A DNA stretch of 36,563 nucleotides from the IMG/VR virus record IMGVR_UViG_3300033821_000103, positions 1-36,563 of that record. One strand, written 5' to 3'. A program made the position numbers and the translations under genes. This stretch comes from a virus. Positions 1 to 36,563 of this stretch are shown one piece after another. Every line of letters starts with the position of its first letter. Within the stretch, counting starts at the first letter, position 1. A model generated the notes under the pieces. The model was not told the origin of the DNA, searched no databases, and saw nothing but the letters and a program-made list of their open reading frames with translations.

Positions 1-803
1 GCCCAGAGAGTTTGTATTGCTTTCCACGGATTATCCCCAAAGCCCTTGATACCGGAGAGATAAGTAGAATCTTTTTGTTTCTCCTGATCTGCTTGTAACT
101 TCCTCAATTCGATTAAAGCCTTAGAAACAGCATCCCTATGCTTTTTTAAATCATCGAGCGAAAACCCTCTCAGACTATTCTTAAATAACTCAAACTCTTG
201 AGTTGCTCTCCTCGCTTTCTCTTCAGAGTCATCAAAAAACTTCAACAATCCTGCACCCACACCAACAGCAGCTCCCAACCCCAGGGCAACTCCGCCGCTT
301 TCCACTCCTATCATCGTCAGCATTGTCGCAAAGCCGAAGCCGCTCATCGCGCCTTCCTTCAGCGTGCCGGTAAAGAGTTTCGTTTTCTTATCGCCGCCTT
401 CAGTAGCATCGCCGGTGGACCCGAGCGACATGGCAAGGAAGCTCATCGCCATCATCATGTGACTTGCCTCGCGGCGCACACCGCGTATCGATCCTTCGTG
501 CGCGGCGTTCACCACCGTATTCTTTTGCGATTTTCCGGCAATCGTATCTAATGGCGCACCCATGCCCTGCATCTGCTGGCCGGTAATCTGCGCTTCGATT
601 CCTACAGCTTTCATCTGCTGCTCGATGCGCTGCAGCTCGGCTTCAATCGGCTTCATATCCGGAACTGCCTCGCCGGCAAGGAGCGGCTTGAGTTGCTGCC
701 CCGCCTGCCCGGTCATTGTCAGCATCGATTTCAACCCGGCTGCGTAAGGAGCCAGGTCAATTGTGAATGTGACTTTAAACGTATTTTGAGCGACGTCTTG
801 CAT
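1..803 (-). CDS. Tail tape measure protein, N-terminal part (cut by window edge)
   Basis: Reading the minus strand from the ATG at 803 gives an open frame with no stop to base 1, so at least 267 residues are present and the gene continues to the left. It begins MQDVAQNTFKVTFTIDLAPY. It then has Gln/Met-rich helical sequence, a Gly/Ala/Met-rich hydrophobic stretch around residues 150-190 and a charged, coiled-coil-like segment after residue 190. Tape measure proteins set tail length and typically alternate helices with hydrophobic patches. Position supports the call: it lies two bases after the stop of the frameshifted tail chaperone, the order seen in lambda (G, GT, H). No strong Shine-Dalgarno precedes it, so translational coupling to the chaperone is likely. 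The family is inferred from order and composition, not from a motif. Confidence 0.75.
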   Translation of the reverse strand, partial: MQDVAQNTFKVTFTIDLAPYAAGLKSMLTMTGQAGQQLKPLLAGEAVPDMKPIEAELQRIEQQMKAVGIEAQITGQQMQGMGAPLDTIAGKSQKNTVVNAAHEGSIRGVRREASHMMMAMSFLAMSLGSTGDATEGGDKKTKLFTGTLKEGAMSGFGFATMLTMIGVESGGVALGLGAAVGVGAGLLKFFDDSEEKARRATQEFELFKNSLRGFSLDDLKKHRDAVSKALIELRKLQADQEKQKDSTYLSGIKGFGDNPWKAIQTLW

Positions 804-805
804 GG

Positions 806-1099
806 CTATAATCGGTCGTTAAGAATTGTTGCAATCAGTGAATATGGGTTCTCGATGCCCTCAAGCTTGATAATCTCGTCGCGCCGGTATTCGATGATAA
901 CAACGGCATACTCAATGGTCTGCGAGTACGTCCACCGCGAATAGATCTCGCGATAGAAGAGCGGGTTGCCCTTCGCGAGCTTGAGGATAAGTTTTTTCTG
1001 GTGATCGATGAAATCAAAATTACTTGCTTCAACGGTTTTTACTCCCGGGGAGTCGCCAAGTTTCGCACGGGCACGAGAAAGATCCCGGCCAATTGCCCG
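806..1099 (-). CDS. Tail assembly chaperone, frameshift-encoded second part (GT-like extension)
   Basis: This 97-codon frame has no usable start codon of its own. Its upstream limit is an in-frame TGA directly before the slippery run, and it stays open to TAG at 806-808. The reading is protein-like (for example SNFDFIDHQKKLILKLAKG, then PLFYREIYSRWTYSQTIEYA). It lies in the -1 frame of the preceding gene. A slip at T TTT TTC would join residues 1-99 of that gene to this segment, giving a protein of about 196 residues. Lambda gpGT and Mu gp41/42 are made this way: the longer form binds the tape measure protein during tail assembly. The tape measure start follows after two bases. Seen: frames and heptamer. 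Inferred: that the shift occurs. Confidence 0.85.
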   Translation of the reverse strand, partial: RAIGRDLSRARAKLGDSPGVKTVEASNFDFIDHQKKLILKLAKGNPLFYREIYSRWTYSQTIEYAVVIIEYRRDEIIKLEGIENPYSLIATILNDRL

Positions 1100-1395
1100 A
1101 AAAAATCATTCATCGCCCGCCCCATCACGCTCAGGTCGTGCTGTTTTGAAAAATCAATATCGTCCGCGCCGCCGATGAAGATGATGCCGCACATCTTCTC
1201 GCGTTTCTCCGGGTCCAGCGTTACGTCCATCTTGCGGACGGCGCCCAATACCGCATTTTCATCGCGCATCATTTCTTCGAATGATTTGAATCCGAGCATC
1301 TCCAGCGCCTGGCCGGTGAGATCGTTAAAGGGAGGGTTCAGCGTCTTCGTTATCGTGCCGCCGCCTGTTTTTGGAAATTCGTGAGTTACCGCCAT
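1039..1395 (-). CDS. Tail assembly chaperone, short form (G-like)
   Basis: This 118-residue protein sits between the giant tail ORF and the tape measure gene, the usual place of the gpG-type chaperone that keeps tape measure protein soluble. The start is supported by GGAG about nine bases upstream of the ATG at 1395. I recognise no named domain. The N-terminus (HEFPKTGGGTITKTLNPPFN) resembles the beta-strand-rich start of many tail chaperones, and the rest is mixed alpha/beta. The T TTT TTC heptamer lies at codons 98-99, so most ribosomes should finish this short form while a minority make the fusion with the 806-1099 frame. The call rests on position and on the frameshift architecture. Confidence 0.75.
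   Translation of the reverse strand: MAVTHEFPKTGGGTITKTLNPPFNDLTGQALEMLGFKSFEEMMRDENAVLGAVRKMDVTLDPEKREKMCGIIFIGGADDIDFSKQHDLSVMGRAMNDFFGQLAGIFLVPVRNLATPRE
1099..1105 (-). promoter_or_regulatory. Programmed -1 frameshift site, T TTT TTC
   Basis: The minus-strand heptamer fits X XXY YYZ in the frame of the upstream gene (codons 98-99, Phe-Phe). The -1 frame opens exactly here, because its last stop (TGA) abuts the heptamer. A 6-bp inverted repeat begins at the last base of the heptamer: CGGGCA (minus, plus positions 1094-1099) pairs with TGCCCG (1068-1073). It could form a stem just downstream that stimulates shifting. Confidence 0.8.
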
Positions 1396-1516
1396 ATAAT
1401 TATTTCTCCTTTTTGTTTTAAAAACCCCCTCTTAATCTCCCCCTTTAACAAGGGGGAATATCCGACCCCCTCTTGTTAAAGAGGGGGAAGGGGGTGATTT
1501 GATGAGGGTGAGTTAT
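1396..1516. repeat. Palindromic mini-repeats between tail genes
   Basis: Two GC-rich palindromes lie in tandem: one around 1436-1457 with stems CCCCCTT/AAGGGGG, and one at 1466-1487 with stems CCCCCTCTT/AAGAGGGGG, separated by about ten bases. They belong to the family seen at many gene junctions in this window. Either could fold in RNA and partly terminate or process the tail transcript. No gene is seen here apart from the ribosome binding site of the chaperone gene at its left edge. Confidence 0.7.
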
Positions 1517-4500
1517 TTAAATCGCCGGGGTCGGATACGTCCCCTTCGTTGAATTATAAAATTTCTTTACTCTCTCCGGGCTCCATGCAGTTCCTCGGAT
1601 CGCAAAAGCGCTGCCAACCGATCCCTGCATGCCGTAACCGATCTTCACCTCGTTCGCATTGTCGCCGATTGCCGCCAGCGCCGAGATGTCCACCGTACCG
1701 ACCGGCGCGCCATCAATATAGAGCGTTGCCGCTCCGCCGTTCTTCAGCGTTGCAACGACGCAATGCATGGCGTCATCGATCACGGTTGCCGAGCTGGTAA
1801 TCGTTACGCTCGAACCGGATGTGACCGTTAATTTTAGTTTGCCGACGAGCGTATCGATTGTTGATAAGAGGATCTTGCCGTTCTGCAGGGAGACGATCTG
1901 CCGGTCGGTCGATTGCAATGCCGGCTTCTTGAACCAGATAATAATTGTCGCATCCGCCGTGCCGATGATTTCCTTTCCGGTAAGTTGTGCGGAGGGGATA
2001 TCGATGAAGTCTCCTGCATCGGCAAATCCGTGCGTTACGCCGTCCGCTCCCCAGAACCCCGCGCCGGGAGAGACAGGGGAAATTGCAAGCTCATCGTTGC
2101 CGATATCCAAAATGGTATTTGTTGCCCTGCCTTTGCCTAACTCCGGGGCAATCAGCCACATCATGCCGGTGGGATCGAACCACCCGCGCATCGCCCACAT
2201 GCCTTCGCTCACTCTGCCGGCGAACGTGGAATATTTTATCAGCGCGCGGTTTGCCTTCTTGCGCGCGTTCGAGCCGTGATAGCCTATTGTGGCGTTCGTA
2301 TCCCGGATGACAATTGTCTGGTCCGGATTGACGATCCAGAGATGCGCGCCGGTGAAATCGATATCATCCTGGTCTTGCAATTCGGCAAGCGAGGTCTGGA
2401 GCATCTCCGCCGAGGTGACGATATCGACGCCCATTTCTATCGGGCGGCCATCCTGGTCATTCTCGCCTGCCGGAGTGCCGTTGTTCAGCAATGTATCCTG
2501 CGCGATGATGCCGACGTTGCGGAGTGACTTATCGGATTTTTTGTAAATAACAAGATCAGCGCCGCCGCTGATAATATTTTCCGGGTTTCGGTTCATGGTT
2601 TTCTTCCTGACAAAAGTGGAAACAATCGAATGGTTTGCAGTAATGTAATTGAACTGATAAAATGGAACGGGACCAACCGGCTCGTTATCGACCAGCACCT
2701 GATGGATGCTGTAACCCCGATTGGGAGTGATAAAGAACGACTGGCTGCCGCCGACCTGAACCGGGATAACTCCGCGCGGAAAAATGCTGCCATTAATTCC
2801 GGAGTCGGCGAGGATGAGATATGTTGTCGGCTCAAAGTTCGCCACAATCGTGTGGTCTTCGGTCACGTTCGTAAATTCGTAGCTTTCTGCCGCGTCGCAG
2901 ACAACGCCATCGATGATTAATTCCGACACCGCGTAGCCTTCATCCGGAGTGATAGTATATGATTGCGTGCCGCCGTCATCGACTTCGGTCGCTCCATCCG
3001 GAGATATGTCGCCGTGTAAGCCGGCTGAAGAGGTGATGACAGGAGCGGGGAAGCTGCGGTACATTTTTGTGTTCGCCGTCGCCGATGAGGGAATCACCAC
3101 AGTCTCAGCGTCCCAGATATATCCGGAGCCTAACGTGTCATCGATCCTGCTGTTCTCTTTGAACGTCAAACATCCGTCAAACGATTGTAGGAGAACGCCC
3201 TCGGCGGTGATTATCATCGCATTCAGGCTATCAAATATTTTTATCATTGTGAACGCAAGCCCGAGGTGGATAAGCGTCCAATTCGCTCCGGCATCGTTCG
3301 TGATTCCGATGAATGATCCGCCATTTTCAGGTCCGGCGATCCATCCATTGTTTGCGTCGATGAAATGAATAAAATCAAATACGGGGTATCCTTGCCATGA
3401 TGGCGTTATATCGTTCCAGATCGTCCCTCCGTTCAGCGATCTGTGAACATGCCAATCGCCTGCGATGTAGATCTCGTTCGCAGTCCTCATCTGAACACAG
3501 TGATTTTTATTTCCAGTCGGGGGCGTCAATGTTGTCCAGCTTGAACCGGCATTTGTCGTTTTTGCAATAAAAGTATTATCATACCCAACTATTGTTCCGT
3601 TATTCGCATCGAAGAAATCGCAATCAGAAATGTATGTTGAAACGCCGTGTTCAATCACATTATATAACGATACGATTGTCCCATTCTGAATGATAAACGG
3701 TTCGGCGCACATAAGAACAACTGACCCATTCGTCATCTTTTTTAAATTGCCAAGATGCTGCAGATCCAAACCCTCGAGTTGTTGCCAAGTCCGTCCGCGA
3801 TTTATGCTTATTGCAATATAATTGTCGCTATAAGACGGATAAAGCATTACTCCATTAAGTCCATTGAAAGCAACCCACGGGTTTCCCGTTGAGATCGGCT
3901 TGCCAATCTGGTACCAGTTTAATGCGCCGGCGGAAACGAGCGGATAGACCGGTTTGCTAAAGGACTCAAGGTAATTCGCATCACCGCTATAATGCGCGGT
4001 GATTTTCAAAATCATTGCAATCGTAATATCCGCTTCGCCGTTTTCATCCAGATCAATCGCATCCTGGTCAACTCCATCCACGGTGAATACAACATTGCCG
4101 GTCGGTTTGACGGGGGTTGATTTCGAGTTCACGACCGTGGCGCGGTAGGTTATCGTACTGCCATTGATGATCCGGCTGATCGTTGTAATGGCAGTTATCG
4201 GGTCAATCGAAAATCCCCAGGCATTTGAATCTCCGCCTCCGCCGGAATTGAAGACGGTTATATCAAATATTCCTGATACCATTAAGCAACTCGCCGGAAC
4301 AAGGGCCGTAAGCTGCGTCATGCTGACGAATGTTGTCGTGAGGTCGTTGCCATTGAAACGCACTGTTGATTGCCCGTTGACAAAATTTGTCCCATCAATG
4401 GTGATGGTGAAATCAGGATCGCCGACCACCTTTATATCGGGATGAATATTCGTAATTGTCGGCTCCGATGAACTCGCATCAGCCCCAAACATCACCACAA

Positions 4501-7500
4501 TGGTGTGATCGTCGGTTACGTTATCGAACTGGTAGCTTGACCCCGGCGCAACATAAACGCTATCAACCGTCACAGTTGCGACGTGATATCCGCTGTCCGG
4601 GGTAAAACTAAAAAGCTGGCTGTCTCCATCTGTCACCGCAGTCGATCCACTCGGGCTTATCGAGCCGTGGCTCCCTCCGGATGCCGTGATGTGATGAATC
4701 GGCTTTGCCGCAAATGTCACCACAATCGTATGCGTCGCGCTGATATTGCTGAATGTATAGGTGAGCCTGCTCGATATCGGCGTGCCGTCGATCTGTATCA
4801 CGTCCACTTTGTAGCCGTTCGACGGCGTAATCGTGTATGTCTGCGATTGGCCATATGTCTTTACCGTATCTCCTGCGGGGGATATTGTCCCATGCGACCC
4901 TGCTGTTGCATGGATCGTGTAGGTGTCGACCGCAAACGTGACGCTGATCGTATGCGCCGCCGTTATATTGCTGAACGTATACGATGTAATCGCTCCCTGG
5001 GAGACGCTATCCACGAGCACGTCGGCAACGTGGTAGCCGGTTGCAGGAGTGATTGTAAATGCGCGGCTTGCGCCATAGTTCACGCTCACCGATCCGCTCG
5101 GGCTTATTGAACCGTTCGCGCCGGCAGAAGCGGTAATCGCATAAGTGTTTATTGCAAACGTAACGCTGATCGTATGGTCAGCCGTCACGTTGCTGAAGGT
5201 ATAACTCGATTGAGCGCCGACTGAAACGCCGTCAACCAGCACATCAGCAACGTGATATCCTATTGAGGGAGTGAATGTAAACTGCTGAGATCCCGCGTCG
5301 GCAACAATAGCGGCGCCGGAAGGAGAGATAGAGCCGTTGCTCCCTGCGCTGGCATTGATTGTATGCGTAACTGCGGCGGAACTTGAACTCAAAAGCTGGA
5401 AGTTATCGAATCTTGCAGGTGTTGTAAAGACCGCGCCGCGAATCCAGAAGTACCAGCTCGTCGGGTTATAGGCTGTATCCGCGTACGAGAGCACTTCTAC
5501 ATTATTGACAAATACTTTCATCGTTGAACTTGCGTCGTCAACCACGATGAACTTCACAACGTCGCCGGCAACAACCGGGTAACTCGTCGTCGATACGAGC
5601 GTGGTATTATTCACGCCGTTCACGATCCGCTCGATGGCAAGAGTGGTATTCGAGCCGGGATTATCGATCATTTTAAATCGGTATCCATTGCCCGTTGAAA
5701 GGTCTTTACTCTGCATTCTCGCGTAGATAAAGAGCATGGAATACGAGCCGCTGCCGGGCTTTTGCAAAATGGTGAGCGCAACGCCGGAGCCCTTGGTCAT
5801 TAATTGATTCCAGGCAATGCCGCCGAAGTTATTCACGCCCGCGCCGCTGTACGCCTGAATTGCATTGCTCACAACCGCCATCGATCCGCTTGAAGGCTGA
5901 TTGAGAAGCGGCGTCCAGTTCAATCCGGCCACCGGGTTTTCATTTGCCCGGTCAAACGTATCCGAGGCAATCACATTATATGTGACCGCGATATTACGGA
6001 CGATGACCGATACCTGCACCGTTGTGCTGTTCGCGGCAGCATCGCGCGCGGTTGCCGTGAGCGTGTACGTGCCGTTCACCTGGTTAAGCGTGTTCCACTG
6101 CAAATTATAGGGAGCCGCAGTAACTTCTGCGCCGAGATTGGTTCCGTTGAGCTTGAACTGTACGCCCACGACTCCCACATTATCTGACGCCGTCGCACTG
6201 ATTGTTTGCGTGCCGGATACCGTGGTGCCATCGACCGGGCCGTTAAGCACTATTGTTGGCGCCTGCGTATCGGGCGTGTTGGATATCGTCACGCCAATAG
6301 ATGCGCTGGCAGTGTTGCCTGCCGCATCGCGCGCCGTTGCGCTCAGCGTGTATCCGCCGTTGCCCTGCTGCGCGGTGTTGTATGAAATCGTATAGGGTGA
6401 CGCCGTCACTTCCGTGCCGATGTTATCTCCGCTGAGCATCGCCTCGAGCGCGGGAAGAATCTTAGCAGCCATAAATTGTGATCCCGCGTCGTTCGGGTGG
6501 ACGTTCGTCGGCGCGTCCTCGTACATCGTGCTCATGTTAAAGCCGGTCGCCATATCGACAACCACGATTGGCGACTGTGATGTTGCTTTGCTAAGCGCCC
6601 ATGCGGGGATTGCCGCGTCGAGCGCAGTTGTCGCTGCCAGCTCTGCCGATGAGCCATCCATCGGGATGATCTGGCACAGGATTACTTTTACATTCGGGTT
6701 GAGCGAACGGACCGCATCGATCATCGTGCCGTAATCGGCAAGCGTCTGCGTAATCTGCGCCGTTGTTGCGCCGTTCCAGAAATTATTCGTGCCGGCATGG
6801 ATGCAAACGATATCGGGTACGTTGCCTGCCGAAAGAAGCGTGGCAAGCCAGCCGGGCAATCCGGACGCGAGCTGCGCGGAGTTGTATCCGCTGTGTCCTT
6901 CGAGATCCTGATAATACGCCGTGCCGTTGTACGTTACGCCCTGGCCGCCGTTGGTGACTGCGGTACCGACGTAAACGAAATTCGTGTAGCCTGCTGCGCG
7001 GAGATATTCGTACAGCGCGGGCGGGTAATGCGTGGCAGCGGTGATTGAATCGCCGAGCATCATCACTTTGTATGCGGCAGTCTTTTTCAGTTTGAACTGA
7101 ACGCCCACAACGCCAACGTCGTCGGATGCTGAAGCGGTCAGAGTTGCAATGCCGGAGAGTGACGCGTTGTTCGCCGGAGTTGTGATGCTCACAGTCGGCG
7201 CTGTGGTATCGGGAGCGAGCCCGTTTATTGCCGCCTTAACGGTTTGCGCGAGGATATCGCGCTGGCCGACTGCCTGATTCTTCCGGTATCCTCCGGCGAT
7301 ATCCCAAATGATGATTCCGCCGACACCCTTCGCTGCGGCATACGCGACCTTTGCTTTGATCGTCGTCTCATCGTCGTATGTGATGAACTTCGGCGACGTG
7401 CCGGTGATGGAAAGATACGTTGCCTGCGCTGTGGCGTCCCACTTGTTATTCGCGGCGGAGAAGTAATTATCCATGATTGAATAATACGGCACATTCGACG

Positions 7501-8215
7501 CGACACCCGTTACGCCGCTCCAGATATATCCGTACCAGTCGATGCCGATACCGAGCTTTGCATAGGGAGCTCCAGCCGCGTGCCATTGTTCAACGATGCC
7601 ATTGACGGAGATATTGCCTTCCTGGCCGGGCACCTCGCCGTTTTCATAGATTGCGCTGTTGTGCCACGACACCCATCCTGAATACGCGCCGGTTGCCAGA
7701 TCGTATGTCATGAGATTGACCTGGTCAAACTTCGCGTAGAGCGGAGCAAGAACGGAAGGATCCCAGGCGTTCGCAGTCGTTAATAAATACGGTCCTCCGG
7801 ATGCGGCGTCCATTGCCGTGCGGAGATTGGTGATGAATGAAACGAGATTCGTTGTGGAGTTCTCTTCGTAATCGACATCGATGCCATCGTAGCCATACGT
7901 CTTCATGAACGTGACGAGGTTCGCGATGAACGTCGCCTGGTTTGCCGAAGAGATTGCCGATGGGAAGTTGGGTGAGTTGTATCCGCCGATGCAGATGAGG
8001 ACCTTCTTGCCGGCCAGGTGGGTGGCGTTGACAATCGACGTGATGCGCGATGTATCGCCCGCGTTCGGGATGATGGAATTGCCGGAAGCGTTGAGCGATC
8101 CGTCCGCGTTCGGAATAAGAGAGAAATGAACGATGTGCGTGAAGACGGAAAAATCAATCGCGCTCACCGGGCACTGGTCAATTCCCCAGCCGGTGTAATA
8201 TCCTGTTACCCACAT
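1517..8215 (-). CDS. Giant virion protein: GH18 chitinase-like, SGNH esterase-like, Ig, InlB-type repeats, lectin (tail)
   Basis: 2232 residues with no signal peptide, as expected of a virion part. Domains in order: GH18 fold 1-335 with DGIDVDYE at 110-117 (catalytic Glu117); Ig-like 336-650 carrying an inserted SGNH/GDSL hydrolase at about 378-597 (GDS at 388-390, GTNN at 475-478, HPND from His573; the Asp usual three before this His is Thr570); Ig-like 651-740; concanavalin-like sandwich 741-945; four InlB-type 'GxxGSISPSG...GYHVxxVxVD' repeats 950-1244; IPT/TIG 1252-1335; Ig-like group 3 1340-1425; YCF48/BNR-like propeller 1430-1720; two more InlB-type repeats 1726-1868; a phage-like segment from Met1874; LamG-like lectin at about 2030-2220. 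The likely role is binding and cutting surface polysaccharide during adsorption. It occupies the tail-tube position just upstream of the chaperone pair. Domain calls are from motifs read by eye. Confidence 0.85.
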   Translation of the reverse strand: MWVTGYYTGWGIDQCPVSAIDFSVFTHIVHFSLIPNADGSLNASGNSIIPNAGDTSRITSIVNATHLAGKKVLICIGGYNSPNFPSAISSANQATFIANLVTFMKTYGYDGIDVDYEENSTTNLVSFITNLRTAMDAASGGPYLLTTANAWDPSVLAPLYAKFDQVNLMTYDLATGAYSGWVSWHNSAIYENGEVPGQEGNISVNGIVEQWHAAGAPYAKLGIGIDWYGYIWSGVTGVASNVPYYSIMDNYFSAANNKWDATAQATYLSITGTSPKFITYDDETTIKAKVAYAAAKGVGGIIIWDIAGGYRKNQAVGQRDILAQTVKAAINGLAPDTTAPTVSITTPANNASLSGIATLTASASDDVGVVGVQFKLKKTAAYKVMMLGDSITAATHYPPALYEYLRAAGYTNFVYVGTAVTNGGQGVTYNGTAYYQDLEGHSGYNSAQLASGLPGWLATLLSAGNVPDIVCIHAGTNNFWNGATTAQITQTLADYGTMIDAVRSLNPNVKVILCQIIPMDGSSAELAATTALDAAIPAWALSKATSQSPIVVVDMATGFNMSTMYEDAPTNVHPNDAGSQFMAAKILPALEAMLSGDNIGTEVTASPYTISYNTAQQGNGGYTLSATARDAAGNTASASIGVTISNTPDTQAPTIVLNGPVDGTTVSGTQTISATASDNVGVVGVQFKLNGTNLGAEVTAAPYNLQWNTLNQVNGTYTLTATARDAAANSTTVQVSVIVRNIAVTYNVIASDTFDRANENPVAGLNWTPLLNQPSSGSMAVVSNAIQAYSGAGVNNFGGIAWNQLMTKGSGVALTILQKPGSGSYSMLFIYARMQSKDLSTGNGYRFKMIDNPGSNTTLAIERIVNGVNNTTLVSTTSYPVVAGDVVKFIVVDDASSTMKVFVNNVEVLSYADTAYNPTSWYFWIRGAVFTTPARFDNFQLLSSSSAAVTHTINASAGSNGSISPSGAAIVADAGSQQFTFTPSIGYHVADVLVDGVSVGAQSSYTFSNVTADHTISVTFAINTYAITASAGANGSISPSGSVSVNYGASRAFTITPATGYHVADVLVDSVSQGAITSYTFSNITAAHTISVTFAVDTYTIHATAGSHGTISPAGDTVKTYGQSQTYTITPSNGYKVDVIQIDGTPISSRLTYTFSNISATHTIVVTFAAKPIHHITASGGSHGSISPSGSTAVTDGDSQLFSFTPDSGYHVATVTVDSVYVAPGSSYQFDNVTDDHTIVVMFGADASSSEPTITNIHPDIKVVGDPDFTITIDGTNFVNGQSTVRFNGNDLTTTFVSMTQLTALVPASCLMVSGIFDITVFNSGGGGDSNAWGFSIDPITAITTISRIINGSTITYRATVVNSKSTPVKPTGNVVFTVDGVDQDAIDLDENGEADITIAMILKITAHYSGDANYLESFSKPVYPLVSAGALNWYQIGKPISTGNPWVAFNGLNGVMLYPSYSDNYIAISINRGRTWQQLEGLDLQHLGNLKKMTNGSVVLMCAEPFIIQNGTIVSLYNVIEHGVSTYISDCDFFDANNGTIVGYDNTFIAKTTNAGSSWTTLTPPTGNKNHCVQMRTANEIYIAGDWHVHRSLNGGTIWNDITPSWQGYPVFDFIHFIDANNGWIAGPENGGSFIGITNDAGANWTLIHLGLAFTMIKIFDSLNAMIITAEGVLLQSFDGCLTFKENSRIDDTLGSGYIWDAETVVIPSSATANTKMYRSFPAPVITSSAGLHGDISPDGATEVDDGGTQSYTITPDEGYAVSELIIDGVVCDAAESYEFTNVTEDHTIVANFEPTTYLILADSGINGSIFPRGVIPVQVGGSQSFFITPNRGYSIHQVLVDNEPVGPVPFYQFNYITANHSIVSTFVRKKTMNRNPENIISGGADLVIYKKSDKSLRNVGIIAQDTLLNNGTPAGENDQDGRPIEMGVDIVTSAEMLQTSLAELQDQDDIDFTGAHLWIVNPDQTIVIRDTNATIGYHGSNARKKANRALIKYSTFAGRVSEGMWAMRGWFDPTGMMWLIAPELGKGRATNTILDIGNDELAISPVSPGAGFWGADGVTHGFADAGDFIDIPSAQLTGKEIIGTADATIIIWFKKPALQSTDRQIVSLQNGKILLSTIDTLVGKLKLTVTSGSSVTITSSATVIDDAMHCVVATLKNGGAATLYIDGAPVGTVDISALAAIGDNANEVKIGYGMQGSVGSAFAIRGTAWSPERVKKFYNSTKGTYPTPAI
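2594..2611 (-). promoter_or_regulatory. Internal ribosome binding site and start (Met1874) within the giant tail ORF
   Basis: On the minus strand AGGAAG lies six bases before the ATG at 2596. Initiation here would give a 359-residue protein (1517-2596) that begins MNRNPENIISGGADLVIYKK and ends in the LamG-like domain. Everything upstream of this Met is repeat and enzyme domains. Everything downstream up to residue 2020 looks like a compact phage structural domain. The AGG AAG also encodes Arg-Lys, so chance cannot be excluded. Confidence 0.45.
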
Positions 8216-8335
8216 GATGATGGCCCTTTAAAAAGTGTTTTTTAACTCCCCCATCCCCCTCTTACGAAGAGGGGGCGCAATTATAATCAAGTCTTCCCGT
8301 CTCTCATCAATGAGGGACGGGAAGAATAGAGGGGG
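8216..8335. repeat. Palindromic mini-repeats
   Basis: Two hairpins: 8255-8275 (CCCCCTCTT/AAGAGGGGG) followed by GCGCAATTATAA, and 8293-8324 (CTTCCCGTC.../...GACGGGAAG). The same core followed by GCGCAATTATAA recurs at 22295-22325, which shows that the repeat unit is longer than its stem. Confidence 0.7.
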
Positions 8336-8923
8336 TTAGTCGCCGTTTGTCAGCGTGATCTCATCGTAACAATCCGTGAGCTTGCCGGTCATGTTCTGGA
8401 TCGTCACGGGAATCATGTTCGGCTTTTTGAAAGTCCAGTTGCCTTTCCAGCCGACCAGCATTCCGAGGTGCTGATACCGGTATCCGATATCCGTGCCTTT
8501 CTTGACCAGGATCATCGAAATAGGCTTACGGATGAATCCTTCCAGCGCCACTAAGTGCGCGTAATCCGTCTGGAGGACGTTCATCGTATGCTTATTCTCC
8601 GATCCCACCTGGATCGGGCAGCTTGACTGATTATTGATCGACTGCGGCGTGGATTGCGTATCGGGATTCTCTTCTTCCAAACTGCCCGCGCAGAACCACG
8701 TCGCCGATCCGCCTGACCGCGACTCGGCGAGACTCAGCGGCGTTACCGGATCGACCGCGTCCGTTTCTATGGCGAGGAAGACGTCCACGTCGCCGCTGTT
8801 GACTTTCGTTTCATCGCGGTTCAATAATCCAAACACCGGCAAGGCAATCAGCAGCTTGGGGGCAAATACAATTACGGCGATGAATAACGCGACTGCGATC
8901 ATGATCTTTTTTGATAGTTTCAT
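8336..8923 (-). CDS. Membrane-anchored or exported phage protein, unknown function
   Basis: 195 residues from the ATG at 8923, which has a strong AAGGAGT seven bases upstream. A longer reading from 8962 would overlap the previous gene and lacks such a site. Residues 7-29 are hydrophobic (IMIAVALFIAVIVFAPKLL), a signal peptide or anchor. The rest is soluble, with two Cys (WFCAGS, SSCPIQV) that could form a disulfide and a C-terminal part rich in beta strands (GYRYQHLGMLVGWKGNWTF). It lies between the gp37-like gene and the giant tail ORF. That position would suit a tail component, but an N-terminal hydrophobic segment is unusual for a tube protein. I do not recognise a family. Confidence 0.7.
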   Translation of the reverse strand: MKLSKKIMIAVALFIAVIVFAPKLLIALPVFGLLNRDETKVNSGDVDVFLAIETDAVDPVTPLSLAESRSGGSATWFCAGSLEEENPDTQSTPQSINNQSSCPIQVGSENKHTMNVLQTDYAHLVALEGFIRKPISMILVKKGTDIGYRYQHLGMLVGWKGNWTFKKPNMIPVTIQNMTGKLTDCYDEITLTNGD

Positions 8924-8933
8924 ACAACACTCC

Positions 8934-9365
8934 TTAAATTTGATTGATGGTATAAATTGCACTGTAGACTGCTAAACCGTCTCCCGTATGTTCGGGAGTT
9001 TCGGCGAGGAGGGAAAACGTGATAGGCTTCTCTCCTTCAATTGTTAATTGCGCGCCGTCGAGCAAGCCACGGAGCGTATCGAGCCGGGCGATGACTTCGG
9101 ACTCGGCATCTTCCTCCGTGCGCGCCGATCTGGCGATAATCAGAAAATGAAATCCCTGCTGCTTGATCACGCCGCCTCCGGATTGGTCCCGGCTCACCGG
9201 CTTCAGACCGCCGTATCCGATAAGGCAGCACGGCAGGCGCTTTGATAATTTTTCGAGATCTTTCTCGTCCATCTTCGTGGGAAGCCAGTCAACTGTTGCC
9301 AGCGCGGTATCGCCCGCCTTGATGTCGATTTTTAATTGAGCGATAATTTTTGCGACGGCGATCAT
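8934..9365 (-). CDS. DUF1834 family protein (Mu gp37-like)
   Basis: 143 residues resembling the DUF1834/Mu gp37 family: a long N-terminal helix (IAVAKIIAQLKIDIKAGDTALATV), a Gly-rich turn (LIGYGGLKPVS), a central strand 'GFHFLIIARSARTEEDAES' and a C-terminal 'AVYSAIYTINQI' strand. Proteins of this family sit at the head-tail junction or tail terminator position in Mu-like phages. Its ATG overlaps the stop of the G-like gene (ATGA), so the two are translationally coupled. The gp36, G, gp37 run of overlapping genes supports the call. Confidence 0.75.
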   Translation of the reverse strand: MIAVAKIIAQLKIDIKAGDTALATVDWLPTKMDEKDLEKLSKRLPCCLIGYGGLKPVSRDQSGGGVIKQQGFHFLIIARSARTEEDAESEVIARLDTLRGLLDGAQLTIEGEKPITFSLLAETPEHTGDGLAVYSAIYTINQI

Positions 9366-9907
9366 TGCGGCTGGGCGATTAAAAACGATCCGATAATCTG
9401 CGCTGCCATTGCGATATCTTCCGGCTGGAACACGATGTATGGGCGCGCGATCTCCGTAATCGTGAAACCGCCGGTGCGCGCATAACCAATTGAGCCGGCC
9501 TTTCTATTCATCGCGTACTTGCGCGATGCAAATCTGTTTGCCCCGGATGCGGTGCGCCGGAATAAAAGCGTTTGCGGCTTGCGTTCAATCGTGCCGCCGA
9601 ATTGCATGATCCGCGCATAGGGAAGATTGCTGCCGAACACAATGCCGGTATCGTTGACTTCCGGGTCCGTAACAGATCGTTGCAGCCGTCCGCTTTTTAT
9701 CAATGTCTGTCCACCATGTTTGACAACGCGCTGCGAAGGAGTCCATGCCGGTCGACCGCCTTCTTCAAAATTCTTCTGGAACGATCCCACCTGGTAGACT
9801 GCGAACTCGGTAAGCGCGGGCTTCAGGTGCTGCGCCCGTTCCATCAGTCCGGCGAGAACGTTGTTGAGCTCCTCAAGTCCCTGTATGTTGTTTCCTTCGG
9901 CCATCAA
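9362..9907 (-). CDS. Virion morphogenesis protein (Mu G / P2 gpS family)
   Basis: 181 residues with the hallmark features of the phage virion morphogenesis family: an N-terminal helix (GLEELNNVLAGLMERAQ), the 'F..GGRPAW' stretch (residues 49-56), 'LIKSGRLQRSVT' and 'VFGSNLPYARIMQFGG'. P2 gpS and Mu G are needed for tail completion or joining to the head. Both ends overlap neighbours by ATGA (stop of gp36 at 9904, start of gp37 at 9365), so it is part of a tight translational unit. In Mu, G lies between F and I; here it has moved to after gp36. Confidence 0.88.
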   Translation of the reverse strand: MMAEGNNIQGLEELNNVLAGLMERAQHLKPALTEFAVYQVGSFQKNFEEGGRPAWTPSQRVVKHGGQTLIKSGRLQRSVTDPEVNDTGIVFGSNLPYARIMQFGGTIERKPQTLLFRRTASGANRFASRKYAMNRKAGSIGYARTGGFTITEIARPYIVFQPEDIAMAAQIIGSFLIAQPQ

Positions 9908-10335
9908 TAGCCGGACAATTTATCGCGGGTGAACTGGCGGCTGTTCGCGTGGAACTCCGGATTGCCCTGGGACGGTGAAGGAGGTTCTGGTTCAATGCCG
10001 AGCGTTTCTTTTGCATCACGAACATCTTTCAAAAATGCGATAGCATCTTCGTAATTCGTTCGTATCACTTCAGGCATGCCGATTTCAGTGCCGCGCGTAC
10101 TATATAATTTATAGAGCGCAACCGTTATCGATAGATCGATAAGTCTGACACTCGGTTCGACAACAGGGACACGGTATTGTTTACCGATATAGGAATCAAT
10201 CTCAGCATCAGCTGCGGCAATTGCCTTATCGATAGTTGTATAATTAATTTCACTGCCGCTTTCAGCCGTAAGTTCCAGCGCCGTTTTTTCAGAAAGGCGA
10301 GCCGGGATCAGATCATCTTTTGTGCAATAACTCAT
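9904..10335 (-). CDS. DUF1320 family head-tail connector protein (Mu gp36-like)
   Basis: 143 residues with the DUF1320 pattern: 'YCTKDDLI' at the N-terminus, then 'IDKAIAAADAEIDSYIGKQYRVPV' and 'VRLIDLSITVALYKLYSTRG'. In Mu-like phages gp36 follows the major capsid gene, as here, and is thought to build the head completion/adaptor ring. The C-terminal 35 residues, rich in Pro, Ser and Asn, look disordered. It overlaps the next gene (G) by four bases. Confidence 0.88.
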   Translation of the reverse strand: MSYCTKDDLIPARLSEKTALELTAESGSEINYTTIDKAIAAADAEIDSYIGKQYRVPVVEPSVRLIDLSITVALYKLYSTRGTEIGMPEVIRTNYEDAIAFLKDVRDAKETLGIEPEPPSPSQGNPEFHANSRQFTRDKLSGY

Positions 10336-10431
10336 GTTCGTTCAGTAGTTAATAATGACGCCGCCCGGAAACACAGCAAGGAGAAACGCTGGCTCCGGAC
10401 GGCATCCTCTTGGCGGTAGAGGAATAGTTGA

Positions 10432-11379
10432 TTATACCGCGTCCTGGATATAGTATCCGAAGTCGTTCGCCGTGATGAGTTCTTTCACGCTCTCGCCGAC
10501 ACGGACTTTCTGTCCGCCGCGTAATCCGATATCCTTATCGGGCTGCGCTCCGGCGATGCGTTTTCCGAACTCAGCGGTAATGCCGAACGTTCCTACGCGC
10601 TGCGTATTGGCAAGCGGGTTAATATGAAGCAGTGCGATATTCCCGCCCCAGACTCTTGAGAGCGTTACCGTTTGCCCTTTCTTTGCCGTGTTCACCCAGC
10701 CTTCGCCGACGAGGACTTCATCCAGCTCGAACAGCTTGGCGACAAATTCACGCGGCACAATTCCGGCGTCTCCGGCATTGCCAAAATATGCCTTGCATAT
10801 TTTCGGATGAGTCGAAAGCCGCGTAAATGCGGCGCGCCCAATCACCATCTTATTCGGACGCATGATGCATGCATCCAACCCATCGCTGATGACCTTGATC
10901 GGATCTGAATTGGTGAGGTCGGTGAACTTCGCCGGCTGGCCTCCTCCGGTTCCGCATTGAATCTTTTTTCCGCTGGCATAATTGCTGGCATTAAAGACGA
11001 GAGCTGCAACGCGGACTTCGCGGTCAAGCATGATTAGATCGGTCAATCCCTCAACGGCTACAGCCATCGGATCATACCCGGTATTGGCTGCTGCGGCCTG
11101 ATCGATATCATCTTGCGGTATCGGATCATCGAGACCGTAATCCTGCACCGAATCGGTTTCTTCCGTTGCGGTGAAGTCCACCTGGTTGGGCGAACCTTTC
11201 CGGCCAACCTTTGTGTTGGGGAGAGTGAGATTCTGTCCTATCGGCAGAATCTGGTATTTAAATTCCTTCAGGCTTACCGGCACGCGCGGAAGGACCGAAT
11301 CCGCAATGAGCTTCGCATTGCGGTAGGCAATCGCGATTGCCGTGTATACCGGATTGAATGGAAATGGAGTTTGAGGCAT
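10432..11379 (-). CDS. Major capsid protein
   Basis: 315 residues. It begins MPQTPFPFNPVYTAIAIAYR and has the pattern of major head proteins of Mu-like siphophages: 'LIADSVLPRVPV', 'KFKYQILP'-like strand (here KEFKYQILPIG), 'DYGLDDPIPQDDI', 'PNKMVIGRAAFTRLSTHPKI' and a C-terminal 'GLRGGQKVRVGESV'. These suggest an HK97-type fold with P-domain and A-domain elements. It lies after a DUF2190-like cement gene and before gp36, the expected head order. AAGGG lies about 12-14 bases before the ATG. A 160-base gap with palindromic repeats separates it from the cement gene. Confidence 0.9.
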   Translation of the reverse strand: MPQTPFPFNPVYTAIAIAYRNAKLIADSVLPRVPVSLKEFKYQILPIGQNLTLPNTKVGRKGSPNQVDFTATEETDSVQDYGLDDPIPQDDIDQAAAANTGYDPMAVAVEGLTDLIMLDREVRVAALVFNASNYASGKKIQCGTGGGQPAKFTDLTNSDPIKVISDGLDACIMRPNKMVIGRAAFTRLSTHPKICKAYFGNAGDAGIVPREFVAKLFELDEVLVGEGWVNTAKKGQTVTLSRVWGGNIALLHINPLANTQRVGTFGITAEFGKRIAGAQPDKDIGLRGGQKVRVGESVKELITANDFGYYIQDAV

Positions 11380-11540
11380 AAAATTAAAACCCTTTATAAT
11401 GTTGATTAATTGGAAAATTAAAACTGTTTTTTAACTCACCTGCCCACCCCTCCCTCCCGTAACTCACCCCGACTTCGTCGCCCCTCTCTTCAGAAGAGAG
11501 GGGACGGGGGGAGAGTTACGAGATAGGAGGCTGGAGGAGG
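11380..11540. repeat. Palindromic mini-repeat in the capsid gene gap
   Basis: The stretch holds a hairpin at about 11481-11503 (stems CCCCTCTCTT/AAGAGAGGGG) flanked by C-rich and G-rich tracts that could extend pairing from 11433 to 11540. It lies between the cement and major capsid genes and could process or stabilise capsid mRNA. No gene is seen. Confidence 0.6.
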
Positions 11541-12251
11541 TTACGTCGCTATATCGATTGTCACCGTTGCGGTTCGTGCGGCGTCGTTGGTGCCGCCAAC
11601 CGTTATGCTGATGACGTCGCCCTTGGCTACATCATTCAGCGCGGAAGGTGAAACCGAATCGACATCATTTGCTGCCGATCCGGCCTGCGTAATCGTGATG
11701 ACGCCGTCGGTGATATTGGCAGAACTTCCGGCATGAATGATCTTTCCGGTCAACGTTGCATTGCCGGTTGTGAGAGCGCCATCGATGACGCTTTGAATCG
11801 TCTCAATCGTTCCAGCGACCGGAGAGACGACGCACGCAACGCCGGTGCCGACAAGGCTGATTGCCGGAAGCACAAGCGCAACGTGCCCTGCAACGTGGAC
11901 TTTGCCGGGCAGGATGTAGACAGCCCCGATATCACCGGAGACGCCATCCATCTCTGCGAAGCCGATAACGTTATCGCCGACGCTTGCTGCAACCGCTTTA
12001 CCGTCGGCGTCGGTTGTGAGCCAATTGCCTGCAAGGACAAATCCGCCGTATTCGACCGCGGCAATGCCTGCCTTGACAATATCAATACGCTCATCATTTG
12101 AAACTGCGAGTTCCCCCGAAATACCCATAAGCATCTCGGTTGCGGCAGTTGCCTGAGAGGCCCTATCGTCAGTATTGCCACATACGACGATGCGGAAGGC
12201 AGCAATAACTCCATCCGCTGCATACGTTTTTATAAGTGTGTCTTGTCTCAT
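11541..12251 (-). CDS. Capsid decoration/cement protein, DUF2190-like, with C-terminal extension
   Basis: 236 residues. The first 130 resemble DUF2190 cement proteins: a small beta domain with 'VEYGGFVLAGNWLTTDADGKAVAA', 'VIGFAEMDGVSGD' and 'AVYILPGKVHVAG'. The rest is low-charge, Gly/Ala/Thr/Val-rich beta sequence ending 'GGTNDAARTATVTIDIAT', perhaps an Ig-like knob displayed on the capsid. It lies directly between the I-like protease and the major capsid gene, where decoration proteins are common. Four bases separate it from the protease stop. Confidence 0.75.
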   Translation of the reverse strand: MRQDTLIKTYAADGVIAAFRIVVCGNTDDRASQATAATEMLMGISGELAVSNDERIDIVKAGIAAVEYGGFVLAGNWLTTDADGKAVAASVGDNVIGFAEMDGVSGDIGAVYILPGKVHVAGHVALVLPAISLVGTGVACVVSPVAGTIETIQSVIDGALTTGNATLTGKIIHAGSSANITDGVITITQAGSAANDVDSVSPSALNDVAKGDVISITVGGTNDAARTATVTIDIAT

Positions 12252-12254
12252 AAT

Positions 12255-13505
12255 TTACTTTCCCTTCGTGACGTGTTGAACAGCGGTGGAATATGAAATT
12301 ATATTACCGAGCTTCTCCTGCTCGGTCTTGTACGCGACTGCCGATGCGGCAATCACGCTCGGATCCTGCCCGGCGGGCGGGGTTGATTCATCGATGCGGA
12401 TTTCACTAACCGGGACGATAACCGGACCCTTCTGGGTGAAGTGTTCCTTGCAGGAGACGAAATTCTTTTTCGCCCAATCCATTTGCGCGGAGAGCCATTC
12501 TGCATCGTTCTTCTGCGCGTGGGTGATGCGTCCGCAGCTGATGCCGGCTGAAATCACTCCGTTGAACTTCTCGGTAAACCGTTCCGTCTCGATTTGTGCA
12601 AGCTGCCCCCGGAGCGTGGTGATCGTCGCCGCATTATCCCTGCCGGAAATAATCCGCCCTTTTATTTCCTCCAGGGTAGTTCCGGGAGGCAAGCCGAGAA
12701 CCGTTGAGATTGATGACAGCCCGTCCGATGCGCTGACCAGGCTGGCTTTCTGTTTTTTCAAATAGGCAAGGATTCCGGGAACGTTAACGGCTTGCACCGT
12801 TTCCGCGCCGATTGATTCCTTCAATTGACCGGCGAGCGTGTTCAACTCGGTGAGCACATTTTCCGTCGTTGCTGTGATTGGAAGATTGAGGAAGTACCTC
12901 AGTCTCTCTAAGAGTTCGTCCATATTGGTGTCCTTTGCTGTGAATAAGTAGAGATGTGAATTATCTTGTGCGGCCATGAGAGGCGCGAGTTCATCGAAAA
13001 ACGGTTCGTTGGTAAGCGCCGCCTGCAATACAGCCATCGGGATGAGCTGCGCGGTCACTTTATCGAGAATATCAAATCCGAAGACGGGAGAGATGTATCG
13101 GTACTCGCCCGATTCAATTGCATCCTGGGCTTTCTTCGTCCATCGGACATCGGTGGCAATAAGCGTGTTGTCTCCGGAGCGGACGATCCTGCCGATCCAT
13201 CCGGATGCGGGAGCGTCGGGTCCCTTCAGGGTTGCATGCCCGTAATCAATCACGAAGTCCCGGTTTGGAGCGCGCTCTTTCCGGAGCGCCGAGTAACGTT
13301 CCGCAGCAATAAGATGCGCGGGGGTAACGCTGAAACTCATCAATCCTTCCGTGGGATGCTGGTAGGCGTCCCAGTGGCCGGTCTTCAATAACTCAAATTC
13401 GGCGGGAGCTTTGCCGCCGGCGATATCCATTGCGCCGAAGATGAGAGCGCGGGGCGGTTTGCCGGTTGCCGTGAGAATTGCCTGGTGATATTTTTTGGCG
13501 ATCAT
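12255..13505 (-). CDS. Phage I-like prohead protease / scaffold (Mu gp32-like)
   Basis: 416 residues. The N-terminal 190 match the Mu I protein pattern: 'FELLKTGHWDAYQHPTEG', 'FVIDYGHATLKGPDAPASGWIGRI', 'DVRWTKKAQDAIESGEYRYISPVFGFD' and 'LQAALTNEPFF'. In Mu the I gene encodes the prohead protease and its 3' part the scaffold. The C-terminal half here (from about residue 200) is helical and charged, as expected for scaffold. Its start overlaps the stop of the holin candidate by four bases (ATGA). An internal start for a separate scaffold is possible but not resolved. Confidence 0.88.
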   Translation of the reverse strand: MIAKKYHQAILTATGKPPRALIFGAMDIAGGKAPAEFELLKTGHWDAYQHPTEGLMSFSVTPAHLIAAERYSALRKERAPNRDFVIDYGHATLKGPDAPASGWIGRIVRSGDNTLIATDVRWTKKAQDAIESGEYRYISPVFGFDILDKVTAQLIPMAVLQAALTNEPFFDELAPLMAAQDNSHLYLFTAKDTNMDELLERLRYFLNLPITATTENVLTELNTLAGQLKESIGAETVQAVNVPGILAYLKKQKASLVSASDGLSSISTVLGLPPGTTLEEIKGRIISGRDNAATITTLRGQLAQIETERFTEKFNGVISAGISCGRITHAQKNDAEWLSAQMDWAKKNFVSCKEHFTQKGPVIVPVSEIRIDESTPPAGQDPSVIAASAVAYKTEQEKLGNIISYSTAVQHVTKGK

Positions 13506-13777
13506 TTCAGTCCCTGGTGAATTTCGTTTTGATGTTTTTTCATGATCTCCTCAAGTACTTCCCTTAAGCGGTAACGCTGAACGAGGATCTCCGCGAAGCG
13601 CTCGGCAATCTTTCCCATGAGCTGATCGGAATGATAGAGGATATTGAAGACGATGGTAGCATACGCGATGGTTGAGACGATGTACACTTTTGTCAGCTCG
13701 ATAAAATCGTGAGGGAGAATGAATATCCCCAGCGAAAGCCCGACAGCCGAAAGAATATATTTGTTGCGGACGCTCAT
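13502..13777 (-). CDS. Small two-helix membrane protein, holin candidate
   Basis: 91 residues with two likely membrane helices (about 8-22 'ILSAVGLSLGIFILP' and 29-48 'TKVYIVSTIAYATIVFNILY') and a highly charged C-terminal tail (FAEILVQRYRLREVLEEIMKKHQ). That is a common holin architecture. It follows the glucosaminidase gene after one small gene and overlaps the protease gene by four bases, so it is part of the lysis-head transcript. No family motif identifies holins, so the call is from topology and neighbourhood. Confidence 0.6.
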   Translation of the reverse strand: MSVRNKYILSAVGLSLGIFILPHDFIELTKVYIVSTIAYATIVFNILYHSDQLMGKIAERFAEILVQRYRLREVLEEIMKKHQNEIHQGLK

Positions 13778-13779
13778 GG

Positions 13780-14049
13780 TTAATTCTCGCCCAGCTTCGA
13801 TTGGAGGACCACGATCTCCTCGTTCAACTTCTTAAGATCCTTCACATACTTCCGGATCTGGTTGACGCCGATCTCCAGCCTCGTAACATTGATGTTATCG
13901 GCATACGTACATTCGATATCCATTGGGTCGAACGCCGTCACGATATCCTTCGCAAGCGTATCGATAAGGATGCGGAGGCGCTCCTGCTGTTCCTTCAACA
14001 AGGTTAATCTTCCAACGCGTGTCGCTCTTTCGTTGTCTGTTAATGGCAT
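13780..14049 (-). CDS. Small helical protein in the lysis cassette
   Basis: 89 residues from the ATG at 14049, chosen because AGGA lies eight bases upstream and the previous gene ends just before at 14057. An earlier ATG at 14088 would overlap that gene. The sequence is helical and heptad-like (LLKEQQERLRILIDTLAKDI, then YVKDLKKLNEEIVVLQSKLGEN) with no membrane segment. It lies between the endolysin and the holin candidate, and could be a soluble lysis accessory or a structural protein. Unknown function. Confidence 0.6.
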   Translation of the reverse strand: MPLTDNERATRVGRLTLLKEQQERLRILIDTLAKDIVTAFDPMDIECTYADNINVTRLEIGVNQIRKYVKDLKKLNEEIVVLQSKLGEN

Positions 14050-14056
14050 GGTTGTC

Positions 14057-14701
14057 CTATTCAAGGTGATACCGCCGCATGATTGCAATCATCGTGACGG
14101 CATATTGAGGGTTGGGATTATAACGTTTCGCAATCGCCCTGGCAAAACGTTCCGGGTTGGTGGTTTTGAACGCGGCTGCGTACAACGGTGAATGAGTGAG
14201 ATATTCCCCGTGCACGCGAAAACATTCTCTGATATTTTTGTACGAGGAGAACCGCCGCTGGGGGCCAATCGCGAGTTCCCCGTCCTTGATTATTCTGTCC
14301 GCGCGCCATACCCACGATGTGTCCTTCAAATACTTTATCACTGCCTCGAAGGTATGGCCGAGGTAGTTGTGCGCTCCGAGTTCGTTTATTCCCCAACTGC
14401 TTTCGATTGCCCATTGCGCTAACGTGACTCCTTTCGGAATGAAATATTTGTGTTCGAGTTCATTGGCGAGATCCTTTACAAGTTGTGGGAAATATTTCGG
14501 TTTGGCGTCGGGAAGTTCGGGGTTGATGCTGATTCCGGCGATTGCTCCATCGAGGGGCATGATGCCCTGCTCGATAACCCAATCGAGGTCGCGCGCAGCA
14601 TTTTCGTTTTCATTGCTGCCAAGATAGATCAGCCACACCCCCGTTACCACGAGCGCGCCGATGAATACGCCGATCAGAAATGTTTGCATTGATGATTTCA
14701 T
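14057..14701 (-). CDS. Signal-anchored glucosaminidase endolysin
   Basis: 214 residues. Residues 7-27 form a Gly/Ala/Val-rich hydrophobic segment (FLIGVFIGALVVTGVWLIYLG) that could be a signal-anchor-release type export sequence. From about 75 the protein follows the FlgJ-type glucosaminidase pattern: 'VTLAQWAIESSWGINELGAHNYLG' region with Glu100 as likely catalytic acid, 'FSSYKNIRECFRVHGEYL' and 'YAVTMIAIMRRYHLE'. It would cut the glycan strands of peptidoglycan at host lysis. It is the first gene after the left late promoter and leader, so lysis genes are read first on this arm. A holin candidate lies two genes downstream. Confidence 0.85.
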   Translation of the reverse strand: MKSSMQTFLIGVFIGALVVTGVWLIYLGSNENENAARDLDWVIEQGIMPLDGAIAGISINPELPDAKPKYFPQLVKDLANELEHKYFIPKGVTLAQWAIESSWGINELGAHNYLGHTFEAVIKYLKDTSWVWRADRIIKDGELAIGPQRRFSSYKNIRECFRVHGEYLTHSPLYAAAFKTTNPERFARAIAKRYNPNPQYAVTMIAIMRRYHLE

Positions 14702-14735
14702 ACCGCCTTTATATTGACTTCTTAACTCTCTCCAT

Positions 14736-14793
14736 CCTCTCTCTTGCGAAGAGAGAGGCTCTATGATATCGTCCTCCTTTTCGTAAGAGGAGG
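14736..14793. repeat. Two palindromic mini-repeats in the left late leader
   Basis: Hairpins at 14736-14758 (CCTCTCTCTT/AAGAGAGAGG) and about 14773-14793 (CCTCCTTTTC/AAGAGGAGG) lie between the conserved terminator-like element and the endolysin gene. The right arm has a similar repeat in the same place (28664-28683), just before terminase small. Confidence 0.65.
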
Positions 14794-14808
14794 AATAGGA
14801 GGAGTTAC

Positions 14809-14874
14809 AAAAAAAAGTCCCATCGCCACAGATTGCTCTGTGATGATGGGACTTTCTTGGTTAAGAACTTTCCC
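14809..14874 (-). promoter_or_regulatory. Left late leader element: conserved box plus GNRA hairpin and U8 (terminator/antiterminator candidate)
   Basis: Minus strand, 5' to 3': GGAAAGTTCTTAACCAAGAA (plus 14854-14873), then a hairpin with outer stem GTCCCATC/GATGGGAC (14845-14852 with 14817-14824), inner stem CACAGA/TCTGTG and loop GCAA, then eight T (14809-14816). Taken alone it is a strong intrinsic terminator. A near copy precedes the right late operon (28575-28641) in the same orientation to transcription, with compensatory changes in both stems. It lies downstream of the left late promoter and upstream of the endolysin gene, so late transcription must pass it. Confidence 0.85.
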
Positions 14875-14915
14875 TGGCGCCGCTATGTTTTAGGTGCGGC
14901 TATTATGATTGCTCT

Positions 14916-14944
14916 AATATAGCATGTGAAATTCGAAAAATCAA
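14916..14944 (-). promoter_or_regulatory. Left late promoter, sigma-70-like
   Basis: Minus strand: TTGATT (14939-14944), a 17-base spacer, and TATATT (14916-14921). It sits between the lipoprotein stop and the leader element and points at the endolysin-capsid-tail genes. The right late promoter has the same -10 hexamer, the same spacing and a -35 that differs only at the fifth base. The transcript leader also carries a GCCGC/GCGGC stem (about 14881-14900). Confidence 0.65.
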
Positions 14945-14974
14945 TAGGTAGAAGGCTATGTCAAAAATTTATTT

Positions 14975-15712
14975 TCATTGAGACCTGTCCTTTGAATATA
15001 ATCGAATTTGAAACGAAGCGCTCCAGACCGACATCGAAAAATTCATACCAGGGTTCATAGGGTAATTTACGGACTGATGGTTAATGTGGATACCGTAAGA
15101 GACATTTGGCGCTGCCGTATAAAGCAACTCGGTACCGAAGGATAATCGGGTATCATTGCCGGAGGAGGATCCAAGTTCGGAATGTATGAGATCGGCCCCG
15201 CCGTTGAGGAATATCGAGATATTGCCGACATAACCATCAGGACCTAAACCATTGGTAGGAGTCGATGGGGGAATATATTCCAGCGGTTGAGCTACGGGCG
15301 CTTCCTCTGCAGGCAATACTACCGGTTCCGGAGCCCTCTCTGCCAATATCCCAACCTCCATTTCGCCACCGTTCCTCTTATAGACGTGGAATCTATAGGT
15401 TAAATCTCTACTCATCCAGATGTAGAAGTTTTCTCCTATCTGGAGGTTATGGATTGACGAACTATCCCAGGGTTCACTTGTATAACGCCGAACCCCGCCA
15501 ATTCCGGTGAATATCATAGACGCTGATGAATCGATATAGGTTGCAGAAATATGCGAGTCTGTAACCTGATTCCTCTTGCCGTTCTTAAAAGTTTCCGTAG
15601 ATTCACCCGCCAACGCCGATGCGCGTATGATATTTTCATGCCAGGAACTTTCCGATACTCCGCCACAACCCGAAATAACGAGTGTGGCGAACAATAATAT
15701 ATAATATCTCAT
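14975..15712 (-). CDS. Lipoprotein co-expressed with the repressor (lysogenic conversion candidate)
   Basis: 245 residues with a lipoprotein signal: MRYYILLFATLVISGCGG, lipobox VISGC with Cys16 as the modified residue. The mature part has a Pro-rich linker around 130-155 (APEPVVLPAEEAPVAQPLEYIPPS). It ends in beta-strand-rich sequence (SYGIHINHQSVNY, then WSASFQIRLYSKD) reminiscent of an outer-membrane beta domain. Its ATG overlaps the repressor stop (ATGA), so it should be made whenever the repressor is, that is, in the lysogen. Prophage lipoproteins expressed this way often block superinfection or change the cell surface. That role is inference, as I recognise no family. Confidence 0.8.
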   Translation of the reverse strand: MRYYILLFATLVISGCGGVSESSWHENIIRASALAGESTETFKNGKRNQVTDSHISATYIDSSASMIFTGIGGVRRYTSEPWDSSSIHNLQIGENFYIWMSRDLTYRFHVYKRNGGEMEVGILAERAPEPVVLPAEEAPVAQPLEYIPPSTPTNGLGPDGYVGNISIFLNGGADLIHSELGSSSGNDTRLSFGTELLYTAAPNVSYGIHINHQSVNYPMNPGMNFSMSVWSASFQIRLYSKDRSQ

Positions 15713-16152
15713 GACTTGCTCTCCTTTGTTTGATTCGTTTTCTCTTGGTCTTTTTCTTTCCCGATTTCGCTAATTACACTCTTATCCAAAGCCCTCTGAA
15801 GATCAACTACAGTATTGATACCAACGAGGCTGAGGTAGAGTAACATTTTCCCTTCCTCGTCTTTTGGAACGAAGCCGAGCATCGTAGCCTGTTCTTTTAC
15901 CGTTCCGGCATATTTTGCATTCATTTCATCACGACTGAGTCCGGTAATTAGCCATCCGATATCACAACCCAATTCGTTCAATTTATCTTGCATTTTGTTC
16001 CCCGGCAGAGTTTTACCGGAGACATAGTTGTTAAGGGTCTGAGGCTTAACACCCAATGCCTTTGAAAAATCCGTCAAGGTGCGGTATTTTTTAAGACCAA
16101 ATTCCCTCAATCTGAAGGCAATTTGAACCCTTTTATTATTATCCTCTGACAT
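15709..16152 (-). CDS. XRE-type HTH repressor (c-like)
   Basis: 147 residues. The N-terminal 70 form an HTH domain: 'RVQIAFRLREFGLKKYRTLTDFSKALGVKPQTLNNYVSGKTLPGNKMQDKLNELGCDIGWLITG' (read in parts; recognition helix around KPQTLNNYVSG). There is no LexA-type protease domain. The C-terminal half is short and helical and may mediate oligomerisation. It is transcribed divergently from the A/B operon across a 94-base control region, the standard repressor arrangement. Its HTH domain is clearly related to both HTH domains of the protein at 16485-17087. It is followed by a coupled lipoprotein gene. Confidence 0.85.
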   Translation of the reverse strand: MSEDNNKRVQIAFRLREFGLKKYRTLTDFSKALGVKPQTLNNYVSGKTLPGNKMQDKLNELGCDIGWLITGLSRDEMNAKYAGTVKEQATMLGFVPKDEEGKMLLYLSLVGINTVVDLQRALDKSVISEIGKEKDQEKTNQTKESKS

Positions 16153-16168
16153 GGTTTAAAATAATATG

Positions 16169-16174
16169 ATTATA
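16169..16174 (-). promoter_or_regulatory. Candidate -10 of the repressor promoter
   Basis: TATAAT on the minus strand. Seventeen bases upstream is ATGATA (four of six match TTGACA). Only about ten bases would separate the transcript start from the ATG at 16152, so the leader would be very short or the true promoter lies further upstream. Tentative. Confidence 0.35.
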
Positions 16175-16205
16175 AGCTTGCTTTTTAAGATTATCATCGT
16201 ATATT

Positions 16206-16222
16206 GTACTTATCAGTACTTA
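16206..16222. promoter_or_regulatory. Candidate operator in the repressor/early intergenic region
   Basis: GTACT TATC AGTAC (16206-16219) is a perfect inverted repeat, and GTACTTA also occurs twice with a 10-base period (16206-16212, 16216-16222), one helical turn apart. It lies between the divergent repressor and ner-like genes, where a repressor or Ner-like dimer should bind. A rightward early promoter must overlap this stretch, but I cannot place its hexamers with confidence. Confidence 0.5.
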
Positions 16223-16246
16223 GACACAATAAGATAGGGTTTCAAA

Positions 16247-16471
16247 ATGTTAAGAACAAGCTATTATGACTTTGACAAGGCTCTCGACATTTACTCCGAG
16301 ATGAAGCGAAAAAATATCAGTACATATTTCCTCGCAGACCGATTCAATTGTTCTCAGGCTCTCATATCAAAAGTCCTTCGGGGTACACGTCAAAACAGAG
16401 AGTTATATAATTCGATAAAATCATTTGTCCGATCATCGCAAATCCGTCGCCGTCAACGCAAAGCTGCTTAA
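16247..16471 (+). CDS. Small HTH regulator, Ner/Cro-like position
   Basis: 74 residues, first gene of the rightward early operon. The middle has an HTH-like pattern (ISTYFLADRFNCSQALISKVLRGTR) and the C-terminus is very basic (SSQIRRRQRKAA). In Mu the first early gene, ner, encodes a small HTH protein that shuts down early and repressor transcription. This gene has the same place and size. Sequence similarity to Ner itself is not evident to me, so the functional name is positional. Confidence 0.7.
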   Translation: MLRTSYYDFDKALDIYSEMKRKNISTYFLADRFNCSQALISKVLRGTRQNRELYNSIKSFVRSSQIRRRQRKAA

Positions 16472-16484
16472 GGAAAAAAATACC

Positions 16485-17087
16485 ATGCCCACCGTTGGTC
16501 AAAAGATTAGAAAATTTGCAGAGAGTAGATACGGAACTTGCTCTGCGCTCGCCAAGAAATTGGGAGTATCTCGACAATACATCGAACAATTCGCAAACGA
16601 CAAAGCTTTTCCTGGAAAAGTCATATTGGCGAAATTAGAAAAAGTCGGTTGTTCACCTTCTTGGCTTTTGGGACCGGGTAACCGAAATGCCCGAGTACTC
16701 ATCATGTTCAGACTTCGTAAATATGCAACGAAAAAATATGGGTCGATTCGAGAGATGGCGAGACAACTTGGAATGTGCCCTGAAACGGTGCACCAATATG
16801 CAAGCAGTGGAAAAGTCCCGAGCAAAAGACTATTGGATCGACTGCGAGTTTCGGGCATCGATATGAAATGGCTTCTCACCGGGAAAAGAACTCCTGCAAA
16901 GAAACCAGATATCATCCATATCTCTCTGAGCGAACTCAACAAACCCATCAGCATAAAACACTTTCAAAAAGGTGATCGAAAAAAAGTTATCGTTGCAGTC
17001 GGAAAATATCGTTTTCATTCCTCAAACCCGCAGGCCGCTTCGTTCATCCCTGCATTGATAGCGCTGCTGACAAATGAAATTAATTAA
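16485..17087 (+). CDS. Tandem double-HTH regulator
   Basis: 200 residues from the ATG at 16485, chosen because AAGGA lies about 11 bases upstream and the previous gene ends at 16471. A longer frame from 16425 overlaps that gene. It contains two successive copies of the repressor-type HTH domain: residues about 5-65 (YGTCSALAKKLGVSRQYIEQ ... VGCSPSWLLG) and about 70-130 (YGSIREMARQLGMCPETVHQ ... SGIDMKWLLTG). Both match the repressor at 15709-16152 (GCDIGWLITG). A C-terminal domain (130-200) follows. It looks like a fused dimer of two HTH units and may compete with the repressor for operators. Its regulatory role is inferred. Confidence 0.75.
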   Translation: MPTVGQKIRKFAESRYGTCSALAKKLGVSRQYIEQFANDKAFPGKVILAKLEKVGCSPSWLLGPGNRNARVLIMFRLRKYATKKYGSIREMARQLGMCPETVHQYASSGKVPSKRLLDRLRVSGIDMKWLLTGKRTPAKKPDIIHISLSELNKPISIKHFQKGDRKKVIVAVGKYRFHSSNPQAASFIPALIALLTNEIN

Positions 17088-17343
17088 TAGTTCAATCACG
17101 TTAGGGCATCGGCAAAGTTTCATCGCGCAAGCGCTGGAAATCAGATGCCAAAATACATCCCCGTTCACGTCACTCCTCCTCCGTGACCGGGTTGCCTCAT
17201 CACCTAGCACAGCGGCGCAGTTTTTTTGTGGATTACTCGCGCCGCTCGATGAGGCTGCAAAGCGCATCCCGGCTACCCTGTATTTCACCCATTTAATCAG
17301 CCGTAGACGCGGCTTGAATTTTCCAAGTCTCATTAATTGACCT
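17088..17343 (+). other. Stretch without a convincing gene
   Basis: 256 bases between two early genes. An 88-codon frame covers it (17074-17340) but overlaps the previous gene, has no ribosome binding site and reads with unnatural composition. A shorter frame from about 17141 (MPKYIPVHVTPPP) stops after 13 codons. The minus-strand frame is a shadow. It may be a decayed small gene or an untranslated spacer. Confidence 0.4.
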
Positions 17344-17691
17344 ATGGCAGCCCTGAACGTCTCCGAAGCCTTCACAGCCTTAAATCTGAAACACGGCACA
17401 ATCAAGAAAGCATCTATCGCGTTAGGCATTAGCGACTCCGATATTCACAACTATCTCCGGGGCCGGAAAGTGAAAGTGAGCAAGAAGGCGCAGCGCATCA
17501 TCCGCCAGCACCTGGTGGAGATCGGCGTCGTCGCTGCGCCTCAATTGAAGCCGCGCCACGAATGTCCCGATTGCGGCAAGAGCCATGTGGTAAGAGTTAA
17601 TCATCCCTCGCAATCTACCAAATCCATCGAGGCCGGTCAACGCCAAACCGTTGCGGAAATTTCCGCATCGAAAATTAGAGCGGGTGAATGA
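17344..17691 (+). CDS. Small HTH plus zinc-ribbon-like regulator
   Basis: 115 residues. The first 60 look like a DNA-binding HTH (AFTALNLKHGTIKKASIALGISDSDIHNYLRGRKVKVSKKAQ). Residues 72-85 (RHECPDCGKSHVVR) hold a CxxC pair with a nearby His that could bind zinc. The tail (85-115) is basic and probably flexible. An in-frame TGA lies one codon before the ATG, and no strong ribosome binding site is seen. It precedes a CII-like gene with which its stop overlaps, placing it in a regulator cluster ahead of the transposase. Confidence 0.65.
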   Translation: MAALNVSEAFTALNLKHGTIKKASIALGISDSDIHNYLRGRKVKVSKKAQRIIRQHLVEIGVVAAPQLKPRHECPDCGKSHVVRVNHPSQSTKSIEAGQRQTVAEISASKIRAGE

Positions 17692-18023
17692 CAATGACAC
17701 TTGCGGAAGTGCTCTACATCACGATCAAGAACTGGGAACTCGCTGAGTCGATCCGGCGGCGCGATAAGAATTTTGATGCGTTCAAACATTTATCTGAGCT
17801 TATCGGCAACAAGAATCCATCGACGCTGCGGAAGATGTGCAACGAACGCGCGCACGAGAACGGCGCGAAGCTCGGCTATGACGAAGCGATTGCCATTATG
17901 GCGGAGACCGGAGACTACCGGCTTCGCCAGTACGAAAAAGAAATACTCGAATCAAAACGAAAACATATCGACGGGCAGATAGATTTGTTTGCCTCGCCGA
18001 TAACAGATTTACATCACGAATAA
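17688..18023 (+). CDS. Phage regulatory protein, CII-like
   Basis: 111 residues. It resembles the phage regulatory CII-type family of Mu-like and related phages: 'KNFDAFKHLSELIGNKNPSTLRKMCNER' followed by 'LGYDEAIAIMAETGDYRLRQYEKEIL'. Such proteins bind DNA through the N-terminal helices and control the early operon. Its ATG overlaps the previous stop (ATGA); a second ATG two codons on is also possible. It is followed after 15 bases by a small gene with a good ribosome binding site. Confidence 0.65.
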   Translation: MTMTLAEVLYITIKNWELAESIRRRDKNFDAFKHLSELIGNKNPSTLRKMCNERAHENGAKLGYDEAIAIMAETGDYRLRQYEKEILESKRKHIDGQIDLFASPITDLHHE

Positions 18024-18038
18024 CGAAAAGGAGCAGTT

Positions 18039-18236
18039 ATGAAAAATTCAACATCGAAATTTTTAGACGGCATGGGCGTGCCGCAGAACGTTCTCACAGA
18101 CGATAAAGAAGAATATCGCAGCACCTATGTAGTCGACCGTCTTATCTTCAATAGGGAAGGCAAGTTGATGCATGTGAATCTCACAGTTGGAAACGATCCC
18201 AACACACGCTTAATCAGAGATGCGCGGATATCATAG
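18039..18236 (+). CDS. Hypothetical protein
   Basis: 65 residues with a good ribosome binding site (AAAGGAG seven bases before the ATG). The sequence is polar and beta-rich (YVVDRLIFNREGKLMHVNLTVGNDPN) with no recognised motif. It is the last gene before the transposase. A 49-base AT-rich gap follows, carrying an AACATTCAAAACTGAAAACT type direct repeat. Confidence 0.55.
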   Translation: MKNSTSKFLDGMGVPQNVLTDDKEEYRSTYVVDRLIFNREGKLMHVNLTVGNDPNTRLIRDARIS

Positions 18237-18285
18237 GATCGTCAGTGAACAATTCAACATTCAAAACTGAAAACTTGAAATTATT

Positions 18286-20343
18286 ATGAGCTGGCTTACT
18301 ATCACACAGGCAATGGCGGTGAGGAAGTGCAGCAAACAATACATTTACCGGTTGATAAAGAACGGAAAGCTGGAATCGCGCGCAACAGCAGAAGGTACGC
18401 TGGTGTGGCTTGACGATAATCCCGTGTTGGATTCCCTCCCTTACGAAGGGGAGGAGACGCGCAGCGGCGGAGGGGTTAAAGAAGTGAATATTCCCGTCAT
18501 TTCGCAATCGCGCGTTACGGACGAGCTGCTGAGGAAGATTGACGGCATGTTGCGCTCCATCGCCGCATCGGGGGATATCGTCGCCACTGAAATGGATGTG
18601 GAAGCGAACTACGATATCAATGCCCGTATCCAGCGGATATACAAAGGAGAACTCCGGACGCTATTCGGCGTTCCTTCCAGGGGATCAATCGATCAGCTCA
18701 TTTACCATCCGCAGATCCGCCAGGCGCTGGAGTATGTTATCGCCCGCAAAGGCCGCAGCGATAAACTGACGATGAGAGCGGCGAAGGGACTGTGCATTGT
18801 GAAGAGAGCTACTGGCGAAATGGTAAGCATTGAAGAGCATTTAATCTCCCTTTACGCGCGCGAAAATGTGAACGCCGACGCTTGTTATGAAGCTCTCAAG
18901 GGATTATGCCTGAAGCGCCTTGTTGTGAAAGCGGATGGTTCGCCCGCGATGCTTGCCGATCTCCCGGCTGAATCAACCGTGACGCGGTGGCTGCGGGATA
19001 TCCGCACCAAAGGCAATAGAGCCGCCGCCATTAAAATGGGACGCATGAGAAAGAATGATTTTGCCGCGAACGAACTCGCCTATGTAACGCGAGACCCGGA
19101 GACCTATGCGCCGGGCGAGATGTGGGTGGGCGATCATACGGAATTGGATTTTCTTGTCATCAATGAGAAGGGCGAGCCCGACCGCCGGTGGATGACGGCA
19201 TTTGTGGACTTCAACACGCAGCTCCTCGTCGGGTATCATTTATCGTGGATGCCAAACAGCCAAACCATTGCCCTTGCTTTCCGCGCCGGAGTTACCGGCT
19301 CGCAGCTCAAGGCGAAGAAGGCGGCGGCGGAAAGCGAAGAGAGCCTCGGCGAATTTGTGCCGGTCAATAGTGTTAACGTACCCGCGCACATCACGGTTGA
19401 TAACGGCAAGGATTATAAATCGAAAGCAACCGGGCGGCTCATCGGAAAAATTAATTTCGATGACGACAGCCGCCGCAGCGTTCAACGGATCACCCATCTG
19501 CACTATTGCCTGCCGTACCACGGCATGAGCAAAGCGGTGATGGAACGATGGTGGGGAATATTCCAGCAAATGATTAAATATCTCCCCGGCTACAAGGGCA
19601 ACCATTACCAGAACAAGCCGGATACGCTGGCGAAGGACATCAAGCAGAACGCGCTGTTGACGGTTGAAGAGTTCGATGCGATTGTTGCCGTTGCTGTGAA
19701 CTCCTACAACAACCGTGAGAACTCGCGACACCAGGGAACTTCGCCGCTCGTCCATTATCTCACCAATCTTCCATCGCAGCGGACAATCGATATCCGCGTG
19801 CTGGACTTCCTCATGATTCACGCGAAGCCGAAAACGATCAGGCGATGCCAGGTTGAATTTCCGTTCGGCGAATATTACAGCGACGCATTGTTGAAACACA
19901 ACGGCAAACGGGCCGACGTGTACTACGACCCGAATGACTTAGGATTTGTGTCGCTGTACGTCGATGGCGAGTTCGCTGCGGTCGCTTGCAACAAGGCGTT
20001 GATCGGCAAGAGTGAACGGGGAAATCTCTCCATTGTCGCGGAACGAAGGGCAACCGAAAAGCAATTGCGCGATCAGCTTGCGGCAATACACGGCGGCCTC
20101 ACCGACCGGGAAGCGTGGATGCAGCTCTTAGAAGGGCAGCTATTGAATACGATGGACGTGGATGAATCGCTCATCCTGAAGCAGCGGCCAACGATTGTAT
20201 TGATGACGGGAATTGAAAGCGACGCGGCGCAAACAATGGATAAGATCGAACAGGAAAAAGAACTCGTTGAAATTGAAAAGCAACGCGAGAAGCGCAACAG
20301 GAATAGAAGCTGGACGGCGGACGACGTGGCGAATGTGAGTTAA
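18286..20343 (+). CDS. Mu-type DDE transposase (A protein)
   Basis: 685 residues, close to the length of MuA. Residues 1-45 are an excisionase-type winged HTH (SWLTITQAMAVRKCSKQYIYRLIKNGKLES). Further DNA-binding helices follow to about 260. The catalytic core has Asp283 (WVGDHTELDF), Asp372 (ITVDNGKDYKS) and Glu420 (AVMERWWGIFQ), the DDE triad. The core ends in a beta-barrel region (VYYDPNDLGFVSLYVDG) and a charged C-terminus that should contact the B protein. It catalyses replicative transposition and integration of the phage genome. Residues about 49-66 (SLPYEGEETRSGGGVKE) are encoded by a palindromic mini-repeat inserted in frame at 18435-18480. The start lacks a strong ribosome binding site. 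The B-like ATPase lies downstream after three small genes. Confidence 0.95.
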   Translation: MSWLTITQAMAVRKCSKQYIYRLIKNGKLESRATAEGTLVWLDDNPVLDSLPYEGEETRSGGGVKEVNIPVISQSRVTDELLRKIDGMLRSIAASGDIVATEMDVEANYDINARIQRIYKGELRTLFGVPSRGSIDQLIYHPQIRQALEYVIARKGRSDKLTMRAAKGLCIVKRATGEMVSIEEHLISLYARENVNADACYEALKGLCLKRLVVKADGSPAMLADLPAESTVTRWLRDIRTKGNRAAAIKMGRMRKNDFAANELAYVTRDPETYAPGEMWVGDHTELDFLVINEKGEPDRRWMTAFVDFNTQLLVGYHLSWMPNSQTIALAFRAGVTGSQLKAKKAAAESEESLGEFVPVNSVNVPAHITVDNGKDYKSKATGRLIGKINFDDDSRRSVQRITHLHYCLPYHGMSKAVMERWWGIFQQMIKYLPGYKGNHYQNKPDTLAKDIKQNALLTVEEFDAIVAVAVNSYNNRENSRHQGTSPLVHYLTNLPSQRTIDIRVLDFLMIHAKPKTIRRCQVEFPFGEYYSDALLKHNGKRADVYYDPNDLGFVSLYVDGEFAAVACNKALIGKSERGNLSIVAERRATEKQLRDQLAAIHGGLTDREAWMQLLEGQLLNTMDVDESLILKQRPTIVLMTGIESDAAQTMDKIEQEKELVEIEKQREKRNRNRSWTADDVANVS
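18435..18480 (+). repeat. Palindromic mini-repeat inside the transposase gene
   Basis: CCCTCCCTTACGAAGGGGAG and a downstream GGAGGGG belong to the same family as the intergenic repeats. Here the unit keeps the reading frame and encodes a Gly/Glu/Ser-rich linker between the N-terminal HTH and the rest of the transposase. Confidence 0.7.
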
Positions 20344-20345
20344 GA

Positions 20346-20582
20346 ATGAAGAGTGAAGAATTAAGAGTTAAGAATGATTTTTTGAAAACGTTCGAGGAAC
20401 GGAAGCCGGTGAAGAGCAAACAGATACGGGATGCCGTTATCGATGTTATGCGTCATGATTTGAGTGGTGGTGGAAAGTTGCTTGAGAAAGATGTCCTCGT
20501 TTTCAGCAAGGGCGTTCCGTACCGGGCAAATATTAACGGCTCGAAATTCACTGTAGAAGAGATTACGCAATTTTATTCATGA
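20346..20582 (+). CDS. Hypothetical early protein with repeat-derived N-terminus
   Basis: 78 residues. The first ten (MKSEELRVKN) come from an AT-rich direct repeat that recurs at 26108-26135, where it encodes KSEELRAKN in another small gene. The rest (FEERKPVKSKQIRDAVIDVM ... GVPYRANINGSKFTVEEITQFYS) is unrelated and probably the original protein. It begins three bases after the transposase stop. Unknown function. Confidence 0.6.
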   Translation: MKSEELRVKNDFLKTFEERKPVKSKQIRDAVIDVMRHDLSGGGKLLEKDVLVFSKGVPYRANINGSKFTVEEITQFYS

Positions 20583-20593
20583 AGGAGAAGACA

Positions 20594-20860
20594 ATGCCTA
20601 ATACAAGCGACAAGACGATACGCCCAAAGAAAGAGTGGGAAGTGCCATACCCGGAGCAAGATACCTGTCCTATGTTTAACTGTGAACATCTGAAGCATTA
20701 CACTCAGGCAGTTTGTACTCCGTGCTGGAAAATGCTTCCCGCGCATATCCGACGCGCCTATTCCGCTGCATTCAGTTTTTACGCGAAGCGTCCAATTGAT
20801 GGTGAACAAAGATTAAGCGACGCCTACGAAACAATGATTAATTATTTCAAATGGGAATAA
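20594..20860 (+). CDS. Small Cys-rich protein, paralogue of 26617-26829
   Basis: 88 residues from the ATG at 20594, preceded by AAGGAG (a frame from 20579 is longer but overlaps the previous gene). It contains CPMFNC ... VCTPCWKMLPAHIRRAYSAAF. The protein at 26617-26829 has the matching pattern CPVMGC ... MCITHWHAVPKPLQDAVWRAF. The four Cys/His could bind zinc, followed by a helix with aromatic and basic residues. The function is unknown; the pattern suggests a phage nucleic-acid-binding or protein-binding zinc module. Confidence 0.65.
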   Translation: MPNTSDKTIRPKKEWEVPYPEQDTCPMFNCEHLKHYTQAVCTPCWKMLPAHIRRAYSAAFSFYAKRPIDGEQRLSDAYETMINYFKWE

Positions 20861-20876
20861 TCAAAAGGAGAAGACA

Positions 20877-21068
20877 ATGTACACATATATTTCAGACGGA
20901 CTTTATTCCCCTACGGACTTCCGAAGATTCGAGAGCAAGGAAGCTCTTCTGAAAGAGTTTCCCGAATATAAATCGGTGTTTGATATTGGCGACGTAAGGA
21001 ACGTTTACATCAAAATTAAAGAGCCGCGTGGAGAGCGGTTCATCCAGATCGCGGAGGTGCAATCATGA
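20877..21068 (+). CDS. Hypothetical early protein
   Basis: 63 residues, start supported by AAAAGGAGAAGACA directly before the ATG, the same leader as the gene at 20594. It has aromatic residues at the N-terminus (MYTYISDGLYSPTDFRRF) and a beta-rich C-terminus (VRNVYIKIKEPRGERFIQIAEV). The stop overlaps the B-like gene start by four bases, so the two are translationally coupled. No family recognised. Confidence 0.55.
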   Translation: MYTYISDGLYSPTDFRRFESKEALLKEFPEYKSVFDIGDVRNVYIKIKEPRGERFIQIAEVQS

Positions 21069-22009
21069 CGCAGACGGCGGCAATACTTTTAGATTCGAGC
21101 AAGCTCTCGATACACGATCCGCACGAGGTGCGCCTGCGTTTAAACGATCTTGTGAAATCGGGAGAGCTGACCCCGCATGAGATTGAAAAGGGAACCACCT
21201 TCTCGTCATCGGTCGTCTCGCAATACCTTGGCGATAAATACGAAGGCGACACCGTGAAGATCGAGAACGCGATGAAGCGGTTCCTGGTCAAATGGATTTT
21301 AAAAAACTCAATCATCCCCACAAAAACGGTCGACGAAATCAATGCGATGCTCCTGATGTCCTGGAAGCGGCTGGACTTCACCGTTATTCTTGGCGGTTTC
21401 GGACGGGGAAAAACGAAGGCTGTTTCCAAGTTCGCGCTAATCAATAGCGAGTTCGCGGCGTTCGTCGACCTGTGGGGAATACAATCACCGATGGAGCTGA
21501 TCGCCCGCACCGGCGCGGCGCTGAACATCGAGAGCCAGCTCAAGGGAACGCGCACCGACCGGCTCAATGCAATTATCCGGAGCCTCCGGCGCCAGCCGCG
21601 CATGCTCATCTACGACGAGGGCGATACGCTGAACGTCCGCTGCCTCGATATCCTCCGCTACATTCACGGCGAACAGGGCGAAGAGAATTGCGCGCTCGTC
21701 ATCGTGGCGAATACGAAGCTGGAAGCCCTGCTCAAGTCTCCGGAGCTTGGATACTTGAGAAGCCGCGTCACGCTGAAGTGGACTGTTGGCGAGATCTCGA
21801 AAGAAGAGGCGAAAAAATTCGTCGATACCTGGGACCACGATTTATCGACGATTGAAATACGGGCGATCCACGATTGGGCAACGAAGCGTTACAGCGTCCG
21901 TTCGATTGTCAATCTCATGATCAACGCAAACTCCGTTCGCGAAAAGAACAATCACAAACTCATCGAGAGCTGCGACCTGGATGAAGCGTACAAGTTAACG
22001 ATTGACTGA
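21065..22009 (+). CDS. Mu B-like AAA+ transposition activator ATPase
   Basis: 314 residues, about MuB length. The N-terminal 75 form a small HTH-like domain (VSQYLGDKYEGDTVKIENAMKRF). The ATPase core has a Walker A motif GGFGRGKT at 110-117, Walker B RMLIYDEGD with Asp184/Glu185, and sensor-like 'LVIVANTKLEALL'. The C-terminal part (EIRAIHDWATKRYSVRSIVNLMINAN) matches the lid region of phage transposition activators. B binds DNA as ATP filaments, selects target sites and stimulates A. It is preceded by a coupled small gene and followed by a palindrome-bearing gap. Confidence 0.92.
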   Translation: MTQTAAILLDSSKLSIHDPHEVRLRLNDLVKSGELTPHEIEKGTTFSSSVVSQYLGDKYEGDTVKIENAMKRFLVKWILKNSIIPTKTVDEINAMLLMSWKRLDFTVILGGFGRGKTKAVSKFALINSEFAAFVDLWGIQSPMELIARTGAALNIESQLKGTRTDRLNAIIRSLRRQPRMLIYDEGDTLNVRCLDILRYIHGEQGEENCALVIVANTKLEALLKSPELGYLRSRVTLKWTVGEISKEEAKKFVDTWDHDLSTIEIRAIHDWATKRYSVRSIVNLMINANSVREKNNHKLIESCDLDEAYKLTID

Positions 22010-22070
22010 CAACCTCACCCATCCCTCTCCTGCGAGGAGAGGGCGTGATTATATAAAAGGACCAAGGAAT
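22010..22070. repeat. Palindromic repeat followed by AAAGGACCA start cassette
   Basis: A hairpin at 22023-22043 (CCTCTCC/GGAGAGG) is followed by ATTATATAAAAGGACCAAGGAAT directly before the next ATG. The AAAGGACCA leader recurs before five other early genes. Confidence 0.7.
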
Positions 22071-22283
22071 ATGGAAGACACTTCATTAATAATAACGATT
22101 AACGGCTGCATCGATTGGAACGCAGTACGTGACCAGCTCACGCACATCTGCGGAACGCTATTGGATCGCGGAAGCATTGGCGTATCGAAATGGACCGAAG
22201 AGGTAAAACCGTTGTGGGACAGATATTTCAATGGCGAACGGACCAAAGAGCTGCACGACGCGATTATGGAATACGAAGTATAA
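22071..22283 (+). CDS. Hypothetical early protein
   Basis: 70 residues from the ATG at 22071, which has the AAAGGACCA leader. A frame from 22002 would translate the palindromic repeat and is not preferred. Sequence: a short beta segment (SLIITINGCIDWNAVRDQLTHICGTLLDRG) and helices (WTEEVKPLWDRYFNGERTKELHDAIMEYEV). No known domain. It lies between the B-like and first Gam-like genes. Confidence 0.6.
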   Translation: MEDTSLIITINGCIDWNAVRDQLTHICGTLLDRGSIGVSKWTEEVKPLWDRYFNGERTKELHDAIMEYEV

Positions 22284-22339
22284 ATCACCCCATCCCCTCT
22301 TTGACAAGAGGGGCGCAATTATAAGAAAGGACCAGACAA
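22284..22339. repeat. Palindromic repeat followed by AAAGGACCA start cassette
   Basis: A hairpin at about 22295-22314 (CCCCTCTT/AAGAGGGG) is followed by GCGCAATTATAA and AAAGGACCAGACAA before the ATG at 22340. The hairpin plus GCGCAATTATAA matches the minus-arm repeat at 8255-8284. Confidence 0.7.
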
Positions 22340-22780
22340 ATGAAGAACGAGCGGAAAACGGCAGGGAAGCCGACGTTGGAGATATTCCCGGCAAACGACC
22401 GGGCGACGGAAGCGATCTTAAAAAATCTCCACACCACGAAGCGCGAAATCAAGACCTGGCACGATATCGATATCGCGATGCAGGAATTTGATTTTTTGAA
22501 GACGCATATCAGCGCCCTCAACAGCACGGAGCTGAAGGAATATCAGGCCATCATTGAGAAGCGACGCGAGCCACTCACCCAGCTCAACGAAGCGAAGCAG
22601 ATGATCGTCACGAAAATCGAAACGTTTTGCGCGAAGCATAAGGCGGAAATGAAGTTCGCCGTGGTCGACGGCGAGAACGTTGGATCGCGAAGCCTGCCGC
22701 ACGGCACGGTCACGTTTGTCCAGGTAACGAAGGTGCGATTTAAACCGGCGCAAGCAAACGGAGACGCGGTGCAGCAATGA
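22340..22780 (+). CDS. Gam-like DNA-end-binding protein, divergent paralogue
   Basis: 146 residues. A long helical region (LNSTELKEYQAIIEKRREPLTQLNEAKQMIVTKIETFCAKHK) leads to 'VGSRSLPHGTVTFVQV', the signature turn of Mu Gam proteins (compare RSKELTHGTVGFRI in the clear Gam at 24515-25039). Gam binds DNA ends, resembles Ku and protects ends from nucleases. This copy has a different N-terminus and ends shortly after the signature, lacking the C-terminal helices. It may dimerise with the second Gam. Its stop overlaps the GemA gene by four bases. Confidence 0.65.
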   Translation: MKNERKTAGKPTLEIFPANDRATEAILKNLHTTKREIKTWHDIDIAMQEFDFLKTHISALNSTELKEYQAIIEKRREPLTQLNEAKQMIVTKIETFCAKHKAEMKFAVVDGENVGSRSLPHGTVTFVQVTKVRFKPAQANGDAVQQ

Positions 22781-23280
22781 CCCTCCAGGAACGCAAACGG
22801 ATTAACAGCAAGGCGCATGCAATCGCGCACTCGCGGCTCGGCATGGATAGCGAGCAGTTCGGGATCCTTGTCAGCGCGGCCGATCCGGCAAGCGACGGAC
22901 ACATCTCCCGTTGCAGCGACGAGACGGCGTTGAACATCCTGATCGAGATCCAGAAGATGGCGCGCGCGGGGAAGGCGTCACAATCGTCGCAGCAGGGGCA
23001 AATCGCCCGGCTGATGGAGATCCTCGGCTGGACGTGGAGCAACACGGCGGAGTATTGCTTCAAGATCACCGGCAAAAAAAATACGAAAGCTTGCAACGCG
23101 CCGGAACTTTCAAAAATCATACGCGGGATGATTGCCACAATCGACCATCATCTCGCGTCCGGGCGTATCGTGATGAACCATACCGAGCGGTTTAATTACG
23201 AGAGCCACGTGCGAGTGCACCGGGAAGCAAGGAACAAGGAAGAAGGAACAAGGAATAATGCCGAGACGAAGACTGTCTAA
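22777..23280 (+). CDS. GemA/gp16 family regulatory protein
   Basis: 167 residues with the GemA pattern: an N-terminal 'RINSKAHAIAHSRLGMDSEQFGILV', then 'QQGQIARLMEILGWTWSNTA' and 'APELSKIIRGMIATIDHHL'. In Mu, GemA alters host gene expression and DNA gyrase activity after infection; the family is common next to gam. The ATG overlaps the stop of the first Gam-like gene. The last 15 residues (EARNKEEGTRNNAET) are encoded by an AAGGAAGAAGG type repeat that also provides the ribosome binding site of the next gene. Confidence 0.85.
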   Translation: MTLQERKRINSKAHAIAHSRLGMDSEQFGILVSAADPASDGHISRCSDETALNILIEIQKMARAGKASQSSQQGQIARLMEILGWTWSNTAEYCFKITGKKNTKACNAPELSKIIRGMIATIDHHLASGRIVMNHTERFNYESHVRVHREARNKEEGTRNNAETKTV

Positions 23281-23752
23281 ATCGGACATCAAAATCGTCT
23301 ATCAATCGAAGTCGATACCGGAGCTCGTTATCGATGAGCGCCAGCTCGCGCTGTTGAAGGAGCGGTTTCCTTCTGTGACGTCGTTCCGGCAATATGTGCT
23401 GGATGCCGAAGCCTGGTTGCTGGATCCGGCGAATGCGAAGAAGTATCCGAAGCTGCTATTCCGGTTCATTTACAATTGGATCGACAAAGCGCTGATGATG
23501 GCGCCGAGAAACGCAAAGCCAGGTCCGCAATACGGCGATTCGGCGAAGGCTGATTTCATCCCGAAAGCGAAGAAGGAAGCGTATTTATTTGAAAAGAAGG
23601 ATAAGAAGGACCGGACAATGGAGAGCGTTCACTCGCTCACGAACATTTTGAATACGATAAAAGAGAAATCGGGCGACACGCCCACCCCTCAATCCCCTCC
23701 CTTGCAGGAGGGGAAAAACAGTTCGAACACGTTAGAAAGGACCAGACAATGA
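23258..23752 (+). CDS. Hypothetical early protein, C-terminus encoded by mini-repeat
   Basis: 164 residues; starts inside the end of GemA with AAGGA five bases upstream of the ATG. It is basic at the N-terminus (MPRRRLSKSDIKIVYQSKS) with a helical core (SFRQYVLDAEAWLLDPANAKKYPKLLFRFIYNWIDKALM). The last 25 residues (TPTPQSPPLQEGKNSSNTLERTRQ) translate a palindromic repeat (23694-23713) and the AAAGGACCA cassette, so the original stop was probably lost or the repeat inserted in the gene end. Unknown function. Confidence 0.65.
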   Translation: MPRRRLSKSDIKIVYQSKSIPELVIDERQLALLKERFPSVTSFRQYVLDAEAWLLDPANAKKYPKLLFRFIYNWIDKALMMAPRNAKPGPQYGDSAKADFIPKAKKEAYLFEKKDKKDRTMESVHSLTNILNTIKEKSGDTPTPQSPPLQEGKNSSNTLERTRQ

Positions 23753-24009
23753 AAAACAAAAGATTCAGACCGATACCCAGGACAGATTATAATATGGAAA
23801 TCAAACTAATTCCAATCCGCAAAAAAATATACAGCTCTCTCTGCAGGATACTTCCAGCAGATTTTGATGATTGCGTAATTGATGGAGCCGCAGACGCCGC
23901 CGTAGATCAAATACGGATGGAAACGAGGGCGCAGAAACGCCGGGATAAGAAGAACGCAAAAAAATCGAGAAGTGCTATTAACCAATCAGATGAAAGGACC
24001 AGGCAATGA
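23749..24009 (+). CDS. Hypothetical basic protein
   Basis: 86 residues with an AAAGGACCAGACA leader directly before the ATG. Very basic C-terminal third (ETRAQKRRDKKNAKKSRSAINQ), with a short middle region (LCRILPADFDDCVIDGAADAAVDQIR). The final residues ERTRQ are shared with the preceding gene because both stops lie within the same type of junction cassette. Possible nucleic-acid binding from charge only. Confidence 0.55.
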   Translation: MKNKRFRPIPRTDYNMEIKLIPIRKKIYSSLCRILPADFDDCVIDGAADAAVDQIRMETRAQKRRDKKNAKKSRSAINQSDERTRQ

Positions 24010-24494
24010 ATCCTCCAACAATATTCTTGCTCATCTTAGCCGGATGTGCGACAATCTATGCGTTAATATACGTCGTAAATAATTATCGCCGCGAGTGGAT
24101 CATAGCCAGGGGCATCGTCCGCAAGGACATCCTCGCCGAGGCGCGCGCGAAATATCCCCACGCGAAGGACGACGTCCATGCGATATCGAAGCTGTACCAG
24201 GACCGCAATATCAATCTCAGTATCGCCCGGTCGAAGAACGAAGACACGAGCGGCATCAAGCACGAGATGCGCTTTATCCTGGATTACCGCGCCGAGCTGA
24301 TCGGCGAGGCTATCGATAACGACTCATCGTATGTTGTGCCGAAAGCAGACGCCTATATAAACGAGGATGGATCGCCGAAGTTCCTCAGGCACATTTTGGA
24401 CGGCAGGGGAACAACGCCGAAACCGCATCAGACGATTCACCTGGACACAATAACGGAAGACCCGATAATTCATCGATCAACAACCAACATTTAA
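24006..24494 (+). CDS. Membrane-anchored hypothetical protein
   Basis: 162 residues. Residues 4-26 are one membrane segment (PTIFLLILAGCATIYALIYVVNN). The remainder is cytoplasmic-type and helical (RKDILAEARAKYPHAKDDVHAISKLYQDRN), with a variable tail. The leader AAAGGACCAGGCA precedes the ATG. No recognised family. An anchored early phage protein next to Gam could act in superinfection control or replication at the membrane, but nothing in the sequence settles this. Confidence 0.6.
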   Translation: MNPPTIFLLILAGCATIYALIYVVNNYRREWIIARGIVRKDILAEARAKYPHAKDDVHAISKLYQDRNINLSIARSKNEDTSGIKHEMRFILDYRAELIGEAIDNDSSYVVPKADAYINEDGSPKFLRHILDGRGTTPKPHQTIHLDTITEDPIIHRSTTNI

Positions 24495-24514
24495 CACTAT
24501 CACAAAGGCAGTTT

Positions 24515-25039
24515 ATGGCAAAGTTAAAAACAACACTTGTAACGTGGGAAGACGTCGACCAGGCGCTGCTCAAGATCGGTAAGGCATTAACATACGTCCA
24601 GAAGGAAGAAGCGGAAATGAACCGAAAGCTTCAAGAGGTGCGCAATAAATATGAATCGAATACGTCTGAGAAAATAATTGAGATCGCTTCTGCGGAGATC
24701 GATATCGAGAGCTGGTGCGAATTGAATAAAAATCAGTTTGAGACCGTCCGCTCGAAAGAACTCACGCACGGAACGGTTGGTTTCCGGATCACGCCGTCGA
24801 AGGTTTCCACTCTCAATAGGAAATATACGTGGGCCACGGTTCTGGAGCTCATGAAGAAATTCAAGTGGGCGGCGAAATTCATCCGGACAAAAGAGGAACC
24901 GGATAAGGAATTGCTGCTGAAATCTATTTCCGCCGGCGAGGTCGACGACGTGAAGCTTGCCGCCATCGGTCTGAAGGTGAATAAGCAGGATAAATTCGGT
25001 TACGATATCAAGTGGGATACGCTTGGGGAAGTGAAGTGA
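24515..25039 (+). CDS. gam: Host-nuclease inhibitor Gam (Mu Gam family)
   Basis: 174 residues. N-terminal 'TTLVTWEDVDQALLKIGKAL', then a long coiled helix (YVQKEEAEMNRKLQEVRNKYES), 'IEIASAEIDIESWCELNKNQFE' and the Gam signature 'RSKELTHGTVGFRITPSKVSTL', followed by C-terminal helices and 'GLKVNKQDKFGYDIKW'. Mu Gam is a Ku-like dimer that binds double-strand ends and protects them from exonucleases. A second, diverged Gam-like gene lies 1.7 kb upstream. Its stop overlaps a GTG start of the next gene. Confidence 0.93.
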   Translation: MAKLKTTLVTWEDVDQALLKIGKALTYVQKEEAEMNRKLQEVRNKYESNTSEKIIEIASAEIDIESWCELNKNQFETVRSKELTHGTVGFRITPSKVSTLNRKYTWATVLELMKKFKWAAKFIRTKEEPDKELLLKSISAGEVDDVKLAAIGLKVNKQDKFGYDIKWDTLGEVK

Positions 25040-25257
25040 ATCCTTCGTTAGCCGGCGACGAGCCGAAAGGCGGATGGAACGTTGTGGCGGGTAAGGTGTA
25101 TGACGCAATGCGGTTCATCCTTAAGCCCTGGGCGATCCCCGATACGGTCGCCCTCCGGGCCGCCGGCGCCGCAATGGACGAGATCAGGAAGTATTTTTTG
25201 GAAGTGAACAGTAACGCCACAATTCCAACAGAAGGAAAGGACCAAAGGAATGTATAG
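25036..25257 (+). CDS. Hypothetical protein, GTG start coupled to gam
   Basis: 73 residues if started at the GTG at 25036, which overlaps the gam stop as GTGA and has GGGGAAG upstream. A longer frame from GTG 25012 lies inside gam and is less likely. Sequence: GDEPKGGWNVVAGKVYDAMR followed by FILKPWAIPDTVALRAAGAA, compact with no known motif. The end translates the AAAGGACCA cassette of the next gene (GKDQRNV). Confidence 0.55.
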   Translation: MNPSLAGDEPKGGWNVVAGKVYDAMRFILKPWAIPDTVALRAAGAAMDEIRKYFLEVNSNATIPTEGKDQRNV

Positions 25258-25471
25258 GATTGTAATGCTGGGCGGAAAATACTACGGTGCAGAGTTCTAT
25301 GAACTCGAACACGAACTCGACAATCTTCACTCGCATTTAGACAATCAAGAGCCGGTTATACTTGTAATCGAACTTAACGACTTAGACAGAATCGGTATTG
25401 ATCCACGCGACGTCATTGTTGCCGGAACGAGCGACGAGGATGACACCGAGAAAGCTCCGGGGAAAATATGA
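25250..25471 (+). CDS. Small acidic hypothetical protein
   Basis: 73 residues, strongly acidic (ELEHELDNLHSHLDNQEP; TSDEDDTEK), with AAAGGACCAAAGGA before the ATG. The beta-alpha-beta feel (MYRIVMLGGKYYG ... EPVILVIELNDLDRIGI) and acidity would suit a DNA-mimic or a small inhibitor, but no family is recognised. Overlaps the next gene by four bases. Confidence 0.55.
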   Translation: MYRIVMLGGKYYGAEFYELEHELDNLHSHLDNQEPVILVIELNDLDRIGIDPRDVIVAGTSDEDDTEKAPGKI

Positions 25472-26097
25472 GCCGCAAACCGGGACGATTGCCGAAGGAG
25501 AAGGTTCTCCAGGAAATCAAGGACATGCACGATAAACTGGGACGCGCGCCGAAGGTTAAGGAAGTACCGGCATACATCGCCGACCGCGCGCTTGCCGAGT
25601 TCGGATCGTTCGAAAATGCGGTGATCCGGGCAACCGGAAAACCAGGCGGAAGGCACGAGTGGACCGACGAAGAACTGCTTGCGATAATTGCCAGGCTCAA
25701 CATTGATCTCGGCAGATTTCCGGGATGGGCTGATATCACGCGGCACAATAAGCGCTGCGCGAAAGTCATCGGCAACCGGTGGAAATCGCTCGACGAGGCG
25801 ATCAGGCTGGCGACCGGCATCTCGCCGAAGGAAACAATCCTCACGGCAATTGAAGCGCTCACGCCTCCGGGCTGCAGCGAATGTTCGAGCGCCGAGGTTA
25901 TAGAGGAGATCCACCGGTACGGCATAGGAATCACGGCGACTCAATGCGGACACTATTGCTACGAGATGGCGCAGGAGGGGCTGATCACATGGCGCAAGGG
26001 CGGGAGGATATCGACATACGCGTTGACCACTGAAGGCAGAAAAAAACTTCATAGCAAGATAGCAGATAGCAAAATAGCAAAAGGACCAACAGTATGA
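25468..26097 (+). CDS. DNA-binding protein with two HNH-associated repeats and winged-helix C-terminus
   Basis: 209 residues. Two copies of the homing-endonuclease-associated repeat: about 10-58 (LQEIKDMHDKLGRAPKVKEV ... FGSFENAVIRATGKPG) and about 66-115 (DEELLAIIARLNIDLGRFPG ... WKSLDEAIRLATG). Then comes a winged-helix-like region at 118-195 (SSAEVIEEIHRYGIGITATQ ... LTTEGRKKL). There is no HNH nuclease motif, so it likely binds DNA without cutting. A related two-repeat protein lies at 27955-28461, next to the right late promoter. Its end is encoded by an AGCAAGATAGCAGATAGC type repeat. A regulatory role is inferred. Confidence 0.7.
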   Translation: MSRKPGRLPKEKVLQEIKDMHDKLGRAPKVKEVPAYIADRALAEFGSFENAVIRATGKPGGRHEWTDEELLAIIARLNIDLGRFPGWADITRHNKRCAKVIGNRWKSLDEAIRLATGISPKETILTAIEALTPPGCSECSSAEVIEEIHRYGIGITATQCGHYCYEMAQEGLITWRKGGRISTYALTTEGRKKLHSKIADSKIAKGPTV

Positions 26098-26318
26098 CGC
26101 GAACGACTGAAGTGAAGAGTGAAGAGTTAAGAGCTAAGAATGGGAGGGAAAAAATCGAATGCGAAGAATGTGGAGAAGAAATCGCAAAGGGAAATCGCCG
26201 CCGTCGATGCATCGATTGCGGGAAACTCGTGTGCCCCTGGTGTATGCATCATATCCATGAATTAAATCAGGCAATACGAAGAGGAACATTTAAACTCGGA
26301 AGCCAGGTGCAGCCATGA
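26094..26318 (+). CDS. Small zinc-finger protein with repeat-derived N-terminus
   Basis: 74 residues. Two zinc-binding knuckles: CEECGEEIAKGNRRRRCIDC and GKLVCPWCMHHIH, seven Cys and two His in all, suggesting a treble or double zinc fold. Residues 7-16 (VKSEELRAKN) derive from an AT-rich repeat shared with the gene at 20346. It overlaps both neighbours by four bases. DksA/TraR-type proteins share the CxxC pair spacing in part, but the long coiled helices of that family are absent, so I leave it unnamed. Confidence 0.65.
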   Translation: MTRTTEVKSEELRAKNGREKIECEECGEEIAKGNRRRRCIDCGKLVCPWCMHHIHELNQAIRRGTFKLGSQVQP

Positions 26319-26620
26319 TTGACTTGAACGAAGAGCACGTGCACGCGTTTGTTCCGATCCTGGAGGGGAATGATACCGCCGGCCTGGTATGCACGGGATG
26401 CGGGTTTAAAATAATCGAGGATATGACGCGGACGGTGGAAGTTACGCCGGAGGGCCGCACATGCGGTGATATCTTTTATGACGAGAACGATCTGGATTGG
26501 CTTCAGAGACTCTTCGGCATAACATCACTTGATGCGTTGAAAGCCGTCTTCAGCGTTCTTGATCAGCGATTATCAAATGACGAGATACAGAAGGTGCTGA
26601 ACAGGAGGAGGGATTTATGA
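26315..26620 (+). CDS. Hypothetical protein with CxxC pair
   Basis: 101 residues. 'HVHAFVPILEGNDTAGLVCTGCGF' gives two His and a CxxC that could bind one zinc, as in C-terminal zinc ribbons. The second half is helical (DLDWLQRLFGITSLDALKAVFSVLDQRL). It overlaps both neighbours by ATGA, so it belongs to a coupled three-gene set of small zinc-type proteins (26094-26829). Unknown function. Confidence 0.6.
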   Translation: MIDLNEEHVHAFVPILEGNDTAGLVCTGCGFKIIEDMTRTVEVTPEGRTCGDIFYDENDLDWLQRLFGITSLDALKAVFSVLDQRLSNDEIQKVLNRRRDL

Positions 26621-26829
26621 ACGAACAACATTGCCCGGTCATGGGCTGCGCGAACGGGAAGGAAGCAGGCAATCTCATGTGCATAACGCACTGGCATGCG
26701 GTCCCGAAGCCGCTGCAGGATGCCGTATGGAGAGCGTTCAAAAACTGGGAACGCAATAAAAAGAATATGGTGATGCTCCGGGCATTGAAGAGCGCACAAC
26801 AACAGGCGATAAATTCAGTGAAGAGTTGA
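26617..26829 (+). CDS. Small Cys-rich protein, paralogue of 20594-20860
   Basis: 70 residues. CPVMGC ... MCITHWHAVPKPLQDAVWRAF parallels CPMFNC ... VCTPCWKMLPAHIRRAYSAAF of the gene at 20594, with the second pair as C..H instead of C..C. A basic, Gln-rich helical tail follows. Likely one zinc site. It is the last of three overlapping small zinc-type genes. Confidence 0.65.
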   Translation: MNEQHCPVMGCANGKEAGNLMCITHWHAVPKPLQDAVWRAFKNWERNKKNMVMLRALKSAQQQAINSVKS

Positions 26830-26864
26830 AAACGCAATTATGAATTATGAGTTTTGAATTTTAA

Positions 26865-27341
26865 ATGAACTCCTGGGAAAAGAATAAACGGCGTGAGGAG
26901 ATTTTGGAGCATTACGGTCCATTGACCGGGCTTCCTCTTTTCTCCGCGTCCGATGCTGCTCCGTCGCACGTGAAGAAACTTGTGAACGCGATACCGAAGG
27001 CAATTCCCATCGCGACCGATACTAAGCGCGCGGCGCACATGGCCGTTAACCTGGACGAGTACAAACTGGGCGAGAAGCAGACTGCAGTATACAATGTGAT
27101 CGCCTCGGGTACGGATTGGAGCATCATGGAGATTGCGAAGGAATTGCAATGGCAGCAAAACTGCGTTGGGCCCCGGGTGTTTGAGCTGCGGCAGCTCGGT
27201 CTGGTGGTCCCCGCCGATCGGCGGCAGTGCCGGGTGACGGGGAAGATGATACAGAGCTGGAAAGCGACCCCCACTATTCTCCCCCTTCAAAACAAGGGGG
27301 AGACGCAATCAGATTCAGACACAAGGAAGAAGGAAGAATGA
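26865..27341 (+). CDS. Winged-helix protein, C-terminus encoded by mini-repeat
   Basis: 158 residues. Residues 65-130 look like a winged helix (LGEKQTAVYNVIASGTDWSI ... AKELQWQQNCVGPRVFELRQLGLVVP, with a Cys/Arg-rich wing RRQCRVTGK), typical of phage regulators that sense or bind DNA. The last 25 residues (PTILPLQNKGETQSDSDTRKKEE) read through a palindromic repeat (27279-27302). The gene follows an AT-rich direct repeat (26830-26864) that provides a weak start context. Confidence 0.6.
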   Translation: MNSWEKNKRREEILEHYGPLTGLPLFSASDAAPSHVKKLVNAIPKAIPIATDTKRAAHMAVNLDEYKLGEKQTAVYNVIASGTDWSIMEIAKELQWQQNCVGPRVFELRQLGLVVPADRRQCRVTGKMIQSWKATPTILPLQNKGETQSDSDTRKKEE

Positions 27342-27377
27342 TCTGCACGGGTCAACTACTGTTTGTGGCGAAGAAAA

Positions 27378-27572
27378 ATGCCGAACGTTGAGGAACTTAT
27401 TAAATTATTGCGGAAGATTTCGGGGACTGTGGATATCGTGCACATTGACGTCGATTTCGGGAACGGTGAAGTTCACTGGAAGTCACAGGTGAGGGATTTG
27501 CAACCCGAGGAATATATTCCCCGGAAATTTAAGAAAAAGCATCCAGATTCTTCAGCAAGTGACATTCAATGA
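27378..27572 (+). CDS. Hypothetical protein
   Basis: 64 residues from the ATG at 27378 (a TTG frame from 27363 is longer). Sequence: VEELIKLLRKISGTVDIVHIDVDF followed by GNGEVHWKSQVRDLQPEEYIP, a small alpha-beta protein with a Lys-rich end. No family recognised. No clear ribosome binding site, so the start is uncertain. Confidence 0.5.
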   Translation: MPNVEELIKLLRKISGTVDIVHIDVDFGNGEVHWKSQVRDLQPEEYIPRKFKKKHPDSSASDIQ

Positions 27573-27634
27573 ACTTGCTTTTCAAAGAATCAAGAAGCGG
27601 CAATATCCGCTCCGAAAACGCGGCATTTTTATTT

Positions 27635-27705
27635 TATGCGCCAGCGTCATCCCGCTTTGTCGGGGTGGTAGCCGCTTCTTGTGCTATTGGACGCGCTGGC
27701 GCATA
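27635..27705. repeat. Inverted repeat with 12-bp arms
   Basis: TATGCGCCAGCG at 27635-27646 is matched by its complement CGCTGGCGCATA at 27694-27705. The 47-base centre contains a further small hairpin (CCCGC...GCGGG type) and GTAGCCGC. A second pair, TATTGGAC/GTCCAATA, spans 27684-27727. The stretch from 27573 to 27745 has no convincing gene. It may be a decayed MITE-like element or a regulatory fold before the next gene. Confidence 0.6.
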
Positions 27706-27745
27706 TTCGTTTTCACTATTGTCCAATAAACAAGAAGGTATCACC

Positions 27746-27958
27746 ATGTCCAATAATACAAAGCTGACGGCGTACCGGCGGTTCGTTGCCATCCACCAGG
27801 AAGCCGAAGCGTTCTTCAAGGCAATATTCCTCGTCCTCCATCCATCCGGCTGCCGCATCGATCTGTTGAGCGATGCAGATTTCCAAAAACTCGACATCTA
27901 TTCATCCAACTTGCGCGCGAGGGTGATTGTGATCGGGAAGATGAGGGGGACGATATGA
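27746..27958 (+). CDS. Hypothetical protein
   Basis: 70 residues from the ATG at 27746, which has GAAGG eight bases upstream. A longer frame from 27569 translates the inverted repeat and reads unnaturally. Sequence: KLTAYRRFVAIHQEAEAFFK then LLSDADFQKLDIYSSNLRAR, helical with conserved-looking aromatics. It overlaps the following regulator gene by four bases, so the two are coupled. Unknown function. Confidence 0.55.
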   Translation: MSNNTKLTAYRRFVAIHQEAEAFFKAIFLVLHPSGCRIDLLSDADFQKLDIYSSNLRARVIVIGKMRGTI

Positions 27959-28461
27959 CTATGCCTCGGCAATTCAATAATGATCGCATTTTCACACAGT
28001 CAGAATTGATCGGCATTCTGAAGAAGTATTTCGCCGAGAACGGTGAAGTTCCGACTCAGAGAGAATTGGGCAGGAGTAATGGTCTGCCGAGCAAGGCAAC
28101 ATTTTCGGAAAAATTTGGGAGTTACAATAACGCGATTATCGCAGCCGGGTTGGAACCTCGCCCCGCTTTCCATTCTGGGCAGAAACTCTATTCGGATGAA
28201 GACCTTTTCAAAAAACTCAAAGAGATCGTGTTGATTATTGGCCATATCCCGACACACGCTGATTTCGAAGGGATACGGGGGAAGGGCTACCCACAATTTC
28301 GTACTTATACGAAACGATTCGGGACGTTCGAGAATGCTCTATTGTTGAGTGGGATCCGGTACAATAGGATCAGATACTGGTTGCTCAAGAAAACCGGAGA
28401 TATTCACAAATTAATTAATTCGCTGGCAGCGTTTTTGCGCGAACCGTATAAAGTTATATAG
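27955..28461 (+). CDS. DNA-binding protein with two HNH-associated repeats; late regulator candidate
   Basis: 168 residues with two copies of the homing-endonuclease-associated repeat: about 13-62 (ELIGILKKYFAENGEVPTQR ... FGSYNNAIIAAGLEP) and about 77-130 (DLFKKLKEIVLIIGHIPTHA ... FGTFENALLLSGI). No nuclease motif follows. It is the last gene of the early region, 24 bases before the right late promoter and about 115 before the conserved leader hairpin. Mu places Mor/C, the activators of middle and late genes, near this point, and no Mor/C homologue is visible here. It is therefore the best candidate for a protein acting on the paired late promoters or leader hairpins. That is inference from position and DNA-binding type. 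Confidence 0.7.
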   Translation: MTMPRQFNNDRIFTQSELIGILKKYFAENGEVPTQRELGRSNGLPSKATFSEKFGSYNNAIIAAGLEPRPAFHSGQKLYSDEDLFKKLKEIVLIIGHIPTHADFEGIRGKGYPQFRTYTKRFGTFENALLLSGIRYNRIRYWLLKKTGDIHKLINSLAAFLREPYKVI

Positions 28462-28484
28462 TTGAGAAAAATTCTCGTTTGGTC

Positions 28485-28513
28485 TTGACTCAAGAGTGAT
28501 TTGTAGTTATATT
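28485..28513 (+). promoter_or_regulatory. Right late promoter, sigma-70-like
   Basis: TTGACT (28485-28490), a 17-base spacer and TATATT (28508-28513) point at the terminase operon. Same spacing and same -10 as the left late promoter (14916-14944). The leader then carries CGCGC/GCGCG and CCCCTT/AAGGGG stems before the conserved box. Confidence 0.7.
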
Positions 28514-28574
28514 TACGTAACCCCATCGCGCTGACGCGCGCTTCCCCTTAACAAAGGGGAAGAACAATGGAAGA

Positions 28575-28641
28575 GGGAAAGTTCTTTACCAAGAATGTCC
28601 CATTGTCGCAGAGAAATCTGCGGCGATGGGACATTTTTTTT
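28575..28641 (+). promoter_or_regulatory. Right late leader element: conserved box plus GNRA hairpin and U8
   Basis: GGGAAAGTTCTTTACCAAGA begins at 28575. A hairpin follows with outer stem GTCCCAT/ATGGGAC (28597-28603 with 28626-28632), inner stem CGCAGA/TCTGCG (28607-28612 with 28617-28622) and loop GAAA, then eight T (28634-28641). It is the counterpart of 14809-14874. Compared with that copy, one inner pair changes A-T to G-C and the pair closing the base changes A-T to T-A, so pairing is conserved. It should end early transcripts before terminase small unless it is bypassed. Confidence 0.85.
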
Positions 28642-28663
28642 GACCCACTAGCCCACCCCCAAC

Positions 28664-28683
28664 CCCTCCCTTGCAGGAGGGGA
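28664..28683. repeat. Palindromic mini-repeat before terminase small
   Basis: CCCCTCC/GGAGGGG stems around TTGCA, the same 20-base core as at 23694-23713. It sits between the leader hairpin and the terminase gene. Confidence 0.7.
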
Positions 28684-28720
28684 GAACGGCAGGAGGGGTG
28701 ACGAAAAGCGAAAGGATAGC

Positions 28721-29158
28721 ATGGCAAGAAATAATGATCGGTTGAACGCGAAGCGGCTCTACATCGAGGAGAATAAGGAGATCAGTGACATCGCCCTCCA
28801 GCTCGACGTGCCGGAGAAAACGGTTTACCGCTGGCGGGCTGAAGAAGGATGGGATAAAGACCGTGAGACAATGAAGCTCACCGGCGTTTCCGCATACAAG
28901 AACATGATGCTGATCGCCGTCAGGCAACTGGAGGAGATGGCCACCTCCGGAGAGATTGATGCGCGCAAGGCAGATGCTCTCAACAAAGTTATCAAAGCCG
29001 CAAAATCACTTTCGAAAGATATCGATAAACGGGGAAACATCCTTTTGGGCGTCGGCGAGTTCGTCACGTTTATGCGCGAGGAGCACTCCGAATTTCTCAT
29101 GACGTTGGTTCCCTATCTCACAGAATTTGGCACCTGGGTCAAACACAGATATCCATGA
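28721..29158 (+). CDS. Terminase small subunit (HTH type)
   Basis: 145 residues. The N-terminal 40 form an HTH (ARNNDRLNAKRLYIEENKEI, then SDIALQLDVPEKTVYRWRAEEGWDK) typical of small terminase subunits that bind packaging sites. A helical middle (MLIAVRQLEEMATSGEIDARKADALNKVIK) and C-terminus follow. AAAGGA lies before the ATG. The stop overlaps the large subunit start by ATGA. It is the first gene of the right late operon. Confidence 0.85.
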   Translation: MARNNDRLNAKRLYIEENKEISDIALQLDVPEKTVYRWRAEEGWDKDRETMKLTGVSAYKNMMLIAVRQLEEMATSGEIDARKADALNKVIKAAKSLSKDIDKRGNILLGVGEFVTFMREEHSEFLMTLVPYLTEFGTWVKHRYP

Positions 29159-30807
29159 GCGATCTTACCTTAATACAATTCGATAAGGATTACTCGAAAC
29201 TCATTGAGAGCATCCGCACACAGGCTACGCCGTTCCCCAGGGATTCAATTGAAAAACGGTTAGCCAGGACAGCGCGCGCGCGTTCCGATGAGATGTTCTT
29301 TGCGGCGATCTATTTCCCCCATTACATCGAGCTCGCCGATGGATACCAGGATATCTGGAAGGATCCCGATGCGAAGATCGACTGGGTGAAAGCAGGATTT
29401 GCAACCTATCATCCAACTTTTTTCGATCTCTGTAAACTCCGCAATCAGTTTAATTTACTTGCCGGCCACCGTGAGAGCGCGAAGGACACCTTGATCGGCA
29501 AGATCGACGTGCTCTATAAATTGTTCTGCGAGATCTGCTGGCTCATTGAGATTGTTGCTTATTCCGATGCGAAGGCAGAAACCAAAGTCATGCCGATTAG
29601 GGCAGAGATAGAAAATAACATCCGTTTGAAGAACGATTTCGGAGACATTAAAGGCCTCGTAAAATGGGAACAGGGCGAGTTCATCACCAGGGACGGGAGA
29701 AAGGTGCGCAGCTCCGGGATCGACGTGCCGATGCGCGGGGAAGAAAATGCGGGCCACCGCGTCGATTGGCTTATGCTGAACGACATCGACGATCCGACAA
29801 AGTCCTTCAATTCCGGAATATGCACGCGAGATACGATGTCGATCAAGCAGGATAAGCTTGAAGCAGTCAATTCCAAATGCTGGGGCGGGATCTATTTATT
29901 CAATTACATCTCGAAGCAGTCGATTGGTCACGAATTAATGACCGGCAAGAATACGGCACACTTCGGGAAACATATCTTCAGGTCGCTCATCGCGAACGAG
30001 AAAAAAACCGTGGAGGATATTGCAATCGCAAGGATGTGCAGAGAGAAAGGCTTCGACGATAACCTGAAGAGCGCATGGGAGCATAGACATCCAACGTTGA
30101 AACTGCTCCAGAAGAAAAAACAGGATTCCGATACGTTCGATCCGGAATGGATGATGCACCCCAGGGATAACGGCAGCAAGATATTCAAGGACGCCGATTT
30201 TAAATTCTATTTCCGGAAAGATATTAATCTCGCCAAGTGCATTTGTTATACAATGGTTGACCCGAGCGTAAAGGATTCCGGAGATTATAAACCGGTAATC
30301 ACAGCCGCGGTACCGATGGAATCCGAAACCCTGCAGATTCTCATCTGGGATGCATGGATACGCCAGGGGACGGTTGACGCAATGCTTGAAGAGACGTTCC
30401 GGCAGCACAAGGAATACCAATCGAAGATAGTCGGCGTGGAGATGATCGGTTTTGCCGCGCTCCTCCAACGCGAATATCAACGGATGATGAAGAAGAAAGG
30501 GTACGCATTGCCGCTGCACCAGATCGAATCGGTTACGAACAAGGACGCGCGGATCGAGAGCCTGGCGCCCCTGGTGAAACAGGGAATTATTCTCTTCGAC
30601 AAAAATCAGGATGACCAGGATTTGTTGATGCGACAATTTAAAGGATTCCCGGATAAGACGCAGGTATCGAATGGCGGAATCGGCGACGACGGTCCGGACT
30701 GCACGCAACAATTAGTGAAACTGATAGAGGATTTTCCGGCTGGATTACATTTTGACTATGAGAGCGTTGAGAAACGACAGGTAATGTTTGACGAAGGAGC
30801 ATATTGA
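29155..30807 (+). CDS. Terminase large subunit (Mu gp28-like)
   Basis: 550 residues, about the length of Mu gp28. N-terminal ATPase: Walker A-like GHRESAKD at 104-111 and Walker B VDWLMLNDIDD at 203-213. C-terminal RNase H-like nuclease: 'YTMVDPSVKDSGDYKPV' with Asp369 as a likely metal ligand, 'GVEMIGFAALLQREYQRM' and 'DGPDCTQQLVKLI'. It drives DNA into proheads and cuts it from the chromosome-integrated phage copies. Coupled to the small subunit by a four-base overlap. An AT-rich direct repeat (30810-30841) follows. Confidence 0.92.
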   Translation: MSDLTLIQFDKDYSKLIESIRTQATPFPRDSIEKRLARTARARSDEMFFAAIYFPHYIELADGYQDIWKDPDAKIDWVKAGFATYHPTFFDLCKLRNQFNLLAGHRESAKDTLIGKIDVLYKLFCEICWLIEIVAYSDAKAETKVMPIRAEIENNIRLKNDFGDIKGLVKWEQGEFITRDGRKVRSSGIDVPMRGEENAGHRVDWLMLNDIDDPTKSFNSGICTRDTMSIKQDKLEAVNSKCWGGIYLFNYISKQSIGHELMTGKNTAHFGKHIFRSLIANEKKTVEDIAIARMCREKGFDDNLKSAWEHRHPTLKLLQKKKQDSDTFDPEWMMHPRDNGSKIFKDADFKFYFRKDINLAKCICYTMVDPSVKDSGDYKPVITAAVPMESETLQILIWDAWIRQGTVDAMLEETFRQHKEYQSKIVGVEMIGFAALLQREYQRMMKKKGYALPLHQIESVTNKDARIESLAPLVKQGIILFDKNQDDQDLLMRQFKGFPDKTQVSNGGIGDDGPDCTQQLVKLIEDFPAGLHFDYESVEKRQVMFDEGAY

Positions 30808-30855
30808 AGCAATGAAGAGTTATGAATTAAAAGTGAAAAATGACGAGGGAACAGT

Positions 30856-31134
30856 ATGATGCCACCGTTAGAGATTAATTGCCGTTGTAGAGTTATTTAC
30901 AAAAGATTCACGTGGTTATGGTTTAGAATAAAGATGCGGCAGGTGAGGGTGCATCTCGCGGCTATCACGATTGGGGTTGCGATGCTACTGAAGAAGATCC
31001 CGAAGGTGACGAAACGCCGGCTATACTTCAGGACTCCGAAGTGGATGATGTTTTTTCTCAGGCATTTTTACGACGTCCGGATGAACATGCACGGCGAGCG
31101 TTATGTACCGAGGGAGAAGAGGAAACGGGGATAG
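30856..31134 (+). CDS. Small basic protein with a head-protein-like N-terminal motif
   Basis: 92 residues, very basic and aromatic (RFTWLWFRIKMRQVRVHLAA, then RTPKWMMFFLRHFYDVRMN). The start MMPPLEINCRCRVIY copies the 'PPxxxNCRC' motif found in F-like head morphogenesis proteins, present in this phage at 34612-35592 as PPIDYNCRC. No other part of that family is present. One possible membrane segment (VHLAAITIGVAMLLKKI) is seen. It may be a remnant or recombined piece of a head gene that acquired a new C-terminus. A short GGAAC upstream gives weak start support. Confidence 0.5.
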   Translation: MMPPLEINCRCRVIYKRFTWLWFRIKMRQVRVHLAAITIGVAMLLKKIPKVTKRRLYFRTPKWMMFFLRHFYDVRMNMHGERYVPREKRKRG

Positions 31135-31166
31135 AAGAATTATGAGTTATGAATGAAGAGTGAAGA

Positions 31167-31553
31167 ATGACGGCACAGAAACAGACACGGCTGAGTGATC
31201 CAGAACATCCAAAGAAGGGCAATTGCTTTACGGCATGCCTGGCATCCATATTGGACATGCCCATTGAGCAAGTTCCAAACTTTATCGATTTCGGGCAGGA
31301 TTGGTTTGAGCCGTTTTATAAATTTCTACGAGAACATGGATTCGAATATCATGGTCTGCGTCATGGAACAGACGCGCTCACATACGAACCAGGCATTGAT
31401 GGATATTATATCGTCGGAGGCAAATCTCATCGTGAGTTCGCTATGAGTGGGCATGCAGTGGTATTCAGACATGGTAAGATGATTTTCGATCCACATCCTT
31501 CAAACGATGGTTTATTATCGATTGAAGAAGCCTATATGATCGAGAGATCGTGA
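31167..31553 (+). CDS. Papain-like (C39-type) cysteine peptidase fold protein
   Basis: 128 residues. 'KKGNCFTACLASILDMPIEQVPNF' places a Cys (Cys20) at the start of a helix, 'MSGHAVVFRHGKMIFDPHPSN' provides His96 and Asp108, the Cys-His-Asp order of papain-like C39 peptidases. Phages carry such small proteins as putative proteases or transglutaminase-like enzymes. Here it lies between terminase and portal genes, an unusual place, so it could process a head or packaging protein or act as an accessory cargo. AAGAG precedes the ATG within an AT-rich direct repeat. Overlaps the next gene by GTGA. Confidence 0.75.
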   Translation: MTAQKQTRLSDPEHPKKGNCFTACLASILDMPIEQVPNFIDFGQDWFEPFYKFLREHGFEYHGLRHGTDALTYEPGIDGYYIVGGKSHREFAMSGHAVVFRHGKMIFDPHPSNDGLLSIEEAYMIERS

Positions 31554-32530
31554 TACAAATGTTAACATATCGTTCGGATAGTTCCAGAGATGGAATGACG
31601 TTAGAGAGATCATTCACTGAAATCATTCACATCATGGAACAACACATGCAAAAGTTATTCGCGTACCCGGGCGGGAAGTGGCCTATCAGGAACCAAGTCA
31701 TCGCAGCGTTTCCAAATCACCTCACTTACGTCGACGTCTTCGGCGGCGCGGCATCAATTCTCCTGGCGAAACAACATTCGAAGGGAGAGATATTCAACGA
31801 TAAGAACGAAGAGATTATGAACTTCTTCCGCGTCGTAAAACACAGGCCTGCAGAGCTTGCGGAGGCGGCACGCCATTGGATCCATAGCCGGAAGTTGTGG
31901 CTCGAAACGAAGGCGGCGGATAAACCAGTTGACGAGCTGCAGCGGGCGCTGCGGTTTTGGATATTGCTTGCCGATTCGTTTGGAGCGCGCGGTGAGAATT
32001 TCGGCACGTCGAGAACCGGCATTCATTCCGTAACACATGCAAGAATGCATCTCAATATCGTCGCCGACCGTATGAAGGACGTGCATATAGAATGCCTGGA
32101 TTTCAGTAAGATCATCAACGCGTACGATTCATTCGATACGTTCTTCTATTGCGATCCTCCCTATCCGGATACCCGGGGCGGTTCCACGAATTACGATTTG
32201 CTGACTGAAGCGGAGTGGAAGAAGTTGCGCGATATGCTGTCGTCGATCAAGGGGCAATTTTTATTGTCATCAAACGATCATCCGATGGTGCGGGATCTGT
32301 TTAAGAAATATCACGTGAAGGAAATTGCTGTCAGCAGTACGCTGGCCCGAAATAAAGAGACAAACATCCGGCAAGAGCTCCTGATCAGCAATTATCCAGT
32401 CCAAAAAACGGACGGGATTTCGCAAAATGCGCTCAACCGCAGGAGGGGAGCAAATCACCGGACGAGAATGATGGATGATAGGAGTCCGATTGCACATTTA
32501 TCAAAAAAGAAACATGCTTCAGTATCTTAA
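31550..32530 (+). CDS. DNA adenine methylase (D12 class, Dam-like)
   Basis: Up to 326 residues; the GTG at 31550 overlaps the previous stop, but ATGs at 31559, 31634 or 31646 are also possible starts since the domain begins at 'KLFAYPGGKWPIRNQV'. Motifs: FAYPGGK (SAM-binding motif I equivalent), 'YVDVFGGAASILLAK', and catalytic DPPY at residues 202-205 (FFYCDPPYPDTRGG). It would methylate adenine N6 in a short site, probably to shield phage DNA from host restriction. The C-terminal 30 residues (NRRRGANHRTRMMDDRS...) run into a mini-repeat and look acquired. Confidence 0.9.
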   Translation: MIQMLTYRSDSSRDGMTLERSFTEIIHIMEQHMQKLFAYPGGKWPIRNQVIAAFPNHLTYVDVFGGAASILLAKQHSKGEIFNDKNEEIMNFFRVVKHRPAELAEAARHWIHSRKLWLETKAADKPVDELQRALRFWILLADSFGARGENFGTSRTGIHSVTHARMHLNIVADRMKDVHIECLDFSKIINAYDSFDTFFYCDPPYPDTRGGSTNYDLLTEAEWKKLRDMLSSIKGQFLLSSNDHPMVRDLFKKYHVKEIAVSSTLARNKETNIRQELLISNYPVQKTDGISQNALNRRRGANHRTRMMDDRSPIAHLSKKKHASVS

Positions 32531-33194
32531 ATACATTGCAATAATTTTTTGCTGCGTGCTGCTTGTATATCTGCTCGCGCAGTTGCGTTCGTGTTCCTCA
32601 CACAACCGGGTGGCGGACGTGCTCACGCCTGCGGACTCGAATTATTCGCCGATTCGAGTTGAGCACTACCGTCCGTCATCCCTGCCATTCGGAACCCATC
32701 CCATCCCGCCGCTCATACAGGGCGGAGATGCGATTACGCTTCCGCGCGGCGTAAAGGAAAAAGATGTGAAGCGCGTAATAACGATTGCGCTTAAGTCATT
32801 GCCAATGCAGAAGGGCGACGGGTTGATCGATATCGTTGAGATGAAGGACGGATCCGTCTATACACCAAAAGATTCCGCAGTGGCGGCTGTAACGATTCGC
32901 GAGTTTGACCCGCCTATATTCGATCTTGCAATGCGGTTTGGCATCGGGATCTCTGTGGGAACCACATTCCCTCCGGAAGCGGGCGAGAATCGCGCCACGT
33001 TCGCGCCGTGTGCTTCGTTTGCTCCAGTCCAGTGGTTTTCTACGGTCAATCTTCCCGTCTTAAATGTGGATTGGGACGGCGTTGGGGCGGCGTTTGACGC
33101 AAGATTGTATCACGATATTTTTTTAGGCGCCGCCCGGCAGTGGAAGTACGACGGCGATAACGCGGTAAAGGCAACGGTTTGTTTTTATTTTTGA
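32514..33194 (+). CDS. Membrane-anchored protein, unknown function
   Basis: 227 residues from the ATG at 32514 (a frame from 32475 overlaps the methylase more deeply). Residues 4-24 form a membrane segment (YLKYIAIIFCCVLLVYLLAQL). A Pro/Ser-rich linker follows, part of it (PIPPLIQGGD) reading through a mini-repeat. The C-terminal half is beta-rich and ends in aromatic residues (VKATVCFYF). It could be a spanin-like or envelope protein, but no motif confirms this. It is the last gene before the portal. Confidence 0.6.
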   Translation: MLQYLKYIAIIFCCVLLVYLLAQLRSCSSHNRVADVLTPADSNYSPIRVEHYRPSSLPFGTHPIPPLIQGGDAITLPRGVKEKDVKRVITIALKSLPMQKGDGLIDIVEMKDGSVYTPKDSAVAAVTIREFDPPIFDLAMRFGIGISVGTTFPPEAGENRATFAPCASFAPVQWFSTVNLPVLNVDWDGVGAAFDARLYHDIFLGAARQWKYDGDNAVKATVCFYF

Positions 33195-33271
33195 CTACAG
33201 CCCACCCCTTTATCCCCTCTCCCGCATCTTCGAAGCGGGAAGGGGAAACGACGGGCGAAGAAAGGTAAACT
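33195..33271. repeat. Palindromic mini-repeat before the portal gene
   Basis: C-rich (CCCACCCCTTTATCCCCTC) and G-rich (GGGAAGGGG) tracts flank a CCCGC/GCGGG stem at about 33223-33241. The AAGGT ribosome binding site of the portal gene lies at its right edge. Confidence 0.6.
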
Positions 33272-34615
33272 ATGAAGAATCCAATTAGCATCATCGGCAG
33301 CATGTTCAAGGGAAACGCGAAGCCGGATACGAACGAGGTGATCGTATCTCCCAATATTGATCGCTGGAGCACGTATCCTTCGATCAATCTGACGCCGGTG
33401 AAACTTGCCGAGATACTGCGCGAGGCGGATACGGGCGACGTGTATCAGCAGATGCTATTATTTGAGGAGATGCTTGAGAAGGATTTGCATCTTTTTGGAT
33501 TATTCCAAATGAGAAAACTCGCGGTGAAGAAACTCGGGCATCAGATATTGCCGGGATCGGATGATGCGAAGCATATTGAGCATGCCAAATTCAGTGAAGA
33601 ACTCATCGATAATATAAAGGACTGGAGTACAGCAACCGACGACATGCTCGATGCAACTCCGAAGGGTTTTTCGGTTCAGCAAATATACTGGAATACGACG
33701 AAGCCGATTATCGGCATAGATAAATTGGTCTGGACGCATCAAAAGCATTTCCGTTTTGGCAAGGGGAGCGATCCGAAATCAGATTTCTACGAAATACGGC
33801 GCATAACCGATACGAACAGATGGGACGGCGTTGAACTCGAAAAGAACCGGTGGCTGATATCGATCATCCAGGCAGCGAGCGGCCACCCAGCGCGAAAATC
33901 ACTACTCCGGATTTGCACATGGATGTATTTGTTTAAGAATTTTGACGTAAAGGCATGGATCCAGTTTGCGGAAGTATACGGATCGCCTCTCCGGGTTGGG
34001 AAATACGATCAGGGAACAAGCACTGAGGATAAGAAGGTATTGCGCGATGCATTGCGCGGATTATCGACCGATGCTTACGCGCTTATTCCCAAGACAACCG
34101 ATATCGAGTTCAAGGAAGCGATCCAGAAAGCTGCGACGGCAGCTATCCACGACGATCTTGCCAATTTCTGTAACATGGAAATGTCGAAAGGCGTGCTCGG
34201 GCACACCGGCGTAGCTGATTCGACGCCCGGAAAACTCGGCAATGATAACACTGCCCAGGAAGTACGATGGGATATCAACTACGCAGATTGCCAGGCGCTC
34301 GATAATATCGTCACGCAAGGCATTATTATCCCTGCGGTGACATTTCAGTTCGGTCCGCAAGACCGATATCCTAAATATAAAACACCGATTATCGAGCCGA
34401 AGGATATGGTACAGACGGTCAACGTTCTTGACGGCGCCATCAACCGGATCCGAATACCGGTCGGCAAAAAATATATTTATAACACGTTGAATATACCGAT
34501 GCCGGAAAAGGATGAAGAAGTTATCGCTCCGCCAGACGTTCCCATCCAGTCTCCCGGACAACCAATGCCGGCTGAATCGCCATTGCACAAATTGATATTC
34601 GGCGGATTACAGTGA
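33272..34615 (+). CDS. Portal protein, DUF935 family (Mu gp29-like)
   Basis: 447 residues. DUF935 features: 'VYQQMLLFEEMLEKDLHLFGLFQMRKLAV', 'DATPKGFSVQQIYWN', a WTHQKHFRF strand, 'LLRICTWMYLFKNFDVKAWIQFAEVYGSPLRVG' and 'TSTEDKKVLRDALRGLSTDAYALIPKTTDIEF'. The portal ring sits at the head vertex, docks the terminase and is the exit channel for DNA. AAAGGT lies before the ATG. The stop overlaps the GTG start of the F-like gene. Confidence 0.95.
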   Translation: MKNPISIIGSMFKGNAKPDTNEVIVSPNIDRWSTYPSINLTPVKLAEILREADTGDVYQQMLLFEEMLEKDLHLFGLFQMRKLAVKKLGHQILPGSDDAKHIEHAKFSEELIDNIKDWSTATDDMLDATPKGFSVQQIYWNTTKPIIGIDKLVWTHQKHFRFGKGSDPKSDFYEIRRITDTNRWDGVELEKNRWLISIIQAASGHPARKSLLRICTWMYLFKNFDVKAWIQFAEVYGSPLRVGKYDQGTSTEDKKVLRDALRGLSTDAYALIPKTTDIEFKEAIQKAATAAIHDDLANFCNMEMSKGVLGHTGVADSTPGKLGNDNTAQEVRWDINYADCQALDNIVTQGIIIPAVTFQFGPQDRYPKYKTPIIEPKDMVQTVNVLDGAINRIRIPVGKKYIYNTLNIPMPEKDEEVIAPPDVPIQSPGQPMPAESPLHKLIFGGLQ

Positions 34616-35592
34616 AGAGTTTGAAATATTCAGATGAGGCTTACGCCAAGCAGGTAGACCTCCTCACTGAGGATTGTATAACCGGCTCACAAAGGTTCTT
34701 TCGCGAGCCGTTACAATTGGCAGAAGCAATACTTCTTGCGTCGTCATCATACGAAGAGGCTGGACGCCGGGTTAACGAACTCGCCGATCAGAAATTCATC
34801 GCGAACTTCGGGCAGTACATTTTTCACGCCCAGCTTGGAGCCGATGCGATTGGGCGCAGCCAGATTGTTGAGAAGGATCGGTTCTACAGTTCTCAGGCGA
34901 ATATCAACGCGGCACTTCTTCCCTACGGAAATTACACGATATCTTCCGGCAGTTTAAAATGGTTCGCTTGCGCCGATCCGGTGAGGGTATCCTTTAATCT
35001 TATCCCGGAGGATGCGATAAGATTTCTCCGCGAAAAATCATTTGCGATATCCGGAGTAACGAATCAGGAACTGTTAGATGCGATCCAGGAGAAACTTGCG
35101 ATCTCAATGCGGGATGGAACGAGTTATAAAGACTTCGCAGCTCAGGCGCGAGAGATGGTTGCGGTATTGGGGTATACGGGCGATTCGCCGATTCGGCTGC
35201 AGACGATCTTCCGGACAAACATGTTTTCGGCATATTCAATGGCACAGCTTGAGCAGGTTGAGGCTGTGAAGGATCGCTTCCCGTTGTGGCAATATGTAGC
35301 GGTAAATGATGCAAAAACGCGTCCGATGCACCGGGAGTTAAATGGGAAGATATTTCGCCAGGGCGAGGGACCGTTTCCGCCTATCGATTATAATTGCAGA
35401 TGCACCGGGAGGTTTATCCACGTGACGCAGACAGCCGGTTTAAAACCAGTTTCTAAGGCATTTGAGAGTAAGTTAATGAAGGATTCGAGCGTGGTGAATT
35501 TCGATCAGAGGTCGGCTTTTCAGGATTGGTTTAAGCAGAAACAAGAGGGGATGAATCCGGCGATAAAGAAGGCGATTGCGAGCAATGTCTGA
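34612..35592 (+). CDS. Minor head / head morphogenesis protein (Mu gp30 F-like)
   Basis: 326 residues, GTG start overlapping the portal stop (GTGA). The C-terminal half has the family signature of Mu F and SPP1 gp7 proteins: 'IFRTNMFSAYSMAQLEQVEAV', 'WQYVAVNDAKTRPMHRELNGKIF' and 'PPIDYNCRCTGRFI' (Cys pair typical of the family). N-terminal half: 'PLQLAEAILLASSSYEEAGRRVNELADQKF'. It associates with portal during prohead assembly. In Mu the G and I genes would follow; here the arm ends, and those genes lie on the other arm. Confidence 0.93.
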   Translation: MKSLKYSDEAYAKQVDLLTEDCITGSQRFFREPLQLAEAILLASSSYEEAGRRVNELADQKFIANFGQYIFHAQLGADAIGRSQIVEKDRFYSSQANINAALLPYGNYTISSGSLKWFACADPVRVSFNLIPEDAIRFLREKSFAISGVTNQELLDAIQEKLAISMRDGTSYKDFAAQAREMVAVLGYTGDSPIRLQTIFRTNMFSAYSMAQLEQVEAVKDRFPLWQYVAVNDAKTRPMHRELNGKIFRQGEGPFPPIDYNCRCTGRFIHVTQTAGLKPVSKAFESKLMKDSSVVNFDQRSAFQDWFKQKQEGMNPAIKKAIASNV

Positions 35593-35943
35593 CGGTCTGT
35601 CAGATATCGGCAGTCAACCAGCCGATTTTGAATTGAGCAATATGCGATGGATTCGCGGATAATTGGTTTACTCGTGGTTGACTCGGAGAAATGGCAAATT
35701 GGGGATTCTGGCGCAGAATCAAAGCTGATGGAAAAATAATTGCTGATTGGTCAGCCCAAAATTCTCGCTTTCTTCCTATAATTCTTATTTAATTACCCGG
35801 CGCGAAAGTCCGCAAGCCCTAATCTCTTAATCACTTATCGAAGTAAACTAATGGAATATTAATTCACCCCCCTACAGTGGAGGAGGGAGGTTTTTCCCCT
35901 CCTGCGAGCCTGTCCCGTCCATCGGTTGGACGGGAGGAGGGGA
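35593..35943. other. Gene-free stretch at the right end, phage end candidate
   Basis: About 350 bases without a gene. From 35600 to 35770 AATTG recurs at 35631, 35661, 35697 and 35738 within otherwise different flanks, and GATTCTGGCGCAGAATC (35705-35721) is a perfect short palindrome. Mu ends carry several transposase-binding sites in about this span, so this could be the right attachment end. I cannot align a convincing 22-base site. From 35863 to 35940 nested palindromic mini-repeats follow (CCCCTCC/GGAGGGG, CCCGTCC/GGACGGG). Confidence 0.4.
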
Positions 35944-36321
35944 TTAAGGGGTGGGCTTGGACAGCTCTTGCAACTTCTCGCCTATCGTTTGCAACACCCC
36001 TTCCAAATTTTCAAACACGTCGCGGTTCGTGAAGCGCAAAAACTGAATTCCCAATTCTTCGATCTCACGTTGACGATTCTTATCATATTCTATCTCATCA
36101 GGTTTTATGTGAGTTTCGCCATCAATCTCGATAGCGAGCCGAGCCTTCGCACAATAGAAATCAAGTATATATGATCCGATACCTTGCTGCCTGCGGAATT
36201 TAAAGTCAAGTACTTGACTTCTCTTTAATCTCGACCAAAGAAGTCTCTCTGCCTTCGTAGAGTTACTACGAAGATACTTCCGTGTTAATGTTTGCTTGCC
36301 GCGGTTAATGAGTGTTCCCAT
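35944..36321 (-). CDS. DUF559 family Vsr-like endonuclease
   Basis: 125 residues: 'LRSNSTKAERLLWSRLKRSQVLDFKFRRQQGIGSYILDFYC' and 'LAIEIDGETHIKPDEIEYDKNRQREIEELGIQFLRFTNRDVFENLEGVLQ' (read in parts) match DUF559, a small Vsr/PD-(D/E)XK-like nuclease fold with Asp and Glu in DFYC...EIDG. The family is widespread near mobile DNA and repeats in environmental genomes. It is on the strand opposite the portal genes, beyond the gap that may hold the phage end, and is flanked on both sides by palindromic repeats. It may be host sequence or a right-end accessory gene. Confidence 0.88.
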   Translation of the reverse strand: MGTLINRGKQTLTRKYLRSNSTKAERLLWSRLKRSQVLDFKFRRQQGIGSYILDFYCAKARLAIEIDGETHIKPDEIEYDKNRQREIEELGIQFLRFTNRDVFENLEGVLQTIGEKLQELSKPTP

Positions 36322-36563
36322 TTGCAGTTGTTTTTCTCAGGTCAAAAATAATCTTAAAATATTTTATTGTTAGCCATATTCGTTCAAGCCCACCCCCGAT
36401 AAACAGGATCGGGATGGGAAAAACGCCCACCCCTTCCCGTCATGGGAAAGAATGACGGGATTCCCCTCCCTTCCAGGAGGGGAGCGGTAATCGATATTTA
36501 TCTTCAATACCGCAAGGCTGTTTTCTTCAACGGTCTTTGATCTTTTTACTCCTCTCCGTTCGA
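36322..36563. repeat. Palindromic mini-repeats at the window end, no gene
   Basis: A cluster of repeats at about 36389-36484: CCCGAT/ATCGGG, TCCCGTCAT/ATGACGGGA and CCCCTCCCTTCCAGGAGGGG. The remaining bases to 36563 show no gene or recognised site. Confidence 0.55.

Follow-up and report, generated by a model that had tools for sequence, protein, structure and literature searches.

A probable programmed −1 ribosomal frameshift in the putative tail assembly chaperone genes of a Mu-like phage

Results

Overlapping reading frames upstream of the putative tape measure gene

The DNA analysed here (36,563 nt, referred to as the window) is an IMG/VR virus record (IMGVR_UViG_3300033821_000103) and represents a transposable, Mu-like phage. 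Genes for a MuA-type transposase, MuB, terminase, portal and Mu F-like proteins are located on the plus strand, and the protease, scaffold, capsid (phrog_1005), gp36, neck and tail genes on the minus strand. Close to the left end of the window two overlapping ORFs (ORF A and ORF B) directly precede the start of a further ORF on the minus strand. The features of this region and the overall gene layout are:

1039..1395, minus strand: ORF A, gpG-like short tail assembly chaperone, ATG start, 118 codons; role assigned from position
1099..1105, minus strand: slippery heptamer T TTT TTC, ORF A codons 97 (third base) to 99, D-F-F
1039..1098, minus strand: A/B overlap, the ORF A tail with 19 codons past the heptamer and then the stop; a weak stem lies inside
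806..1105, minus strand: ORF B, T-like extension read in the −1 frame; both slip codons are counted among its 99 codons
3..803, minus strand: probable tape measure gene, identified by position; its first 267 codons fall inside the window, whose edge truncates it
9900-35592: divergent layout, packaging/portal genes (plus strand) opposed to protease-capsid-tail genes (minus strand)

The initial annotation had proposed a programmed −1 frameshift between the two putative chaperone frames. Its coordinates for these frames were correct, and all of the features lie on the minus strand. ORF A is preceded by a good Shine-Dalgarno sequence (AAGGAG) 5′ of its ATG. The heptamer is in the zero frame of ORF A: codon 97 (GAT) contributes the first T with its third base, and codons 98 (TTT) and 99 (TTC) make up the rest. 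As had also been described, the ORF B frame opens exactly at the heptamer and lacks a start codon. It is open from position 1105, with a TGA (1108-1106) immediately 5′, and ATG, GTG and TTG are all absent across its 99 codons. At the codon frequencies of the genes in the window, the chance of such a start-free ORF is about 0.005. ORF B ends with a TAG (808-806), and the next ATG (803-801), two bases further on, is by position the probable start of the tape measure gene. The predicted shifted product has 196 residues (99 + 97) with the junction ...NDFFRAIGR..., and the A-specific tail that is encoded 3′ of the heptamer in the unshifted frame is GQLAGIFLVPVR.

Apart from ORF A and ORF B, the minus strand has no overlapping −1 pair with an in-frame slippery site, while three such pairs are present on the other strand, so a heptamer alone is not rare. 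Since chance alone would place an X XXY YYZ heptamer in 7% of 22-codon overlaps like this one, it is weak evidence when taken by itself.

Genes flanking the ORF pair

Profile searches found no family match for the probable tape measure protein. Its ORF has no clear Shine-Dalgarno sequence and starts two bases past the ORF B stop, which makes it plausible that its translation is coupled to ribosomes finishing ORF B.

Directly upstream of the putative chaperone genes, at the usual place of the major tail gene, an ORF of 2232 codons is located (1517-8215, minus strand). It encodes GH18 chitinase, GDSL esterase and bacterial Ig domains, repeats, and a Laminin_G_3 domain near the C-terminus. The chitinase and esterase domains lie at one end and a candidate tail protein with an internal start at the other (1517-2596, minus strand; internal ATG at 2596 with AGGAAG about seven bases upstream). 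The last 359 codons could be translated both on their own, giving a separate tail protein, and as part of the giant one; no tail-tube family match for this candidate was found in profile searches.

Both frames show the codon usage of genes

The codon score of ORF B (0.36 per codon) is close to the mean of the true genes of this phage (0.37), while the −1 frames of genes score −0.58 per codon. None of 665 off-frame control windows reached the score of ORF B. Codon bias identifies the ORF A frame as coding 5′ of the heptamer and the ORF B frame as coding 3′ of the ORF A stop, and the ORF A frame scores as non-coding beyond that stop. ORF B is thus genuinely coding, and this bias is the strong part of the case against chance, the heptamer the weak part.

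No support for the downstream stem as a stimulator

A 6-bp stem directly after the heptamer had been put forward in the initial annotation. The stem (CGGGCA/TGCCCG) exists, but it takes in the last base of the heptamer. It also lends no support to a frameshift: shuffled versions of the region fold about as well (z values of −0.35 and −0.61), and the stem was therefore rejected as a stimulator. Comparison of the fold with shuffles revealed no stimulatory RNA structure 3′ of the slip site that is stronger than expected for the sequence.

The putative chaperones lack detectable sequence relatives

No relatives of ORF A, ORF B, the fusion or the tape measure start were detected in IMG/VR, annotated phages or GTDB genomes. 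A search of the PDB gave no match, and the comparison of profiles between the window chaperone and the chaperones of relatives was not significant. Neither ORF A, ORF B nor the fusion matched the tail assembly chaperone profile phrog_1442 / DUF6631, to which the chaperone of one relative (L092) shows matches at 9e-33 (phrog_1442) and 1.5e-20 (DUF6631). Single-sequence AlphaFold models were of low quality (pLDDT 45 and 47). As far as can be judged from these searches, the chaperone sequences of the window phage appear to be without recognisable similarity to known ones. Since no sequence homologue of ORF A or ORF B was found, we assign the chaperone function by position, as we do for the identity of the probable tape measure protein. 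For the same reason, namely that neither half has a detectable relative, the case rests on synteny with phages that share the capsid.

The arrangement is conserved in phages sharing the capsid protein

For 107 contigs in which the major capsid protein is shared with the window, we inspected the gene pair before the tape-measure-like ORF, which was picked automatically in 58 contigs. A slippery −1 overlapping pair was present directly before this ORF in 27 of the 58, which is a lower bound, because the strict rules missed two contigs (L002 and L039) that were recovered by hand. Elsewhere, 31 such pairs were counted in 984 kb. In some contigs (class 1) A AAA AAC or G GGA AAC is located at the extreme end of A. 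Class 2 pairs resemble the window: the heptamer, T TTT TTN or C CCT TTN, lies inside A and is followed by an A tail of 20-60 codons.

The divergent layout of the window was found in nine related contigs (L002, L006, L011, L039, L044, L072, L076, L081 and L089), and therefore looks like that of a natural sub-lineage. An origin of the contig as a strand chimera, with packaging genes artificially opposed to head-tail genes, was rejected on the same grounds. Two further observations were made in this part of the window: a gene for a glucosaminidase-type endolysin (14057-14701, minus strand) adjoins the protease gene, and a 22-nt inverted repeat pair (GGGGAATATATTCC..., 15268-15289 and 27501-27522) with 12 kb between the copies is possibly a regulator binding site.

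All eight relatives with the divergent layout and a readable chaperone region have a −1 heptamer in the pair, and in five of these eight it is part of GA-T-TTT-TTN:

L002, L006: T TTT TTC
L011, L039, L044: T TTT TTA
L072, L089: C CCT TTG
L076: C CCT TTA

T TTT TTC is found at the equivalent place in L002, L006, L018 and L074. The first two of these share with the window the divergent packaging/head-tail layout, the residues DFF at T TTT TTC, and a B part whose end is close to the tape measure gene, but show no significant sequence similarity to its chaperone. Homologues in which the second part has its own start would have argued against a frameshift. In 13 positional homologues no in-frame ATG, GTG or TTG was present within 60 bases of the heptamer, and a weak Shine-Dalgarno-like match was seen at only two starts, 174 and 198 bases downstream.

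Discussion

Alternative explanations for the two frames

ORF A and ORF B would be one continuous ORF if one T had been lost from the T6 run by an assembly error or a recent mutation. A seventh T would indeed join the two frames, homopolymers are prone to indels, and the run is known from one sequence copy; a search for another assembly in which the number of Ts differs gave none. However, the capsid relatives and annotated phages have their frames broken in the same way, at this heptamer or at another valid one, and independent errors would not produce this. We therefore consider a lost T very unlikely. Even less probable is a separate translation of the two frames, in which ORF B would be read from a rare start codon (ATT, codon 5 of B) or by reinitiation after A. 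ATT starts a few bacterial genes and coupled reinitiation is common in tight operons, but the ORF B frame begins exactly at the heptamer and contains no ATG, GTG or TTG, and the B parts of the 13 positional homologues lack any of these within 60 bases of the heptamer.

The shift could also be made by RNA polymerase instead of ribosomes. Slippage of the polymerase on the T6 run would yield an identical fusion product, and the homopolymer run it needs is present. A run of six Us is short for this process, though, and C CCT TTC or G GGA AAC, which relatives have at the same place, fit slippage of tandem tRNAs but do not form long runs, so that polymerase slippage is hardly to be expected here. 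Position, frame, codon bias, and the architecture in capsid relatives and annotated phages all support the programmed −1 frameshift that had been proposed. With high confidence, we thus attribute the arrangement to a programmed −1 ribosomal frameshift of the lambda G/GT type, leading to a 118-residue chaperone and a minor 196-residue fusion.

Proposed mechanism

From this arrangement we infer the slip, its rate and the roles of the proteins as follows. Most ribosomes would read ORF A to its stop and produce the 118-residue chaperone. On T TTT TTC a minority would move back by one base, both tRNAs would pair anew with TTT TTT, and translation would continue in ORF B to give the minor 196-residue fusion. 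The ratio of the short product to the fusion would be fixed. As in lambda, many short chaperones may coat the tape measure protein while few fusions recruit the major tail protein, and neither form of the chaperone would remain in the virion. It is conceivable, but rather doubtful, that the pair represents a new sequence family so far seen only here, and that its T-like part would act together with an unusual tail protein encoded within the 2232-residue ORF upstream.

Mechanistically nothing new is seen here, and the importance lies mainly in annotation. As ORF B has neither a start codon nor a known homologue, it would be lost to gene callers and homology transfer alike. The frequency with which such genes stay unjoined in annotation has been described (PMC10885494). 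Position, frame, heptamer and codon bias jointly can identify tail chaperones once sequence similarity is gone.

Comparison with known phages

The Casadabanvirus phages MP42, MP38, JBD30 and PaMx73 (D3112 group) are transposable siphophages in which the major tail protein gene is followed by G, GT and the tape measure gene, and have a T TTT TTC identical to that of the window. In the record of MP42 TTTTTTC is annotated as a misc_feature, 'slippery sequence for ORF43 -1 translational frameshift', and the joined chaperone gene (gpGT) ends at the tape measure start. The MP38 record is annotated with gpG and gpGT, and T TTT TTC was reported for the tail assembly genes of PaMx73 (PMC4378225). The chaperone family of these phages (phrog_1442 / DUF6631 type, shown for relative L092) is, however, not matched by the window protein.

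The major capsid protein of phage B3 (Beetrevirus) is 50% identical to that of the window over its full length, and a slippery pair likewise lies directly after the major tail protein. B3 differs in that the heptamer is C CCT TTC and unannotated, and that a com/methyltransferase insert separates the pair from the tape measure gene. ORF44 and ORF45 of B3 (L112 3673-4328, corresponding to B3 25072-25727) look like an unannotated gpG/gpGT pair with this C CCT TTC; the record lists a separate chaperone and a hypothetical ORF there.

The lambda slip site is G GGA AAG. In lambda the −1 frameshift occurs near the 3′ end of G and the second part ends at the tape measure gene. The window agrees with the G/GT type in that its second ORF is coding and lacks a start of its own, that the overlap contains an X XXY YYZ heptamer in the zero frame, and that two ORFs overlap, with ORF B shifted to −1, at a place bounded by the tape measure gene, assigned by position, and the major tail gene, which is uncertain. 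The chaperones differ in that no sequence similarity between them was detected. The lambda frameshift (Levin 1993; Xu 2004, as cited in PMC5009743) is a mechanism that is widely conserved despite low sequence similarity, according to the same review. The frameshift of the window is very probably real but ordinary, being of the lambda G/GT kind and using exactly the slip site that has already been published for related Pseudomonas phages.

Follow-up and report, generated by a model that had tools for sequence, protein, structure and literature searches.

The window, that is, the whole stretch of DNA analysed here, is 36,563 bases long and comprises the complete IMG/VR virus record IMGVR_UViG_3300033821_000103. 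It is a transposable Mu-like phage and carries homologues of MuA and MuB as well as a Mu portal, gpF, gp36, an I-like protease and Gam. Its late genes are split into two divergent operons. The leftward operon starts with the endolysin gene (14701), followed by protease, capsid and tail genes, and the rightward operon starts with the gene for the terminase small subunit (28721), followed by terminase, portal and gpF. One copy of a leader element heads each operon.

1517..14701, minus strand: left late operon (endolysin, protease, capsid, gp36/gp37-like proteins, tail fibre), with the left element at its head as the proposed control
14916..14944, minus strand: promoter-like sequence TTGATT-17-TATATT (left late promoter)
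14848..14874, minus strand: left antiterminator hairpin (box), predicted fold GGGA-AAG-UUC-UUAACCAA-GAA-AG-UCCC
14809..14858, minus strand: left terminator hairpin and U8 tract, 5' strand common to the box
28485..28513, plus strand: promoter-like sequence TTGACT-17-TATATT (right late promoter), a type also found before the elements of relatives
28575..28601, plus strand: right antiterminator hairpin (box), predicted fold GGGA-AA-GUUC-UUUACCAA-GAAU-G-UCCC
28591..28640, plus strand: right terminator hairpin and U8 tract, 5' strand common to the box
28721..35592, plus strand: right late operon (terminase small and large subunits, D12 methylase, Mu portal, gpF), with the right element at its head as the proposed control

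The left element (14875-14809, minus strand) and the right element (28574-28640, plus strand) are 67 nt long and 88% alike without gaps. Within the window, the box pattern has just two occurrences, compared to 0 expected from 100 shuffles. Each element is predicted to fold into a long terminator hairpin, topped by a GNRA loop (GCAA on the left, GAAA on the right) and followed by U8. When stretches of 77-81 nt were folded, the left element reached -33.5 kcal/mol (z -5.3 versus shuffles) and the right one -40.6 kcal/mol (z -8.2). Sequence and folding thus confirmed the twin arrangement of box, GNRA-loop hairpin and U8 at both late operons that had been put forward in the original prediction, and the TTGAYT-17-TATATT promoters expected before both elements were found at 14944-14916 (minus) and 28485-28513 (plus).

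It had also been claimed that the differences between the two copies are compensatory. In the terminator stem, this holds for a double change in the inner stem (G-C/A-U), a double change at the stem base (U-A/A-U) and a wobble change (U.G/C-G), but one change is uncompensated, with an A.C mismatch in the left copy and G-C in the right. On their own, the window's two copies would count as weak to modest evidence, and the decisive support comes from a competing hairpin seen in relatives. The initial reading of the elements as a switch is supported; its decisive part, however, is this box hairpin, which had not been described, and not the differences between the terminators.

A family of leaders with two overlapping hairpins

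Relatives were gathered by portal, terminase and MuA searches (with alignments for terminase and MuA) and by a DNA pattern. All of them are metagenomic contigs; they are co-linear with the window and roughly 30-60% identical to it in most shared proteins. A related box, AGGGUNAUCCGAUNAYAAGGAGCCCC, lies in strong terminators upstream of their terminase genes. The element is present in 13 further lineages of the same phage family, and in eight of these both divergent copies were observed, 10-17 kb apart.

G006: 14859 (minus) and 27995 (plus)
G021: 11907 (minus) and 23963 (plus)
G017: 16823 and 16016 (minus, two left copies) and 30241 (plus)
G005: 6760 (minus) and 19982 (plus)
G030: 3196 (minus) and 16592 (plus)
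G033: 7639 (minus) and 21817 (plus)
G034: 6058 (minus) and 22753 (plus)
G035: 6875 (minus) and 19955 (plus)

The contigs with a single copy (G003, G004/G020, G018/G019, G031, G032 and L169) are shorter. Tandem extra boxes occur in G035 only, and degenerate extra ones in G019 and G004.

The box hairpin is 21-27 nt long in total and consists of an outer stem of 4-5 bp, a 2-nt bulge whose second nucleotide is always A, an inner stem of 3 bp and a loop of 5-8 nt, with the covarying structure (((((..(((........)))))))). The outer stem is almost always closed by U.G, where the terminator has C-G. In every element, one strand serves both as the 3' side of the box and as the 5' side of the terminator, which makes the folds mutually exclusive. 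Among 16 boxes of equal length, 89% of the cells were paired compared to 73% in shuffles, six of the eight pairs showed double-sided changes, and covariation was 0.411 versus 0.109 in shuffles (reached by 0 of 500). All measures but one beat 500 of 500 shuffles, the remaining one being reached by three, and the signal was lost when the register was slid by one column. The shuffle control is not phylogeny-aware, which is mitigated by the slide control, by the variety of stem types and by a scan in which the inner stem was left free. RNAalifold and RNAfold recovered the same fold unaided. Stem changes propagate through all three strands (box 5' strand, common strand, terminator 3' strand), as in the left copies of G033 (UCGGU / GCCGA / UCGGC) and G005 (GAGGU / GCCUC / GAGGC).

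The discovery was largely unbiased for the box fold, as six elements had been picked solely as terminators upstream of terminase genes. The scan with a free inner stem covered 2.9 million viral contigs. In the 11 stretches with a downstream GC hairpin, most of them already known, 3/3 inner-stem pairs were complementary; the 13 chance sequence matches without a strong downstream hairpin had 0-2 complementary pairs. The contig L169, which had been left out of model building, scored 26.5 bits with the covariance model and has an inner stem of a new type (CUC/GAG). Judged from sequence comparison, the existence of this RNA family is near certain. The GNRA loop of the terminator is not conserved across it.

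The window's own boxes were not detected at E<=10 by a covariance model built from the other members. They do show an outer stem, an A-rich bulge, an inner stem, an 8-nt loop ending in CAA and the terminator overlap. The box of G032, GGGAU-CA-UUC-GAUAACAA-GAA-GUCCC, is intermediate between the window and the remaining members, as its stems (inner UUC/GAA, outer GGGA/UCCC) are those of the window and its loop is that of the others. The window copies are taken as diverged family members, a membership that rests on architecture, place and twinning.

Many copies in host genomes away from phages would have refuted the original prediction. The family pattern had no match in 84,980 reference genomes, and an exact search with the window's own box found none in viral or genome contigs; hence there is no sign of a host repeat. 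Nucleotide BLAST against phages returned nothing meaningful. A structural scanner gave only four matches in 70 other Mu-like loci (970 kb), three of them weak and one at -25.6 kcal/mol with odd geometry, and the covariance model had no match in 41 Mu-like and other outgroup loci. Rfam yielded no match at the curated threshold in the window or four relatives, and only unrelated chance hairpins at E<=1. The absent families include the self-cleaving ribozymes that have been reported near genes of Mu-like phages (PMC10085705). Two other explanations of the box were dropped: a simple GUUAU/AUAAC stem inside it, in which the column changes are non-compensatory (C-C, A-A), and a leader peptide or translation-coupled attenuator, for which no common upstream open frame crosses the box.

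Loop matching within phages and candidate factors

The left and right loops of one phage were observed to match, with a normalised edit distance of 0.129 compared to 0.444 between phages (permutation p <5e-5). The tops of the terminators are nearly equally different within (0.512) and between phages (0.580). The clearest case is G033, where both copies carry the loop GAUCAUAA though most stem pairs differ. Since the loops agree within a phage and differ between phages, a phage-made product seems to read both of them. The following genes of the window were considered as sources of such a factor.

27363..27572, plus strand: protein of approximately 65 aa (conserved start at 27378), no known family
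25468..26097, plus strand: conserved protein with two HNH_repeat domains and a C-terminal winged helix (second candidate)
26865..27341, plus strand: conserved winged-helix-like protein, phrog_1123 (third candidate)

The original prediction had named the protein at 27955-28461, which proved to be an HNH_repeat protein, but this gene is not universal in the family. The gene of the 65-aa protein, in contrast, lies upstream of the right element in each of the 14 contigs that have one (two of them near-identical), and no other tested protein follows the loop sequence. Among 11 conserved proteins, the 65-aa protein alone divides the phages by loop class, 5-6 nt against 8 nt (p 4/715; 0.18-0.91 for the others). 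It also gave the best Mantel p value of the 11 for both the right loops (r 0.51, p 0.0011) and the left loops (r 0.47, p 0.0053). With other genes, G034 and G035 fall mostly beside G003/G006 and G017, but the 65-aa protein places them with G031/G030. It should be noted that the link between small protein and loop was noticed before it was tested, that 11 proteins were compared, and that the gene and the right element are linked. The stronger part of the evidence is the agreement with the left element, at a distance of 10-17 kb.

AlphaFold2 predicts a helix and a beta hairpin for the 65-aa protein with moderate confidence, and the model matched no solved structure or known RNA-binding fold. We regard this protein as a good lead for the factor that may read the loop. 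The proteins at 25468..26097 and 26865..27341 do not follow the loop class but remain possible factors.

Antitermination as the proposed control, and its alternatives

In simulations of the growing transcript, no other fold was more stable than the box until the transcript came within 1-9 nt of the U tract; this held for 21 of 21 elements and leaves 20-50 nt of nascent RNA over which the box is favoured. The terminator (-23 to -47 kcal/mol) then displaces the box (-5.6 to -10.3 kcal/mol). This gap of 16-38 kcal/mol is large and would require a tight and fast binder, which counts against a protein-held switch. A TTGAYW-17-TANNTT promoter with hexamers near consensus precedes 20 of the 24 family elements; the calls are weak for two G017 copies and the left copy of G035. 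The distance from the -10 hexamer to the box varies between 13 and 77 nt and the register between box and terminator is fixed, suggesting a switch at the RNA level rather than a promoter-bound factor.

We propose that each late operon starts at its own ordinary, probably constitutive σ70-type promoter, and that RNA polymerase would then meet a built-in stop in the leader. The weak, bulged antiterminator hairpin would form first, until the much stronger terminator reclaims its 3' strand and ends in the U tract. From this we infer that, without help, the terminator wins and the late genes stay off. Transcripts arriving from the adjacent repressor/lipoprotein region and from the early genes would likewise be stopped by the terminators. 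Once infection has reached its late phase, a phage protein expressed from the early operon, with the 65-aa protein as the likeliest choice, may bind and hold the bulged hairpin, and polymerase would enter both late operons at once. Both the stabilisation of the hairpin by a protein and the identity of that protein are inferred.

Could the box instead be a signal of the kind known from HK022 put, lambda nut and the LoaP RNA, which recruits factors or modifies the polymerase itself so that later terminators are ignored too? A small conserved hairpin early in the operon transcript with a protein-readable loop would suit such a signal, and systems of this type occur in phages (HK022 put: PMC9378689). 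However, they need not overlap a terminator, whereas here one strand is common to both folds in every element and covaries with both partners; a NusG-type domain was not found in the family either, and we regard this explanation as unlikely. A host protein, small molecule or other RNA might also work the switch; in favour of this, small riboswitches and host-protein antiterminator hairpins of similar size exist, and a trans factor has not been demonstrated. This is nevertheless quite unlikely, as loops that agree within and differ between phages point to a phage-specific reader, and a phage protein tracks the loop.

The early formation of the box, as the most stable nascent fold, would also be compatible with negative control, in which the box keeps the late genes on by default and a phage factor removes it to cause termination. 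This is very improbable, given that the terminator is far more stable once its 3' arm has been made and that the closing pair of the box is nearly always the weak U.G. We give equally little credence to plain insulator terminators with a box conserved as a DNA site or by chance. Strong terminators do stand between neighbouring transcripts and the late genes, but an operon would be silenced by a terminator placed after its own promoter, the box stems covary as RNA, and the terminator register is fixed while the promoter distance varies.

RAT-like antitermination of both late operons by an early-operon phage protein, most likely the 65-aa protein, is therefore the reading that we consider probable, on computational grounds and without an experiment. 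The originally suggested antitermination or RNA-binding switch opening both arms gains support, by inference, from the twins in eight further contigs, the covarying overlapping hairpin, the loop matching within phages and the lack of any Mor-family match.

Relation to known late-control systems

The underlying principle is known: a leader hairpin that overlaps the 5' arm of a terminator is held by a protein and lets transcription continue (PMC3369936). Like the RAT targets of BglG, SacY and LicT, the phage box overlaps the 5' arm of an intrinsic terminator in a leader. The RAT fold has about 29 nt, with asymmetric internal loops on both strands between its two stems; the phage box, in contrast, has a single 2-nt bulge on one strand and a 5-8-nt loop, and it heads late operons rather than sugar operons. 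CAT_RBD (PF03123) was absent from 11 family genomes, with control genomes positive, although a host protein is not excluded. Given the different RNA fold and the lack of a CAT_RBD match, we do not file the switch under RAT. In the ANTAR systems (EutV, NasR, AmiR), a protein-stabilised hairpin likewise competes with a terminator (PMC3369936, PMC8934654), as proposed for the phage. ANTAR targets are paired hairpins with hexaloops, whereas the phage element is one covarying hairpin with an 8- or 5-6-nt loop. A search for ANTAR domains gave no match in the family genomes, and none in the control genomes either. HK022 put is a phage leader RNA hairpin that suppresses termination (PMC9378689), but it acts on polymerase without strand-sharing competition against a particular terminator.

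The layout also resembles that of lambda Q, with a late promoter, a terminated leader and a candidate factor gene upstream of the right element. At pR'-tR', a constitutive late promoter is followed by a short terminated leader, and the antiterminator gene lies just upstream of that promoter. Lambda Q, however, acts from a DNA site fixed at the promoter, unlike the phage RNA fold with its variable promoter distance. Phage_antitermQ (PF06530) was absent from 11 family genomes (control positive), and no other Q family appeared in Pfam scans of the window's proteins, which did not cover the relatives' genomes. Mu itself belongs to the same phage class and has the same task of switching on late operons, which it solves with the activators Mor and C at weak late promoters, unlike the near-consensus promoters of this family. 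The Mor/C family (PF08765) was absent from 11 family genomes (control positive), in agreement with the original expectation of a different late control.

The late genes of studied phages are controlled by activators, new sigma factors, phage polymerases, and promoter-bound or nut-type antiterminators. Nothing comparable to the twin leaders was found described in open-licence papers. We regard the RNA family as new, and the protein as probably new too, with a known principle applied at a place where it is unreported. It is an even call whether a dedicated RNA/protein antitermination pair has taken the place of activator-based late control in this lineage, with a new family of 65-aa RNA-binding proteins that reads the bulged hairpin in both late leaders and has co-diverged with it into two or more specificity classes (loops of 8 nt and of 5-6 nt). 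If true, the set would be a natural collection of orthogonal antitermination switches, since RNA and protein would have diverged together. A matched trans factor acting on twin terminator/antiterminator leaders would then add to the known mechanisms of late control, and the new compact RNA-protein recognition pair, with its natural specificity variants, would be usable as a gene-control part.

Further coding features
Several genes of this Mu-like phage and its contig were noted alongside the leader elements:
1517-8215 (minus), 2232-aa protein of the left late operon, presumed tail-fibre
22340-22780 (plus), Mu Gam-like protein
24515-25039 (plus), second Mu Gam-like protein
35944-36321 (minus), DUF559 / restriction-endonuclease-like gene
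The presumed tail-fibre protein was found to combine glycosyl hydrolase 18, GDSL lipase and bacterial Ig domains. Among relatives, only the second Gam-like protein is common. The DUF559 gene, located past gpF at the contig end, may be cargo or host flank.

Dispersed repeats and additional boxes
Hairpin repeats of the CCCCTCCCTTGCAGGAGGGG type are dispersed in intergenic regions (22287-22317, 23687-23717 and 28656-28686), one of them immediately 3' of the right leader element, and similar sequence was also observed near 1420-1490 and 35870-36480. Short, AT-rich direct repeats of the GAAGAGTGAAGAATTAAGAG type (20333-20390 and 26113-26142) lie where two small genes begin.

The number of boxes (putative antiterminator hairpins) varies in related contigs. 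The leader of G035 (L157 845-925; record 19845-19975) carries three in tandem ahead of a single terminator, and a second, degenerate box was seen immediately upstream of the element in both G019 (L103 1367-1446) and G004 (L106 about 8498-8590).

Late-gene layout compared with Mu
In Mu, the late genes run in one direction, whereas in this phage family (the window and relatives G005, G006, G017, G021 and G033-G035) they form two divergent arms flanking the early region. This split would explain why two matched late switches are needed.
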